A stretch of 64,000 nt of DNA from Hericium rajendrae. Lineage: Eukaryota > Basidiomycota > Agaricomycetes > Russulales > Hericiaceae. The stretch is from positions 1,612,001 to 1,676,000 of the forward strand of contig CM065885.1 of the NCBI GenBank assembly GCA_033439255.1. Direction: 5' to 3'. Positions 1 through 64,000 of the stretch are shown one piece after another. How positions within the stretch are numbered: position 1 is the first letter of the stretch; the number at the start of each line of letters is the position of its first letter. Below the pieces are notes generated by a model. That model worked only from the letters and a program-made list of their open reading frames with translations, was not told where the DNA came from and searched no databases. The translations under genes and the position numbers were made by a program.

Positions 1-283
1 TCCCATTGACATGCATTGTGATAACCGTATCGCAATTCTTACTGCAGGCAATCCAATGGTTAGGAGAAACATGAAACATGTGGAGGTCAAATACCACTTC
101 ATCTGGGAAGCTGTAGAGAAGAGGCTTGTTCACATAGTACCAACTCCATTGGCTGAGAACATCTCTGATGCATTGACTAAGTCCTTGTTGCATGATTTGC
201 TTACTCAGTTTAGTGGGAGTATGAGTCTGATCCATCGTAGGGATTAGTGAGAGTCATGGTTCAACTAGCCCATCAAGTGGGAG
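1..283 (+). mobile_element. Ty1/Copia element 1: 3' end of pol (RNase H)
   Basis: The open frame at 11-247 reads like the C-terminal part of a Copia RNase H: a HCDN motif, then KHVEVKYHFI, then a VPTPLAENISDALTKSL segment, the classic H/KH/N-ADxxTK layout. It runs off the left edge, so only the last ~78 residues are visible. A short purine-rich tract (about 274-283) precedes the LTR, as expected for a polypurine tract. This is the tail of an LTR retrotransposon whose body lies outside the window; whether the element is whole cannot be judged. Confidence 0.8.
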
Positions 284-746
284 TGTTGAAATCGGTTGAT
301 GATGCTAGTCTCGATGACAACAATTATGGAAAGATCTGGAACAATCTGGACTTTAGTGATTGCAGAATCACATGGAACTTTTACATAGCCTTACTGTACA
401 GGTTAGTAATACACTCTGATATATGCTTACTAATACCTTAGTGAGCTGACTGATGCTGTTCCTATGTGATGAGCAATCCATTATGCTATGCTGTATGATT
501 ACTGTACAATTTCTGGTTGGTAGATATGCAGAGCTCTCAGTACTATATAAAGGCTCCCTCATTCGCTCAGATACCTCAGTCTTTTACATCACAGACTGAG
601 GTGAGCATATCTTGCATTACTTATGAGTTTCATCTTTACTGACTCTACTTGTAGTATAGACTAATGTCTCTCTAAGGTACTGCAATATAGTCTTTCACAT
701 CACAGACTGAGTATAGACTAACGTCTCTCTAAGTCATGTTTCTTCA
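284..746 (+). repeat. 3' LTR of Copia element 1
   Basis: The sequence starts TGTTGAAATC straight after the purine tract that follows pol and ends TTCTTCA, giving TG...CA ends and about 463 bp. A TATATAA box lies near 543. Directly after 746 the sequence resumes family A repeat (compare about 30638 on), so this Copia inserted into a family A copy. A 4-5 bp target duplication beginning ATAG is plausible, but the left end is not in the window. Confidence 0.7.
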
Positions 747-1822
747 ATAGCACCATTGGTTGTTGAGATAGGAGACAATACTGTTTTTCTAATGTGACAC
801 ATAAATTGAAGAATATCTCTGCTTACAGTGATCCAATTTTCATATTCTAAATTGTGTTGGAAAGATGTAATTTAAAATATTTGAAAGCAATTTACTTTTT
901 ATTGATTGATGGCTTCATTGCAGACTTATAAAGCAATCACTGTATACAGTGTATTGGCTCTCTAGGCAATTAATGCTTATATAAGTGGGCACTAAGACCT
1001 TGTTCAGCCACACAAGGTCTTGTGGGATCATGTGACCAAGTTTCAGGACCCACTGCTATTGATAAATTGCATTTTTTGCTCATTTTATCAATAAACAGTA
1101 TGTACATTTGTTTGCTGTGTATTATTTTAGTGGCTATATCTTTCTGTAAGCAGTAAATTGTGTTGGAGACCAGCTTTCTGGTATATTAGGATGCATTTGA
1201 GAACAAGTGAATTGGTTGAGTACTGATTAAGTTAGCTGGAGTTCAAGCATTCTAAGGAGAAAATGTAGAAACAATTTGCATTCTGCACGTTTTGCACCGA
1301 TCCTGATGCATGAGGTACCATTAGAAAGTTATAAATAAGTAGATTCTGATGTACTTTAAATTGAAAAGGAAAAAAGAAACACTTTGCATTCTGCAAGTTC
1401 TTAACCAATTTGGATGCATGAAGTATAATAGCAAAGAAGTGAGTAGATTTAAAAGCATTTGAGAACAAGTAAATCGGTGGAGAATGGACTGAGTCAGCTC
1501 AAGTTCAAGTGTCATAGAGGGAAAATGTAGAAATTCATTGCATCCCATGAGTTCTGCACAGATCAGGATGCAAAAAATACTGTCAGAAAGCAATAAAGGA
1601 GCAGATCCAGATGCATTTGAGAACAGGTAAATTGGTCAAGAACTGATCAAGTTACATTAAATCAACAAAGTTTGGTCAGAGCTGGAGTTGAACCTACAAA
1701 CTTATTAGATTGAAGATGTGTGATTATATAAGCCAACTGCCTAATGGGCATAGTCATTGTTTGCATGTCATTTTCACTATAAAACGACAGTATAAAGTAA
1801 ATGATTCTAAGAAATTGTAATA
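747..1822 (-). repeat. Family A repeat, interrupted copy (minus orientation)
   Basis: Read on the minus strand this matches, by eye, the family A sequence that begins at 19987 and 63166: the head starting GATTCTTAG, a tRNA-like B-box stretch, about three ~158-bp internal units, then a 26-bp palindrome at 995-1020. It is cut at 747 by the Copia 1 LTR. It has no coding capacity; short open frames here are chance reads of the tandem units. It is richer in A/T and poorer in CpG than the DNA transposon further right. Confidence 0.7.
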
Positions 1823-2075
1823 AAATATGAGCTACATTTGTACCTATCCTACTATATATTGCTGGGCCAGCAAGCTAACTTAATGAGATCTAATGGCTAG
1901 CCTCAGCCACAGCACCCAGCAACCATCAGCCAACTGCAATTCAGGCTCTAACATGCTTGCCTATATAAGGCATGTATGATGTATGTCCTCTCTCTCTTCT
2001 GTACCACTACCATCTCTTGTCTTTTGCTCTCCTCTCCTTTTTTTCTTCAACTCTTCATATTCGGTAAGTTCTCAT
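1823..2075. other. Spacer between two head-to-head family A copies, LTR/promoter-like
   Basis: About 250 bp separate the heads of the minus (747-1822) and plus (2076 on) family A copies. It holds a TATATAAGG box at about 1961, followed by a pyrimidine-rich stretch (1985-2050) and a possible splice donor GGTAAG at 2065. This resembles the promoter half of an LTR or of a lost gene. No paired copy is seen, so the identity is open. Confidence 0.3.
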
Positions 2076-4140
2076 GTTGTTATTACGATTCCTTAGAATC
2101 ATTTACTCTATACCGGGTTTTCCTATCGAAAATGACACCAAAACGACCACTACCCCCATTTGGCAGTCAGCTTATCTAATTGCAAGATCACTGATCTGAT
2201 GAGTTTGCAGGTTCAACTCCAGGTCTGGCCGGACTTTTATTTACACTTGATTTAATGTAACTTGATCAGTTCTCAACCAATTTACCTGTTCTCAAATGCA
2301 TCTGGATCTACTCATTTATTGCTTTCTGGTAGTATTTTTTGCATCCTGATCTGTGCAGAACTCACAGAGTGCAATGAGTTCCTACATTTCCCCCTGCAAT
2401 ACTTGAACTTAAGCTACCTTAGTCAATTCCCAACCGATTTACTCGTTCTCAAGTGCGTCTAAATCTACTCATTTATAGCTTTTCAGCCATTCTTTGTGTA
2501 TCTGGATCGGTTAAGAACTCGCAGAATGCGAAGCATTTCTTTGATTTCCCCTCTAAAATGTTTGAATCTTAGCTAACTTGGCCAATTCTCTACCAATTTA
2601 CTCGTTCTCAAGTGCATCTGAATCTACTCATTTATTGCTTTCTAGCCATGCCTCATGTGTCTAGATTGGTCAAGAACTCGCAGAATGCGAAGCATTTCTT
2701 TGTTTTCCCCCCTAAAATGTTTGAATCCTAGCTAACTTGGTCAATTCTCCACCGATTTACTCGTTCTCAAGTGCATCTGGATCTATTAGGAAGCTGGTCT
2801 TCAAAACAATTTACTACTTACAAAAAGATAGACCCAGTAAACAGATATACAGCAAACAAAGTTAGATAATTATGTGATCTACCTGTTAACAGCCATTAAG
2901 AGGTAGGTCACATGGTGTGCGCCTTAACGGCCGTTAAGGCGCACACCATGTGACTTATCTCTTAACACTCATTAGAGGTTGCAGGTTCAACTCCAGGTCT
3001 GGTCAGACTTTTATTTACACTTGATTTAATGTAACTTGATCAGTTCTCAACCAATTCACCTGTTCTCAAATTTGTCTGGATCTACTCATTTATCGCTTTC
3101 TGATAGTATTTTTTGCATCCTGATCCATGCAGAACTCACAGAGTGAAATGAATTCCTACATTTTTCCCCTACAATATTTGAACTTGAGCTAACTTAGTCA
3201 ATTCTCCTCCGATTTACTCGTTCTCAAGTGCATATGGATCTACTTATTTATAGCTTTCCAGCCATATTTTATGCATCTGGATTGGTTAAGAACTCACAGA
3301 ATGCGAAGCATTTCTTTGTTTTCCCCCCTAAAATGTTTGAATTCTAGCTAAACTGGTCAGTTCTTTGCCGATTCACTTGTTCTCAAGTTTGTCTGGATCT
3401 ATCAGAAAACCAGTCTTCAATACAGTTTACTGCTTATGGAAAGACAGAGCCAGTAAAGAGATATACAGCAAACAAAGTTAGATACTGTTTATTACTTAAA
3501 TGAGCCAAAAATGCAATTTATCAGTAGCACTGGGTTCTGAGACTCTCAGTGATGTGATCCCACAGGACCTTATGCAGCTGAATGAAGTATTGGCACCTGC
3601 TTACATAAGCAAAACATGCATCCAAGAGTTAGCCTACTGTAAACAATGACTGTCTCATAGCTCTGCAACAAATGAATCAATCAACAAGCAGTAATCTGGA
3701 TTGGAACATACTATATAGCAGCTTTGCAAAACAATTTAGAATGCAAAAATCAGATCACAGGAAGTGAAGATATGATCCAGTATATCTGCCACATCATCAA
3801 TTAGTCATACCTCTATATCTTGGTTACCAGTGGTGCTATTATGACTCACAAGATATCATCTAAAAGCAGCTACAAATCTGCTTTCAATGAGCCCTTATCC
3901 ACCTTCATTGGTGCAGTATTGATAGAGCTAAAATGAAATTAGTCTGCCACATCAGCAAGTGAGATACATACAGGATGACCACTACAGCCATCGGGTAGAC
4001 ATCCTCTCCACCCACCCACATCGAGGGGAGGAGAAGTAGTCTGAAAGTGTTACAGCCACTGGTAGAGGGACCACTGGCTTCAACAACTGTCTGAAGAAAA
4101 GGCTAGCAGGGAGATGTTGCACTTCAAAACCGAGTTTTGC
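2076..4140 (+). repeat. Family A repeat, diverged plus-strand copy with internal duplication
   Basis: It starts with the family A head (ATTACGATTCCTTAGAATC) and contains a GGTTCAACTCC B-box-like motif near 2212. Units of ~158 bp follow, marked by the recurring phrase TGTTCTCAAATGCATCTGG (about 2285, 2441, 2608, 2762). After a palindrome at 2885-2976 the B-box motif and tandem units begin again (about 2985-3390). The rest (3400-4140) follows the family A tail seen at 20700-21550. It is clearly older than the copies at 20 kb and 63 kb, having many more differences. Confidence 0.65.
2885..2976. repeat. Long palindrome with a 48-bp perfect core
   Basis: Positions 2907-2930 and 2931-2954 are exact reverse complements (outer GTCACATGG, centre AACGG|CCGTT). 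The match continues imperfectly outward to roughly 2885 and 2976. The 20-bp centre GCCTTAACGGCCGTTAAGGC recurs almost exactly at 4152-4171. A perfect cruciform-forming palindrome inside otherwise decayed repeat DNA suggests recent origin or maintenance. Function unknown. Confidence 0.85.
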
Positions 4141-4425
4141 TTATGTAAGCAATGCCTTAACGGCCGTTAAGGTGTTTGCTCAGGTTCAATTCCACCTCTG
4201 GCCATTTTGTTTTTTCTTGTGTTTTAATTTATAATAAATGTGTTTAATGCTTGACAAGTAAAACTTATGTGTATTGATATATTACATGTAGAATCAACTT
4301 TTACACTCAAAAACATTGAATTAAATGTTAAAAAAAGTCAATTTTATATGTTCAAAAAATGAGTTTTCTTTGTACTAAACTTTCAACCAATGATGCTATG
4401 ACTCTGATAGTAGTATTATATACAT
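4141..4425 (+). repeat. tRNA-like B-box fragment and AT-rich spacer
   Basis: The GCCTTAACGGCCGTTAAGG palindrome (4152-4171) is followed by GCTCAGGTTCAATTCCACC, a good match to a tRNA T-arm/B-box, and CTCTGGCCA, which looks like a tRNA 3' end. No acceptor stem or anticodon arm can be folded convincingly, so this is at best a tRNA-derived SINE head or relic. From 4215 to 4425 only AT-rich sequence is seen. Confidence 0.35.
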
Positions 4426-4710
4426 CAGGAACCTTGACAATTTTCTGATTGACCTGCAGTGTCTAACAGTGTCTGACAGTATCTGATAGAGCTCATAGAG
4501 TCTGATCTGTCTGCAGCCACTTTTTAAATGATCACATCTGATTTAGCTTATACATTTAAGAGTGAACACCTATTGTTCACTATAGGAGTTATCCATCTCC
4601 AATTATATATCATAACAGAATTTCTGATATTTGATATTTTAACAAATCTGAGAGCATTCTGAGCAATCTCTGACAGCGTCTGCATGTCCATTTAACTGAT
4701 AGTGTCTGAT
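4426..4710 (+). mobile_element. Half of a MITE-like element (family C)
   Basis: It begins ACATCAGGAACCTTGACAAT, matching the terminal inverted repeat of the complete-looking copies at 4886-5288 and 37665-38265. It then has the same TCTGACAG-rich interior. The second half is missing because the Copia 2 LTR starts at about 4711. This is a non-autonomous DNA element with no coding potential. Confidence 0.5.
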
Positions 4711-5521
4711 GTTGAGTGTAGCGCAAACACACACTCAGCAAAAGCACGCTAAGTGCAGTTCCTGTTCTATTTCAAGTTGTCTTACTTTAGATAAGATAAG
4801 ATCAACTTATGGACTGATATCGGGCCTGGAGCTCAGATCACTTACATACGTACTATACAGCTTGGCACTTACAGTTTGGCAAGCCACATCAGGAACCTTC
4901 AAAACTTTCTGATGGATCCTGCAGAGTCTGATCAACTGCAAGACCTGATCCAGCTGCAGGCTCTAATTAGAGGTCAATTTTTGATCAGAGATTTTATATT
5001 TTGAAGTCAATAACTATTGGCAGATATAGTAGTCATTCAACTCTAATCATTAGATGCAACAAAGTTTTCAATATCTAAAATTTACATAAATCTGAGCAGT
5101 TCTGATCAGTCTGTGAGCATTCTGCATTGATACTTTTTTGAATCTTAAGGTCAAATATTCTGCAGCTAGCTGAGAGTAGCTGATGTTATCTGAGAGTATC
5201 TGATGTGTCTGATGTAACTGCTGCAGGTCATGCAGACACTGTCAGATGCCTTGCAGGTCAAACAGAAAGTTTTGAAGGTTCCTGATGCACTGTGTGCCGG
5301 TCTATCAATGCGCAGTAGATACTCGGCTAACCTCAGTAATTCTATTGTATCACTGAGGTGAGCCATCAGACTTCTTTCATTGACGTACTGTATACTGATG
5401 CCGGTACCTTAGTCTTATGCTCGCTTTGTTTAGGTACCATTGCAATGCATCAGTGATTCTATTGTGTCACTGAGTCTTATGCTTACTTCGTTTAGCTCGC
5501 TCGACGTCTATAGCCTTAACA
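4711..5521 (+). repeat. 5' LTR of Copia element 2 (with a MITE inside)
   Basis: The left end is placed at TGTTGAGTGTAGCGC and the right end at ...CTTAACA (5521), immediately before an initiator-tRNA-type primer site. Its layout (TCACTGAGGTGAG, later TCACTGAGTCTTATG) resembles the end of the Copia 1 LTR, suggesting related families. The MITE at 4886-5288 lies inside it, so the LTR proper is about 408 bp. The right end is well supported; the left end is a guess from the TGTT motif. Confidence 0.5.
4886..5288. mobile_element. MITE-like element, family C, inside the Copia 2 LTR
   Basis: The terminal repeats begin ACATCAGGAACCTTCAAAAC on the left and GCATCAGGAACCTTCAAAAC read from the right end on the opposite strand, and they continue imperfectly for about 40 bp. 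The interior is AT-rich with TCTGA/TCAGA motifs and codes for nothing. The size (~400 bp) and structure fit a non-autonomous DNA transposon. The superfamily cannot be given because no clear target duplication was found. Confidence 0.55.
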
Positions 5522-5533
5522 GGTTATGGGCCC
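5522..5533 (+). other. Primer-binding site of Copia 2 (initiator tRNA-Met anticodon half)
   Basis: GGTTATGGGCCC directly follows the LTR end. It is nearly complementary to the anticodon stem-loop of initiator tRNA-Met (GGGCTCATAACC). Drosophila copia and yeast Ty5 prime this way, from a tRNA half-molecule rather than from the tRNA 3' end. It also marks the LTR boundary. Confidence 0.6.
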
Positions 5534-5749
5534 TGCTGTCCCATCAATGTCACTTGGCAATAACTTGCTGAACTTTTACACAGTTCCCAAGCTGCAGAAC
5601 AATGGCTCGAATTGGGTCACTTACAAGACCCGACTTAGAACTGTCGTAAGCACTAAAGGCCTGATGCGACACCTTGATGGTACAGCTCGTCAGCCCATCC
5701 TACCAGCACCAGTCAAATCAGATCCATTTTCAGTACTAACAGGAGCTAG
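5526..5749 (+). mobile_element. Copia element 2: start of gag, cut by a 54-kb insertion
   Basis: The frame starts ATGGGCCCTGCTG within the primer site. It reads like the N-terminus of a fungal Copia Gag of UBN2 type: KLQNNGSNWVTYKTRLRTVV, then GLMRHLDGTAR. It is interrupted at 5749 by the large LTR-flanked unit; sequence consistent with the rest of gag resumes at 59871. As a retrotransposon this is a fossil, disrupted by at least two large insertions. Confidence 0.75.
5745..5749. repeat. Target-site duplication GCTAG, left copy
   Basis: GCTAG directly precedes the LTR start (TGTAACGG). The same five bases directly follow the other LTR end at 59871-59875. A 5-bp duplication is normal for LTR-element integrase. 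Confidence 0.85.
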
Positions 5750-6236
5750 TGTAACGGATGGTTTATAAGTTACTACTATAGTCTTCTACTTTCTTACTCT
5801 TTTCTACCTGGCTTACTTTTCGAGTTTTGCAGAGTTTCCTTATTAGGATAGCTGAGTTTGAATCATGTACTTAGAGCGGATTTCCTTATTGGGAATAAGC
5901 ATCTATCTTGCCAACACACCACCATCTGTCTGCTTTTGTCTCAGTCTCTGCTTGTTCTCCTCATATCTGAAAGGTTCTCTTGGGATCCAACCCTCAAAGG
6001 AAGGTGTGTGGCCCCCAAAACCCTCATCAGGAGGTCTATATCTGCTGCTGGCCCTCAGAGGAGGTGCCAGCTCATCACTCATCTGCTTGGCTGTAGGACT
6101 GAGGCATTCTCGGTTCTGTTAGCTCTAGCTCGTGGACTCTCTCTAGGAGGTCTACGACACCTTTATACCCTCCTCACTTGCTCGCCTACCTTGGACTTCC
6201 CGGGCAGTAGCGGCTCGACCTCTATCGTCCGTTACA
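5750..6236 (+). repeat. 5' LTR of the 54-kb LTR unit
   Basis: This 487-bp repeat begins TGTAACGGATGG and ends TCGTCCGTTACA. It is almost identical to 59384-59870; two differences were seen by eye, both C/T. The longest open frames in it (over 5858-6234) recur in the other LTR and are probably chance reads of the repeat. Confidence 0.9.
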
Positions 6237-6291
6237 AAGGTGGACATATCCGGAAGTCCACTCATCTCTGGCTGGCTGGTGAGGACTTCAC

Positions 6292-7077
6292 ATGTCTCAT
6301 TCAGTTCCCCTCTCCCTGGACGTGGCATCCATGTCCAGGTTCCTTATCTCAAGCGACGATGTCAAGTCGTCTTATCGCCATTCGCTGGAGAGCCGCGTTC
6401 TTGCTCTCCGGTCTCATTCCCTTGTCGACAGTGATCTTGTCGACAATGGGCTTGGTATCCGAGCCCATCAGTTTCGGATCAGGGAGCCCTTGCTCCACTT
6501 TGCCTTAGAGGTCATCGAGCGACTTCAATCGTTGCTCGATCAAGTTGGGTTTTGCCTGCCATACCCCCCGAGTTCTGTCTTTATGGTCGACAGGGATCTC
6601 GTTCTCTGTTCCTGTCTCCATGGGTCACCGTCTCCCTGGGACGTTCGTTGGGCCTGGCGCACTTTGCAGGCACGAGTCGCCGAAGGTGTCGATATCCTAT
6701 TCCAGTATGCAGGTGCTCTTCCTCCTGCCATCAAGACTCCTCCTCCTCCTCAAGTTGAGGACCTCAGGGACGTGGAATCCATGTCCCTGGCAGTCCCAGG
6801 AGCTCTCTACCTTCGCACAGAACATGTCCCATGTGTTCTCCGGCCACTGTCTGTTGACGCAAGACTCGCTCGGCCATTCCAGGCCTCCTCCTCCTCGGGG
6901 CAGCTCCCTGCCTCCAGCTCCTCCTTCGGCCCAATTCTGGCTGCTTGGAGGGCTCTATATGCATCTCTAGTCCTCATAGAGATGCTTCGCTTCATCGCCC
7001 TATCAACAGGGCCTTGCCTCGAGAACTCCCATGCCGAGGAGAGGGTCAGGGAGCCTGGTAGTTCACCCCCTCTCTAA
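6292..7077 (+). CDS. 261-codon open frame of unknown meaning inside the LTR element
   Basis: An uninterrupted frame of 261 codons starts just downstream of the 5' LTR, where gag would lie. The translation is Ser/Leu/Pro-rich with a stretch like ALEVIERLQSLLDQVGF. There is no zinc knuckle and no recognisable Gag or enzyme motif. Overlapping frames of similar length on both strands (for example 6545-6970) suggest composition alone can keep frames open here. It could be a diverged structural protein or chance; chance is favoured. Confidence 0.2.
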   Translation: MSHSVPLSLDVASMSRFLISSDDVKSSYRHSLESRVLALRSHSLVDSDLVDNGLGIRAHQFRIREPLLHFALEVIERLQSLLDQVGFCLPYPPSSVFMVDRDLVLCSCLHGSPSPWDVRWAWRTLQARVAEGVDILFQYAGALPPAIKTPPPPQVEDLRDVESMSLAVPGALYLRTEHVPCVLRPLSVDARLARPFQASSSSGQLPASSSSFGPILAAWRALYASLVLIEMLRFIALSTGPCLENSHAEERVREPGSSPPL

Positions 7078-9535
7078 CTCTCTCATTTCTGGACGGATTC
7101 CCTCGGTTTCTTTTGTATCCTATTCGCTTTTCAAACGCTTTCCACCTCGCTTCAAGTCCAGGAGGCTGGGGGGGCTGTAGATCGCTGAAATCAGGCTCTG
7201 TCAGGCGATGTAGGGAGGGTTTGGATGCAAATCGTGCTTTGTATGCTGCCCCTGCTCCTTAAACCACTCCACCATCCTCTTCGCCTTTTCAAACGCTTTC
7301 GAACGAGCCCAAGAACGTCTCAAGCGCTCCAGCGGTTGTCAAGATATCTTCATGCTCTCCTCATCCTCCCTCTGAAGCGAAATTTCACTGTATTTCCTTC
7401 AAATTTTCTTCTATTCCTTCGAAACTTGCTCCGTGGAATCCATGGAGCATTTGATACACCTTCGCATAACCGCTTTCACCCTGGGAGAAGACCCAACCTG
7501 TCAAATCTTCGCCATAGTCCATCTCCTATGGCCGGACTATCCTGGGGCTCATGAAGTCAGTTCTGCACGGATCCTTATACGGACAGGACGCCTCGATTCG
7601 GACCATCCACACGAATCCAACGAGCCCTTGCACGAGCTGATTGGAGCCCTAGTTCCCATTTCATCAGTGATCCTGCTCTGCCTGGAGGAGAGATCATATT
7701 GCACTGCTGTATCTCTCCTTTCCCTCTATCGATTTGGAACCGGGTTTTTGCACGTCAATGTGTGCCTTTAGGACCGTTCCGCTCACCAGGATGCTTTTCA
7801 GAGTGTCCAGCCATCCCCTTGGAATCCGAGGGTATCAAGGACGCTTCCTGGTGCGCTAAGATGGCCATAGCGTGGCGCTCATGCTAGCTATGACCAAACG
7901 GACTTTTGGCCCGAGTCCACATTGCAAATACGCTTCGAACGAGCCCTCATACGTCCAGATCCGACCACCGGTTCTCATTATGCTCGAGGGGCTACTCACC
8001 CTGCTGCCCCTCCTGAGTGCCAGCTGGTATCTCCCTTAATACTGGACCGATTTCGAAGCGGTCTTTTGCACTCGACTCGCATTATTGACCCGGTACTGGA
8101 ACACCAAAACGATTTGAGGGACATCCAGCCGTTCCTCCGGAATTGTGTCCATAGTCCAGGGGATTCCCCAGGCAGCCCCAGCTCCATATCTCCGTGACCA
8201 GGGGTGCTATCAACAAGCGGTTTCTTGTCATCTATTCCTTTATTTCACCATATTCATTCGTCTTAAGACCAGGAGGCTGGGGGGGCTGCCAATGGCCGGA
8301 CTTGGGCGACCCTGGGCGATGTACTGTACCATTTCGAACGGTTCGCCACCCAGTTGTGACTGTGACCGACCTGGCGAATATTTTCATTCACCAGCCGCGG
8401 GGTGTGACCATGACAGACGGGAATTTTCGCCAGAACGTGTATTTCGCCAGGCCAAAAACATACTTGGGCTTGGCTTGGGCTACCTATTTGTACAACGGAA
8501 AAGGTCAATGAGCCCAGGGAAGACAAAAATGTAAAGACTGTGGGTAATCCTCCGTCAACTCTACTACCAAGCACTACAGGGACCCAAAATGCGAAAATCG
8601 GACCCGACTGTCACACGTTAAACCAATTCGCCACCGGCTCTTGTGACGCGCAACGTGGGTCAAATTTCGCCTCACCAGGGACCCCTGTGACGCGTGACCG
8701 GCGAACCGTTCGAAATGGTACAGTAGTGGCACTTGGATGAAGCTCTGTGGTATCCACTGGAGCTTCATTCCTCCTGTTCTTCCTACATTCAGCCTACCCT
8801 TTGCAAACACTTTTCAACAAGCCCAAGATCATGCTGATTGGTCCAGCCGTTCTCAAGATCGAATCATCTCCTCTTCCTCCTCCCTCTGGGGCGAATTTTC
8901 CTTGTATCTTCTTCAATTCTCCTCCAATTCTTTCGAAACCTTTCTCGGTGGAATCCACTGAGAATTCGCTTTCGTATTCCTGCATTTGTTCTGCCCTGAG
9001 AGGCTCCCTTCTTCACCATCTCTCTGGCCCTGCCTGTTCTTCAGGCCAGACTTATCTCTACACCCAAGGCCGAATATCTGGCGGATTGTCAAACGGTTTG
9101 AACGCCCAAGTTTGCGTTTTTAACGCGATTCCAACAAGCCCTCATACGACCTGATACGACCAGCCCTTCCCATTTCACCTATGGGGCCACAGCCTCTGGG
9201 AAGGGCCCAGACTGCATATCCATATCTCTGCCATCCGTGGACCAATTCCTAAGCGGATTTTTGCATCTGGACCGCAATAATCGTCGTATTCTGGGGCACC
9301 CAAAACGTTTCTACGAACGCCATCCCATTCCGTTGGATTCCAATGGAACTGATGGCGCTCTTGGGTGCCTTAGAAGGCTTGTAGCGCTCGATCCACATGT
9401 GCTATCACTGCAAACTCTTCTGGCCCTTAACACGTTCAAAAAAGGGATTCAAACAAGCCCTCACCCATTGTCATCCACCCAGCCGTTCCCATTCGACCTT
9501 CGCCTGGCTTTTGCAGCTAGCCATCCTCCCTATCC

Positions 9536-9544
9536 TGCCACATC
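9536..9544. repeat. Target-site duplication of the KDZ element, left copy
   Basis: TGCCACATC precedes the element start at 9545. The same nine bases follow the element end at 58107-58115. With these borders both element ends begin CA. The 8-bp core GCCACATC would fit the 8-bp duplications reported for Zisupton; whether 8 or 9 is right cannot be settled from one site. Confidence 0.7.
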
Positions 9545-9880
9545 CAGTCAATGGTGTGACTTTGGCCGCAACCTACGGGCCAGACAAAAGTGGCCTAAGG
9601 CCGTAAGTTACGGGCTGGTCAAAGCCAGCTGGAATCACCGTTTTTGGTCTGTAAGCCACGAACCAGCTGGATTTGGGAATAGACCGTAGGTTACGGGTCG
9701 GCTTGCATAGATATGTACCGCAGTCTATGGTGCAGCTCGGTCACCCATATTTAATGCCTCGCAAACTACGGCCCAGCTCAACTGGCCTCGTCCCTGTCCG
9801 GATTCACCAGCCCGGTCTCGGACCACTGCATGGACATTCGGACTCGGACTCGGACTCGGATTCGGACTTGTATTATTCGG
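9545..9880 (+). repeat. Left terminal inverted repeat of the KDZ element
   Basis: From TGACTTTGGCCGCAACC (about 9557) to the GGACTC repeats (about 9880) this is the reverse complement of 57775-58096, with roughly eight differences seen. It contains several short near-palindromes of the form CCGTAAGTTACGG and CCGTAGGTTACGGG, possible transposase-binding repeats. The outermost ~12 bp (9545-9556) are less alike than the rest. Confidence 0.85.
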
Positions 9881-9900
9881 ACTCGGATTCTCACTTTACT
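9836..9900. repeat. GGACTC/GGATTC hexanucleotide microsatellite at the inner TIR edge
   Basis: Tandem CGGACT/CGGATT hexamers run through this stretch. The same array, reversed, closes the right inverted repeat at about 57770-57815. Between here and P1 (9900-10133) scattered ACCGGAT and TTCGGACT motifs continue as sub-terminal repeats; no gene is seen there. Confidence 0.75.
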
Positions 9901-10133
9901 GGACTCTTAGTTCACCGGATGACTGGATTACCGGTAATCCGAACTACCGGACTACCAGAGGGCTGAAACATCGGATTATTGGAGTACCGGATTCAAATTC
10001 CAATGCTTCAGCTCTTGACAAATTTCCGGACTGGGAATGAAAAAATAGATTCGGACTGGTACAGAAATTTGGAATACAGCAGATTCGGACTCATGGACAG
10101 ACACAAAAAGAATGCACAGATCAATGATATGAA

Positions 10134-11814
10134 CTACTTATCTCCAACGTTGCTATCAGAGGATTCTCCCAATTCTGAGTCCGTCGAAAACTCGTCAGTA
10201 GGAAGGGGCATATGAGTGTTGACCCAGCTGAATTGGTCTGCGACTGTGTCAAACCGATGTTGGACCTCTTCAGACAGGTCATCATGGTCCTGCCGAAGAG
10301 TCGAGAGAGCGTCGGACAAACCAGGGACTTCACACTCTAAGTCGGCAACCTGTCGAGAGACATCGTCGAGCTTGTCCTCCAAATCCTTCATACCCTCCTT
10401 CAGCTCCTGTCTCATCACCGTCACACTCTGCTCCAGAGAAGCTATGCGATTGAGGATGACGTTGCCCTGCTCTGCAGCTAGGGAATACCGCTGAAGGCCT
10501 TTCTCCAATTGCATGGACACATGATCAACATTCTTATGCAGCCCTTTGATGTGCTGGTCAATGTCATGCAGCATATTCATGTTAACCAAGCCGGTTTGGC
10601 CATAAGAAGCTGCGACGTTGCCTCTTTCGTACCGGCTGAGCTCCGGAGTGGTCGTCCCTACGCTAGATGGACCAGGTGCCGACTGGCACTCCTGAGAAGC
10701 TCGGCTACCTGCACCAGTTCGGTCTTTGTCGGTCCGCGTCTGAAGTTGTACTAAAGATTGGGCCTTGGCCTGGATCCACACCATAGGTACATCTGAAACC
10801 GATGAGATCATGCAACGGAAATGATACATGAACTAACCTTTTCCCGGGGCGGTCTTCGGATCGATGTTGTCGTGCGGCAGAGAGCTCGGACTGCTAGCCC
10901 GGAGATAACGACTCTGGACGATTGGCCCATGGAATGCTCTGCCAGTGATCGCACTGGGCGGCGGCGGTCGTTGGAGTGCAGGTTCACAATTCCGCCTCTT
11001 TGCCGGTACTATAGGCATCGTCGGCATTAACACGTCTCCACTCCCGATGACCTGCGGACTTCCTACACAACAGCTGTTAATGTGCAATACAAGATTACTA
11101 TGAGACAACACACCTTTGCGAGTTGATCCATTATCCTCATTGCCCAGCTTATCCTCCACTGCAATTAGGCCCTCCTTATCCCCATGCTGACGCTTGTCTG
11201 GAGCTGCAGGGCCTAAATCTGAAATCAGTGCAGAACAAGGAACATACAACAAAGTCATTACCTTGTCCTCCCTCCAACATTGTCGTCGGTCTGATCCCTC
11301 CCCTCGACATCCGGAACCTCTCCACTGCCCGTAGGAGTGACTCTACAATGGTTCCATCAGGTGCTAGCATCACCCCACTGCCTCCACCATAACAAGTCTT
11401 GTACCACTCCGCAACCTTGATGAGCAAAGGGGGGAAACTCTCCAAGATGCATTTCCCACCTGAGGGACGGTCAATCCGAGTGCTAGCTTCGAGGTGCTTG
11501 ACTTCTGCAATCGCCTTTTCGATGACGACCTGCGATGCGCGTCAGGGTGTACGTAGCTGGAAGATAGCATAGACACTTACTGCGTCACTGCAAATGCGAG
11601 CGAGGCACCACGGCCTGTCTACCATCTCCGCATCTGCCACGTTGTCAAGATCTCTTCCAATCCGATATTCCATACTCTCAACAGTGGCCCGGAGAGTCGT
11701 CCAGTTGAACGTTACGCTTGTGGAAGAGCGAGAAGCGGTAGTGTGGCAGGGCATTGGACAAGGACATTCCGCACGATGGGCCTCCCTAACACTCACAGAC
11801 GACAGACCATGCAT
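10134..11814 (-). CDS. P1: coiled-coil cargo protein beside the left TIR, multi-exon
   Basis: Function not recognised. At least five exons read on the minus strand with short GT-AG introns (for example GTAAGTGTCTATGC...CATCGCAG near 11580-11529, and introns near 11264-11222, 11113-11063 and 10838-10792). The early exons read RATVESMEYRIGRDLDNV and VVIEKAIAEVKHLEAS. Their exon break and spacing resemble the N-terminal region of S, X and Z. The middle is Pro/Ser-rich and probably disordered. The last exon (231 residues with its intron read-through) carries a long heptad-like segment, LNRIASLEQSVTVMRQELKEG, and an acidic tail. It is transcribed outward toward the left TIR, mirroring S at the right TIR. 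The start at 11814 is uncertain; another exon may lie upstream. Confidence 0.6.
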
Positions 11815-12167
11815 CGCAAAGTCATTCCATCTCCGACCGGAAGTTGCCGCATGCCACGAAATGCCTGCCCTTTGATTCGGGTTTGAGACAAAGTCAGTTT
11901 TGAGTCAGGTTAAGGTTAGATGACATAAGATCCAGGTAACCGGGCTGGTCCGGCCGGACCGACTTGACTAGGACCGGACGGTCAGAACCGGATTACATCA
12001 GCACGATGTGACATCATTTTTGTGACGATGAAACGCGCAACACGTGACAAACAAAGCAGCATCAAAGTCCGCGCTCGGTCTCCTTCCCTCCCCCCACATC
12101 ATTGCCTTCCTCAGTCACTATTAACCTGCGGTCTCTGTTTTCAATCATCGCTCATCCTAGCTTTATC

Positions 12168-13206
12168 ATGTCTTCCATTGCGGACCTCAATGCAGCGTAC
12201 TCCGCTGCTTGTGACTCGGTCGGTCTTGGTCTTGTTGCTGCAAGGGCAACATCCCCGTTGATGCCTCCGGGCATGCGTGTCGCCTGGGTGCATGGCTTCA
12301 TCCAGTGTTTGGTGTGTCACCCTCGGCTACCATCTCCGCTTCTATTCAGTGCTTTGTAGGAGCATGCCGACGCCATTCGAGCGAGCACGGCCAACGTGTC
12401 CGAGGAGACCGCACTAGTCCCCGTCCCCTCGTTCATGCGCAACACCATGCGAGTCCTCTCGTCCATGCGGCCCGAGAACGTCGATCTCCACGCGCTCTCC
12501 GATTATGCGTATATCGATGGTCTCAGTCCGTCATACTGGATGGCAAGGTCGGAGCAGTTCTGTGGTCATCGCTGGTGGGAGGATGGTGCGTTCCTGATTG
12601 TCATGAACAAATGTGTCAGCTGATGTCCATCACAGTACAGATCTCTGACGCATCTTTCCCCATCTTTCACCTTCCACAAGACCTGGTCTATCCAATATAT
12701 GATCCCACCCCCTCCGCCTATACCCTCCCTCCTCTGGAGCTCACGCTCGCAGGCCCCATCAACGCTGACGCCTGGCGCGGGTTGTTTGCAGAGTCGCCGG
12801 AGTCTCTGCAATATGAAGGGCATCGCGCTACCAGTAGTACGTATCCCTCCTCAACTCTTCTGTCATTGCTTTTATACTGACATCGCACCGCTCAGACCAG
12901 CCGGACCAGCCTGCTGTGGGTCGCACGCCTCCGGATGTCGACATGGGACATCAATCTCATGCCTCCGCACGGCGGCAGCGACCCGCAATGATGAGTTCCG
13001 GAGGGCGGCTGCCCCAGCCTTTGCGCGTTGTTCCGGCACCGCGCGGAGTCTCCGCGCGCACGCCAGACAACACGCCGGTCAACCGCTCATTGGTCCGAGA
13101 GGGTCTTCGACCGCTTGCTGCACTGCGGAGGCCAGCCCTGCCCCCCGTGTTCAGTATACCGAAGCGGCCGATGCGCAAAGCCGCCGGTAGCTCCAGGGTT
13201 GATTAA
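12168..13206 (+). CDS. X: cargo-family protein with GLRP/LRRP C-terminal motif
   Basis: Function not recognised. The start MSSIADLNAAYSAACDSVGL aligns with MDSVNVLNASYLILSVRVGL of Z. The next exon, after an intron ending GTGCTTTGTAG (about 12361), contains SFMRNTMRVLSSMRPENVDL and ends GHRWWED, matching the WWEN exon end in Z. A third exon (about 12657-12840) reads PLELTLAGPINADAWRGLF. A last exon after CACCGCTCAG (about 12898) ends with REGLRPLAALRRP and PPVFSIPKRP. That C-terminal motif recurs in Y and Z. Unlike Z and S, no Cys6 cluster follows. It is divergent from P1, with about 350 bp between the starts. Confidence 0.6.
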
Positions 13207-15828
13207 TTTCTTGCATGTAATAGTAGCTAGGCATTTATCATAATTCACCCATATCCTGCACCCCACACGACCTATCCCGCATCCAAAACCTCTCCCCCGA
13301 CCCAACGACTCGTGCACATTATGCTGTCATGCAACATATCCCATCGCTGTGGAGAACGAGTCGCAGAGCAGCCTTGGGCCACGTACGGAGGTGAGCACAC
13401 CGCGAGCAACATGCAGGGAGGACACGTACCTCGGGTAAGCACCCCACCCCTCTTGCATCGCATATGCATGCCGAGACATTGAACAACATGCCCGCCCCGC
13501 TCCGCCCCATCACACGCCCATATATGCCCGCCAACGAGCCCGGGGACCACCGTGGAGTCCGCGCAGATGACATGACCAGTGCTAATCAGCACCACGCCCC
13601 CAGTCCCGTCCCTTCGCAAGTCCCTGCAACTCTACCCACCAGTCTGGTGGTCCGGTGAAGACCGGCGCGTTTTGGACCCCTGCAAACGCATCGCGTGCCC
13701 ACGAAGACAGCGCTCGCCAGTCTCCCCCCTCCAGTCCGCTTTGAACTGCGAGAGCGAGCACACACAAATGACCCCCGAACACGTCCAACACCCATGTGGG
13801 AAAGGACGTGATGCCCGGCGGTTGCATGGCAAGCAAGGCGCGGCCTCTCGAACTTGACGATGACGCCCTTGGCATGCCATGGAGCTGTGCGCGAGACTGG
13901 CAGACGGCGCTCGAGGACGCGGGCGCAGGGGCAGAGTCGGTGGATGAGCGAGATCGGCAGGCTATGTGCACGAGAAATGGTAAGCAAGATCCCATTCCGC
14001 GCAGCAAAGTACAACTCACTCATGGTGTCGAATCCAGCCGAACTCCGAACCGGCTCATCCGGGAAAGGCGTCAGCGCATGGGAGATCGAAAAGCGCGACG
14101 AAAGCAGCCAGAAACTGAATGCCAGATGAGATCCGCGCATCTAACTTGACGATGACGCCTTCGGTTTGGAACTGGCGGATGGCACTCCAGACTGGTCCTG
14201 CGGAAGGGTATGCGATCAGGCGCAGAGTCTGTAGGCGAGCGAGATCAGTAGGGTACGCAAAGGGGAAATGGTAAACAAGACCGCCTTCTCAGAATGAAGC
14301 ACGCGGCACTCACCACATTCTCCAGTCCGATTCGAACACATGCACACCGTGAGCAGCGTCATCGAGAGGATAGAACGTGATGTCGAAGGATTCAAGAATG
14401 CGAGAGTGTGCAGGGCATGCAACGGACGCTGGGAAACCACATCGCGCTCGATGTCCAGCTGGAGCGCGTGACGCCCGAATCGCAGACATGACCCGTACTC
14501 AGCACGCCCGGGCATCGCAGAGCGCCCACAATGGTGCCATTCTGGTGCACGCGCTAACAGCGGAGAGCGGGCGCCACGAGCGAAGACGCGTCCCGCCTCC
14601 ACATACTTGACGATGACGCCCTCGAGATGTCTAGCTCAAGGTGCTCAGGCGGACAGCAATGCGACGGCACAGCGGATGTATGGATTTCGAAAGTGCCGCG
14701 CAAGAGGGGACTGGCAGAGCGGGAATACGAGGTGAGTACCACATTATCCCCGTGCGCAAAGGCCTCCTCCCCCCAATCTTTACTTACTTCTAACTCCATG
14801 ATGTGCCCTGCGAGCGCGTGCGAACATATGCCCAGTGTCGCCACCGCTCACCACGACGATGAGCACTTCATCTTCGGAGTGTGACTGCTGCTCGCTGCGG
14901 GGCCTGAAAGCCACATGTCCGGGCAACGAAAATTTGTTTTTCGAGCTCCTGGTCTGTCCACCTTCCCCTCGGTTCATTTCGATGAAAGAGACTGACCGCG
15001 TCACATAGCGAGTCAGTGCACCCGCTGGGCTACGCCCAGCGCTCGGATCAGTGTGAACGGAAGTCCATTCGCATTGCCAACGAATATCTTCCGTCTACCA
15101 CGTCCAACTGCCGCAAGCCTCGGGAGCCTGGACCTCAAAACTCCGAGGCGACAAACGCCTTCCACGAAGACATCAAGTCAATAACTGAAACGTCGTCAAA
15201 ACCGTGTGCTCGGAACACTCACCAGCATCAAGCATGCGCAGGGCTGCGCCCCACGCCCGCGCCGTTGCTGACAGCACGTGAACTTTTGCGGAATACGAAC
15301 ATTTGCTCTAATGATAGCGGTCCCCGCTCGCCGCGGGGCCTCTGGGCCCGATTTTTGAAACCAAAATAACTGTTATTGGCGACCTCAAGGTGAGCTCCAA
15401 TTCACCTCGGCTAATAATGAAAAAGAACTCACGAGAATGACACCGCAGATCACACTGGGCTCCACCCAGAGCTCACGCGACTGTAAATGTTGACGTTCAC
15501 GGACATCGACTCCGACTATTTGGCCTAATGACGGTGCTCGCCGCTCGCCGTGGGGAATCTGGCGTCGAATTTTGGGCCGAAAAAAGCTGCTTGTTGCGAG
15601 CTTCTTGTGAGTTTCAGTTTCTCTCAGCTAATTACCACGACAAACTCACCAGAACAGCGTCATAATGGTGCTAGGCTGCGTCAATCTTCGCATGTGCCGT
15701 CCCTGCTTGGGGTATCAACGGACACCTGTTGAATCGGACCTCGAAAGGTCATCTCTCCAGCCCGAGAACTCGCTCCCTGTAGGGGCCTGGACTGTGTCTA
15801 ACAATGCCCCGCACCCACGCACAACGAC
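13207..15828 (+). other. GC-rich tract with diverged tandem exon-like repeats; no confident gene
   Basis: No single gene can be called. Blocks recur in order. ACTTGACGATGACGCC appears three times (about 13852, 14144, 14606), each followed by ~100 bp of GC-rich exon-like sequence and a splice-donor-like GGTAAGC, GGTAAAC or GGTGAGT. Later, GCTCGCCGCGGGGC-type phrases occur at about 14890, 15328 and 15547, each followed by a GGTGAGCTCC or TTGTGAGTTT donor-like site. This looks like a gene or exon array duplicated in tandem and decayed, possibly upstream exons of Y. Long open frames on both strands reflect GC content. Confidence 0.4.
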
Positions 15829-16767
15829 GTGAAACTGCCGACGACTGGCATCGAACTGGGTGAGCCCCATACGGCTGCCACTTACGAATCACCAGAGTCT
15901 GAGCCGGACTTCGTCGATCGCATGCTCCACAATGACATCGTCACCACCGCGATCCAGAACGGCTACGAGGCAGGTCTGATGGCTGGGCGAAAGTCAGGTT
16001 TCGCGAGGGCATGAGGGGTTGGTGGGAAGCACGAAGGCAGGACGGAGCGCACGTCATGAGGAGGGTCCGAGCGAGTGCACTAAGCAGGGTAGCCTTGAGG
16101 TAAGCACCCCCGCATCACTCGCCATGTCAATCGATGAGATCGACACTGACTTCCTCATGCACATATGCAAAGAGGCAGAGTATGGGGTCTGGGAGGAAGG
16201 ACTAGAAGCAGGGATAACGATGGGGAGGAAAGAAGGCAGAAATGACACATACCGGGAGGGATACAAAGCCGCGAAACGCGAGGTGAGTACCGCAACCAGC
16301 GCCCCAGATGAAGCTCCTGCAATCGATACATTCCCGCATCTCATGATGTCTTCGACACCCCGCACCAACTCGACACCCCCTATTCCATGCCTCGCACCAC
16401 AGAGCTATTGCTTGCTCCTGGACTGTAACACCCTCGGCCTGCACCCATTGTCCCGATACCGTGCAGAGTCTCTGACCGTGCACGGGACAGCACACCGGTT
16501 GACCACGCATTGGTCCGAGATGGCCTTCGTCCTCATGCTACCCTGCGGAGGCCAGCCCCGCCACCGGTGTTTGGTATACCAAAGCGAAAGGCTCGCAAAG
16601 CTGCCTGTCGCTCCAGGATTGATTACTTACTTTCATGTATTGAACTGGTCACCCCGCTGGCACTATGCGGGGGTCACCGGCAAGGCAACAGGGGTGAGCT
16701 CTTACTTGGAGGAATGCTCAATGTTTACATCATAAGTGAGAAGGGAGTTCCTTTCGGCGATGCGTGA
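15829..16767 (+). CDS. Y: Gly-spaced repeat protein with GLRP/LRRP end, probably spliced
   Basis: Function not recognised. One exon reads DIVTTAIQNGYEAGLMAGRK (about 15930-16000). A second reads EYGVWEEGLEAGITMGRKEG then YREGYKAAKRE and ends at a clear donor, GAGGTGAGTACC, near 16281. These are copies of one module with glycines every four residues or so, and they match the repeated blocks to the left. The final exon (about 16455-16630) reads RDGLRPHATLRRP and PPPVFGIPKR, the same tail as X. The homologous stop seen in X is absent, so the frame runs to 16767. Exon joins were not all resolved; partial loss of function is possible. Confidence 0.45.
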
Positions 16768-16836
16768 ATTAAAAATACATGTGGTAACCAAATTTCGTAA
16801 TTCGAGCCAGGCTCCCCCACAGGTTCCGCGCACCCT

Positions 16837-18821
16837 TCAATCCTCTCCTGTCAACGGAGACTGCAGATAGTCCCATTCTACATCTGCAAGGCTTCGCAGC
16901 TCCTCCACCTGGTTGATCGTGATTGTGCAATGCTTGATGATGAGAGTGAGCCGTGTCCCAAATGTTGCATAGCGATGGGACAGGGATTGCTTGAGAATGT
17001 AGCCAATGGCATAGGAAGGACGAGAAACCTCATATATGGACCACGGACTATCCCGAGGCCTGGGGTAACTTGTATTAAAATCGACTTCCATGAACTCGAT
17101 ACGTAATAGATTTCTGAAGAGGTGCGGGAACGAGTCTGGCATTGGGACCTCGTCGACTTCATCTGAGTCCAGGATTGTGATCGGCTCGACTTCATCTTCC
17201 TCCGGAGGAGGGGGCATAAAGGAGCGGGGTGCGGCTAAAGCCATACAGAGCGTACGGCCACTGTCGCCCTTCACCGCGATGGTTTCAATGCCGGTGTAGG
17301 CATGGAAACCAGAGAGCCAGTCGCGAAAAGTGATCTTCTCGATGATGTAATTGTCCCAGTGTTCCAAACCGTGGTCCTCTCCAAAGTCCAGAACAAGATG
17401 CCGTATCTGACGTTTGGTCTCTGTGCTTGGGACATGATTGAGGTCCTCTATCATGGGGCGCCTCTCTGGAGGTCTCTCATCGTCATACCCATCGGTATTG
17501 GCGTACACGACAACCGAGATGTTCGGGAGATCTGGGTCAAAGGTGGGATGGCCGGTGTGATCGGAGAAGGGAGGATATCCTGATAAGTAGATGTCCCAGG
17601 CTAGGTTATAAGAGATAAAACCGATGCGCATGCTCAGGGGATGGGGTGAGATGTGGCTATCAATGAATGTTGTGAGTGGGGCAAATTCGCCGGCCTGAGG
17701 GTGATCGCCGAGGATGAGGATATTGCAAGAGGGAGGTACAGTGATGTGCTTGATGACATGTGCCATGTGCAGGAATGATTTGTCCTGACATGTGAATTTT
17801 TGTAGAGAACCGAATGTGACCACAGGCACGACGGGAGGAGGGGAGGGGAGAGGAGGGAAGCAGTGGGAGAGAAACAGCATTTGAAGGTTGGACATCTGAC
17901 CGAGAGCTTCGAGCATCTCTCTAAAAGCGTTGACGCTGGGTGGAGCAACAGGAGGTGCCTCTTCAGATGCTACATAGTCCGATGGATGGTCGAAAATAAT
18001 CTTGTGGTCAGGATCAATATTTAGCAGATCTGATTGGGTGGATTTATTATTAATGTGGAGATTGGTGAGACCACGTAGAATACTCCCGGACCACACCGGG
18101 ACGACGCAACGAAGCGTCATCTTACGTAGCAATGGAGCATGATTGTCGAAGAGGTCAGCGGGGAGCATATCGATACCTTGATAGGAGGACCATCTAGGGA
18201 GCGCATAAATCACTGATTCAATCATCGGGGCTGGATGGGCCATGGATGGCCAGAGGTTTTGCATGCTGCTGACAAAAAAGTTTTGGAGGGAAAGGTCGCA
18301 GATGCAATGGATTGTTCTGGAGAGCAGCTCGACAGTATCCAAGGTAGGGGGGTTCCATCTGGTGTAGGTGATAGAATAAGAGAGGGGCAGAGACCGGGAC
18401 CGGATGACCATTGCATTTCGCAATGGCGTACGGAGTCCGTCGCTGATGGTAGTCCAGAGGCTTGGATCCTCGAGTGCCCTGGATCTCAAAGTGCGGCAGA
18501 CATGGGTGACATTGACCCACCCTAGGTCTTTGGGACCCGGCCGCTGGTTGGCAGCGAGAAAATGGACTATGCGCGTGCACACTTCGGTGGGGATGCGGAT
18601 CAGGGGTGATAATCTGTTTCGCCGGGCACGAGCATCGAGGGTGAGGAGGAGTAGCTGGTTTAGCTCCTCGTCAATGGCAGCTCGCTGCTGTTCTATATCA
18701 ACTGGGTCAGGGTGTACAGGAATCCTGGAAGGGGATGCGAGTAGTCAGTAATCCAAACATTGATGGATGAAAGATCCCGCCGGACTTGCCTCAAGATCTG
18801 GAAACTTGATCCGGTTGACAT
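16837..18821 (-). CDS. F-box/LRR-like protein 1
   Basis: It is probably a substrate-recognition protein of SCF-type ubiquitin ligases, of the large Agaricomycete F-box family. Exon 1 (18790-18821) is only 32 nt. A 65-nt GC-AG intron (18725-18789) precedes the long exon 2. After the joint the protein reads IPVHPDPVDIEQ, a charged helix, then the F-box-like segment LIRIPTEVCTRIVHFLAA with LGWVNVTHVCRTLRS and PSLWTTI. Leucine-rich segments follow (LTNLHIN, LQMLFLSHCFPPLP). The C-terminal third contains GRTLCMALAAP and SPLTGED at the stop. Total is about 640 residues. It is paralogous over its whole length to the gene at 52120-54081. It looks intact. Confidence 0.8.
18725..18789 (-). other. GC-AG intron of F-box gene 1
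   Basis: The donor is GCAAGT and the acceptor CCTTCCAG, joining ...ATCTTGAG to GATTCCTGTA in frame. The paralogue at 52137-52194 has the same non-canonical GCAAGT donor at the same codon position, so the intron predates the duplication. Confidence 0.75.
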
Positions 18822-19832
18822 GATGTATTTTCGGGTGACGGATACAGCAACAATAAGTAAGGGTAGTCGTCGAGGCAGAGAAAAACTAACAAACATGGAC
18901 TATGGATGAGCAGTTTATAAACAGCTGGCCAGGGTGACAGGTGTGTGGCGTTATGACTACATTTGACCGGATTGACAGTTGCATGATGCGGCGGTGCATG
19001 AGAAGACCCCATATAATTGGTATGGACTGGTATACAACCGGGGTCAATTTTTTTAAAGCCCGTGTCCGGACAGCCCAGTCGGAAGGCCCCGAATCCGTGC
19101 CGATGAAGCTTTGGTTCCAGCCTGATGTTGTACAATTTCGTCGGGATTGTGTACCTGATCTGCTGAAATTCAGATTTTCTCCCAATTTTTTCTCCTTGGC
19201 GGGAACCCTGCAGGCCCCCATGTCCGGACAGTAACCCAGCTTCCGGCAAGCTTGGGCCAATTTGTCTTCACTCTAACCTAGCTGATGTGGAGCACGCGCG
19301 GCTATAGCTTAACCTTACAAGACATCGACAGTGTTGGGGGTCTCTGGCAAATCCGCTGCATCGTCGTGGGCTCGGTTAGAAAGGATGTCGCACTGGATAT
19401 CTAGACAGAGCCAATGCGAAGGTCCCATGGTGGGCATCATCATGTACCCGCTGAGAGATATCGAGATGGTGGTTCTTTCCGCACGCCTTTTCAGTTTCAT
19501 TCTCTCTAAATTGCAAGGTTAGGGTCGTGTATGGACCAGGTGCGCTCTGTGGAAGTGGACATGATACGCTCGCATATACATGGGAATACCTGGGTATCAT
19601 AATCTGAGAAGACAGCACTATATCGAGAGAATGAGGCCGGAGTATGAACACGGTTTTACTCAGTACCCCCGCCAACCCATTGTGTCCCATTGACCTACCG
19701 TGAACCTAACTTTGTCTCACCTTCGTGTCCCCATTGGAAATTTCTTACAATTTCCTAGTTCCTATTCTAAGATCCATACTTCCATACTGATATTCAATCG
19801 TTGGCACTTAGCTGAACTCAGCACCAAAGCTA
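18822..19832. other. Intergenic stretch, nothing recognised
   Basis: The stretch between the F-box 1 start and the 3' end of Q. Its short open frames on both strands show no family resemblance or consistent splice sites. A few GTCCGGACA motifs occur (19065, 19220). Confidence 0.5.
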
Positions 19833-22800
19833 TCATACATTTGACGAGCCTTCGCTTGCGTTTCTCTCACCCTGGGCATCCGGAGGGATGGTATATGAGG
19901 CACTCAATAACTCTAATTGAGCTGCCCGAGATTCCAAGTCCCGCAACTCCCGGAGCAGGGACTCTCTCTGATCCGTTATCCACCTGATTACGATTCCTTA
20001 GAATCGTTTACTCTATACCGCCTTTTCATAGTGAAAACGACACCAAAACGATGACTATGCCCATTAGGCAGTTGGCTTATATAATCACATATCTTCAATC
20101 TAACGAGTTTGCAGGTTCAACTCCAGCTCTAGCCAAACTTTGTTGATTTAATGTAACTTGATCAGTTCTCAACCAATTCACCTGTTCTCAAATGCATCTG
20201 GATCTGCTCATTTATTGCTTTCTGACAGTATTTTTTGCATCCTGATCTGTGCAGAACTCATAGAATGCAATGAATTTCTACATTTTCCCTTTATGACACT
20301 TGAACTTGAGCTAACTCAGTCCATTCTTCACCGATTTACTTGTTCTCAAATGCGTCTAAATCTACTCACTTATAGCTTTGCTACCATACTTCATGCATCC
20401 AAATCGGTTAAGAACTCACAGAATGCAAAGTGTTTCTTTTTTTTCCTGTTCTAAAATGCTTGAACCCTAGCTAACTAGGCCAATTCTCAACCAATTTACT
20501 CGTTCTAAAATGCATCAGAATCTACTTATTGATAGCTTTCTGACGGTACCTTAGGCGTTAGGATCGGTGCAAAACTCGCAGAATGCGAATTGTTTCTGCA
20601 TTTTCCCCCTAGAATGCTTGAACTCCAGCTAACTTAATCAGTACTCAACCGATTCACTTGTTATCAATTGCATCCAAATATACCAGAAAGCTGGTCTCTA
20701 ACATAATTTACTGCTTATAGAAAGATACAGCCACTAAAATGATACACAGCAAACAAATGTACATACTGTTTATTGATAAAATGAGCAAAAAATGCAATTT
20801 ATCGGTAGCAGTGGGTCCTGAGACTCGGTCATGTGATCTTACAAGACCTTGTGCGGCCGAACAAGGTCTTAGCGCCTGCTTACATAAGCATAAGTCGGTT
20901 AGAGAGCCAATACACTGTATACAGTGATTGCTTTATAGCTCTGCAACAAAGCAATCAATCGACAAACGGTAAATTGTGTTCATATATCTTGGATTACATC
21001 TTTCCAACCCAATTTAGAATACGAAAATCGGATCACTGTAAGCAGAGATATTCCTCGATTTATATGCTATATTAGCAAAACAGTATTGTCTCCTATCTCA
21101 ACAACCAATGGTGCTATGATGTTGTACACTGTATTGTTAGAAAGCTATTGTAAATCTGAGTTCAACAAGCCCTCATACATCATGATTGATGCAGTATCAG
21201 CAGAGCTATAAAGCAAACAGTCTGCCACATCATCATAGACATATAGTCCAATACGTCAGCATTTTGTCATGCTATTTTGTTGTTTGTGGCACTATTCTAG
21301 AGCTATTGTAAATCTGATTCTAACAAGCTTTAACTCATTCTGATTGATGTGGTATTGAGAGCTCTATGGCCTGATCTCTATGCCACATCATCAGCAGAAA
21401 GTTGGTGATGGCCCCACACCATCATTGGACACCTCAGCCGCAACTCGCTGCAGATGGGGACTGGGCGTGTCCAAGCCTTGTAGTCAGTGTGCACTACTGG
21501 TAGTATCACACTGACTTCAAAGCTATCTGAAGAAAAGAAGAAAGAGCAGAGAGCACAACATCAACTACTGCTGACATAAGCTAAGCACAGCCACCAGACC
21601 TTGTGCGGCCGAACAAGGTCTGCTATTGATCACGTGATTGGCCATTAGCTTTGTTCAATAACACAATGTTTGACATTGATCATATATTCAATCTTGAATC
21701 TTGTTTGATTAGACATACAACTAGACTACTATTATAATTGTAGATATTACAAGTATTTATAATATAAGCATATATAATAGTGTATATCATATATCGAGCT
21801 GAGTATAATAAGATATGACAAGTGTGTACTGTATTACATACCAGATTATATATATAATAAGGTACTAAGATATATAACATAGCAGAAAATATAGAGTTAT
21901 CAGAGGTAGGAGCTGAACTACTCATGATTAGATTAGATTAAACAGTGTTTTTTTATATGCTTTAGGGTTCGACACGAGTCAGAGTCACCTGTAGGTCAAC
22001 ATGGGTATACCCATAAAATTGACCTGCAGGTATCTAACTTGTAGATCTAGATCACCTGGTGGCTGAGACCTGTACAAATCCAGATCAAGGTTGTGCTCAA
22101 ACCCATTGACCTGTGAGTGACCTGTGGGTAACCTGCTATCCAAACTTTATTTTGGTTAACATATTATATTGCAAAGTTCAAATCTATATGTCATGATCCC
22201 TAACTAACTACATACTATATGTCATCTGCCAACACTAACTTACAGCTCCAATCACATATGCACATTATCACTATATCTTGTCATACCCATGAAGTGTATA
22301 AAGTCTACAAGCAAGGCATGGATTCAAAAGGCTGCATACGACATACTTGTAGCATCGACATGGGCATGTGCATGTCGGTGGGGCAGCTTTAAGTATGTGT
22401 GTGCACATGGGCTGGCACATGTGCAAGGGGAGCATATGTGGGTGCTGGTGTACTGGCATAGCTGTGGGCATGCACACACAAATGACATCACCAGCTTGGA
22501 TGGAAATTGGGAATGAGACCGGGGAGGGTGCATTTTGATTGTTGAATAGCACTAATGGCATATAAAACTTGCCTCACATTGGGCTTCTGTCAGATGAATG
22601 ATATGACAGCATGCATAGTGGCATGTGTGATGTCCATGGGCATGAATGCACACATGTAGTTTGAGCAATGGACTATGGGATGGTGGGGGCATGTAGTCAA
22701 AAATGTGTATGCTGGCAGGGCATGTATTGGTAGATGCACACTGTCTCAGACATGCAAGGATATGCAAAGCTGTTTGTAGACAACTGCGCATTGTTGAGGC

Positions 22801-25800
22801 ATGCTAGGCACTGCTCGGATGATCAGCAAAAAGATGTCAAGCCTTGCTGTTGTAGCAACAATGCTGTAGCAACAAGACCTGACAGGCATTGTGGGCCTTG
22901 CAGTTGCAGCGCTAGACTGGCACTGTGCATGCTCTTACTGTTGTGAGTGGGAATTAAATCTCTGGTACACATGAGTACTGGTTGTCGAAGATGGGTAAGG
23001 GCCGGTTGGCTGGTTGACCTGTTGATGAGGACGATGGGAGAAGCACAGATGGTACACGAAATATGGTAGATGATGTCAAAAAATGGTGGGATGTCATGAA
23101 ACCCATCAAACATCATGAAACCTGTGGAAGAACAGTGAAAAATGAGAGCCTTGCCTGTTATCGAGTGAGACTCCTGAGATCAGTACAGTACAATGAAATA
23201 AAAGGCTTTTGGACTCACTTAGAAGCCTCTCGAATCTCCATAACACCCATCCTGCCATTGAATTGAGGAGATATGGTAAAAAGGGGAGGATTAAGATGAA
23301 GAAACAAAGAGAAGGGCATCGTAAAAGTGAGACACAACTTTCAGACCAACTGACTTGCAAGTGACCTGTGATGTCACAGATACCTGACCTGCAGCTTCAG
23401 ATCACCCAGTGGTGCAAATCTGCATGGATCCAGGTCAGCACCTTGGACAGATAGAATACCTGCGAGTTCAAATCTAGGTCACCCACGAGTGCACTTGTGT
23501 TGAACCCTAATATACTTGGGGGAAGAGGGCCAATGCTGTGCATGGCAAAACGATTCCTTTTTTTTTTATCATCAATGAAGATATATAAATTACCATCATA
23601 TATGGCCATGTACAGGTACACTGACATCTTGCATGCAGGCTTATACCTCATGCCTTATACTTGGCATGTAGCATTGTGCTAGGGCCAGTGCCTCGTGCAT
23701 GCCTGCTACACCTCGTGCATGCCTGCTACACCTCATGCCAGCCCACTATACCTCATGTTCACTGGTCACACCCTATGTTGGTCCACCACATCTCGATGTA
23801 CCTTGTGGATGGGCCAGTGACAGCTTAGAGATGGCTACAGCTGAATGTGAGCATGTCAGCCAGCACAACCATATACATGCATTGTGTGTTGCTAAGTGCA
23901 GGTGTGTCACCTGCCTGTACCTTGTGCCTCATGCCTCATACACAGACATACCGAGCCATGCATAGGCTTAGTGCCTTATGCATGCTCACCATGCTACACT
24001 ACATCTTGCATACAAGCCACCATCCCATAGATGCTTACTGTACTTCATGTACAGGCCCACAGCATCTTGACACCCTGCACATGCTTGCAGCACCCTGTGC
24101 ATGGCCACCACACCCTGTTGATCTCCTGTACAGGCTAGTAGCAGCCCTACACATGGACCTGCATGCCTTATGCTCACTCTCTATGCCTCATGCATGGCTC
24201 TCAATATCTCACACATCCTCGCTACCCATTGCATCTTACATATAGGTCCACTACAGCTTAAAATTGGTGAGCATAGCCACTGGACCTCCTGCACAGTCAT
24301 GATGCTTGTCATGCCTTGTGTATGAACCTAGTGTCTTATGCACATATGTGCTTTTGTTGTGCCTTGCTAGTGCACACATGCCTGCACATAGCTCTACCTG
24401 TACATGATGTGCACCACTGTGCATGTGTGCACTGTTTGAACTTGTAATATACTTGATTGTACTAGTAGCTGTATGAAATATAATTGATTTTGGCTTTATA
24501 TCTCTTGTACCTGATTGATCTGAGACAGTACTAATAGCAGAGATCATAGTAGGGACCATATAGATCAGAGCAAGCCTTTGAATTTATGTGATTTGTACAA
24601 CAACTACAGCTATCCTTCAGAAACATGTAGCACTATATAGTGTCCAACTACTGTTATAATAGCTATGATAGACCTCATAGCCTTACATAGTTGAGAACTG
24701 TGGCTGCATAAATAGTGATAGACTTTATAGTGCTATGATAGGACATATAGATCAACACTGGGCTATGTGAAATTTCAAATTTTCAGATGATACACACTAC
24801 ACCAACTCATATATGCACTCTTGGCTCACATTTTTTGATCTATGCATACTTTTGTTAATCTGCTTACACATGTATCAACCCATAGGCATCACAGCAAACT
24901 TATGTATGCTCCTACTACCTCATACATTTTCTGTTAGCCTGTGCACCTTTTATTAATTTGTATGCATTGCTGCTAGCACCAAAGGCAGAATTTAATTTCT
25001 ATATTTGGATTTTATTTCTGACTTTTACAAAAAATAACATAAATCATTTGTAAATCATACCAGTTTTTTTAATAGAGCTTATATCTCTTCAATGTATAAT
25101 CTAGTCAGTATTTTTCTATTTTACATGCATAAAACACTATTAAAATTGAATTCTCACCTTCAAACCATATTTTGTATACTGGCAGAAATTAGTGACCAAA
25201 TATGGCAACTACTTTCTGGTAAAATTGCCTGTCAATTAGCATGAAGGTCCAAAAAACTCATACAAATGCATGAGAGCATCAATTGTGCAAACATCACTTT
25301 AAGCATATTAGGGTTCAACACAAGTGCACTCGCAGGTGACCCAGATCTGAACTCACATGTATTCTATCTGTCCAAGGTGCTGACCTGGATCCATGCAGAT
25401 TTGCACCATTGGGTGATCCAGAGCTGCAGGTCAGGTATCTGTGATATTACAGGTCACCTGCAAGTCAGTCGGTCTTGAAGTTGTGTCTCACTTTTACGAT
25501 ACCCTCCCCTCTGTTTCTTCATTTTAATCCTCCCCTTTTCACCATATCTCCCCAATTCAATGGCAGGATGGGTGTTATGGAGATTTGAGAGGCTTCTAGG
25601 TGAGTCTGAAAGCCTTTTATTTTATTGTACCATACTGATCTCAGGAGTCTTGCTCGATAACGAGCGAGGCTCTCATTTTTCACTGTTCTTCAACAGGTTT
25701 CATGATGTTTGACAAGTTTCATGACATCCCACCATTTTTTGACATCATCCATCATATCTTGTGCACCATCTGCACTTCTTCCATCGTCCTCATCAACAGG

Positions 25801-28800
25801 TCAACTGGCCAACCAGCCCTCACCCATCTTCGACAACCAGCACTCATGTGCACCAGAGATTTAATTCCTACTCACAACGATAAGAGCATGCACAGTGCTA
25901 GTCTAGCACTGCAACTGCAAGGCCCACAATGCCTGTCAGGTCTTGTTGCTACAGCATTGTTGCTACAACAGCAAGGCTCGACATCTTTTTGCTGATCATC
26001 TGAGCAGTGGCCCCCTAGCATGCCTCGACAATGCGCAGTTGTCCGCAAACAGCTTTGCATATCCTTGCATGTTTGAGACAGTGCGCATCTACCAATACAT
26101 GCCTATCAGCATACACATTTTTGACTGCATGCCCCCACCATCCCATAGTCCATTGCTCAAACTACATGTGTACATTCGTGCCCATGGACGTCACACACGC
26201 CACTATGCATGCCGTCATGTCATTTGTCTGGCAGAAGCCCAATGTGAGGCAAGTTTTATATGCTATCAGTGCTATTCAACAACCAAAATGCACCCTCCCT
26301 GGTCTCATTCCCAATTCCCATCCAAGCTGGTGATGTCATTTGTGTGTGCATGCCCACAGCTATGCCAGTGCACCAGCACCCACACATGCTCCCCTTGCAC
26401 ATGTGTCAGCCCATGTGTGCACACATACTCAAAGCTGCCCCACTGGCATGCGTACACCCATGTTGATGCCACAAGTATGTTGCATGCAGCCTTTTGAATC
26501 CACACCTTGCTTGTAGACTTCATACACTTCACTGGGGTACTAATCAGAAAAATGTGTAAGTGGTACATAGCTCTATAAAGTCTATATAGATTTCATAGTT
26601 CCATAGCACTGCCCTTTTCTCTATAGCCAGCATAGCTAAAGAGGAATGCTATGTAGTGCTATGGAGCTGAAGAGTGATGCTATGGAGTACTATGATAGCT
26701 ATGATAGCTAACTATGCAGCTATGATAGTATGACTAGCTATGAAAGCTATAAGTGTCTATCAAAGCTATAAAGCTTATATATCTTACATATTTTATATTC
26801 AATATGTGTCTTACATATCTTATATTCAGTATGTAGACCTGATATATATATATTGAAATCATAAAGTCTATTAGAACTATAAATCTTTTTACAATCATAT
26901 CAGAATTAGTGACATATAATCACACAGATATAAACTATTTCAATGCATCAAGATTATACTAATATTATAAACACTACTACTAACTAAAGAGCAAAACAAA
27001 TATATTTTTATTTAAAAAAAAGTAAGATAAGATAAGATAAGTGAGTAAGATAAGATGAATGAGTAAGATAAGATAAGATGAGTGAGTAAGATAAGATAAA
27101 GAAAAGAATATAAGAAACTATATAAGTAAGAAAAGATAAGAAATCATTAGTCTGAAAAGATAAAGATAACACATAAAAACTTACCAAAGTAACAAAAAGC
27201 GAAATCTAGAAGACAAACTTAAAGACATCAGTATTAGTATGAGCAATAAGAGACTAACAATAAAAGATTACCTTAAAGACAGCAACAACGAGCAAGAAAT
27301 GATGCTCAACGAGTAAGAGACAACGACGAGCAAGTAAGAGACAACGACGAGCGAGTAAGAGACAACGACGAGCAAGTAAGAGACAACGACGAGCGAGTAA
27401 GAAACGATGACGAGTGAGCAAAGGACGTCGACGAGTGAGCAAAGGACGTCGACGAAGGCATCGACGTGGCAGGAGACAGTGGGGGTTAGGAGCAAGAGGT
27501 AACGCGCATCGCGCGAGCCTTATATACGAAGCTCGGGCGGAGCCGGGATTTGACGCTTGCCGAGCATCGCATCAGAGACTGGCGCCAGACTTAACTAAGT
27601 AGATTTTGCTACGCAAGGATGCAACGTATAGTAAATGGCTCGAAGTCTGACTAGTTTTGATTGTATGTACAATAGATAGTTGTTCCCTTTTTATTTGAAT
27701 TTATATGATTTTATTAGCTGAGTGAAGGCTCGAAATCTAAAGCTTCGACTCGTTCGGTGGCTGAAGCACCGAACCGCGCGTCGAAGTTCGTCTCGACTGT
27801 CTTCCTCAACCACCCTGGCCACTCCTCCAGTCACCCTCTTTCCTTCATCCCTCCCCTCTGTCTCCCTTCAAAACGAAAGCCGCGGGGGATAAGTAGCATG
27901 TAGAGGGGTTCAAGGTAAGTAAGAAATTTACCTTCTTTCATTTGTTTTTGCTAACGCAGAGAGTATCGCTCATTCGAGCGATACTCTCGACATCTTCCCC
28001 TTCGCATGCCCCTCCATTCCTCTCGCCTCCTGCCGCCGTCTCCACATCATCGACTCACCCCTCGACATTGCCGCTACCACCGCAGAGGCTGACGCGCTGT
28101 CTCCAACGACTGCGACTGCGTGCGCTGGCGCGTGCACACCACCGGACAACGTGTACGTGGGCCTGCTGCCTCGCGCATGGGCTTCGCCCCTCTCGCACGA
28201 CCTCGCCGTCCTGCGTCCCGAATTGCTGCCTGGCGCATGGGCCAGCCACCTTGTGCGCAGCCTCCCCGTCTCGCGCAGGGGCCGACGCGTTGCACGCGAC
28301 CCCGCCGTGGTCTGTGCGCATGGCCAGTGGGACAGACAAGCACGCGCGCACGTCATCCACAGCTGTGCGCTATCATGTCGCAGCCGACGCCTCACACGCG
28401 GGCTCCGCACGTCGTACTCCGCGTCGCCGTCCAGCATGCAGCTAGTGCGCCTCGCGCGCAGGCTTACCGCACTGTGCACGGACCCGCGGCAGCGTGTCGA
28501 CATCGCCAGCTCGCGTCACACTCCGGCGCACAAGGCTGCTGCATTGCGCACGGCCTCCGCGCCGCGTTCCAGCTCCTCTATCTCGCGCACGGGCCCGGCA
28601 TCTCAACCACTTACGCATAGGTCCCGGGCCTTGCACATGCCCGCCACATCTCGCTCATGCCCCTCAACACACCACGCACGCACTCAGCACCGGCGCCGTC
28701 TCGCGTACACCGTCCGCACCTCGTGCAGGCCCGCCGCGGCCCTTGCACGTCCCTCGTGCCTCACGCATGGGCCTGCCGCCTGCCGCCCTTATGCACATTT

Positions 28801-31800
28801 CCCACGCCTCGCGTATGTGCCTGTGGCAGCATGGCACCCCCACGCATGGGCATCCGCATCTCGCGCACATACCCTACGGCCCTGCGTGAGCCCGCGACAG
28901 TCCGGCATGTCGCGCACAGGCCCTGGGCCTCCACGTTTCCCATGCGCAGTCCGCGCTCTTGCGCACGGGCCCCGAGCTTCGCACGTGGCCGACGCGTCTC
29001 ACACGTAGCATCACGCACACCAGCTGTGCCTTTGTGTGGTGCATGCTTTGTCGCACCCCGTGGGCGCACGTGTCACGTAGTATACTTGTTTGTAGTAGTA
29101 ATTAAATATAATCAAATTTGACCTGTTTCGAGTATATTTTGCTCAAAATCATAGACTCTACACTGACTACAGATATTATAGCAGCCTGAGGGTCCATAGT
29201 AACCTTTAGAAGCTCTGTATGGAACATAGTCTCTATAGGATACATAGAGGTAGACAGAGGATACATAAGTTACATAGTAGGCATAGTAGTGTCCTGTTAC
29301 TATGTAATACTATATACCCATCACCTATGACTATGATAGCTATGATAGCTACCATAGTCCTGTATAGATGTGTGGCCCAACTACATAGTAGCCATAGCAC
29401 TATGAAACCAGACATAGCATTGGCTGGCAGCTATGTAGATTTCACATTTTTGAGATGTATGGTGAGATATAGTGATAATGGGCATATATGATTGGGGCTG
29501 TAAGTTAGTGTTGGCAGATGGCATATAGTAGTATGTAGTTAGTTAGGGATCATGACATATAGAGTTGAACTTTGCAGTATAATATGTTAACCAAAATAAA
29601 GTTTGGATAGTAGGTTACCCGCAGGTCACTCGCAGGTCAATGGGTTTGAGCACAACCTTGATCTGGATTTGTACAGGTCTCAGCCACCAGGTGATTCAGA
29701 TCTATGAGTTAGATACCTGCAGGTCAATTTTGTGGGTATACCCATGTTGACCTACAGGTGGCTCTGACTCATGTTGAACCCTAAAGCATATAAAAAAACA
29801 CTATTTAATCTAATCTAATCATGAGTAGTTCAGCTCCTACCTCTGATAACTCTACATTTTCTGCTATGTTATATATCTTAGCACCTTATTTTATATATAA
29901 TCTTGTATGTTATACAGTACACACTTGTCATATCTTATTATACTCAGCCCGATATATGATATACACTATTATATATGCTTATACTATAGATACTTGTAAT
30001 ATCTACAATTATAGTAGTAGTCTAGTTGTATGTCTAATCAAACAAGATTCAAGATTGAATATATGATCAATGTCAAACATTGTGTTATTGAACAAAGCTA
30101 ATGGCCAATCACGTGATCAATAGCAGACCTTGTTCGGCCGCACAAGGTCTGGTGGCTGTGCTTAGCTTATGTCAGCAGTAGTTGATGTTGCGCTCTCTGC
30201 TCTTTCTTCTTTTCTTCAGATAGCTTTGAAGTCAGTGTGATACTACCAGTAGTGCACACTGACTACAAGGCTTGGACACGCCCAGTCCCCATCTGCAGCG
30301 AGTTGCAGCTGAGGTGTCCAATGATGGTGTGGGGCCATCACCAACTTTCTGGATATCTTCTGATGATGTGGCATAGAGATCAGGCCATAGCTCTCTCAAT
30401 ACCACATCAATTAGAATGAGTTAAAGCTTATTAGAATCAGATTTACAATAGCTCTAGAATAGTGCCATAAACAACAAAATAGCATGACAAAATGCTGACC
30501 TATTGGACTATATGTCTGTGATGATGTGGCAGACTGATTGCTTTATAGCTCTGCTGATACTGCATCAATCATGATGTATGAGGGCTTGTTGAACTCGGAT
30601 TTACAGTAGCTTTCTAACAATACAGTGTACAACATCATAGCACCATTGGTTGTTGAGATAGGAGACAATATTGTTTTGCTGATATGACACATAAATCGAA
30701 GAATATCTCTGCTTGCAGTGATCCAATTTTCATATTCTAAATTGGGTTGGAAAGATGTAATCCAAGGTATTTGAACACAATTTACCGTTTGTTGATTGAT
30801 TGCTTTGTTGCAGAGCTATAAAGCAATCACTGTATACAGTGTATTGGCTCTCCAGGCGACTTATGCTTATGTAAGCGGGCGCTAAGACCTTGTTCGGCCG
30901 CACAAGGTCTTGTAAGATCACATGACCGAGTCTCAGGACCCACTGCTACCGATAAATTGCATTGTTTTGCTCATTTTATCAATAAACAGTATGTACATTT
31001 GTTTGCTGTGTATCATTTTAGTGGCTGTATCTTTCTGTAAGTAGTAAATTGTATTGGAGACCGGCTTTCTGGTATATTCAGATGCATTTGAGAACAGGTG
31101 AATCGGTTGAGTACTGATTAAGTTAGCTGGAGTTCAAGCATTTTAGGGGGAAAATGCAGAAACAATTCGCATTCTGCAAGTTTTGCACCGATCCTGACGC
31201 CTAAGGTACTGTCAAAAAGCTATCAATAAGTAGATTCTGATGCATTTTAGAACGAGTAAATCAGTTGAGAATTGGCCTAGTTAGCTAGGGTTCAAGCATT
31301 TTAGAACAGGAAAAAAAGAAACACTTTGCATTCTGCGAGTTCTTAACCGATTTGGACACATAAAGTATGGTAGCAAAGCTATAAGTGAGTAGATTTAGAT
31401 GCATTTGAGAATGAGTAAATCGGTGGAGAATGAACTGAGTTAGCTCAAATTCAAGTGTTATAGAGGGGAAATGTAGAAATTCATTGCACTCTGTGACTTC
31501 TGCACAGATCAGGATGCAAAAAATACTGTCAGAAAGCAATAAATGAGCAGATTCAGATGCATTTGAGAACAGGTGAATTGGTCAAAAATTGATCAAGTTA
31601 CATTAAATCAAGAAAGTTTGGCCAGAGCTGAAGTTGAACCTGCAAACTCGTTAGATTGAAGATGTGTGATTATATAAGCCAACTGCCTAATGGGCATAGT
31701 CATCATTTTGGTGTCGTTTTCACTATGAAAAGGCGGTATAGAGTAAACGATTCTAAGGAATCGTAACTTAAAGTGATGTTTGCACAATTGATGCTCTCAG

Positions 31801-34293
31801 GCATTTGTATAAGTTTTTTGTTACTCTAAACCTTCATGCTAATCGACAGGCAATTTTACCAGAAAGTAGTTGCCATATTTGGTCACTAATTTCTGTCAGT
31901 ATACAAAATATGGTTTGAAGGTAAGAATTCAATTTTTATAGTATTTTATGCATGTAAAATAGAAAAATACTGACTAGATTATACATTGAAGAGATATAAG
32001 CTCTATTTAAAAAAAAAACTGGTATGATTTATGTTATTTTTTGTAAAAGTCAGAAAAAAATCCAAATATAGAAATTAAATTATGTCTTTGGTGCTAGCAG
32101 CAATGTATACAAATCAATAGAAGGTGCACAGGCTAACAGAAAATGTATGAGGTAGTAGGAGCATACATAAGTTTGCTGTGATGCCTATGGGTTGATACAT
32201 GTGTAAGCAGATTAACAAAAGTATGCATAGATAAAAAAATGTGAGCCAAGAGTGCATATATGAGTTGGTGTAGTGTGTATCATCTGAAAATTTGAAATTT
32301 CACATAGCCCAGTGTTGATCTATATGTCCTATCATAGCACTATAAAGTCTATCACTATTTATGCAGCCACAGTTCTCAACTATGTAAGACTATGAGGCCT
32401 ATCATAGCTATCATAACAGTAGTTGGACACTATATAGTGCTACATGTTTCTGAAAGATAGCTGTAGTTGTTGTACAAATCATATAAATTCAAAGGCTTGC
32501 TCTGATCTATATGATCCCTACTATGATCCTTGCTATTAGTACTGTCTCAGATCAATCAGATACAAGAGATATAAAGCCAAAATCAATTATATTTCATACA
32601 GCTACTAGTACAATCAAGTATATTACAAGTTCAAACAGTGCACACATGCACAATGGTACACATCATGTACAGGTAGAGCTATGTGCAGGCATGTGTGCAC
32701 TGGTAAGGCACAACAAAAGTACATATGTGCATAAGGCACTAGGTTCATGCACAAGGCATGATAAGTGTCATAGCTGTGCAGGAGGTCCAGTGGCCATGCT
32801 CACCAATGTTAAGCTATAGTGGGCCTATATATAAGATGCAATGCGCAGTGAGGATGTGTGAGATATTGAGAGCCATGCATGAGGCATAGAGGGTGAGCAT
32901 AAGGCATACAGGCCCATATGTAAGGCTGCTACTAGCTTGTACAGGAGATCAACAGGGTGTGGTGGCCATGCACAGGGTGCTGCAAGCATGTGCAGAGTGT
33001 CAAGATGCTGTGGGCCTGTACATGAAGTACAGTAAGCATCTATAGGATGGTGGCTTGTATGCAAGATGTAGTGTAGCATGATAAGCATGCATAAGGCACT
33101 AAGCCTATGCATGGCTTGGTATGTCTGTGTATGAGACATGAGGCACAAGGTACAGGCAGGTGACACACCTGCACATAGCAACACACAATGCATGTATATA
33201 GTTGTGCTGGCTGACATGCTCACATTCAGCTGTAGTCATCTCTAAGCTGTCACTGGCCCATCCACAAGGTACATCGAGATGTGGTAGACCAGCATAGGGT
33301 GTGACCAGTGAACATGAGGCATAGTGAGCTGGCATGAGGTGTAGCAGGCATGCATGAGGCACTGGCCCCAGCACAATGCTACATGCCAAGTATAAGACAT
33401 GAGGTACAGGCCTGCATGCAAGATGTCAGTATACCTGTACATGACCATACATGACGGTAATTTATATACCTTCATTGATGATAAAAAAAAGGAATCGTTT
33501 TGCCATGCACAGCATTGGCCCTCTTCCACCAAGTATGAGCTAGATAACAAATGAATATGGTTCCGAAAAAAAGTGAGAAAGAACCATACCACGAAGTGCA
33601 CCTTTGATCCAGATAATCTGGGATTTCTCATCGACCGGTGCTCTCGGAGGCGGGGGTAGGAATTCGCTATCGGGAAGATCCTACGAAGAACATCAGCGAG
33701 ATGTCTCTCAAATCTTCACCTGGCTCAACTCACCTGGCCGAGGGCCGCCAACACCGATGCAGAATGTGGAACCGGGGTGTGTAAGCCATCCTCCATTTCA
33801 ACATCCTGAGACGTCGGAACCTGCTCTTGAGAGGGCGGCACATCTCCGACATTGGACTCCGCATTGGCCAGGTCGGCAAGGGGGCGTCCGTCAGTATGCC
33901 CTGGCATTCTCCTGTCAGTTAACTCGGTGCGGACTGGAGGTAATGAATCGATGGTGCCATCTGTTTTACTACAATATGGTCAAACGTCAAATGTCACACC
34001 GAAAACCTGATCTACATACGGTAAATTGTCCTGGCTCCCCTCCACTTCGGAGAACTGATCACCCAACTCCATCATCAGGTTCTGAAGATTGTCAGTTGCC
34101 TCTCGCTGATGTCCAATGTGATCCCACGTACCATGCCTTCCTTCAACTGCCAGTCCGACTCCTGACTAAGCGGTGGCACATTGCTCGGCGCTGCATCCTG
34201 GCCACTCATGTCTCCGGCCACATTCTTCTCACCAACAAGCTCTGTGTCATGCACCAAAGCTTGAAATCCTCGATGTGTGTTGATAGGCATCAC
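19833..34293 (-). CDS. Q: small coiled-coil protein, split by a 13.5-kb insertion in an intron
   Basis: Function not recognised. Exons on the minus strand run from about 34293 to 33597 and resume at about 19967-19833. The first part reads MPINTHRGFQALVHDTEL, QLKEGM, then after a short intron NLMMELGDQFSEVEG, then a Pro/Ser-rich stretch ending EKSQIIWIK. The last exon reads ESLLRELRDLESRAAQLELL, a leucine-heptad coiled coil, then TIPPDAQG and the stop. The joint is in phase if the foldback block (19987-33532) lies in the intron between donor GTGCACTTCG (about 33597) and acceptor GATCAGAGAG (about 19968). The C-terminal coil resembles that of T. Q is divergent from Z (starts 486 bp apart), as T is from S. 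It may still be functional if the giant intron is spliced. Confidence 0.55.
19987..22282 (+). repeat. Left A-C arm of the foldback block
   Basis: It starts TACGATTCCTTAGAATCG, followed by a B-box-like GGTTCAACTCC near 20116, then ~158-bp tandem units (20158-20690). Two 26-bp CGGCCG-centred palindromes follow (20844-20869, 21596-21621). A TTTAGGGTTCGACACGAG boundary with CAGGTCAAC-type sub-terminal motifs lies at about 21963-22140. It is the near-exact reverse complement of 29460-31766. The small minus-strand frame at 21680-21925 is mirrored at 29821-30066 and is probably not a gene. Confidence 0.75.
20158..20690 (+). repeat. Tandem ~158-bp units inside family A
   Basis: The phrase CTGTTCTCAAATGCATCTGG and variants recur at about 20181, 20339, 20502 and 20656, giving spacings of about 154-163 bp. 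Each unit also has AACTCACAGAATGCAAAG and a TTTTCCCCCTA-like phrase. Equivalent arrays are present in all other family A copies. Confidence 0.75.
22283..23515 (-). repeat. Left E arm of the foldback block
   Basis: It is an inverted copy of 25306-26545. The inner tip reads GTGTTGAACCCTAATAT here and ATATTAGGGTTCAACAC on the other side. CAGGTCAnnTG-like motifs crowd the tip, recalling hAT sub-terminal repeats. Open frames of 70-100 codons are shared by both arms, but show C/T-type differences and no family match; not called as genes. Confidence 0.7.
23516..25305 (+). repeat. Family B repeat at the centre of the foldback block
   Basis: It begins GGGGGAAGAGGGCCAATGC and ends CATCACTTTAAG. Other copies lie at 31767-33532 (minus) and 61403-63165 (plus). 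The first kilobase is a loose array of CCTCATGCATGCCTGCTAC-like phrases; the rest is AT-rich. This copy is more diverged than the other two, and the changes noted by eye in its first part are transitions. The frame at 23847-24245 recurs in every copy but has no recognisable domain. Confidence 0.7.
25306..26545 (+). repeat. Right E arm of the foldback block
   Basis: Mirror image of 22283-23515. It starts at the ATATTAGGGTTCAACACAAG tip and ends near TTCATACACTTCACTGG, after which the two sides diverge. Confidence 0.7.
26546..27939. repeat. Unique D segment: AT-rich with micro- and minisatellites
   Basis: It holds GCTATGATA-type simple repeats (26640-26760), an AGATAAG-rich microsatellite (27008-27110) and four 21-bp units of ACAACGACGAGCAAGTAAGAG type (27321-27402). 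Two units of GACGAGTGAGCAAAGGACGTC follow (27409-27450). No gene is seen; frames over the 21-bp array are repeat translations. Confidence 0.6.
27940..29080. other. GC- and CpG-rich island inside the AT-rich foldback block
   Basis: Composition changes abruptly to GC-rich with many intact CpGs. It is full of short repeated phrases like CTCGCGCATGGGCC, GGCGCATGGGCCAGCC and CTCACGCATGGGCCTGCC. Open frames up to 285 codons (28151-29008) are Arg/Pro/Ala-rich on both strands and look compositional. The phrases resemble the CTCATGCATGCC phrases of family B with C/T changes at CpG, so this may be the less-mutated form of the same repeat. Confidence 0.45.
29460..31766 (-). repeat. Right C-A arm of the foldback block
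   Basis: Reverse complement of 19987-22282, with 26-bp palindromes at 30125-30150 and 30885-30910 and ~158-bp units at about 31080-31560. It ends at the family A head (31766), directly abutting family B. Between 26546 and 29459 the two sides share nothing obvious. Confidence 0.75.
31767..33532 (-). repeat. Family B repeat, outer copy
   Basis: It runs on the minus strand from GGTGGAAGAGGGCC (33532) to CACTTTAAG (31767). Together with the adjoining A segment it is almost identical to 61403-64000, with only scattered single differences seen. The left flank is family A, the right flank the Q intron. Confidence 0.75.
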
Positions 34294-34778
34294 CGCAAGG
34301 ATTGTACGATTTATTCAACAATCGTCAGAAAGACACAAAGACCTATGTAATATGCGGCATACCCATATTACTTCCGGAGCTCACGACCAGAGTTGAGCAA
34401 AGGACGGTAGGCTGCAGGACGTGAGGACGAGGGGCGGAAGGGGAGATGGAAGCTGTGATAATGCGGAACCTCTCTTAACACCACGTGTAACGGGCATGCA
34501 CAAGGTAGGTCCGATCGGATTAGGGGCGTGGGGTTCCGGTCCAAAAATGACAACACAAACACGAATGATCCAGACCCACTGGACTACGCAACATCAGTCA
34601 TCTGATCAATGGTGGCTTGAAACAAAATTTCAAACCTCTTGCGGTCCACGCCTGCGATGACGTAACACATGACAATCACTGCATGGGTGACACGTTGGCA
34701 GTCCAATTGTGCATCTTGATCCCCTTCTGCGTCACTCTCTCTCTCTCAGACTTTCATTCTTTCTTACCTCTGGCTGCT

Positions 34779-36333
34779 ATGGACAGTGTCAACGTTCTGA
34801 ATGCCAGCTACTTGATCTTGTCGGTGCGTGTTGGGCTCGCACTTCATGCTGCTAGCAGAGCACCTGTTCGGTTGTCAGAGCATGCACGGCGTGCCTGGCA
34901 GACAGAATTCACAAAAGAAATGGTATGCTCTTTTCAATTCACTGGTCTCCACGTTGCTAAACTATGTTCAGGTCTCAGCAAAGAGGATCAGGGAGTCGGC
35001 CATGGAGGCAGGTGTCAGGGAAATGATGATGCTGACCCCCGGGTATATGCGCCACACAGCCCGCTACCTCAACTTCTTGCAGAGCCAGACGGACCTGGAG
35101 GGCTTATTCGATCTACGCCAGCTCGCAAGCTTTCTTGATCCTCAGGATCGCAATTTGAACGTCAAGGCGCAAAATATGGATTTGGGCCTGCGCTGGTGGG
35201 AGAACCGTAAGCTCGCTATTGTAATCTGCAAGGATGTAGCCTGACATTGTCCCTGATAGCAGAATTACTTGTCCCTGCACAGGATGCCGTCCGCTATTCG
35301 ACTCCGGACTCCCTCGTCGATTGGTTTGTCAATTCGTGGTGCAGCAATGGGGATGAGACAAATCAGGGAATGACTCCCCCCACCAGACCAGCCTGTGACG
35401 CTCTAGCAATGCAGTCATTGTCCGACCTGGGTATGCTCCCTGCCCGCATGTATCCCTTACAGTTTCCCCATATAATCAGTCTACTGACGATGTGCTTGTT
35501 CAGGCGAAGAGAGCGAGGAAACCGAGGAAAGCCAGTCAGGCCTCCCCCCCAGTGCCAAGATTGGCCCTCCTCGGTCACGCATGGTTCACAAGCTGCCCTA
35601 TCATTCATTGGCCAGTTCCACGGAAAGTCAGGTTCTGCATCCCAATGTTGTTCCCGCATCACAATCTGCATCGACATTCGCATCTAGGGCGGTCGCGGTG
35701 GGTCGTTCAATGCAGCGGTCTGGTCTTCGGCCATGCGAAGTACTCCGAAAACCGTCTCCGCCGCCCAAATTTGGCCTGTATAATCGGCGGCGCCAGCCCA
35801 GTAAGAAATCTTGGTACAACCCGTACCTAACCGAGATTCCTTTTGTGGGTGGATCTCCTTGTCCGATGATCCCCCCTCCTGACAGTTGAGTTTTGGATAG
35901 CCATTTCGATGCAATGGCTGCGTGAAACATGGTGACCGCTGTGCCACCCAAGAGGGCCATCCAAATATCTGTATCGGTTGTGACATCCGTCGGGAGCATT
36001 GCAGCCACAACACACCTCAGAATCGTAGGGCCCGGAATGCAGCACAACACCGGGGGAGGCATTCAGGATCCATATCCAAATCACAGCATCCGGCTGCCTC
36101 CCGCTCCTCGAGCGTTGCCGGCCCATCCCGTCCCAGGAAGCCTGCGGCTAACAAGGTCATTGTCGGTATGTGTGTACATATCATTCCCCTTCCTTCTAAC
36201 ATTGCTTGTAGAGATCCTGAAAGAACCCACACAAGGGCGCATTCAGGCCGCCAAACCCCCATCAGAGGTTGATCTGCAAGCACTACTTGCGGAGATGTCT
36301 CGGGCGAGTTCAGCAGACCTGGAATTTGTGTGA
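34779..36333 (+). CDS. Z: cargo-family protein with Zn(II)2Cys6-type cluster
   Basis: Likely a DNA-binding or regulatory protein; the target is unknown. Exon 1 (34779-34921) starts MDSVNVLNASYLILSVRVGL and ends at donor GTATGCTC. Exon 2 reads AKRIRESAMEAGVREMMM...LRWWEN, matching X. Later exons carry RSGLRPCEVLRKPSPPP followed by FGLYNRRR (about 35700-35800), the tail motif of X and Y. Then at about 35903-36000 comes CNGCVKHGDRC followed, nine residues on, by CIGCDIRREHC: Cx2Cx6C-x9-Cx2Cx6C, the spacing of fungal binuclear zinc clusters. A basic Ser/Arg stretch and a last exon ending LQALLAEMSRASSADLEFV follow. Several introns were not placed exactly. It is divergent from Q. Confidence 0.6.
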
Positions 36334-36629
36334 CGGTTTGTAGAGGGGGAGGCGCACCAGTAACTGCAGTGAGATGTACCCAAGGACAGCAAGAAAGGGA
36401 AGTCATGCTGCAACTAAACGTACACACAGTAGGACCGGGACTGGCTTGAGATACTGTGTTGTTCCTGATTCAATCCGACCTTCCGTAAGGCGTGCTCCAT
36501 TTTTGGTCCAGCCATCTGCCTGAGAATAATATTACTTGTACAGTCATTCTTTTGTGATGTTTTTAATGCACATTCTTCGTCTCCGGGTTTGATACCACAA
36601 ATCAAAAAGGCATGAACATTGTTGAAGTA

Positions 36630-39600
36630 CTATTGTGCCAATGCCTCTGCAAATGCACTCTCTGCCTGATTGGCCATGCTAATCCAGAGTGCCATCTGTC
36701 TGGAGGCATAGCTTTGGTGCCCTGGATCTGTGTTGTTGGCCTTCCATTTTCCCCACCGTTCTGCCCTCTTGGTGAAGTAATTGATCGTTCGTGCCATCTC
36801 CCTTGGAAGGGCTTCCCGCTCCACACGCCATTGCTTCATCTGGGCCCGAGACCATAGCCAGTGAACACAATAAACTACAATTCTCCATCAGTGACAGGGA
36901 TCATGTTGAATGCAGCAGACCGGACCCACATTCCATTGTCCATTTACTGTCATTCTCGCCTTTCCGTCCCAGTCTCCAGAACCATGAAAGAGGTTCATTA
37001 CGAGATCCCCGCATGCTTGAGTCAATGACAAATGTCTGCGCCCGTAAGTCCGACCGGTGCAAGACCTTATAAGTCTTCAATGTGTCAGAATCTGCAAGCC
37101 CAAGGCTGTTTAGAGCACATCGTGCTCGGTTGTAGACACGGCACTGCTGTTGGACAACCTTGTCCGTAGTCTCAATATCTGCCCAAGCCCTTGTCCGCTT
37201 TCGTTGTGATCCGCGGGCCGCCCGCACCTTCATCCGGAACTGGAATGCCTTCTCGCTGAGAGCTATATGGAGCTGACTAAGCGCATCGTTCATTTGCCCA
37301 ATCCGAAGGTCAATTTCCTGTTCCAACACGCCGTGAAGTCCATGAGTAGTGGCCAGTGCCTTTCCCACAGTGGAGGGCAATGGAAGGGCAACGCGCTCTG
37401 GCGGAATTGCTGCATCGTCATCGATGAGAGGTCTCGAATATTCAGTGCGGACGTCCTCCCATAGTTCATCGTATTCGGTGCCATCATCGATCATCCGTCC
37501 GATAGTGAATCCGGGGATCCAATCCTCGCCTTCGGACATGTAAGGCAGACTCTGCCGTTCAAACTGATCAATTTGGGTCTGCAGCCGTCGTCGTCGTTCT
37601 GCGATGGTGTTCTGCTGGTTTAATGTAGCAGTTTTACCAATGCTTCAGACGTATGCTGCCAGCTGTAGCCTACATCAGGAAGGTTGACAACTTTCTGATT
37701 GATCTGACAATTTCTAACCCTACTGACAGCTTCTGATTCACCTGATCCACCTGAAAGCAATCTTGGGAAGCAAATATCTGATCAGACTTTTACATTCAAG
37801 AAAAGACATTTATTGTCAGATATATAAGTTTTTAATCTCTAACTAATAGATATATCAAAATCTTTGATATCTAAAATTTTTGAAAATCTGAGAGTGTCTG
37901 ATTTCAAATCTGGAGGTCAAATATCAGTCAGATGGATCAGACAGTGTCAGACACCATCAGATGCTCTCAGACAGTTGCAGATAATTTTCAGATATTTGAC
38001 CTCCAGATTTGAAAAAAATCTCAGATCAGACACTCTCAGATTTAGAAAATTTCAGATATCAGAGATTTTGTTATATCTATTAGTTAGAGATTACAAACTT
38101 ATATATCTGACAATGAATGTCTTTACTTAAATGTAAAAGTTTGATCAGATATTTGCCTGTTAAGATTGCTTTCAGGTGGATCAGGTCAATCAGGAGCTGT
38201 CAGTAGGGTTAGAAATTGTCAGGTCAATCAGAAAGTTGTCAACCTTCCTGATGTAGCATGACCATTGGCTCCGTCAGAATAAAGGAATGGTAAATCGGAC
38301 AACGCACTGAGCCTCTTCTATCTTGAGTCCCGAGTGAATCCATGCAGCGCAACCACGAAGCCTGTCAGACTCCACTGCAGCCACAAGTCGGTTTTCCATT
38401 TCCGCTTTTCCTGGTACTGTCTATGACATTAGCAATTGTTCTCCAGGCTGAGGATGGCTGGGAGCATACGTCCGTCGATCTGCAGATCATATACGTCCAT
38501 TGCTTTTATATCCCGTAAGTGGTTCTTCTGTGCAGTCTCTTCTATCTTCTTCCATCCATCATGGACGTTGTCAGGCACTGTGTGATCAAAATCTGCGAAT
38601 GCTGTCTCAGCAATCTCGAGACCTGTTGCTGACTTCTTCCACTTCTTGCACAATGACTTCACTGCTCCCGACTTTCAGTACTGGTCAGGGAGCTCATACA
38701 ATGATCGAAACATGCATACCGCTGTGTACAAGCTTCTTCCAATTTGAGTCATTCATGTGATCATCCAAAATCTCCCTCCTGTGAGAGATAGACATCCCTC
38801 TCGTACTTCATGAGATCTCGTTCAAAGGAGCCCACAATGTCTCCAATATCTTCCCATCTACCTGGCGTGCGCCCGGAATGAACGTTGGTGAAAACCGAGC
38901 GAGGCATTCTTGCCGGTGACCGTGGATGTGGAAAAGACCAATACCGGATATAATTTCCATGTCCGGAGGTAGTTCCAAAAATTCGCTCCGGTCCACACGT
39001 GAGTAGAAATTGACAAACCACTGGCAAGCGATGTCATACAAGAGTCTCGCTGTAGTCAGACCTTGTGACTTGTACCCCAACCCTTGGCAAACGGAGTAAT
39101 CCATATTGACTTGACTGCAGACTATCTGTCAGCACAACATTATCTTTGTGGACTGACAGAGAGATACACCTACCGTTCACCCTTTTGAAAGTCCACTGTC
39201 GTGTGTGGTATAAATGCCCCATACATGCAGGCAGCGGACCCCAAACCGGATGAGTATAAATTACTCTTCCAGGCATTGGCTTGATTCACCGCGTGGTGGT
39301 CATTGCATGTGGATCGCTGTTGCAGGCAAAATGGTTACCGACCACATAATGCAATATGCTACTTAGTTGCACCTCTTGCCTGACCTCCCGATTGCTGCGG
39401 AGATGTTGATGGTATCTTTTGCTCTCGACCATGAACCCGGTGCCATCGCTCAAAGCGAAATCGTTGTCCGGTCTTCTCATCTTCTCCAGCTGGGCAGTAA
39501 AGTTGCCATCCTGCATTTGTATACGTGCATCGAGGTCACTGAAAACCAGCAGTCAACGAAGAGAACTGGATGGGAAATAATGGACTCACAGTCGGTCTTC

Positions 39601-41728
39601 AGGCAGCATGTTTTCTCCTGGTTGAGGACATGTGGGACAGAATAATGCCAAGTCTCCATTTCCTGGCATGTCAGTGCGATGACCGAAACCATGCCATCGC
39701 ATATACTGCAGGTGCCTCCATACCCGCAGAGACCGCATAAGTTCCCGATAACGGTCCTATGAGAATGTGTTAGTGCCAATGAGAGAACTGTTAAGGCATG
39801 CAACGCAACAGGAACCGAATCCGGAAAGGCAGGGTTGGTTAGTCGACGGAGCTTTCCGAAGAACTGGAAAAATGAGGTTTTGCATTCAAGATTGTCCAAA
39901 CGACAGTCTTCTAACACCTGGAATGTGAACGCAGTCTGGGGCCGACGGAATGATGCTGGAAATAGATTGCTCCGAAGGAGTTGACGGTGCAGTGGTTCAT
40001 CAGTAGAGCAATAGCAGTTCACCACTCCTAATTCGTGCACTCCGGACCGATCAACAATGGTCAGGATATGATCCGGTGTATCTTCGCTAGCATGGAGCCT
40101 CTGACTCCGGGCCTGACGTTCAGCCTCCGCCAAGGTATCTTCCTCGTTGACATGCTCCCAATCGGTGTCTCCATCATCCTCATGGACATAATCATCGTCA
40201 TCAAGGAGGCTTGCAGCTAGCGTACATGGCCGGTCCTTCTGGAAGACACCACATTCTATGGCTTCCTGTTCAGTCTTTGCCATGTAGGCAGAAGCACGTT
40301 GGAACTCGTCAAAGTGGATGGTAGGCACCGGACTTGGTGTCCTACAATTGGGCCCCGGTCCTCGGTGGTCGTCGTTGGACTGAGCTCCATTATGTGAGCG
40401 TGTAGTCATCCTTCGGGTTGATGATAAGGGTGTGGGTGGTGATGGGGATGGTTGTCGGCTGTGATGAGGTCATGTGATGAGGCGGCCGCGCATGGATTTG
40501 GAGGCAGCTGGTAGTGACTCAGCCTCAGATTCTGAAAGTACATCGGACACCAGCCCGGCTGATCGTCCAATATCCCCTGTGTCTCCATGAGTACTAGTGA
40601 TGCGACGATTGGGGAGTAAATGCATGGATGTGGCTGGAGTATCAGTGTCAGAGTCATCAATGTGGGGTTCCTGGGAAGTCACAGTAGAAATGGTCCCTTC
40701 TTTCTCCTTCCGGTGGCCTCTACCAACATGGACGGTCTCTAAGACTGACCGGATATGTGACTTGCTGGTGTTGCTGGTGGTAGTCGATTCACTTGGAGAC
40801 GGCGGACAAGTCGTAGCAGCCCGTGACACAACTTCTGAATTACCGATCTCTGAGTACCCATCCTCTGAACCTGATAGGATATCATTCATGGCAGGGGGTG
40901 AAGGGCCTCGGGAGGAAGAACTTGATGGTGAACGGAATGCTGTGAATGAATGGTTCGGGTCTTGAATAGAATGGCTGGATGGTCGAGGAGTCATCCCGGA
41001 AGAAACAGTCGTCCTGGATTCTGCGCTATCTGAATCATGGCCATTCCCAGCAATAGACGGACAGCATGAGCCAGCATGTCCCAGATATATGAGAACGCCG
41101 AGTTCACTGAGCCAAGCCGGCTCATAATGCGTACCGGTCCATTTTTGAACACGGTGGAATGGCAAATGACTGTGGCACCTTTTACAACACTTTGCACAGA
41201 ATTGCGGACTGGAGAAGCAGTCCTTGCACCGCCATTCGGGTTTCCGTTTGCATTGCACTGTGGCGCATGTGTCCTCTCGGGCCTCACCCTGGAGAATCGT
41301 GTGAATGTAGTCATCTTCGGTGTCTGTCCATTCGGTCAGCCATGTTCGGTCTGTCTACATGAATGATATTAGGACAGAAATGAATTCCAAAGCTGGAGAC
41401 GTACACGGGGTTTCCGCGGTTTAAGTGACTGGGCATGATACAGCTCCCAGTCTTGCTCGGTCATGACCGGAGCTTCTGGGGAGACGTGTGCAGCTCCATC
41501 GGCCTTGGCTGTAGATCCTTGGCGGGTACTAGTCCGTGACGAATCACCCTTTCTGTCAGCACGGGCACACTTTCCGCTTCCATTCCGGTCTGATGAGGCA
41601 TCATCGGCCTCCTTGGTTTGCTTGGGTTGAGCCGCTGGCCAACTGACTTTCCGTGTTCCACGCCCAGTCTCAAGTTCTTCTTGCACGACGATCCGTATGC
41701 CACGGCCTTTCTTCACTCTGGGTGGCAT
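36630..41728 (-). CDS. KDZ transposase with CxC2 cysteine cluster
   Basis: This is the transposase of the 48.6-kb element. Exon 1 (to about 41400) is basic and disordered. Next comes the CxC2 cluster: CKDCF, CAKCCKRCH, LPFHRVQKWTG and LGHAG (41258-41080). An acidic/Ser-rich stretch follows, then GVHELGVVNCYC and QLLRSNLFPASF. The catalytic part reads DRYRELMRSLRVWRHL, CPTCPQPGEN, QMQDGNF, CNDHHAVNQANAW, QVNMDYSVCQGLG, LLYDIACQW, HIHGHRQECLARFS and VDGKILETLWAPLNEIS. After these come DDHMNDSNWKK, RTRAWADI, VYNRARCALNSLG, LSWFWRL and MARTINYFTKRAERW, ending at 36630. The order and spacing match known KDZ proteins to the C-terminus. A TGA stands just after LWAPLNEIS, where arginine (CGA) is usual. 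A MITE (37665-38265) lies within the gene, probably in an intron. It is either recently inactivated or misread there. Confidence 0.85.
37665..38265. mobile_element. MITE-like element, family C, inside the KDZ transposase gene
   Basis: About 600 bp. The ends read CTACATCAGGAAGGTTGACA and, from the right on the opposite strand, the same bases; inverted similarity continues for about 100 bp on each side. The centre (37900-38000) is itself palindromic around TCAGACAGTGTCAGACACC. It separates transposase segments AAWIHSGLKIEEAQ and TATLNQQNTIAERRR, which adjoin in KDZ relatives, so it sits in or made an intron. No clear target duplication was found beyond a possible TAGC. Confidence 0.75.
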
Positions 41729-41884
41729 CTATTAAAGTGGTAAAGAGGATATTGGGAAGGGGGAGCAAAGTCAGGCCAGCAACTGAAGAAAATGGTACTG
41801 AAGAACTGCAGACGGAGGAACAGCAGAGGAAGGGGATTGTGGGGACACAAGGAATCTCACAGCATCGGGGATAAGAATATGCTA

Positions 41885-43482
41885 TTACAATGAAAAAGGT
41901 AATGATGCGTGAGTCTGCGATGACTCGTCCGTTACGTCGGGTTCGGATGGGATGTTGAACTGACTGTCATTGCACCAGTCCGGTGCTTTGACGATCATGC
42001 GCTCGTGCACTGCATCTCTCATCCAAAATGCATAACACACCCTGTCCGGTTCACATTCTGAGACTGCATGGATTACCATTTTTGAGCAGACCGCAGCTAG
42101 TGTCCCGGACCTGTATGCAAACCTCAGGTTGAGATTCTGGAGGTGCAGTTCTGCATCAGGATATGTGCCGATCGTCGCCAGGAGATCTGGCCATTCGGCG
42201 CGACCTCCCATATCTCTATGCGGCATGGTGGCCCGGTTAGAGATGATCGAGACACCACTAAATGCAGATGTCCAGTGGCACATCACTTCACGAAACTCCG
42301 GCATATCTCTGAGCCGTTCCAACGTGCATATGCCAGCCTCGTGTAATTCTGGGTATATGACCCCAAGAATTGCACTCATGATCGCGCCTGATTCCTGGAA
42401 TGCTAGCAGCCATTCTTTTGCCCGCTGGGTCTTGAGGGAGACAGACGTGTAGAGGGGAAAGTGAGTGTCCTACAGCGAAATCCAGGTACACACTGAATTC
42501 TACATCGACGATAGAAGGAAGGGTCTCATACCTCATGGCCGAGTGCAAACCATGCTGGGGACAAATCTACAAAGCCAGGATGCAGGGTGCAGACTACCGG
42601 ATTATGATAAAGGTTTTGAGCATGACGAGTCAGAGACTTCATGGCTTCGGACCTCGTTCCCTTGGACCTCGAGCCTGCTGCTTGCTTCGCGGACTTGACA
42701 ATGCCCGATCCTGCTGGTCCTGGATTCGTCGGCCCATTCTTTCTGTAAATTTCAGTCCAGCTCCTTTGGAAGAGGGGCTCGAGGATCTTTGCAGCATTGA
42801 ACATGATGGCCTGCACAAGCAATTGATCAACACAATGACGGGTGATGTCAAATGCGAGTTGCCACCTGTCGTTCCAGGGACAGCACACCTGGTAGGTACC
42901 ACACCAGGTGATTGGTGTGTGTATCCGAGACCGTCATTGGGACATCAATCAGAGGCCACGAGGTATTGTTGGTACCCCAGGTTAGGCCCGGGTAACGCCG
43001 GTGTAGGGATGCTTCTGTCGTGAGTTGAGTCCGGTGTATTTCTTCGGAATGCGGCTGGCGTAACGCTGTGCATCCCAAGTCATCCGGACTGAAGTTACAT
43101 CAGTTTTCAATCATCTCATTTTCAAATTGATACACATACTACGGTTTAGAAAAGCAGCAACCAACTCCCGGGCAATATAATCCAGCTCGCAGCGCAGGCT
43201 GGATGACAGCATCCAGTATGGGATCAGGGCAGGATTGGCAAAGTCGACCTTCTGGTGGTTAGCCAAATAGCAATGAAACATGTGTTTCAGATAGATTGAG
43301 ATTGCTTCGACTTCGGACATCTCACTTGGGGAATGAGCGGAAATGAGGATCAGCGCGGAAAGTAAGGCTGGTTGGTCGCGGTCTTTGATGTGGCAGAGGT
43401 TTGTCACCAAGCATTCGGCTATCCACATGTGCTTCGGCAGGAGATTGCCGGTGATGGATTCCTCATTCGGCCTGTACAGCAT
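41885..43482 (-). CDS. TET/JBP-family 2-oxoglutarate/Fe(II) dioxygenase
   Basis: This family oxidises 5-methylcytosine in DNA, with fungal members in several KDZ elements. The C-terminal core reads GVSIISNRATMPHRDMGG (metal-binding H and D), WPDLLATIGTYPDAELHLQN, FAYRSGTLAAVCSKMVIHAV (second metal-binding H) and ECEPDRVCYAFWMRDAVHER (arginine near the 2-oxoglutarate site). Upstream are NHLVWYLPGVLSLERQ, ILEPLFQRSWTEIY, HPGFVDLSPAWFALGHE and KTQRAKEWLLAFQES, in fungal TET/JBP order. Introns lie at about 43124-43075, 42870-42816 and 42530-42469. The first exon (43482-43111) has no known domain and might be a separate gene. The 3' end is 157 bp from the transposase start on the same strand. It looks intact. 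Confidence 0.8.
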
Positions 43483-43654
43483 TGGACAAAGATCGGATCA
43501 TATTGGTTACCTTTGAAGACCGTATGTCTGAGGACGTACATGAAAAACAAAAAAAAAGTCAGTCCATGTCGTTCCGCTGCACTATAATCCATTTGCTGAT
43601 CAGTTTGCCTTCTTCCGCCCCTTCCCTCAGTTCGCCCCTCCTACTTTCAATTTA

Positions 43655-46600
43655 ATGCCGAGAGGTCCCCTTCCACAGAAAAAGTCCAAGTCTGTCAAGA
43701 CTGATCTGTCGGAGGACGAGATTGACTTTCTCAAAACACAGTTGAAGGCCTTTAAGGAGACCGGGAAGGCTGGACGACGTTGTATCATTACGGACCTCAA
43801 GGCACCTGGTGGTCAATTCTTTGGCCGTTTTTCATACAGGGGTCTTGAGTTGACCAGGGTCCAGCAGGTATGCCTGCATCTGTTGATGAGCTGTCGCTGC
43901 TAACTCACTTTCGCTATATAGTTGATACACGAGTGGCTGCTAAAACATGGCAGGCACCGGCTTCGGAAGGCGGACTCATTTAAGTATGTCCGAACATGGA
44001 CACTCAAGGCCGTAGTCCAGCACATGGAACGCGATGCCATCATGGAGCATGCCAAAGTACTATCTGGTGGTGCGCAGCCTGGAAGCAAAGCCCACATTGC
44101 GATCTACTCCCGGGCAGTGAGTCAGGTGATGAACAACCTTACTCCGGACAAGATGACCCAATATGAGGAGTATGCTGCATCTGGAAAAACCGAAGTTGCT
44201 ACCATTGGCTACAGTAGCAATCTGTAGTCTACAGTAGCTACCTGTAGATCCTATAGTACCTATAGTACTCGTAGGAACCCCCCTTCTACGGTGGCTTCTG
44301 TAGTGACCTGTAGTGAGGATCTTTCTACTGTAGTAACCAAACATGTTATAGTAGTTCTATGAACTTAAGCATAGACTACTAATGTTAGCAGTTTATTTCA
44401 CACAATTTTAATAAATCAGATCATTCAATATTCTCATTGTTGTATTAACTACAAAAAAACTAAGTACTCTAATCTATACTATTACAACCCATCTATGTAT
44501 ATAAGGGGGGCATGCAAGGGTGCAGGGTGCAGGCATGTAGATGTGCAGGTAAGCATGTGGGCAGGCAGGCATGTGGGTGGGCGGGCAAGCAGATGAGCAG
44601 GTGAGCAGGCAAGCGGGTGAGCGAGCAAGCAAGTGTGGGTGAGCAGGCAAGTGGGTGAGCGGGTGAGCAAGTGAGCAGGTGGGTGGGCAAGCAAGTGGGC
44701 AGGTGGATGAGCAAGCAGGCAGGTGGGTGGGCAAGCAGGTGGGCAGATGGACAAGCGAGTAGATAGGTGGGTGGGCAAGCATGTGGGTGGGCAGGTAGAC
44801 GTACACATCAGTACTGAAGCTTCTAAGATACAAACAAATTTACTTACCTTTTACGTTCTTGTTGCCACCTCTTGCACCCAACTGGCTTGAAAAGAAATGA
44901 GAAGCCAAGAAAAAAGACTTACAATGATATAAGAAAAAAAGAAAGAGAAGAAAAAAAGGGGTGAGGAGAGAGAGTGAGGGGAGAGTGAGGAAGAGTGGTA
45001 AAGATGACGCGCATTGCTGGCAAGTCCTGAGGCCAAACAACACCAAAGGCAGAAATCAGATTGCCATATTTGGCAATCTGGTTTCTGCCCCCTTGCAGAA
45101 TACGTTGTAAGTTACACTACTTACAAGTTTTTTTAAAACATCTAGTAATGCTAGTTCTACACCAACTTATGTTTACCTTGTACTGGCAAAAATAAGATTG
45201 CTATATTTGGCAATCTGTCTTCCTTAGTTGCATGTGTCGCAGCTGAAAGGGGCGTGGGAGAGTGTCCGGGTCCCCCTGACAGATCTTCCTTTCTCTTCTA
45301 CAAAAATCAATTCTTATCCGATTAGCACGTACCTAGTACCGTTCGAACCGTGTGATTCGTCTCTTTCGAACGGTGCCCTATACGATGTGATACGTTGAAT
45401 ATTGAAGGCACTATAGCCCGAACACTATGGGTGACCTTTAGTAGGTACAAAAAGTGGGATAGTGCCTTGAATACTGCACGCACCACAAAACTGATTTGAC
45501 CATCTGAAAGCTCTAATCAATAGCGTTCGGACAAGCCCTCATGCCCCATAATAGGGGCAGAACTCATACCATAGGGGCAAAATCTCTGAAAATGAAGGTC
45601 AAATATTGTTTCAGGCCTATCTCAACAACGCGAGAACACACCATGAACGTTTCAACTGTTCTGGAAAGCGGTTGATCATAGCTTTCGAACGGTGTCATGC
45701 ATGACCCGATCTGAGAACTTCTAAAAATCGCCCCTCTAAACAAGAATGGGCTGTATCATAGCGAAGAATGGACATACCGCAGACGTTTTTGGCGCGTTGG
45801 AAAGAGCCCATCAAGAGCTTTCAAACGAGCCATCATGCGACCTGATAGCTGCAAACCTGGAGCCACTAGAATGAAATCTCTGAAACTGTCAGCAAAAACA
45901 TGTTTCTGGAATATTATTACAACGAGGAAACGCACCGGAGACGTGTTTAGTGTTCCAGAAAGCGGTGGTCCGTACCTTTCGAACACATGTATATACATGC
46001 AAATCGGTGTACTTCTTGGTACACAACATCGAAATCTAGGATATAAGATAGTTAGTTAGAGCGTCAATCACACATACCTTTTCATAACCAGAATTGCTGA
46101 TGTGCTGTTAAACTTTCTAGAAGACGTTAATCAAGATAATTTGAATACGCTCACATTTTTTCTTGACTTGTGCTTTGCTTGTCCTAGGACATAAATGCAG
46201 AGTGGGGAACTGCAAGAGGCGCGCTACATGTGTATGTGACATGTCACTTGTGGTGACAGTACATGAGTCATCAAAGAAGTCAGACTATATGATAAACACA
46301 AGTACAGCTTTATTTTTCAGAAACATTCAAGGAATATAATGAATTGAAAATATAGTATAACTACAGAGAGCTACAGAAGGCTACCATAGAATGAGATGAG
46401 CTACAGTATCTGCCAGAGAACACCGGTAGTTACCTTCAGTGCTTCTATAGGCACATCAGTGCTTCTGTAGGCACATCACCTGATTTAGCGAAACTCCGGT
46501 TTTTCCTGATGTGCATTGTGGACAAAGACGGAGGCTCCTCCTGATGTGCAGGCCAGGTCCGTACTGTTGCTGTATGTCCAGTATCTGTCCTCATGTCGTC

Positions 46601-48823
46601 TCTATGCAGACAAGCATCTAAGCATGCTGGCGAGTACACCAAGTCGTTCGCCACACAAATGCGGTCACATCTTGGGATGTCCGTAGTGGTCCTGGGGACA
46701 TGGCTAGACGAAGAGGGGACGGCGGTGGTCCGGAAGTATGATCTAACCTTTTCCATAGTCGAGTGATATTGAATGAATCCAGGTTCGATTACAACGGTGA
46801 CCTCGGACGGCCAACCCTCGCAGAAGCAGTGAAGGACTGGGATGAGCAGCCAATGATGTCGGCCTGGACATCCTATGCCGAAGCTCTATATGGTATGCAG
46901 AATTTCATGCTTTGGTCTGCGGTGCTGACTCCAGAAGGTCCCGGGGATGATTCCAATGAACCAGGCCACGCAGTCAAGAAGTCCAGGAAACCAACTCTAC
47001 AGTTGATCTACAATCCAGACGGAGGTGTTACAATACCTGCGGATTTCGAAGAATACACGCCAGATTTGTTGATATCGCTGATAAGGGAGTTTCTAACCTT
47101 TCATTACAGTGTGTATTTTCTGTGATGAACATGCTTGGCCCGGCTAATGCATTAATTCATCAGCACGCGCCAATCCGAAGGCATCGGCAATTCCCCGGGC
47201 GAAGATAAAAGCTGATGGCTTCGAGAACTACATTGACCCGATGTACCTTCCTACGGGATACGTTTGGGAAGATCCATCACGCATTAATAGGCAGGAACTC
47301 AAACCCATCATCGAATTCTGGCAGAACCGGGAGTCCGATGGCCTCACTGTATTAGAGTTCAAGGTGGTCGTCGTGAAGGGCGAGTGGACCCCTGTGATGG
47401 AGATTCCATCCGACAGCGAGGGCAACACCGGGGGAGGAAAGACTGTCCGGATTCGTCGACGGAAGGAAATTCAAGCACGGTTTGCAGACCGGGATGTGCC
47501 CAACCCTCAGGATGTCTCGGACGCGGAAGCTGAGAAGGATGTCGAGATGGTTGGCATTCCCTCGGGTCGCAAAAATGCTCGGACAAAGGATCATAATGGT
47601 TACGACGAACATGGAGAGTTTTTCGACCTGGGCTCTTTCGGATCTGAAGAGGAGGATGTGGATGATGTTGAAGACGTTACGCCATTGGAAACCAGTCTAC
47701 GAGTGACAAATGCTGGGAAAGCTAAGGCTTTGCAACAGCTTAGGGAACGGCGTGCGGGGACCATGCCTTCGAACAATAAGTCCAAAAACAAGGCTCGGAT
47801 TGATCCACAAGTCGGTCTGGACTCAGATGGCAGTCCGCTGAAAACACCAGAAAACTCGGCAAAAAATGAAAAAGCCAAGTTTGCCTTCCTCAGCGGTCTT
47901 TCTGGACTGCAGTTGTATCAAGACCTCGTGCTGGAGATCTCATTGTGCAGGGTACGCTGTCCCAAAATATATGTCATGTTGGTTATTTGATCATACCTTC
48001 AGCAGGGACATCGCACTACAGCAGACCCAGACCATCCTGACTGGGCTACATTTGACTATCCAAGGCCATGGTTGCCGCGCCATGTTCATGCCAATGTGAA
48101 TCCCAAGTCTGAGATACAGTGGCTATTGGACCCCAAGACGCCTTGGCGTAATTGCGATGGAGACATCTTGAGCAAACCAGCACTGATGGAGGTGGCCTTG
48201 GCGTATGGGCAACTGCTCCAGGATCTTGAAACTGCACAGATGGGTGCATCGGACTCTGATGATGAAAGTCGGCCTGATGCAGGGGTCCCGGACTATGTTC
48301 AGAACTCTACAATTCCGTTCCGTTACCTCGGAAAGTATGTTGAACTGCAATGCATTACCATGAAGGAGGATCTAGAGAATGCTCGCACAGCATACTCTGA
48401 AACCACTGGAAAGAATATGTTGCCTGCAGCTGCACCATCTGCTGGTCCCAGCAAGAGAATTCGCAAACAGGCTCTGCCTGCTCGGGCTCAGATCGAGAAG
48501 AGGGGAAAGGTACAATCACCATCGGATGCCCCAGCTGCACCTGAGAAGCAAAAGTCACAGCATCAGTCGTCCCGGGCTGCACCCCCTCCAGCCGCCTTGT
48601 CTGAAGCCCTGCTTGGCTCTCCCAGCAAGCGGAGCGGCCGCACACGGGTGCCCACTAAGAAGATGGCAATGTGAGTATGCCATGTCATTGACTGGTGGAA
48701 ATTCGAAAATCATTGTTGTCGTAGGATCATTCCAGAGCAGACGGCCCAACGGGAAAAGAATGCCGCTGCTTACAAGAAGAGACAGGAGACTGCGGAGAAA
48801 AAGAAGGCTGCTGCACGTCGGTG
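43655..48823 (+). CDS. R: large KDZ-associated protein of unknown function, split by an insert
   Basis: Function not recognised, though the protein recalls uncharacterised proteins next to Agaricomycete KDZ transposases. Exon 1 starts MPRGPLPQKKSKSVKTDLSE. After an intron (about 43868-43920) it continues LIHEWLLKHGRHRLRKADSF to YEEYAASGK. Coding resemblance then stops at about 44195 and resumes at about 46610 with KHAGEYTKSFATQMRSHLG and LGTWLDEEGTAVVRK, then SRFDYNGDLGRP, DGFENYIDPMYLPTGYVW, a long acidic/basic middle, YPRPWLPRHVHANVNP, a Lys/Pro-rich tail and a short last exon ending AEKKKAAARR. The sequence between is an AT-rich insert. One apparent intron near 46739-46761 would be only 23 nt, too short for comfort, so the frame there is doubtful. 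It is divergent from TET/JBP, starts about 170 bp apart. Confidence 0.55.
44200..46450. mobile_element. AT-rich non-coding insert in gene R
   Basis: The left edge is dense in CTACAGTAGC/CTGTAG motifs (44205-44345). The right edge has GAGCTACAGAAGG and GCTACAGTATC (46370-46425). Inside are a GGTGGGCAAGCA-type minisatellite (44500-44800), a purine tract (44900-45000), an inverted stretch around GCCATATTTGGCAATCTGG (45060-45085), and phrases like CAAGCCCTCATGCCCC (45530) and GAGCCATCATGCGACCTG (45826) shared with the LTR element. It is probably a non-autonomous element or several; exact ends are unclear. Confidence 0.5.
44500..44800. repeat. Degenerate minisatellite of GTGGGCAAGCAG type
   Basis: Units of about 8-12 bp such as GTGAGCAGGCAA and GTGGGTGGGCAA repeat for 300 bp with strong G/C strand asymmetry. 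The Pro/Cys/Leu/Thr-rich frames on the minus strand are translations of the repeat. Confidence 0.8.
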
Positions 48824-49049
48824 AGCCTTCTGATCCAAGAGCCAGGTTTTGGTGCCCTTGGACAATGTCTGCTGCATTTCTGTGAACTGCATGGGCAACC
48901 GGTCTGCGATGATGTGCTATTTGTTCCTACGGCATAGGCTTAGAGTACTTTCGAATAACACAGTCATGAGAGTACAATGCACTGGTATTGATTCGCTTGC
49001 TCCGCATCACTCTGCTCTGAGTTCCAGGACATGTCAGTGTTCATGACAA

Positions 49050-50530
49050 TGAGATGGTCGATGGCCATACCAAAGCCGCAGCCTGCGGCTTGAGTGATGA
49101 AGGAAGGAAGAAAGGAAGGTTTATTCCGCAGTGGTCCCATTCCGGAACAGAGCGGTGTTCATACTACATAGTCAGGCACAAACTACGCTATGTACACTCA
49201 AGTCATGTAACTACTCCGATCGCTGTCGAGGATGACGCACATAGACGACAAAGTAGAAAAGACAAACACACAGAATTGAACAGAGAGAGCAGTGTAGCGG
49301 GTGAACTGATGAAAAACCCACACCAGGAAAATCTCTTTTTGAGGGAAAAACCTGTGTGTGGGTAAACTAGGCTGCCACAAGACACATGAATCATGACCCG
49401 ATGAAAGATCCATGCAAAGGAAAACCTCAGATGAGACCAAAACCGACGCCATGGCAAAACCGGGTCAGTACCGAGCGGGGATGAGCCCGCGGCAGGAAAA
49501 CCTCCCGCAAGGGTAAACCCATGCACGCGAGAACCTCGTGGCTATGAGACCGGGTCAATCCTAGACAACGTCCCATAGAGACACGACAAGAGTGTGAGGG
49601 ACCAGCCAGCGCACGAGCAAACAGAGACATACCACATGCGAAACTTGTGCAGAAGGATGAATGAACACGGGCGAGGCAGCAAAGACCTCGAGCACATCGA
49701 AGGTGAACTTCGCAAGCATGTCGAGGATGCCCCGCTCGCGCACAAGGCTCTTTGTGATCGAGCGTGTATCGTGAGACCCGAACAGCGTACGAGAGCGCGT
49801 TGGACCCAGGAACTGAGAGGCACGTTCGAGGAAGGAAGTGCGGAGGGAGCAAAGTGACGGGTGAGCACAGCATTCCAACAAGGCATGTTCGGGGGATTCT
49901 ACAGCTGCTTTACAGAAGCGACAAAGGCGTCAGCATCGCAGGATGCGAGGCTGATGTGCAGAAGGACGGCGCAGGTCCTTGCAAGCCAGATGGTGGTCGG
50001 TGAAGAGGAGGCGTGTGAGGGCTAGTCGGTGTGGTGGGATTCGGACCTGGAGATAAGGCCTGAAATGGAAAACCGGCTGGCTGGGCAACTCACCGTGATG
50101 TACAATCTCCGTCCGTCCATTCAAAAGCGTCGCACGAGGGGAAGCATTGATGACAGCAGACCAATGTGTGCGCATGGAAGCGGTAACACGTGCGAGAATG
50201 TCTGGTATTTGCTTTGCTGTCAATAACGGACAGCATGACGTGTACCAGGAGAGGCAGAGTGTGCAGGACATAAATAACGTCTGAAGCCCATCCGGGCACG
50301 CCATCAGCCGCCAAGTGGAGAAATGCGCGGAATGCATGGCATACGAGGTGGTCCGGCGGCTGCAGCGAGGCGTAGTGAACGAATGGGAGGAGGAGGAGTT
50401 GCACGCGGCGATAGCGCAGCGGTTCCAAACTTGTCTCGGTATAGAGGAAGGCGAGCATCGACCGGGCGGAGAGACCTAATAAGCGGCGAAAAAATGCATG
50501 CTGAACATGCTCCAAAGATGCGAGCAAGGT
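49050..50530 (-). mobile_element. 5'-truncated LINE (fungal Tad-like) remnant
   Basis: On the minus strand 50527-50090 reads VQHAFFRRLLGLSARSMLAF, ETSLEPLRYRRVQ and GWASDVIYVLHTLP, the region downstream of reverse transcriptase in fungal non-LTR elements. Further on (about 49880-49600), ALLECCAHPSLCSLRTSFLE resembles the terminal CCHC-like region. The frame shifts several times and the polymerase is missing, so it is a dead 5'-truncated copy. The 3' end is near 49060, with a TTCCTTCCTTC-like tail just inside at about 49100-49120. The 5' break is about 50530, beside a minisatellite. Confidence 0.7.
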
Positions 50531-50557
50531 TGTCTGCCTCGTGTCGTCTACGTCATG

Positions 50558-50712
50558 CTTATTCGCCGTGTATAGGCTAGAATTGGTCTATGTGGTGCTT
50601 GTTCGCCGTGCATTTAGGCGACAACTGTTCTATGTGGCGCTTGTTCGCCGTGTATAGGTGACAACTGTTCTATGTGGCGCTTGTTCGCCGTGTGTAGGCG
50701 ACAACTGTTCAT
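50558..50712 (+). repeat. Four ~40-bp tandem repeats
   Basis: The unit begins CTATGTGGCGCTTGTTCGCC and continues GTGTATAGGCGACAACTGTT. It is present about four times with a few differences, the first and last partial. It lies between the truncated LINE end and the W promoter. Confidence 0.8.
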
Positions 50713-50884
50713 GTGTTCTTGCTCAGGACAACTGGTCCCATGTAGACATTTCACGTTGAAGATCATTGCCGTCTGGGCTGTTGGTCCGGGCAGATTTCCA
50801 ACACCTTTGCACCCTTCTTCCTGCAAGCTGCAGACGGACATTCCGGGTGTCGACCTCAGGTCATTTCGCAGTCGCCTGCTCGTG

Positions 50885-50985
50885 AGTAGTATAAATATGT
50901 CCCTGTTCCTCCTCTTTCTCTTCACTGCTATCTCTTCCACCCGCTGCTTCCCGTCTCCCAACCCACTCGCTCTTCGTGCTGATCA
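50885..50985 (+). promoter_or_regulatory. Probable promoter of W
   Basis: GTATAAATATG (about 50889) is a good TATA box, followed by the pyrimidine-rich leader (50905-50980) common before basidiomycete start codons. The coding start follows at 50985. Confidence 0.4.
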
Positions 50986-51841
50986 TGCCTTCTCTTTCTC
51001 CCTTTTCCTCGCCATCTGCAACTGCCCACACTGCTCACACCGGGATCCGACGTTCACCTTCATTCGAGCGGATGCGCGAGCAACTTTCTCAGATGGAACA
51101 AGCAGTTGCCATCGCCTCTCGCCAAGTACACCGTCTTCGCGAACAGTGTGACGAAATGAAAGAAATCCTTGGCACTGTCATCCACAACTTCTACGACGCG
51201 CAAGACAGGATTGACATCCTCCATCTTCTCATCTGTGACCGACGTCATGGCCTAGCTCAGAATTCCGGTCAGTCTCTCCTCTGCATTTCCCTTCCCTTAC
51301 CATGTTCAACCACCCCCCTCCAGACCTCCCTCGTCACAACATGCCTCCGGGAACCCCGTCCGCCCGATCCTTTCCACCACAAGACCACGTGGAATATTGG
51401 TTATACCTCTACACAACGTATCCGCATCTCACACCGGCTGGCATTTCCGGTCTCGATAATACCGTAACACCGCATCTCGTTCGCGCATGGCAATTCGGCG
51501 TAGAGACGGGGCCGGATGAGGGGGACGAAGGGGATGGGGTGCTCGAGATGATTTGGATGATGGAGCTGGCCAGCATTTTCTCGGTCGCTGGGTTATTCGC
51601 CCAGATCGAAGTTGCGATGACTCGTCCGCGACCGCGGTCTGACTTTGGCTTTCCCCGTCCTTATCCCGGGGACTGTGGTCACATCACCCCTCCCCAAGTC
51701 GTCGACCACCTACTTCGATGTGGCATCAACGACAACCTCATTGCCGGTCTCGAGGAGATATTCATTTCCCGAGCGAGATCCTTTCCAACTGAGCCCACGA
51801 CGATCCCGCCGGATGCACCGGATGCCGAGGATGTCATGTAG
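50985..51841 (+). CDS. W: two-exon cargo protein with N-terminal coiled coil
   Basis: Function not recognised. Exon 1 starts MPSLSPFSSPSATAHTAHTG. It contains a coiled coil from FERMREQLSQMEQAVAIASR through LREQCDEMKEIL and ends at donor GTCAGTCTC (about 51268). The intron ends CCCCCTCCAG (about 51325) and exon 2 continues in phase with DLPRHNMPPGTPSARSF. Exon 2 has a Pro/Tyr-rich segment (DHVEYWLYLYTTYPHLTPAG), a hydrophobic helix (LEMIWMMELASIFSVAGLFA) and an acidic tail ending DAPDAEDVM. Total about 267 residues; looks intact. It lies just upstream of F-box 2 on the same strand. Confidence 0.6.
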
Positions 51842-52119
51842 GGTCCATCCATCATGGCGCAGGCTCCACGTGGCTTTCAGAGGATCCTCATTATTAGATA
51901 CGCGTCGTGTTTTGATGCACGCCTTGTTTTGATGCCCGCCTGTTTGCTTGTTATTGATTCTCTAGGTCCGCAACTGTCAGCCCTGTCATGTCGATGTAAC
52001 GTAGTGTGACTGTTATTCTCCCTTGTGTGTAAGCCGGACACTTCGTGTACTTAGTCCTCCTCCACTCAATTCCCATTTCTCTCTTCGTTACCAAATATCT
52101 GTGCGTTGAAAAGAACACC

Positions 52120-54081
52120 ATGTCTGACGGTACAATGCAAGTCTGCTCTCGATCCGTTGTCCATGAATGGTAGTGTCTCACATCCCTGTTACAGGATCCC
52201 CACGCACACCGACCCGCATGATATCGAGCGAGAGCGACGTCGGCTGGACAAATTAATAAAAAATGTAGATGGAGAGCTCGTTGCTGTCCGCGCCTGTGGC
52301 AACGACCCGCATGGCATGGGGGACGTCATCCGAAGACTGAGGACGGACCGCACTGCCATCTGCACCAAGCGAAATACACTATCACCTCTTGCCTGCATCC
52401 CCATTGAATTGCAAAATCGTATCTTGCACTTCTGCGCTGCTAACGAGCCAGCATCCATGAAAGGCCTGGGGTGGCTTCACATCACGCATACCTGCACCTT
52501 TCTCCGAGTCGCCGCATTACAGGATGGCAGCCTGTGGACAAATATTTGCACGGGATTATCTCAGCCCTGGAGAGAAGCCCTGGTGGAACGCTCCCACTCA
52601 CTGCCCCTGTCCTACAGGGATGTATATTGGAGGCATAACATCCCCACCCCGCATACCGTTGCACTCCTGGCGCAATGCATGCGTCGCATCTGCCATCTTT
52701 CCCTTGTCAACTTTATCTCAGGTTCCTTCAACCTGATTCGATCCCTGGTCCATCCGGCGCCGATCTTGGAATCGGTATTTCTTGCAGTCCGGTTACGGAG
52801 CGGCCGTGTGGGTATCCTCCCCGCAGACCTCTTTGAAGAGCAAGCGCCTTCGCTCCGCATGATGATGCTACATTACCTTGTCCCGACATGGTCCGCATCA
52901 TTCATGCGCAACCTCACCAAATTGCACATAAATAATCACTTCACGTCAATTTCCGACGTTATGAACATTGATTCTGAACATGATGGCATTCCCTACGCTG
53001 AATCCGAGCATGAGCCACCCGCTGCTGCTGGTCCATCCCCCGAGAAGGCCTTTCTCGATCTCATCCTTGCTTTATCGCAAATGTGTGGGCTAGAGACATT
53101 GTTCATGTCTCACTGCTTCCCTTCCCAGCCTGACCCCCTCCGGACGTGCCCATGGTCCAACTGACTCGTCTCCGTCACTTCACATGTGAATCAAATTCAT
53201 TCCTCCACATCGGCAATGTCATCCAGCATGTCCACATACCTCCCTTATGCGATGTCTTCATCCTAGGCTATGCCCCTGAGGTGGACGATTTTTCCACCGT
53301 GACCCATTTTCTCAATAACCACGTTGCACCTTATCCTATGACGATGCGAGTCAAGCCTGTCTCGTCATCTGAGTCCTGGGACCTGTCTTTCTGGGCCGAT
53401 GTTCCTCTCCCTCAAGACACGGACTATCCCCCTGGCAGTGCAGATATCCCGTGCACACGTGTGGTTGCCCATGTCGCCCGCGAGAGGTCTGAGGGAGTAT
53501 TGCACAGGCACCTCCTCGAGCCCTTGGACCATTGTCCAAGCCCAGAGACTAAGGTCTCCATCCGACACCTGATCGTGGAGTCTGGCAAGGATCATGGTTT
53601 AAACTGGGCCCGCAAGTCCGGCCACGAGAACCTGCGGTCGAGCAACTGGATCTCCCATTTTGCCAGTTACACCAATATTCACACTGTATCCGTCAAGGGC
53701 GACGTTGGCCGCACATTATGCATGGCACTTGCTGCCCCCTGCTCGTACATGCCGAAGCTAGAGCACGATGAAGTCCAAGAAACGATACCCCCGGACTTCC
53801 CGCATCTCTTCAGAAATGTCACCCAAATCCATTTTTCAGAAGTGGATTTTGACACTGAGCATCCGAGGATTGAAAACCGTGAATTCTTTGCCCCTCGTCC
53901 TTCTTACGCTGTTGGCTACATTCTCAAGCAATCCCTGGCCTATCGCCATGCAGCGCTTGGGACACGGCTCACTCTCGTTATGCAGAACTGTGCAATCACA
54001 GTCAGCCAGGTGGAGGCCTTGCGAACCCTTGCGGATGTGGAATGGGACTCTGTGCAGTCTCCGTTGACAGCAGAGGATTAG
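52120..54081 (+). CDS. F-box/LRR-like protein 2
   Basis: It is paralogous to the gene at 16837-18821, with the same predicted role in substrate recognition for SCF ubiquitin ligases. Exon 1 is only 17 nt (52120-52136). A 58-nt GC-AG intron (52137-52194) leads to IPTHTDPHDIERERRRL and the F-box-like LACIPIELQNRILHFCAA, LGWLHITHTCTFLRV and GSLWTNI. Leucine-rich segments follow, then FPHLFRNVTQIHFSEVDFD, SYAVGYILKQSLAYRHAALG and SPLTAED at the stop. Two overlapping frames are needed: the reading frame changes in a C-rich stretch at about 53130-53150, just after LFMSHCFPSQPDP, where gene 1 is continuous. No intron borders fit there, so this is a single frame break or a sequencing error. Confidence 0.75.
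52137..52194 (+). other. GC-AG intron of F-box gene 2
   Basis: The donor GCAAGTCTGC and acceptor CCTGTTACAG join ACAAT to GATCCCCACG in frame. The donor and codon phase are the same as in F-box gene 1. Confidence 0.75.
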
Positions 54082-54860
54082 GGGGGATGAGGAAGTTGCA
54101 GGGGAGCCCGGCTTGCATTATGCAATTCTGTGACCGCATGTACCTGTACCTCATGTGTCGTCTTGTCATTTTGCTGGATCGAATGTCATCTGTGATCATT
54201 CACCCTGTTACCAAAAGGACCTCCATTCTGGCTTATGATGCAAATGATGATATACACCTCCCTCGGACCCGACGGTTGATGCTATCCTATCATTTGAATC
54301 CAAAATCGTACATGGTCCGGTTATTGTCCCCCAGCGATTGCAATGTCCATTACCACTTCCCAGGTACGCCCTTACCGGACTGAAACATCCAGTGCGACGG
54401 AGCTATATCATCCCCAGTCATACCAGTACCGCACCGGGGTATGATTCTCTAGCTATGCCAATCTCTATAACCAATTCTCTGGCATCAATTTCTACGGTTC
54501 CACTGGGTCATTATGGTGGATGCGACACCGTGGCAGATCGAAGGACTCGGGCGATGTTCTAGATGGTGACTGAGTCAGTGGGATCCTGTCCGGAAAGCCA
54601 GAATGGTCTGCCGGATCTGGCCATGCTTCCGAAAGAATGGTTCTCTGGGACAAGCCGCTTACCGAGCATCGTTCTAGACATGATGCTGGGGTGGCCTACA
54701 TCCGAAGACAGTTGCCGTTTGGAGGAGTGTTTGCATGTCGGATCAGCTCCGGCTAGGACTAGGACCCTGACATAAGATGACCCGCAGCATGTCCCATTGC
54801 AATCTAAGGATAGCGTCCAAGCCTTCTAATAAGTTGACTGAGTCTACCAGAATATTTTAG
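54082..54860. other. Intergenic stretch, nothing recognised
   Basis: Between the F-box 2 stop and the T stop. Several short plus-strand frames occur but show no family resemblance or shared motif. Confidence 0.5.
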
Positions 54861-55333
54861 CTACTGCTCTTCATAGAAAAGCTCCGAGGTTTTCTGTAAT
54901 TGAATATGGAGCTCGATGAGCTCCCGCAATTCCTCCGTCTTCCACGCAATCAAGCGATGCAAAACGCCAATTTCTTCTAATCGGCTCGGTCTGCTCAGTT
55001 GAGTCTGGTGTGAAGGGTAGGCGCTCACCGGTCAGGACCTGGTGCTGCCAGGCCTTCCTGTCCGGTTCTGACGGAAGGGTCAATGTCGACGTAATACGGA
55101 GCCACTGTACCAATGATGAAGATGCGGCTCTATAGCGTAATGATGAAACTTGCCTCAGGTGGGGTGATATCAGAATCATTCCGGCTCGAGGACAGAAAAG
55201 ATGAATTCTGTCCAGGCTGATGGGACTCGGTTGAGACATGGTTCCGGCGGTTTGGCGACTGGCGCGAAGCAAGGGTGGAGTCCTGTACATGCAACACAAG
55301 GAGGCAGGAGCAATGGAGTCCAAAAAGAGACAT
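54861..55333 (-). CDS. T: small coiled-coil protein divergent from S
   Basis: Function not recognised. Minus-strand exons read ESHQPGQNSSFLSSSRNDSD and ITPPE. A GC-donor intron (GCAAGTTTCATC...TTGGTACAG, about 55150-55103) leads to VAPYYVDIDPSVRTGQEG. After a second intron of only ~24 nt (GTGAGCGCC...CACACCAG, about 55030-55007) comes RLEEIGVLHRLIAWKTEEL followed by RELIELHIQLQ and the stop. The terminal coil (I-W-x-x-E-x-LREL pattern) resembles that of Q. The start at 55333 is the first Met in frame and uncertain; the short second intron makes the exon model tentative. Confidence 0.45.
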
Positions 55334-55632
55334 GTTTAAGTGGACTAATAGTGACAGGTTTACAAGTGCATTCTAACCTTGTTCAGGACTGTTTGTTTTG
55401 TGGTATTGTCAGACATATTGTTTTGAGAGGACAAGAACAGGACAAGCAGACGGGACCCAGTAAAGGCATTCTCGGTCTGCATGGAGGTGTCGCCAATATG
55501 TTGTCACAGTCACGCATCACGGTCACCTCGGATCGCCCATCCAGCGGCTATTGCCGGATGCTGTGTCTGCCAGCACAGTTGTACTGTTCCCCCTCCCACG
55601 CTCACTTCGTTGACATTGTTCGCCCACCCGGT

Positions 55633-57490
55633 ATGACTACTACTTCAGAACTCCTCGGCAACCTTCAATTGCACGAGGCCCGTGTGGGGTGTGCCCTGGT
55701 CGCTTTGAAGAAGGCCATTGAGATTCAGCCGATGTCGAACAAGCGCCGGGAGTGGTGGCACCGCCGATTGTTGAAAGAATGTGTAAGTTCTGTTCTAGCT
55801 TTTAGCTTGTACATTTAGCTTACTGGGGTCATGTTGTTAGGACACAGCGTCTTGCATCATTCAAATGCTCAAAGTGATGGACAAGAACAAGACATTCGCA
55901 TTACCCCCGCTGATCCAGAGTGTTGGCAGGAATTTGGTTGGTCTCATAAGGGCGAAGAAATTGTTGGATCCGAAGACCTTCGCGGGCACGGTGGACTCCT
56001 TTTCGGAGGGGAGGGATGATTGGTCGAAGTGTGTGGGGAGAATTCCATTGTCAGAGCATTGGTGGGTTTCAGAAGATTTGGATCACAACACAACCGTGCC
56101 CTCCCCCCCCCCCCAGTCCCGGGAACATCACGTGGGGCCACAGAATGCCTTCCTACCGAGTCTGTGCGGTCTGCTGAGTCCGTTGACGGTGGAAAGACAC
56201 CTGCTGCGTCAACCAGCAGACCGATCTGACCCCCTGCTGTACAATCCGCGGGACATGCCATCTTAGCAACGACTGAAATGGCCGTTAAGCCTGTCGGTTT
56301 CACATCTGCACCCCATCCGGCACCACTAAGCACTACTCAGAGCGCAACAACTGATGATCCTCTGGAGAGAAACGAGCAGAGGCCATCCGGATCTTCGATC
56401 ACATTTACAGAAGACCGCCGCATCCCAGCCCAGATTCCCTCTGGAGCTCCAACGACCCTGGCCCTGACTGCGCCGGCTCCACCAGTCCAGTCCGGCCTCC
56501 AAGTCGCACATAATGAACAGCTCGATGTGGTTATGGCAGGCAGTCCGGGGGATCAGGAACTGGACCGACCCCATCACGCCGAAGTGGAGAGCTCTCCGGA
56601 CGTGCAGGATCCTCCTGCAGGTAACGGAGCGGGAAAGAAGGGTAAAGGGAGTCCTATGCCCGATGGGCCCCCAGACGACCTACCTGTAGTGGTAAGCATA
56701 TCTGCCTTTCTCTTGTTTGTTCCTGCATGCTAAAGTCTTCATTCAGTCCCCACCTTGTTCCCCCTGTAGTCGAAAGGGTACTTGATGCGTACAGTCTGAA
56801 AATTCGAATGGAGCATGCTGGTGGTGTTGGAAACGCCGGGCTAAGTGTCCCTTGGCAGGTGGGCGGGGCAAGACCCGTAGAACAGGCAAGAGAGGTTCCG
56901 ACGGAGAAGCCGGGGAGCGGGAAGCCGGGGAGCAAGCGGCAGAATGAGCTACCAACGTCTTGGGACGGAAACGTAAAGGTAATCCACTCCATCGCCGAGA
57001 GTATGGGGGCTCATTAACCATATTTCTAGGCCCTCCGAAGTCCGCGGAATATGTTGTCACGGACGACGATGGAGCAGAACCAATTCCTGCTGCACCTCCT
57101 GTGGGGAAGAAACCCCGCACGCTGCCCCCACATCACCCGGACCGAGAGGGTAGTCCGTCTGCAGCTAGAGGATTGCCAGGCGCCAAGAACAGCTCTAATA
57201 GTCGTGTCACTCTGACCAGTGATGTGAGCTTGCACTCAATTCGGGACCTCGCACAACGCTCATGGTCAACGGCGCAGTCTCTCCAAAGCCAGGTTGATGA
57301 CCTCAAGGAGGAAGTGTGCAAGCTCCGAGGGCTCATCAAGACTCACGCACGTGACAACAGTTTGGGGCAGCAGCGCCTGGAGGAGGACTACGTTGTGCTG
57401 CAGGGCCAGATGCGAAACCTCCAGGTGGACCAGAACACGTTGAAGGACCAGGTGGCACACGTCACAAGGATCCAGGTCGAGAGTGCGTAG
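55633..57490 (+). CDS. S: zinc-cluster and coiled-coil cargo protein beside the right TIR
   Basis: Likely a DNA-binding regulatory or structural protein; target unknown. Exon 1 starts MTTTSELLGNLQLHEARVG, with REWWHRRLLKE before donor GTAAGT (about 55782). Exon 2 reads KVMDKNKTFALPPLIQSVGR and ends near SEHWWVSED, the same layout as X and Z. A long Pro/Ser-rich stretch follows (56278-56693). After intron GTAAGCATAT...TCATTCAG (56693-56747) comes CSPCSRKGTxC then CWWCWKRRAKC: Cx2Cx6C-x9-Cx2Cx6C, as in Z. The x is a TGA codon, the only stop in that block. The last exon (about 57031-57490) has a long coiled coil, LQSQVDDLKEEVCKLRGL and onward. It is transcribed outward toward the right TIR, mirroring P1. 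Confidence 0.6.
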
Positions 57491-57774
57491 TCACAGTCAG
57501 TTCCTCATTATTTACATTTTATTTAGTCAGGCATGGATTCTCGTGCGCATTTATCAGTAGTTCCCTTCATCGTGTGGATAGTCCGGCTGAGAAAGTAGTA
57601 GTCCGCAGACAATACAATTGTATTCTGATTCTCGTATACCGGTCCATTGCACGCTGAAACCGGTTGGCCCAAGTCCGTTGAGTGAATCCGAATCTGCAGC
57701 CAGATTTGAGCATAAGTCCGAGGCCTAAGGATCTGAGAATCTGAAATTCCGAGTCTGAATCCGAACCCTAGTCC
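57491..57774. repeat. Sub-terminal region with TCCGAATC-type repeats
   Basis: Scattered AAGTCCGA, GAATCCGAA and GAGTCTGAATCC motifs lie between the S stop and the right TIR. They mirror GGATTCGGA/ACCGGAT motifs at 9890-10090. They are possibly sub-terminal transposase-binding repeats; no gene is seen. Confidence 0.45.
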
Positions 57775-58106
57775 GAATAATATAAGTCCGAATCCGAGTC
57801 CGAGTCCGAGTCCGAATGTGCATGCAGTGGTCCGAGACCGGGCTGGTGAATCCGGACAGGGATGAGGCCAGTTGAGCTGGGCCGTAGTTTGCGAGGCATT
57901 AAATATGGGTGACCGAGCTGCACCGTAAACTGCGGTACATATCTATGCAAGCCGACCCGTAACCTACGGTCTATTCCCAAATCCAGCTGGTTCGTGGCTT
58001 ACGGACCAAAAACGGTGATTCCAGCTGGCTTTGACCAGTCCGTAACTTACGGCCTTAGGCCACTTTTGTCTGGCCCGTAGGTTGCGGCGAAAGTCAATGT
58101 ATTGTG
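57775..58106 (-). repeat. Right terminal inverted repeat of the KDZ element
   Basis: Reverse complement of 9545-9880 with about eight differences by eye, including the GTCCGA hexamer array at its inner edge. The outer end reads CAATGTATTGTG, followed by the TGCCACATC flank. Confidence 0.85.
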
Positions 58107-58115
58107 TGCCACATC
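58107..58115. repeat. Target-site duplication of the KDZ element, right copy
   Basis: TGCCACATC, identical to 9536-9544. The sequence that follows (TCCTTCGTTTCTGGACCGAT) continues the phrase pattern of the LTR-element interior left of 9536. Confidence 0.7.
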
Positions 58116-59383
58116 TCCTTCGTTTCTGGACCGATTTGGATGCGGATTTTTGCGCTCTGCTCGCATACTCGAACGCTTTTGAATCCCTATACAAGCTCTG
58201 GGGTATTCTATGGCTCGGGTAGTCATCCAGCAAGTCACTTGGCGATTTAGGCCTCTTTTGGCTCAGCCATATCTCGGCATCCAGACCACAAATCAACAAG
58301 CGGATTTTTGCATCTCCTCCGCATTGTTCACACCTCCAAAACGCGCCCTCACACGTCCTAATCCGACACGACCTTGCTCCGCAAATCCCTTCTCTCCATC
58401 CTTATCTCCTTCAACATCCTAGGGATGGCATCCATCCCTTTCTGCTTATCTGCAACCCTCGCTGCTCTTATGCTCTGTGATCCTCATTCAATCCTGTCTA
58501 CTCTCAACTCAAATCTCCTGCACCAGTCTGGGGGGGCTCGCACGCCTCACTCATCGTCCGTCCTCGACCCCACCATCCACCCATATTTTGGACTTCCATC
58601 TAGTTTCTGATGCGGAGTCTGGGGGGGCTTGTGTGACTAGGGCCTGAGGCACAGTTTTCAGGATTTTGGGACCTTAGAGGTATGGAGGTTTTGCTCCCCC
58701 TGTCCATCTACTGGGAGTACCTGCACAGAGCTAGCAATGGGGGGCTATAGGGATGTATAGGAGGGAGGCTGGAGCCTTGCAGAGCACTGGATCCAGCATT
58801 CCTTTGGAGTCAGATCCTTAGGGCTGAGAGCAGCTAGGAGCTGCATAGGAGCTTGTGAGATCCTGCCTTCTTGCTGTGAGCAGACTGGAGGAGTGGCTGG
58901 ATGCCTCAGGCCTCAGCCATCCTGAGACCAGCTTGGAGACCTAGGAGCTGAAGAGATCCTGTCTCTTTGCTGAGAGCAGTCTGGAGTCTGGGTGGCTGAG
59001 ATAGCCTGTGGCCTTGGCTTAGCATCTTTCATCCTTCTCTTTTGGATGTGAAGTGCTGCAGCTGGAGGACTTGTAGCTTGGCTAGGGTTGGAGGCTGCTC
59101 TGTTAAGAGAGCTTGGTGCAGTTAAGTCTGGAGCTGCAGAGCTTCACATGCAGATTTTCTCTTCAATTTTCTTCTCTAATTTTTCACTCTAATTTTTCAC
59201 TCTAATTTTTCACTTTTATCTTGTTTCTACTTTCTTCTCTAGATTTTTCTCTGATTTTTCTACTTTAACCCTTTTTCTTCTTTTCTAATTTTGTCTTGTT
59301 CCCTTTCTGCTTTGTTCATTCTCAGCTTTGCACTACTCACTTTGTGTTCAGGAGTCTCAAAGACCAAGAAAGTGGGGGGGCTC
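58107..59383 (+). mobile_element. Right interior of the LARD-like LTR element, with polypurine tract
   Basis: It continues the loosely repeated non-coding phrases (GCGGATTTTTGC at 58141 and 58301; CGCGCCCTCACACGTCC at 58342), then a CTGGAG/GAGACC-rich stretch (58640-59150) and a TTTTCTACTTT-rich stretch (59150-59300). GTGGGGGGGCTC (59372-59383) directly precedes the 3' LTR and fits a polypurine tract. The same GGGGGGGCT phrase stands at 58533 and 58624. No gene is recognised. Confidence 0.55.
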
Positions 59384-59870
59384 TGTAACGGATGGTTTAT
59401 AAGTTACTACTATAGTCTTCTACTTTCTTACTCTTTTCTACCTGGCTTACTTTTCGAGTTTTGCAGAGTTTCCTTATTAGGATAGCTGAGTTTGAATCAT
59501 GTACTTAGAGCGGATTTCCTTATTGGGAATAAGCATCTATCTTGCCAACACACCACCATCTGTCTGCTTTTGTCTCAGTCTCTGCTTGTTCTCCTCATAT
59601 CTGAAAGGTTCTCTTGGGATCCAACCCTCAAAGGAAGGTGTGTGGCCCCCAAAACCCTCATCAGGAGGTCTATATCTGCTGCTGGCCCTCAGAGGAGGTG
59701 CCAGCTCATCACTCATCTGCTTGGCTGCAGGACTGAGGCATCCTCGGTTCTGTTAGCTCTAGCTCGTGGACTCTCTCTAGGAGGTCTACGACACCTTTAT
59801 ACCCTCCTCACTTGCTCGCCTACCTTGGACTTCCCGGGCAGTAGCGGCTCGACCTCTATCGTCCGTTACA
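59384..59870 (+). repeat. 3' LTR of the 54-kb LTR unit
   Basis: 487 bp from TGTAACGGATGG to TCCGTTACA, the same length as the 5' LTR and almost identical to it. The GCTAG target duplication follows at 59871-59875. Confidence 0.9.
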
Positions 59871-61402
59871 GCTAGATTGGGCACCAGAAAGGGGAAGGGC
59901 AAAGATGCTGAACTGAGCCTGGACGAATTAGAAGTGATGGAGAAGGCACTCGAGAAGCTCGAGGAGTGAGAGCAGAAGCAATATATCGTTAAGCAGCAGA
60001 TCTTTTCCACAATCTCTGATTCATTGCTACTGCACATCCAATCACTCGGTCATGCACATCAAGTCTGAAATGTGGTTTGCGCCGAGTTCGAATCAAAGAC
60101 TATGATGGTTCAAATCAATATTTGCCGCCGACTCCAAGACATGTGCTGCTAAAATGGCGAGGACATCTGCACGCACTTTGATTCCATACTCCGCATGAGA
60201 GAAGAACTCTCAGGCATGGGCACAACACTCGAAGATCCTGATTTCTCAGTGATCATCATGTCGTCGCTGCCAAGCTCTTACGACCCCGTACTCTCATCAA
60301 TGCTATCAGCAGTGCACATCTTGGGCAAGACCATTGACCCACAGACGTTCATCGTGCACATCACCGAAGAGTATGATTGCCACACGATCCAGACCTGGCT
60401 AGCCAAAATGTTGTCCGACGGGATGGTGCTTCTCACCCAGGAGGCAAAGAAGAAGCACGGCCGAGGCTCACATGGGGGAAAGGGCAAGAAAGACCTCAAG
60501 TGCTCGAACTGCAGTCGCACGGGGCACCTCATTGCTGACTGCTTCAGGAAAGGCGGTGGCAAAGAGGGTCAGTGGCCAGATAGGAAAGGTGGAGGAGACA
60601 GCACAAAAGCTAGCAGCAGCACCAATATGGCCGATGCCCTATCAACGGAGTTTGCACTCACAGCGCTCACTACCGGCTCAGCCGAGGAGGAAATGGTTTG
60701 CTGCATGGACACCGGCACAAACCACCATTATTCCCCTTTTCAGCAGGAATTCATCAACTTTCACGAGATCCCACCGAAGCCGATCATTGCCACTGACAAG
60801 TGAACATTCTTCGCTATCGGCAAGGGTGACGTGATCATTAATTTTCCCAATGGGAATGGCACCACGTGCATCAAACTCCAGGATGTGCTGTATGCGCCCG
60901 AGCTTGCATTTATGCTGATCTCGATAAGCTGTATCGACGCACTCGGATTCTCCACTGTATTCTGCGATGGACAGTGCAAAATCCTGAGCCCCTCGAATCA
61001 AGTCATCACCAGCATTTCACGTGATGGTCACCTATACAAATTTACATGTGCTGCTGATGTGCTAGCCGCAGTCGTGCTGGCCTCAATCACAGAAGAAGCA
61101 TCTGCACATCTCATCCTGACAGCCTCCGAGCTGCACCGATGACTTGGCCACATGTCCATCAATGCTGCAAAGGCACTCATCTGCAAGGGTGTTATCACAG
61201 GACTCGAACTCAATAAGCTTACCTCAGAAATGGAGCTCTGTACTGCCTGTGTTCAAGCGAAGATTACTAAGACCTCATTCCCGAAGGAACGCATGTGATC
61301 CCAATCAACCCTATATGGGGAATTGATCTCCTCAGATCTCTGGGGCCTCATGCAAGTTGAGTTGATCACCAGCGACTGCTACGTGATGACATTTTTGGAC
61401 TT
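59871..61402 (+). mobile_element. Copia element 2: gag-protease-integrase part
   Basis: Past the GCTAG duplication the Copia reading resumes: a charged helical segment, the UBN2-type Gag region, a zinc knuckle CSNCSRTGHLIADC (CX2CX4HX4C, about 60502-60543), a protease-like CCMDTGTNHHYSPF (about 60700), the GAG-pre-integrase region around LGHMSINAAKALICKGV (about 61145-61200), and the integrase start SDLWGLMQVEL (about 61330). It carries several breaks and is cut at 61402 by the family B/A repeat; reverse transcriptase and RNase H would lie beyond. A fossil, older than the 54-kb unit inserted in it. Confidence 0.75.
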
Positions 61403-63165
61403 GGTGGAAGAGGGCCAATGCTGTGCATGGCAAAACGATTCCTTTTTTTTATCATCAATGAAGGTATATAAATTACCGTCATGTATGGTCATGTACAGGT
61501 ATACTGACATCTTGCATGCAGGCCTGTACCTCATGTCTTATACTTGGCATGTAGCATTGTGCTGGGGCCAGTGCCTCATGCATGCCTGCTACACCTCATG
61601 CCAGCTCACTATGCCTCATGTTCACTGGTCACACCCTATGCTGGTCTACCACATCTCGATGTACCTTGTGGATGGGCCAGTGACAGCTTAGAGATGACTA
61701 CAGCTGAATGTGAGCATGTCAGCCAGCACAACTATATACATGCATTGTGTGTTGCTATGTGCAGGTGTGTCACCTGCCTGTACCTTGTGCCTCATGTCTC
61801 ATACACAGACATACCAAGCCATGCATAGGCTTAGTGCCTTATGCATGCTTATCATGCTACACTACATCTTGCATACAAGCCACCATCCTATAGATGCTTA
61901 CTGTACTTCATGTACAGGCCCACAGCATCTTGACACTCTGCACATGCTTGCAGCACCCTGTGCATGGCCACCACACCCTGTTGATCTCCTGTACAAGCTA
62001 GTAGCAGCCTTACATATGGGCCTGTATGCCTTATGCTCACCCTCTATGCCTCATGCATGGCTCTCAATATCTCACACATCCTCACTGCGCATTGCATCTT
62101 ATATATAGGCCCACTATAGCTTAACATTGGTGAGCATGGCCACTGGACCTCCTGCACAGCTATGACACTTATCATGCCTTGTGCATGAACCTAGTGCCTT
62201 ATGCACATATGTACTTTTGTTGTGCCTTACCAGTGCACACATGCCTGCACATAGCTCTATCTGTACATGATGTGTACCATTGTGCATGTGTGCACTGTTT
62301 GAACTTGTAATATACTTGATTGTACTAGTAGCTGTATGAAATATAATTGATTTTGGCTTTATATCTCTTGTATCTGATTGATCTGAGACAGTACTAATAG
62401 CAAGGATCATAGTAGGGATCATATAGATCAGAGCAAGCCTTTGAATTTATATGATTTGTACAACAACTACAGCTATCTTTCAGAAACATGTAGCACTATA
62501 TAGTGTCCAACTACTGTTATGATAGCTATGATAGGCCTCATAGTCTTACATAGTTGAGAACTGTGGCTGCATAAATAGTGATAGACTTTATAGTGCTATG
62601 ATAGGACATATAGATCAACACTGGGCTATGTGAAATTTCAAATTTTCAGATGATACACACTACACCAACTCATATATGCACTCTTGGCTCACATTTTTTT
62701 ATCTATGCATACTTTTGTTAATCTGCTTACACATGTATCAACCCATAGGCATCACAGCAAACTTATGTATGCTCCTACTACCTCATACATTTTCTGTTAG
62801 CCTGTGCACCTTCTATTGATTTGTATACATTGCTGCTAGCACCAAAGACATAATTTAATTTCTATATTTGGATTTTTTTCTGACTTTTACAAAAAATAAC
62901 ATAAATCATACCAGTTTTTTTTTTAAATAGAGCTTATATCTCTTCAATGTATAATCTAGTCAGTATTTTTCTATTTTACATGCATAAAATACTATAAAAA
63001 TTGAATTCTTACCTTCAAACCATATTTTGTATACTGACAGAAATTAGTGACCAAATATGGCAACTACTTTCTGGTAAAATTGCCTGTCGATTAGCATGAA
63101 GGTTTAGAGTAACAAAAAACTTATACAAATGCCTGAGAGCATCAATTGTGCAAACATCACTTTAA
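61403..63165 (+). repeat. Family B repeat inserted in Copia 2
   Basis: It begins GGTGGAAGAGGGCCAATGC within the integrase region and ends CATCACTTTAAG. It is almost identical to the minus-strand copy at 31767-33532. The 132-codon frame at 61710-62108 recurs in all B copies without a recognisable domain. Confidence 0.75.
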
Positions 63166-64000
63166 GTTACGATTCCTTAGAATCGTTTACTCTATACCGC
63201 CTTTTCATAGTGAAAACGACACCAAAATGATGACTATGCCCATTAGGCAGTTGGCTTATATAATCACACATCTTCAATCTAACGAGTTTGCAGGTTCAAC
63301 TTTAGCTCTGGCCAAACTTTCTTGATTTAATGTAACTTGATCAATTTTTGACCAATTCACCTGTTCTCAAATGCATCTGAATCTGCTCATTTATTGCTTT
63401 CTGACAGTATTTTTTGCATCCTGATCTGTGCAGAAGTCACAGAGTGCAATGAATTTCTACATTTCCCCTCTATAACACTTGAATTTGAGCTAACTCAGTT
63501 CATTCTCCACCGATTTACTCATTCTCAAATGCATCTAAATCTACTCACTTATAGCTTTGCTACCATACTTTATGTGTCCAAATCGGTTAAGAACTCGCAG
63601 AATGCAAAGTGTTTCTTTTTTTCCTGTTCTAAAATGCTTGAACCCTAGCTAACTAGGCCAATTCTCAACTGATTTACTCGTTCTAAAATGCATCAGAATC
63701 TACTTATTGATAGCTTTTTGACAGTACCTTAGGCGTCAGGATCGGTGCAAAACTCGCAGAATGCGAATTGTTTCTGCATTTTCCCCCTAAAATGCTTGAA
63801 CTCCAGCTAACTTAATCAGTACTCAACCGATTCACCTGTTCTCAAATGCATCTGAATATACCAGAAAGCCGGTCTCCAATACAATTTACTACTTACAGAA
63901 AGATACAGCCACTAAAATGATACACAGCAAACAAATGTACATACTGTTTATTGATAAAATGAGCAAAACAATGCAATTTATCGGTAGCAGTGGGTCCTGA
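63166..64000 (+). repeat. Family A repeat following B, runs off the window
   Basis: It starts TTACGATTCCTTAGAATCG exactly where B ends, as at 31766/31767. It contains the B-box-like GGTTCAAC stretch and ~158-bp units (63360-63850). It is nearly identical to 31766-30935 on the opposite strand, so the B-A pair moves or duplicates as one unit. Confidence 0.75.

Follow-up and report, generated by a model that had tools for sequence, protein, structure and literature searches.

Between positions 9545 and 58108 of a 64,000-nucleotide stretch of Hericium rajendrae DNA (hereafter the window) lies a block bounded by long inverted repeats, and the question it raises is whether that block moved as one element together with the genes inside it. 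A first-pass annotation had proposed a 48.6-kb KDZ transposon with recognisable ends, a 9-bp target duplication and about a dozen genes, in which everything between the ends was cargo. In our analysis, the locus is very probably a single Kyakuja-like cut-and-paste DNA transposon of the KDZ superfamily that entered an LTR retroelement in one piece, produced a 7-bp duplication, and carries a transposase gene, a TET gene and other genes including an F-box pair. The whole analysis concerns one insertion and one copy of the element.

Ends and insertion site

The terminal inverted repeats are long and well preserved. Self-comparison of the ends aligned 9557–9890 with 58096–57763 over 334 bp at 97.0% identity (E 3e-159), in agreement with the ~330 bp first described. 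The full repeats, ~340 bp each, run from 9545 to 9890 on the left (+ strand, starting CA) and from 57763 to 58108 on the right (− strand, finishing TG). Over the final 12 bp the agreement is poor, with 6 positions shared and 6 different. Self-comparison shows the ends nowhere else in the window, and we dropped an arrangement of two head-to-head KDZ copies because it revealed no internal copies of them.

A 9-bp direct repeat, TGCCACATC, occupies 9536–9544 and 58107–58115, at both ends of the element. This 9-mer is not rare in the window (10 occurrences, 6 on the + strand and 4 on the −), so the evidence lies in its location at both ends and not in its rarity. The 7-mer CCACATC occurs 17 times on the + strand and 13 times on the −, and seven identical bases at two random points arose in 20 of 200,000 trials. 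Comparing the register of the two ends, we find that a 7-bp duplication fits better than a 9-bp one, with copies of CCACATC at 9538–9544 and 58109–58115 (both +). Only in this register do the ends align without gaps, matching at 53 of their first 60 positions (13 of 60 under the 9-bp reading) and terminating in CA...TG as in published Kyakuja; judged from this single insertion site, a 9-bp duplication is the less likely reading. The direct repeat outside both ends stands, its length is probably 7 bp, and the right end moves from 58106 to 58108.

Each inverted repeat also contains about six CpG-bearing near-palindromes resembling CCG-N7-CGG. Those on the left lie at 9566, 9601, 9649, 9684, 9718 and 9759 (three exact), and those on the right at 57882, 57923, 57957, 57992, 58040 and 58075 (four exact). 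The observed/expected CpG ratios of the two repeats, 0.93 and 1.02, are the highest of 22 stretches measured; the element's other parts range from 0.60 to 0.89 and most other repeats from 0.00 to 0.51. Ratios are also high in the left LTR interior (0.74) and in a copia piece (0.65), so the CpG richness of the inverted repeats is only suggestive.

The unit interrupts an LTR retroelement that can be followed on both sides (all parts +). Its 5' LTR (5750–6236) and left internal part (6237–9537) precede the insertion; its right internal part (58116–59383), which ends in a purine-rich tract, and 3' LTR (59384–59870, from self-comparison) follow it. A host duplication, GCTAG, borders the LTRs on the outside at 5745–5749 and 59871–59875. 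Two ORFs tried from the left internal part had no Pfam match. A 41-bp phrase that starts 11 bp beyond the right side of the insertion is found again in the left flank with a score of 47, against a maximum of 32 in 100 shuffles and of 31 in eight interior stretches on both strands. The earlier view that the flanking phrases belong to one interrupted LTR element is upheld. Since the two LTRs are identical at 485 of 487 positions and carry GCTAG on both sides, the KDZ unit arrived after the LTR element.

Genes and repeats between the ends

The main part of the transposase gene (38257–41728, −) encodes two Pfam domains: CxC2 (PF18803, E 1.5e-21, in 39480–40469), with its CxC-type cysteine cluster, and KDZ (PF18758, E 9.9e-17, 61.8 bits against a cut-off of 26.6, in 38811–39128). 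The element accordingly belongs to the KDZ superfamily. We propose four introns (39815–39757, 39589–39539, 39372–39317 and 39173–39115) and checked frame continuity through all four. The frame is not intact, with one in-frame TGA at 38808–38810 and a second at 40470–40472 that may be removed by splicing, and the transposase of the present copy is probably no longer functional. A palindromic 587-bp MITE (37670–38256, unstranded, found by self-comparison) also lies within the gene; its inner ends, CATCA..TGATG flanked by TA, are of the type given for PlavakaB in excerpts of PMC12730594. Direct repeats at the MITE junction are short matches from its own palindrome. Beyond the MITE, a model at 36630–37644 (−) had no KDZ Pfam match, and its position and general KDZ features make it the putative C-terminal part of the transposase gene. 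Stop codon and MITE matter for the function of this copy and leave its family membership untouched.

Next to the transposase gene is a TET/JBP dioxygenase gene (41885–43541, −; PF12851, E 7e-19), whose upstream exons are tentative. Its catalytic frame (41888–42469) is open and retains the HxD motif and the distal His. The best PDB relative is CcTET of Coprinopsis (7vpn, E 1.5e-17), in which His326, Gly331 and Asp337 align with His, Gly and Asp of the element's enzyme. Read with the meaning that excerpts of PMC12730594 assign to the Gly331 and Asp337 positions, these residues, HxD and the distal His classify the predicted enzyme as AG-type. Alignment of the N-terminal frame with CcTET is weak (E 0.2), the frame 42291–42566 had no match, and a resemblance of frame 43114–43497 to the nuclear receptor ROR-gamma (E 0.087 or worse) was taken as chance. 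The annotated KDZ element with recognisable ends is borne out, since a unit bounded by inverted repeats contains both a CxC-type transposase and TET/JBP.

The putative F-box genes form a diverged pair. Copy 1 (16837–18821, −, pointing left) has a 635-aa open frame at 16840–18744 and matches PF12937 with E 3.1e-5 and 24.1 bits, slightly below the curated 24.3; its predicted structure, from a 3-row alignment, is of low confidence (mean pLDDT 37.8). Copy 2 (52055–54081, +, pointing right) matches the F-box profile at E 0.085 and consists of two overlapping frames joining at 53134–53161, an apparent frameshift. The copies are 48–51% identical in amino acids (45% by blastp), which confirms the paralogy first noticed. 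For the two halves, NG86 dS is 0.97 and 1.42 and dN/dS ~0.43 and 0.33; in the last 84 codons dS is 0.57. These dS values far exceed the divergence of the host LTRs (2 of 487 positions), so the pair is older than the insertion and came with the element instead of forming in place.

Other predicted genes are less readily characterised, several of them home-made models without domain support. Near the ends lie a coiled-coil gene pointing towards the left end (10134–11754, −, 471-aa model) and a gene with a coiled-coil stretch pointing towards the right end (55498–57490, +, 562-aa model). We abandoned the idea, raised at first reading, that these two are paralogues, because blastp found no match between them at E 1e-3. 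Three further loci have a short stretch in common (alignments of 44–89 aa): a predicted gene at 12261–13206 (+), a weakly coding partial relative at 15980–16767 (+) recognised by that stretch, and a predicted gene at 34683–36333 (+). The last contains a strict CX2CX6CX9CX2CX6C motif (35910–36002). The Zn2Cys6 (Gal4 type) pattern is CX2CX6CX5-12CX2CX6-8C, and this one gene conforms to it, while falling short of the Pfam Zn_clus profile (E 0.74). A search of the 12261–13206 gene for a cysteine cluster found none. What had been described as paralogous zinc-cluster genes is thus one gene with a strict motif and two loci that share only a short neighbouring stretch with it. A predicted 633-aa protein (46677–48824, +) had no Pfam match in two frames tried, and the frame 47148–47987 gave a low-confidence structure (mean pLDDT 36.3). 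A predicted 267-aa gene (50985–51841, +) has a coiled-coil-like stretch.

Twelve gene models scoring >8, the threshold of our home-made modelling, fall inside the element (13 in the window). The run missed the TET gene, which was modelled separately. The number agrees with the dozen genes expected, but some models are partial or repeat: the transposase gene accounts for two of them in pieces, another falls in a repeat block, and one covers only the second half of F-box copy 2. Scans for tRNAs and Rfam families gave 0 matches.

Not everything between the ends is cargo, contrary to the first-pass annotation. The AT-rich block at 19988–33536 (13.5 kb, unstranded) is largely common to 747–3957 and 61399–64000 in the window flanks, and one 2602-bp piece of it has a copy outside the element with 99.9% identity. 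We rejected this block as a single clean transposon: of seven junction pairs tried for exact direct repeats of at least 5 bp, six had none and the seventh had a 5-bp match off the junction. The span of ~48.6 kb between the ends therefore stands, but includes these younger-looking repeats, and leaving them out gives a core of ~35 kb. Repeats and the MITE probably enlarged the unit to 48.6 kb.

Alternative histories and a proposed mechanism

How much of this content travelled with the ends is the point on which the main alternative turns. A smaller KDZ element, consisting of transposase, TET gene and ends, might have been enlarged after insertion, so that most of the apparent cargo never moved with the ends. 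The near-identical outside copy of the repeat block and the MITE within the transposase gene favour this reading, which is probably right for those two stretches. As an account of the whole element we consider it unlikely: self-comparison, whose scope was inverted repeats, found none around the F-box or end genes, and the F-box dS is too large to have accrued since the insertion. The size and cargo would also suit a Starship-like element in which a tyrosine recombinase drives movement and the KDZ and TET genes are mere passengers, but this is barely credible given the long inverted repeats, the KDZ transposase inside them, and the lack of a recombinase domain in a Pfam scan of 34 in-element ORFs, a subset of the total.

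The integrity of the unit itself could also be doubted. Near-identical repeats are abundant in the window and could have promoted a false join during assembly, but such a join would not create two independent nested duplications, CCACATC and GCTAG, at the expected places, and we regard an artefact as very improbable. The tenfold occurrence of the 9-mer might suggest that the ends come from two small, unrelated elements whose inverted repeats merely look alike, with a direct repeat there by coincidence. Their inverted orientation, the matching duplication directly outside, and the enclosure of both ends by a single LTR element that has a duplication of its own make such a coincidence extremely hard to accept.

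For the single mobile unit that we prefer, a mechanism can be proposed. The zinc-cluster transposase would recognise the CpG-bearing CCG-N7-CGG near-palindromes within the ~340-bp inverted repeats, demethylation by the TET enzyme would allow the element's expression or excision, and the remaining genes would ride along. The present copy could have moved with the help of an intact relative elsewhere, or could have decayed after landing. Scans of viral_contigs with exact 36-bp inverted repeats and proteins, and of genome_contigs with inverted repeats, yielded no usable relatives, a result of little weight from viral and prokaryotic collections. One of the viral_contigs scans returned a single unconfirmed pattern match.

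A bolder and distinctly doubtful version makes the element a giant transposon that licenses itself. The near-palindromes would then be methylation-sensitive docking sites for an element-encoded Zn2Cys6-type protein, the CxC2 transposase or both, the element's own TET would keep them unmethylated, and a multi-gene block including the F-box genes would move. The F-box genes might act on host silencing proteins. If this version is true, KDZ elements would be a DDE-type counterpart of Starships in mushrooms. The element offers a direct test case for control of mobility by its own demethylation and by repeat-array ends.

Relation to known elements

Iyer's founding KDZ paper of 2014 reportedly noted additional proteins encoded by some KDZ elements, and the element described here is an oversized, gene-carrying variant of this known superfamily. 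Its nested, datable insertion supports a unit in which a transposase, a TET gene and several unrelated genes came in jointly between KDZ ends, and suggests multi-gene cargo carriage by KDZ elements in basidiomycetes. TET/JBP genes are known near KDZ transposases in mushrooms, but whether they and other genes belong to whole mobile units has begun to be resolved only recently (PMC12730594). Among the literature matches listed, supplementary tables aside, none described a KDZ element this large with F-box cargo.

The closest parallel is Kyakuja, with its 7-bp target duplications and CA..TG ends (Kojima 2025, PMC12730594, in excerpts). With the TET-positive Kyakuja of Agaricomycetes the element shares a KDZ transposase, an AG-type TET/JBP, the 7-bp duplication and the termini. 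Two Laccaria families of Kyakuja lack inverted repeats, in contrast to the ~340 bp at 97% here, and we therefore call the element Kyakuja-like and file it only under KDZ. A word search of the main text of PMC12730594 did not find cargo, F-box or HMG.

Four further sources allow wider comparison. The active KDZ1–3 of Cryptococcus neoformans (PMC12810828) likewise combine a KDZ transposase bearing a CxC cluster with long inverted repeats (241, 139 and 169 bp) and have 4–8 bp duplications, but they are ~9–11 kb with CxC1, whereas the present element is 35–49 kb with CxC2, TET and cargo. An F-box is also associated with a KDZ-group element in fish, where Zisupton has an F-box isoform (Bohne 2012, as cited in PMC12062965). 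There the domain is part of a transposon protein, unlike in the fungal element, whose boundaries enclose two F-box genes that stand apart, and PMC12062965 found no evidence for transposon capture of F-box domains. In size, a Marasmius TE library (PMC9674265) includes elements reaching ~42 kb, their type not given, and Starships of 41.9–605.8 kb are reported from the basidiomycete Tremella fuciformis (PMC13066641). Like Starships, the present element is large, boundary-defined, gene-carrying and fungal, but in place of the tyrosine recombinase that they use it possesses a KDZ transposase, together with long inverted repeats.

Element ends and the interrupted retroelement

Self-comparison of the window, 64,000 bases without a gap, finds one long inverted repeat pair, 9557–9890 against 58096–57763 (334 bp, 97.0% identity), where the first-pass annotation had claimed the two ends of a transposon. 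The direct repeat that it had read as a 9-bp target duplication, TGCCACATC, lies directly outside both element ends (9536–9544 and 58107–58115). This 9-mer occurs 10 times in the window, both strands together, so its weight rests on its position at the ends and not on rarity. When the ends are overlaid from their first base, 53 of 60 positions match with the right end at 58108, against 13 of 60 with the right end at 58106 as annotated. The best reading of the element is thus 9545–58108 (48,564 bp), with a target duplication of 7 bp (CCACATC) judged from this one site; the repeat at both ends stands, but its length and the element's right boundary as annotated probably do not. On the right, the TG by which the 9-mer exceeds the 7-mer would then be the final two bases of the element itself; on the left it would match by chance.

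The flanks had been described as one interrupted LTR element, and several lines of evidence agree. The LTRs (5750–6236 and 59384–59870) differ at 2 of 487 positions (485 identical), GCTAG adjoins both on the outer side, and a purine-rich tract precedes the right LTR. Moreover, a phrase that starts 11 bp to the right of the insertion is found again in the left flank; it scores 47, whereas 100 shuffles reached at most 32 and eight interior stretches, compared on both strands, at most 31. Because the two duplications are nested and fall where expected, we place the 48.6 kb inside one retroelement and the element's insertion later than that retroelement. This host may be non-autonomous: two frames scanned across 6237–9537 and 58116–59383 held no recognisable coding domain. 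It also carries diverged internal repeats (7284–7451 and 8798–8966). A copia-type gag/pol piece (Retrotran_gag_2, Pol_BBD) lies at 59876–61398, apparently broken at 61399 by a repeat family that recurs inside the element.

Each inverted repeat contains six near-palindromes of the CCG-N7-CGG type (at least 11 of 13 positions), spaced 34–48 bp. Exact copies of CCG-N7-CGG number 3 in the left repeat and 4 in the right, with 14 more elsewhere in the 64 kb; among other spacings from 0 to 15, just spacing 12 is also represented in the repeats (2 and 1 copies). Because the 13-base consensus was derived from these sites themselves, its score is partly circular. Outside the repeats it has 30 matches of at least 11/13 on both strands, which is background level (20 resampled sequences averaged 25.75 across the whole window), and no full match. 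Gal4-type zinc-cluster proteins bind sites of this sort, and by analogy zinc-cluster proteins are putative binders here. CpG ratios in the inverted repeats (0.93 and 1.02) are the highest among 22 measured stretches, and CpG transitions make up 3 of the 10 differences between them past the first 12 bases. A short TCGGAC hexamer array (5.2 units) marks the inner edge of each (9838–9868 and 57785–57815).

Transposase and TET/JBP genes

The gene models, all made with a home-made predictor that had the window itself as its training set, are tentative. The claimed CxC-type transposase was recovered on the minus strand at 41728–38257 (CxC2 PF18803, E 1.5e-21; KDZ PF18758, E 9.9e-17), and the element is a member of the KDZ superfamily. 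With four proposed GT..AG introns (59, 51, 56 and 59 bp) removed, a single reading frame runs through the CxC2 and KDZ regions as far as an in-frame TGA at 38808–38810. Intron 2 preserves the frame with its acceptor at 39539, whereas the alternative acceptor breaks it; a second TGA (40470–40472) may be intronic. This copy of the element is probably non-autonomous now. Inside the gene lies a 587-bp palindromic MITE (37670–38256) with CATCA..TGATG ends and flanking TA, resembling PlavakaB in its ends as described in PMC12730594. It contains zero CpG and has weak relatives (67–69%) at 4421–4654 and 4882–5106.

Upstream on the same strand, the TET/JBP gene that had also been claimed is supported by PF12851 (E 7e-19) and by a best PDB match to CcTET, the Coprinopsis TET enzyme (E 1.5e-17). 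The HxD and distal His are present, as are the positions matching CcTET Gly331 and Asp337. Its catalytic frame is open, in contrast to the broken transposase; the exons upstream of that frame are weakly backed (best E 0.2).

Cargo and its arrival

Contrary to what had been proposed, not everything between the ends is cargo: 19988–33536 (13.5 kb, GC 0.43) is largely repeat pieces that recur in the window flanks at 747–3957 and 61399–64000. One piece is 99.885% identical to its outside copy across 2602 bp; most are 70–99.9% identical inside and outside the element, in an arrangement that differs at each place. The family comprises ~158-bp tandem units as well as pieces in inverted and in direct orientation. 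At the block's junctions, six of seven pairs tried had no exact direct repeat of at least 5 bp, and one had a 5-bp match off the junction. Without this block the element measures about 35.0 kb.

The paralogous gene families expected among the cargo survive in part. Two F-box genes, at 16837–18821 (minus) and 52055–54081 (plus), point outwards and share 48–51% amino-acid identity, with borderline Pfam support (24.1 bits against a cut-off of 24.3 for the first; a weaker E of 0.085 for the second). Their dN/dS (NG86) is ~0.43 in one half and ~0.33 in the other, with dS of 0.97 and 1.42 respectively, and a dS of 0.57 across the last 84 codons; the second copy has an apparent frameshift at the junction of its two frames (53134–53161). 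Three plus-strand loci (12.3–13.2, 16.0–16.8 and 34.7–36.3 kb) share a short stretch, but strict Zn2Cys6 spacing is found solely in the third, at 35910–36002, which scores poorly against Pfam Zn_clus (E 0.74). Outward-pointing genes with coiled-coil stretches do lie near the left (10134–11754) and right (55498–57490) ends, but protein comparison detects no homology between them. Models of 633 aa (46677–48824) and 267 aa (50985–51841) are without clear family. Minus-strand frames at 49430–50587 look like the C-terminal portion of a reverse transcriptase of LINE type; the two scanned had no Pfam match.

The insertion is younger than the LTR pair and the F-box divergence far older, which argues that the cargo was in the unit at landing. 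Judged from these divergences, the F-box genes inside the inverted repeats must already have been there, barring separate recent insertions, and self-comparison found no inverted repeats flanking those genes as a sign of such events. The evidence for co-arrival comes from one insertion event. Most likely, the KDZ transposase would act on the inverted repeats by cut-and-paste, and the remaining genes would be passengers or serve accessory functions. TET activity would probably counter methylation, a proposal put forward without a test in PMC12730594.

Relation to known mobile elements

Kyakuja elements have 7-bp duplications and CA..TG ends (Kojima, PMC12730594), and the element resembles them in both as well as in TET type. 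Its long inverted repeats are absent from the Laccaria Kyakuja families described there, and we therefore call it Kyakuja-like. The KDZ/TET type suggests a mushroom-type basidiomycete as the host organism. Cryptococcus KDZ elements caught moving are ~9–11 kb, with 139–241-bp repeats and 4–8-bp duplications (PMC12810828). Among the literature matches listed, with supplements and the founding KDZ paper outside the scope, there was no KDZ element of such size with this cargo. A link between F-box and KDZ is already on record in fish (PMC12062965). Starships, large gene-carrying fungal elements known in a basidiomycete too (PMC13066641), differ from the element in using a different recombinase.
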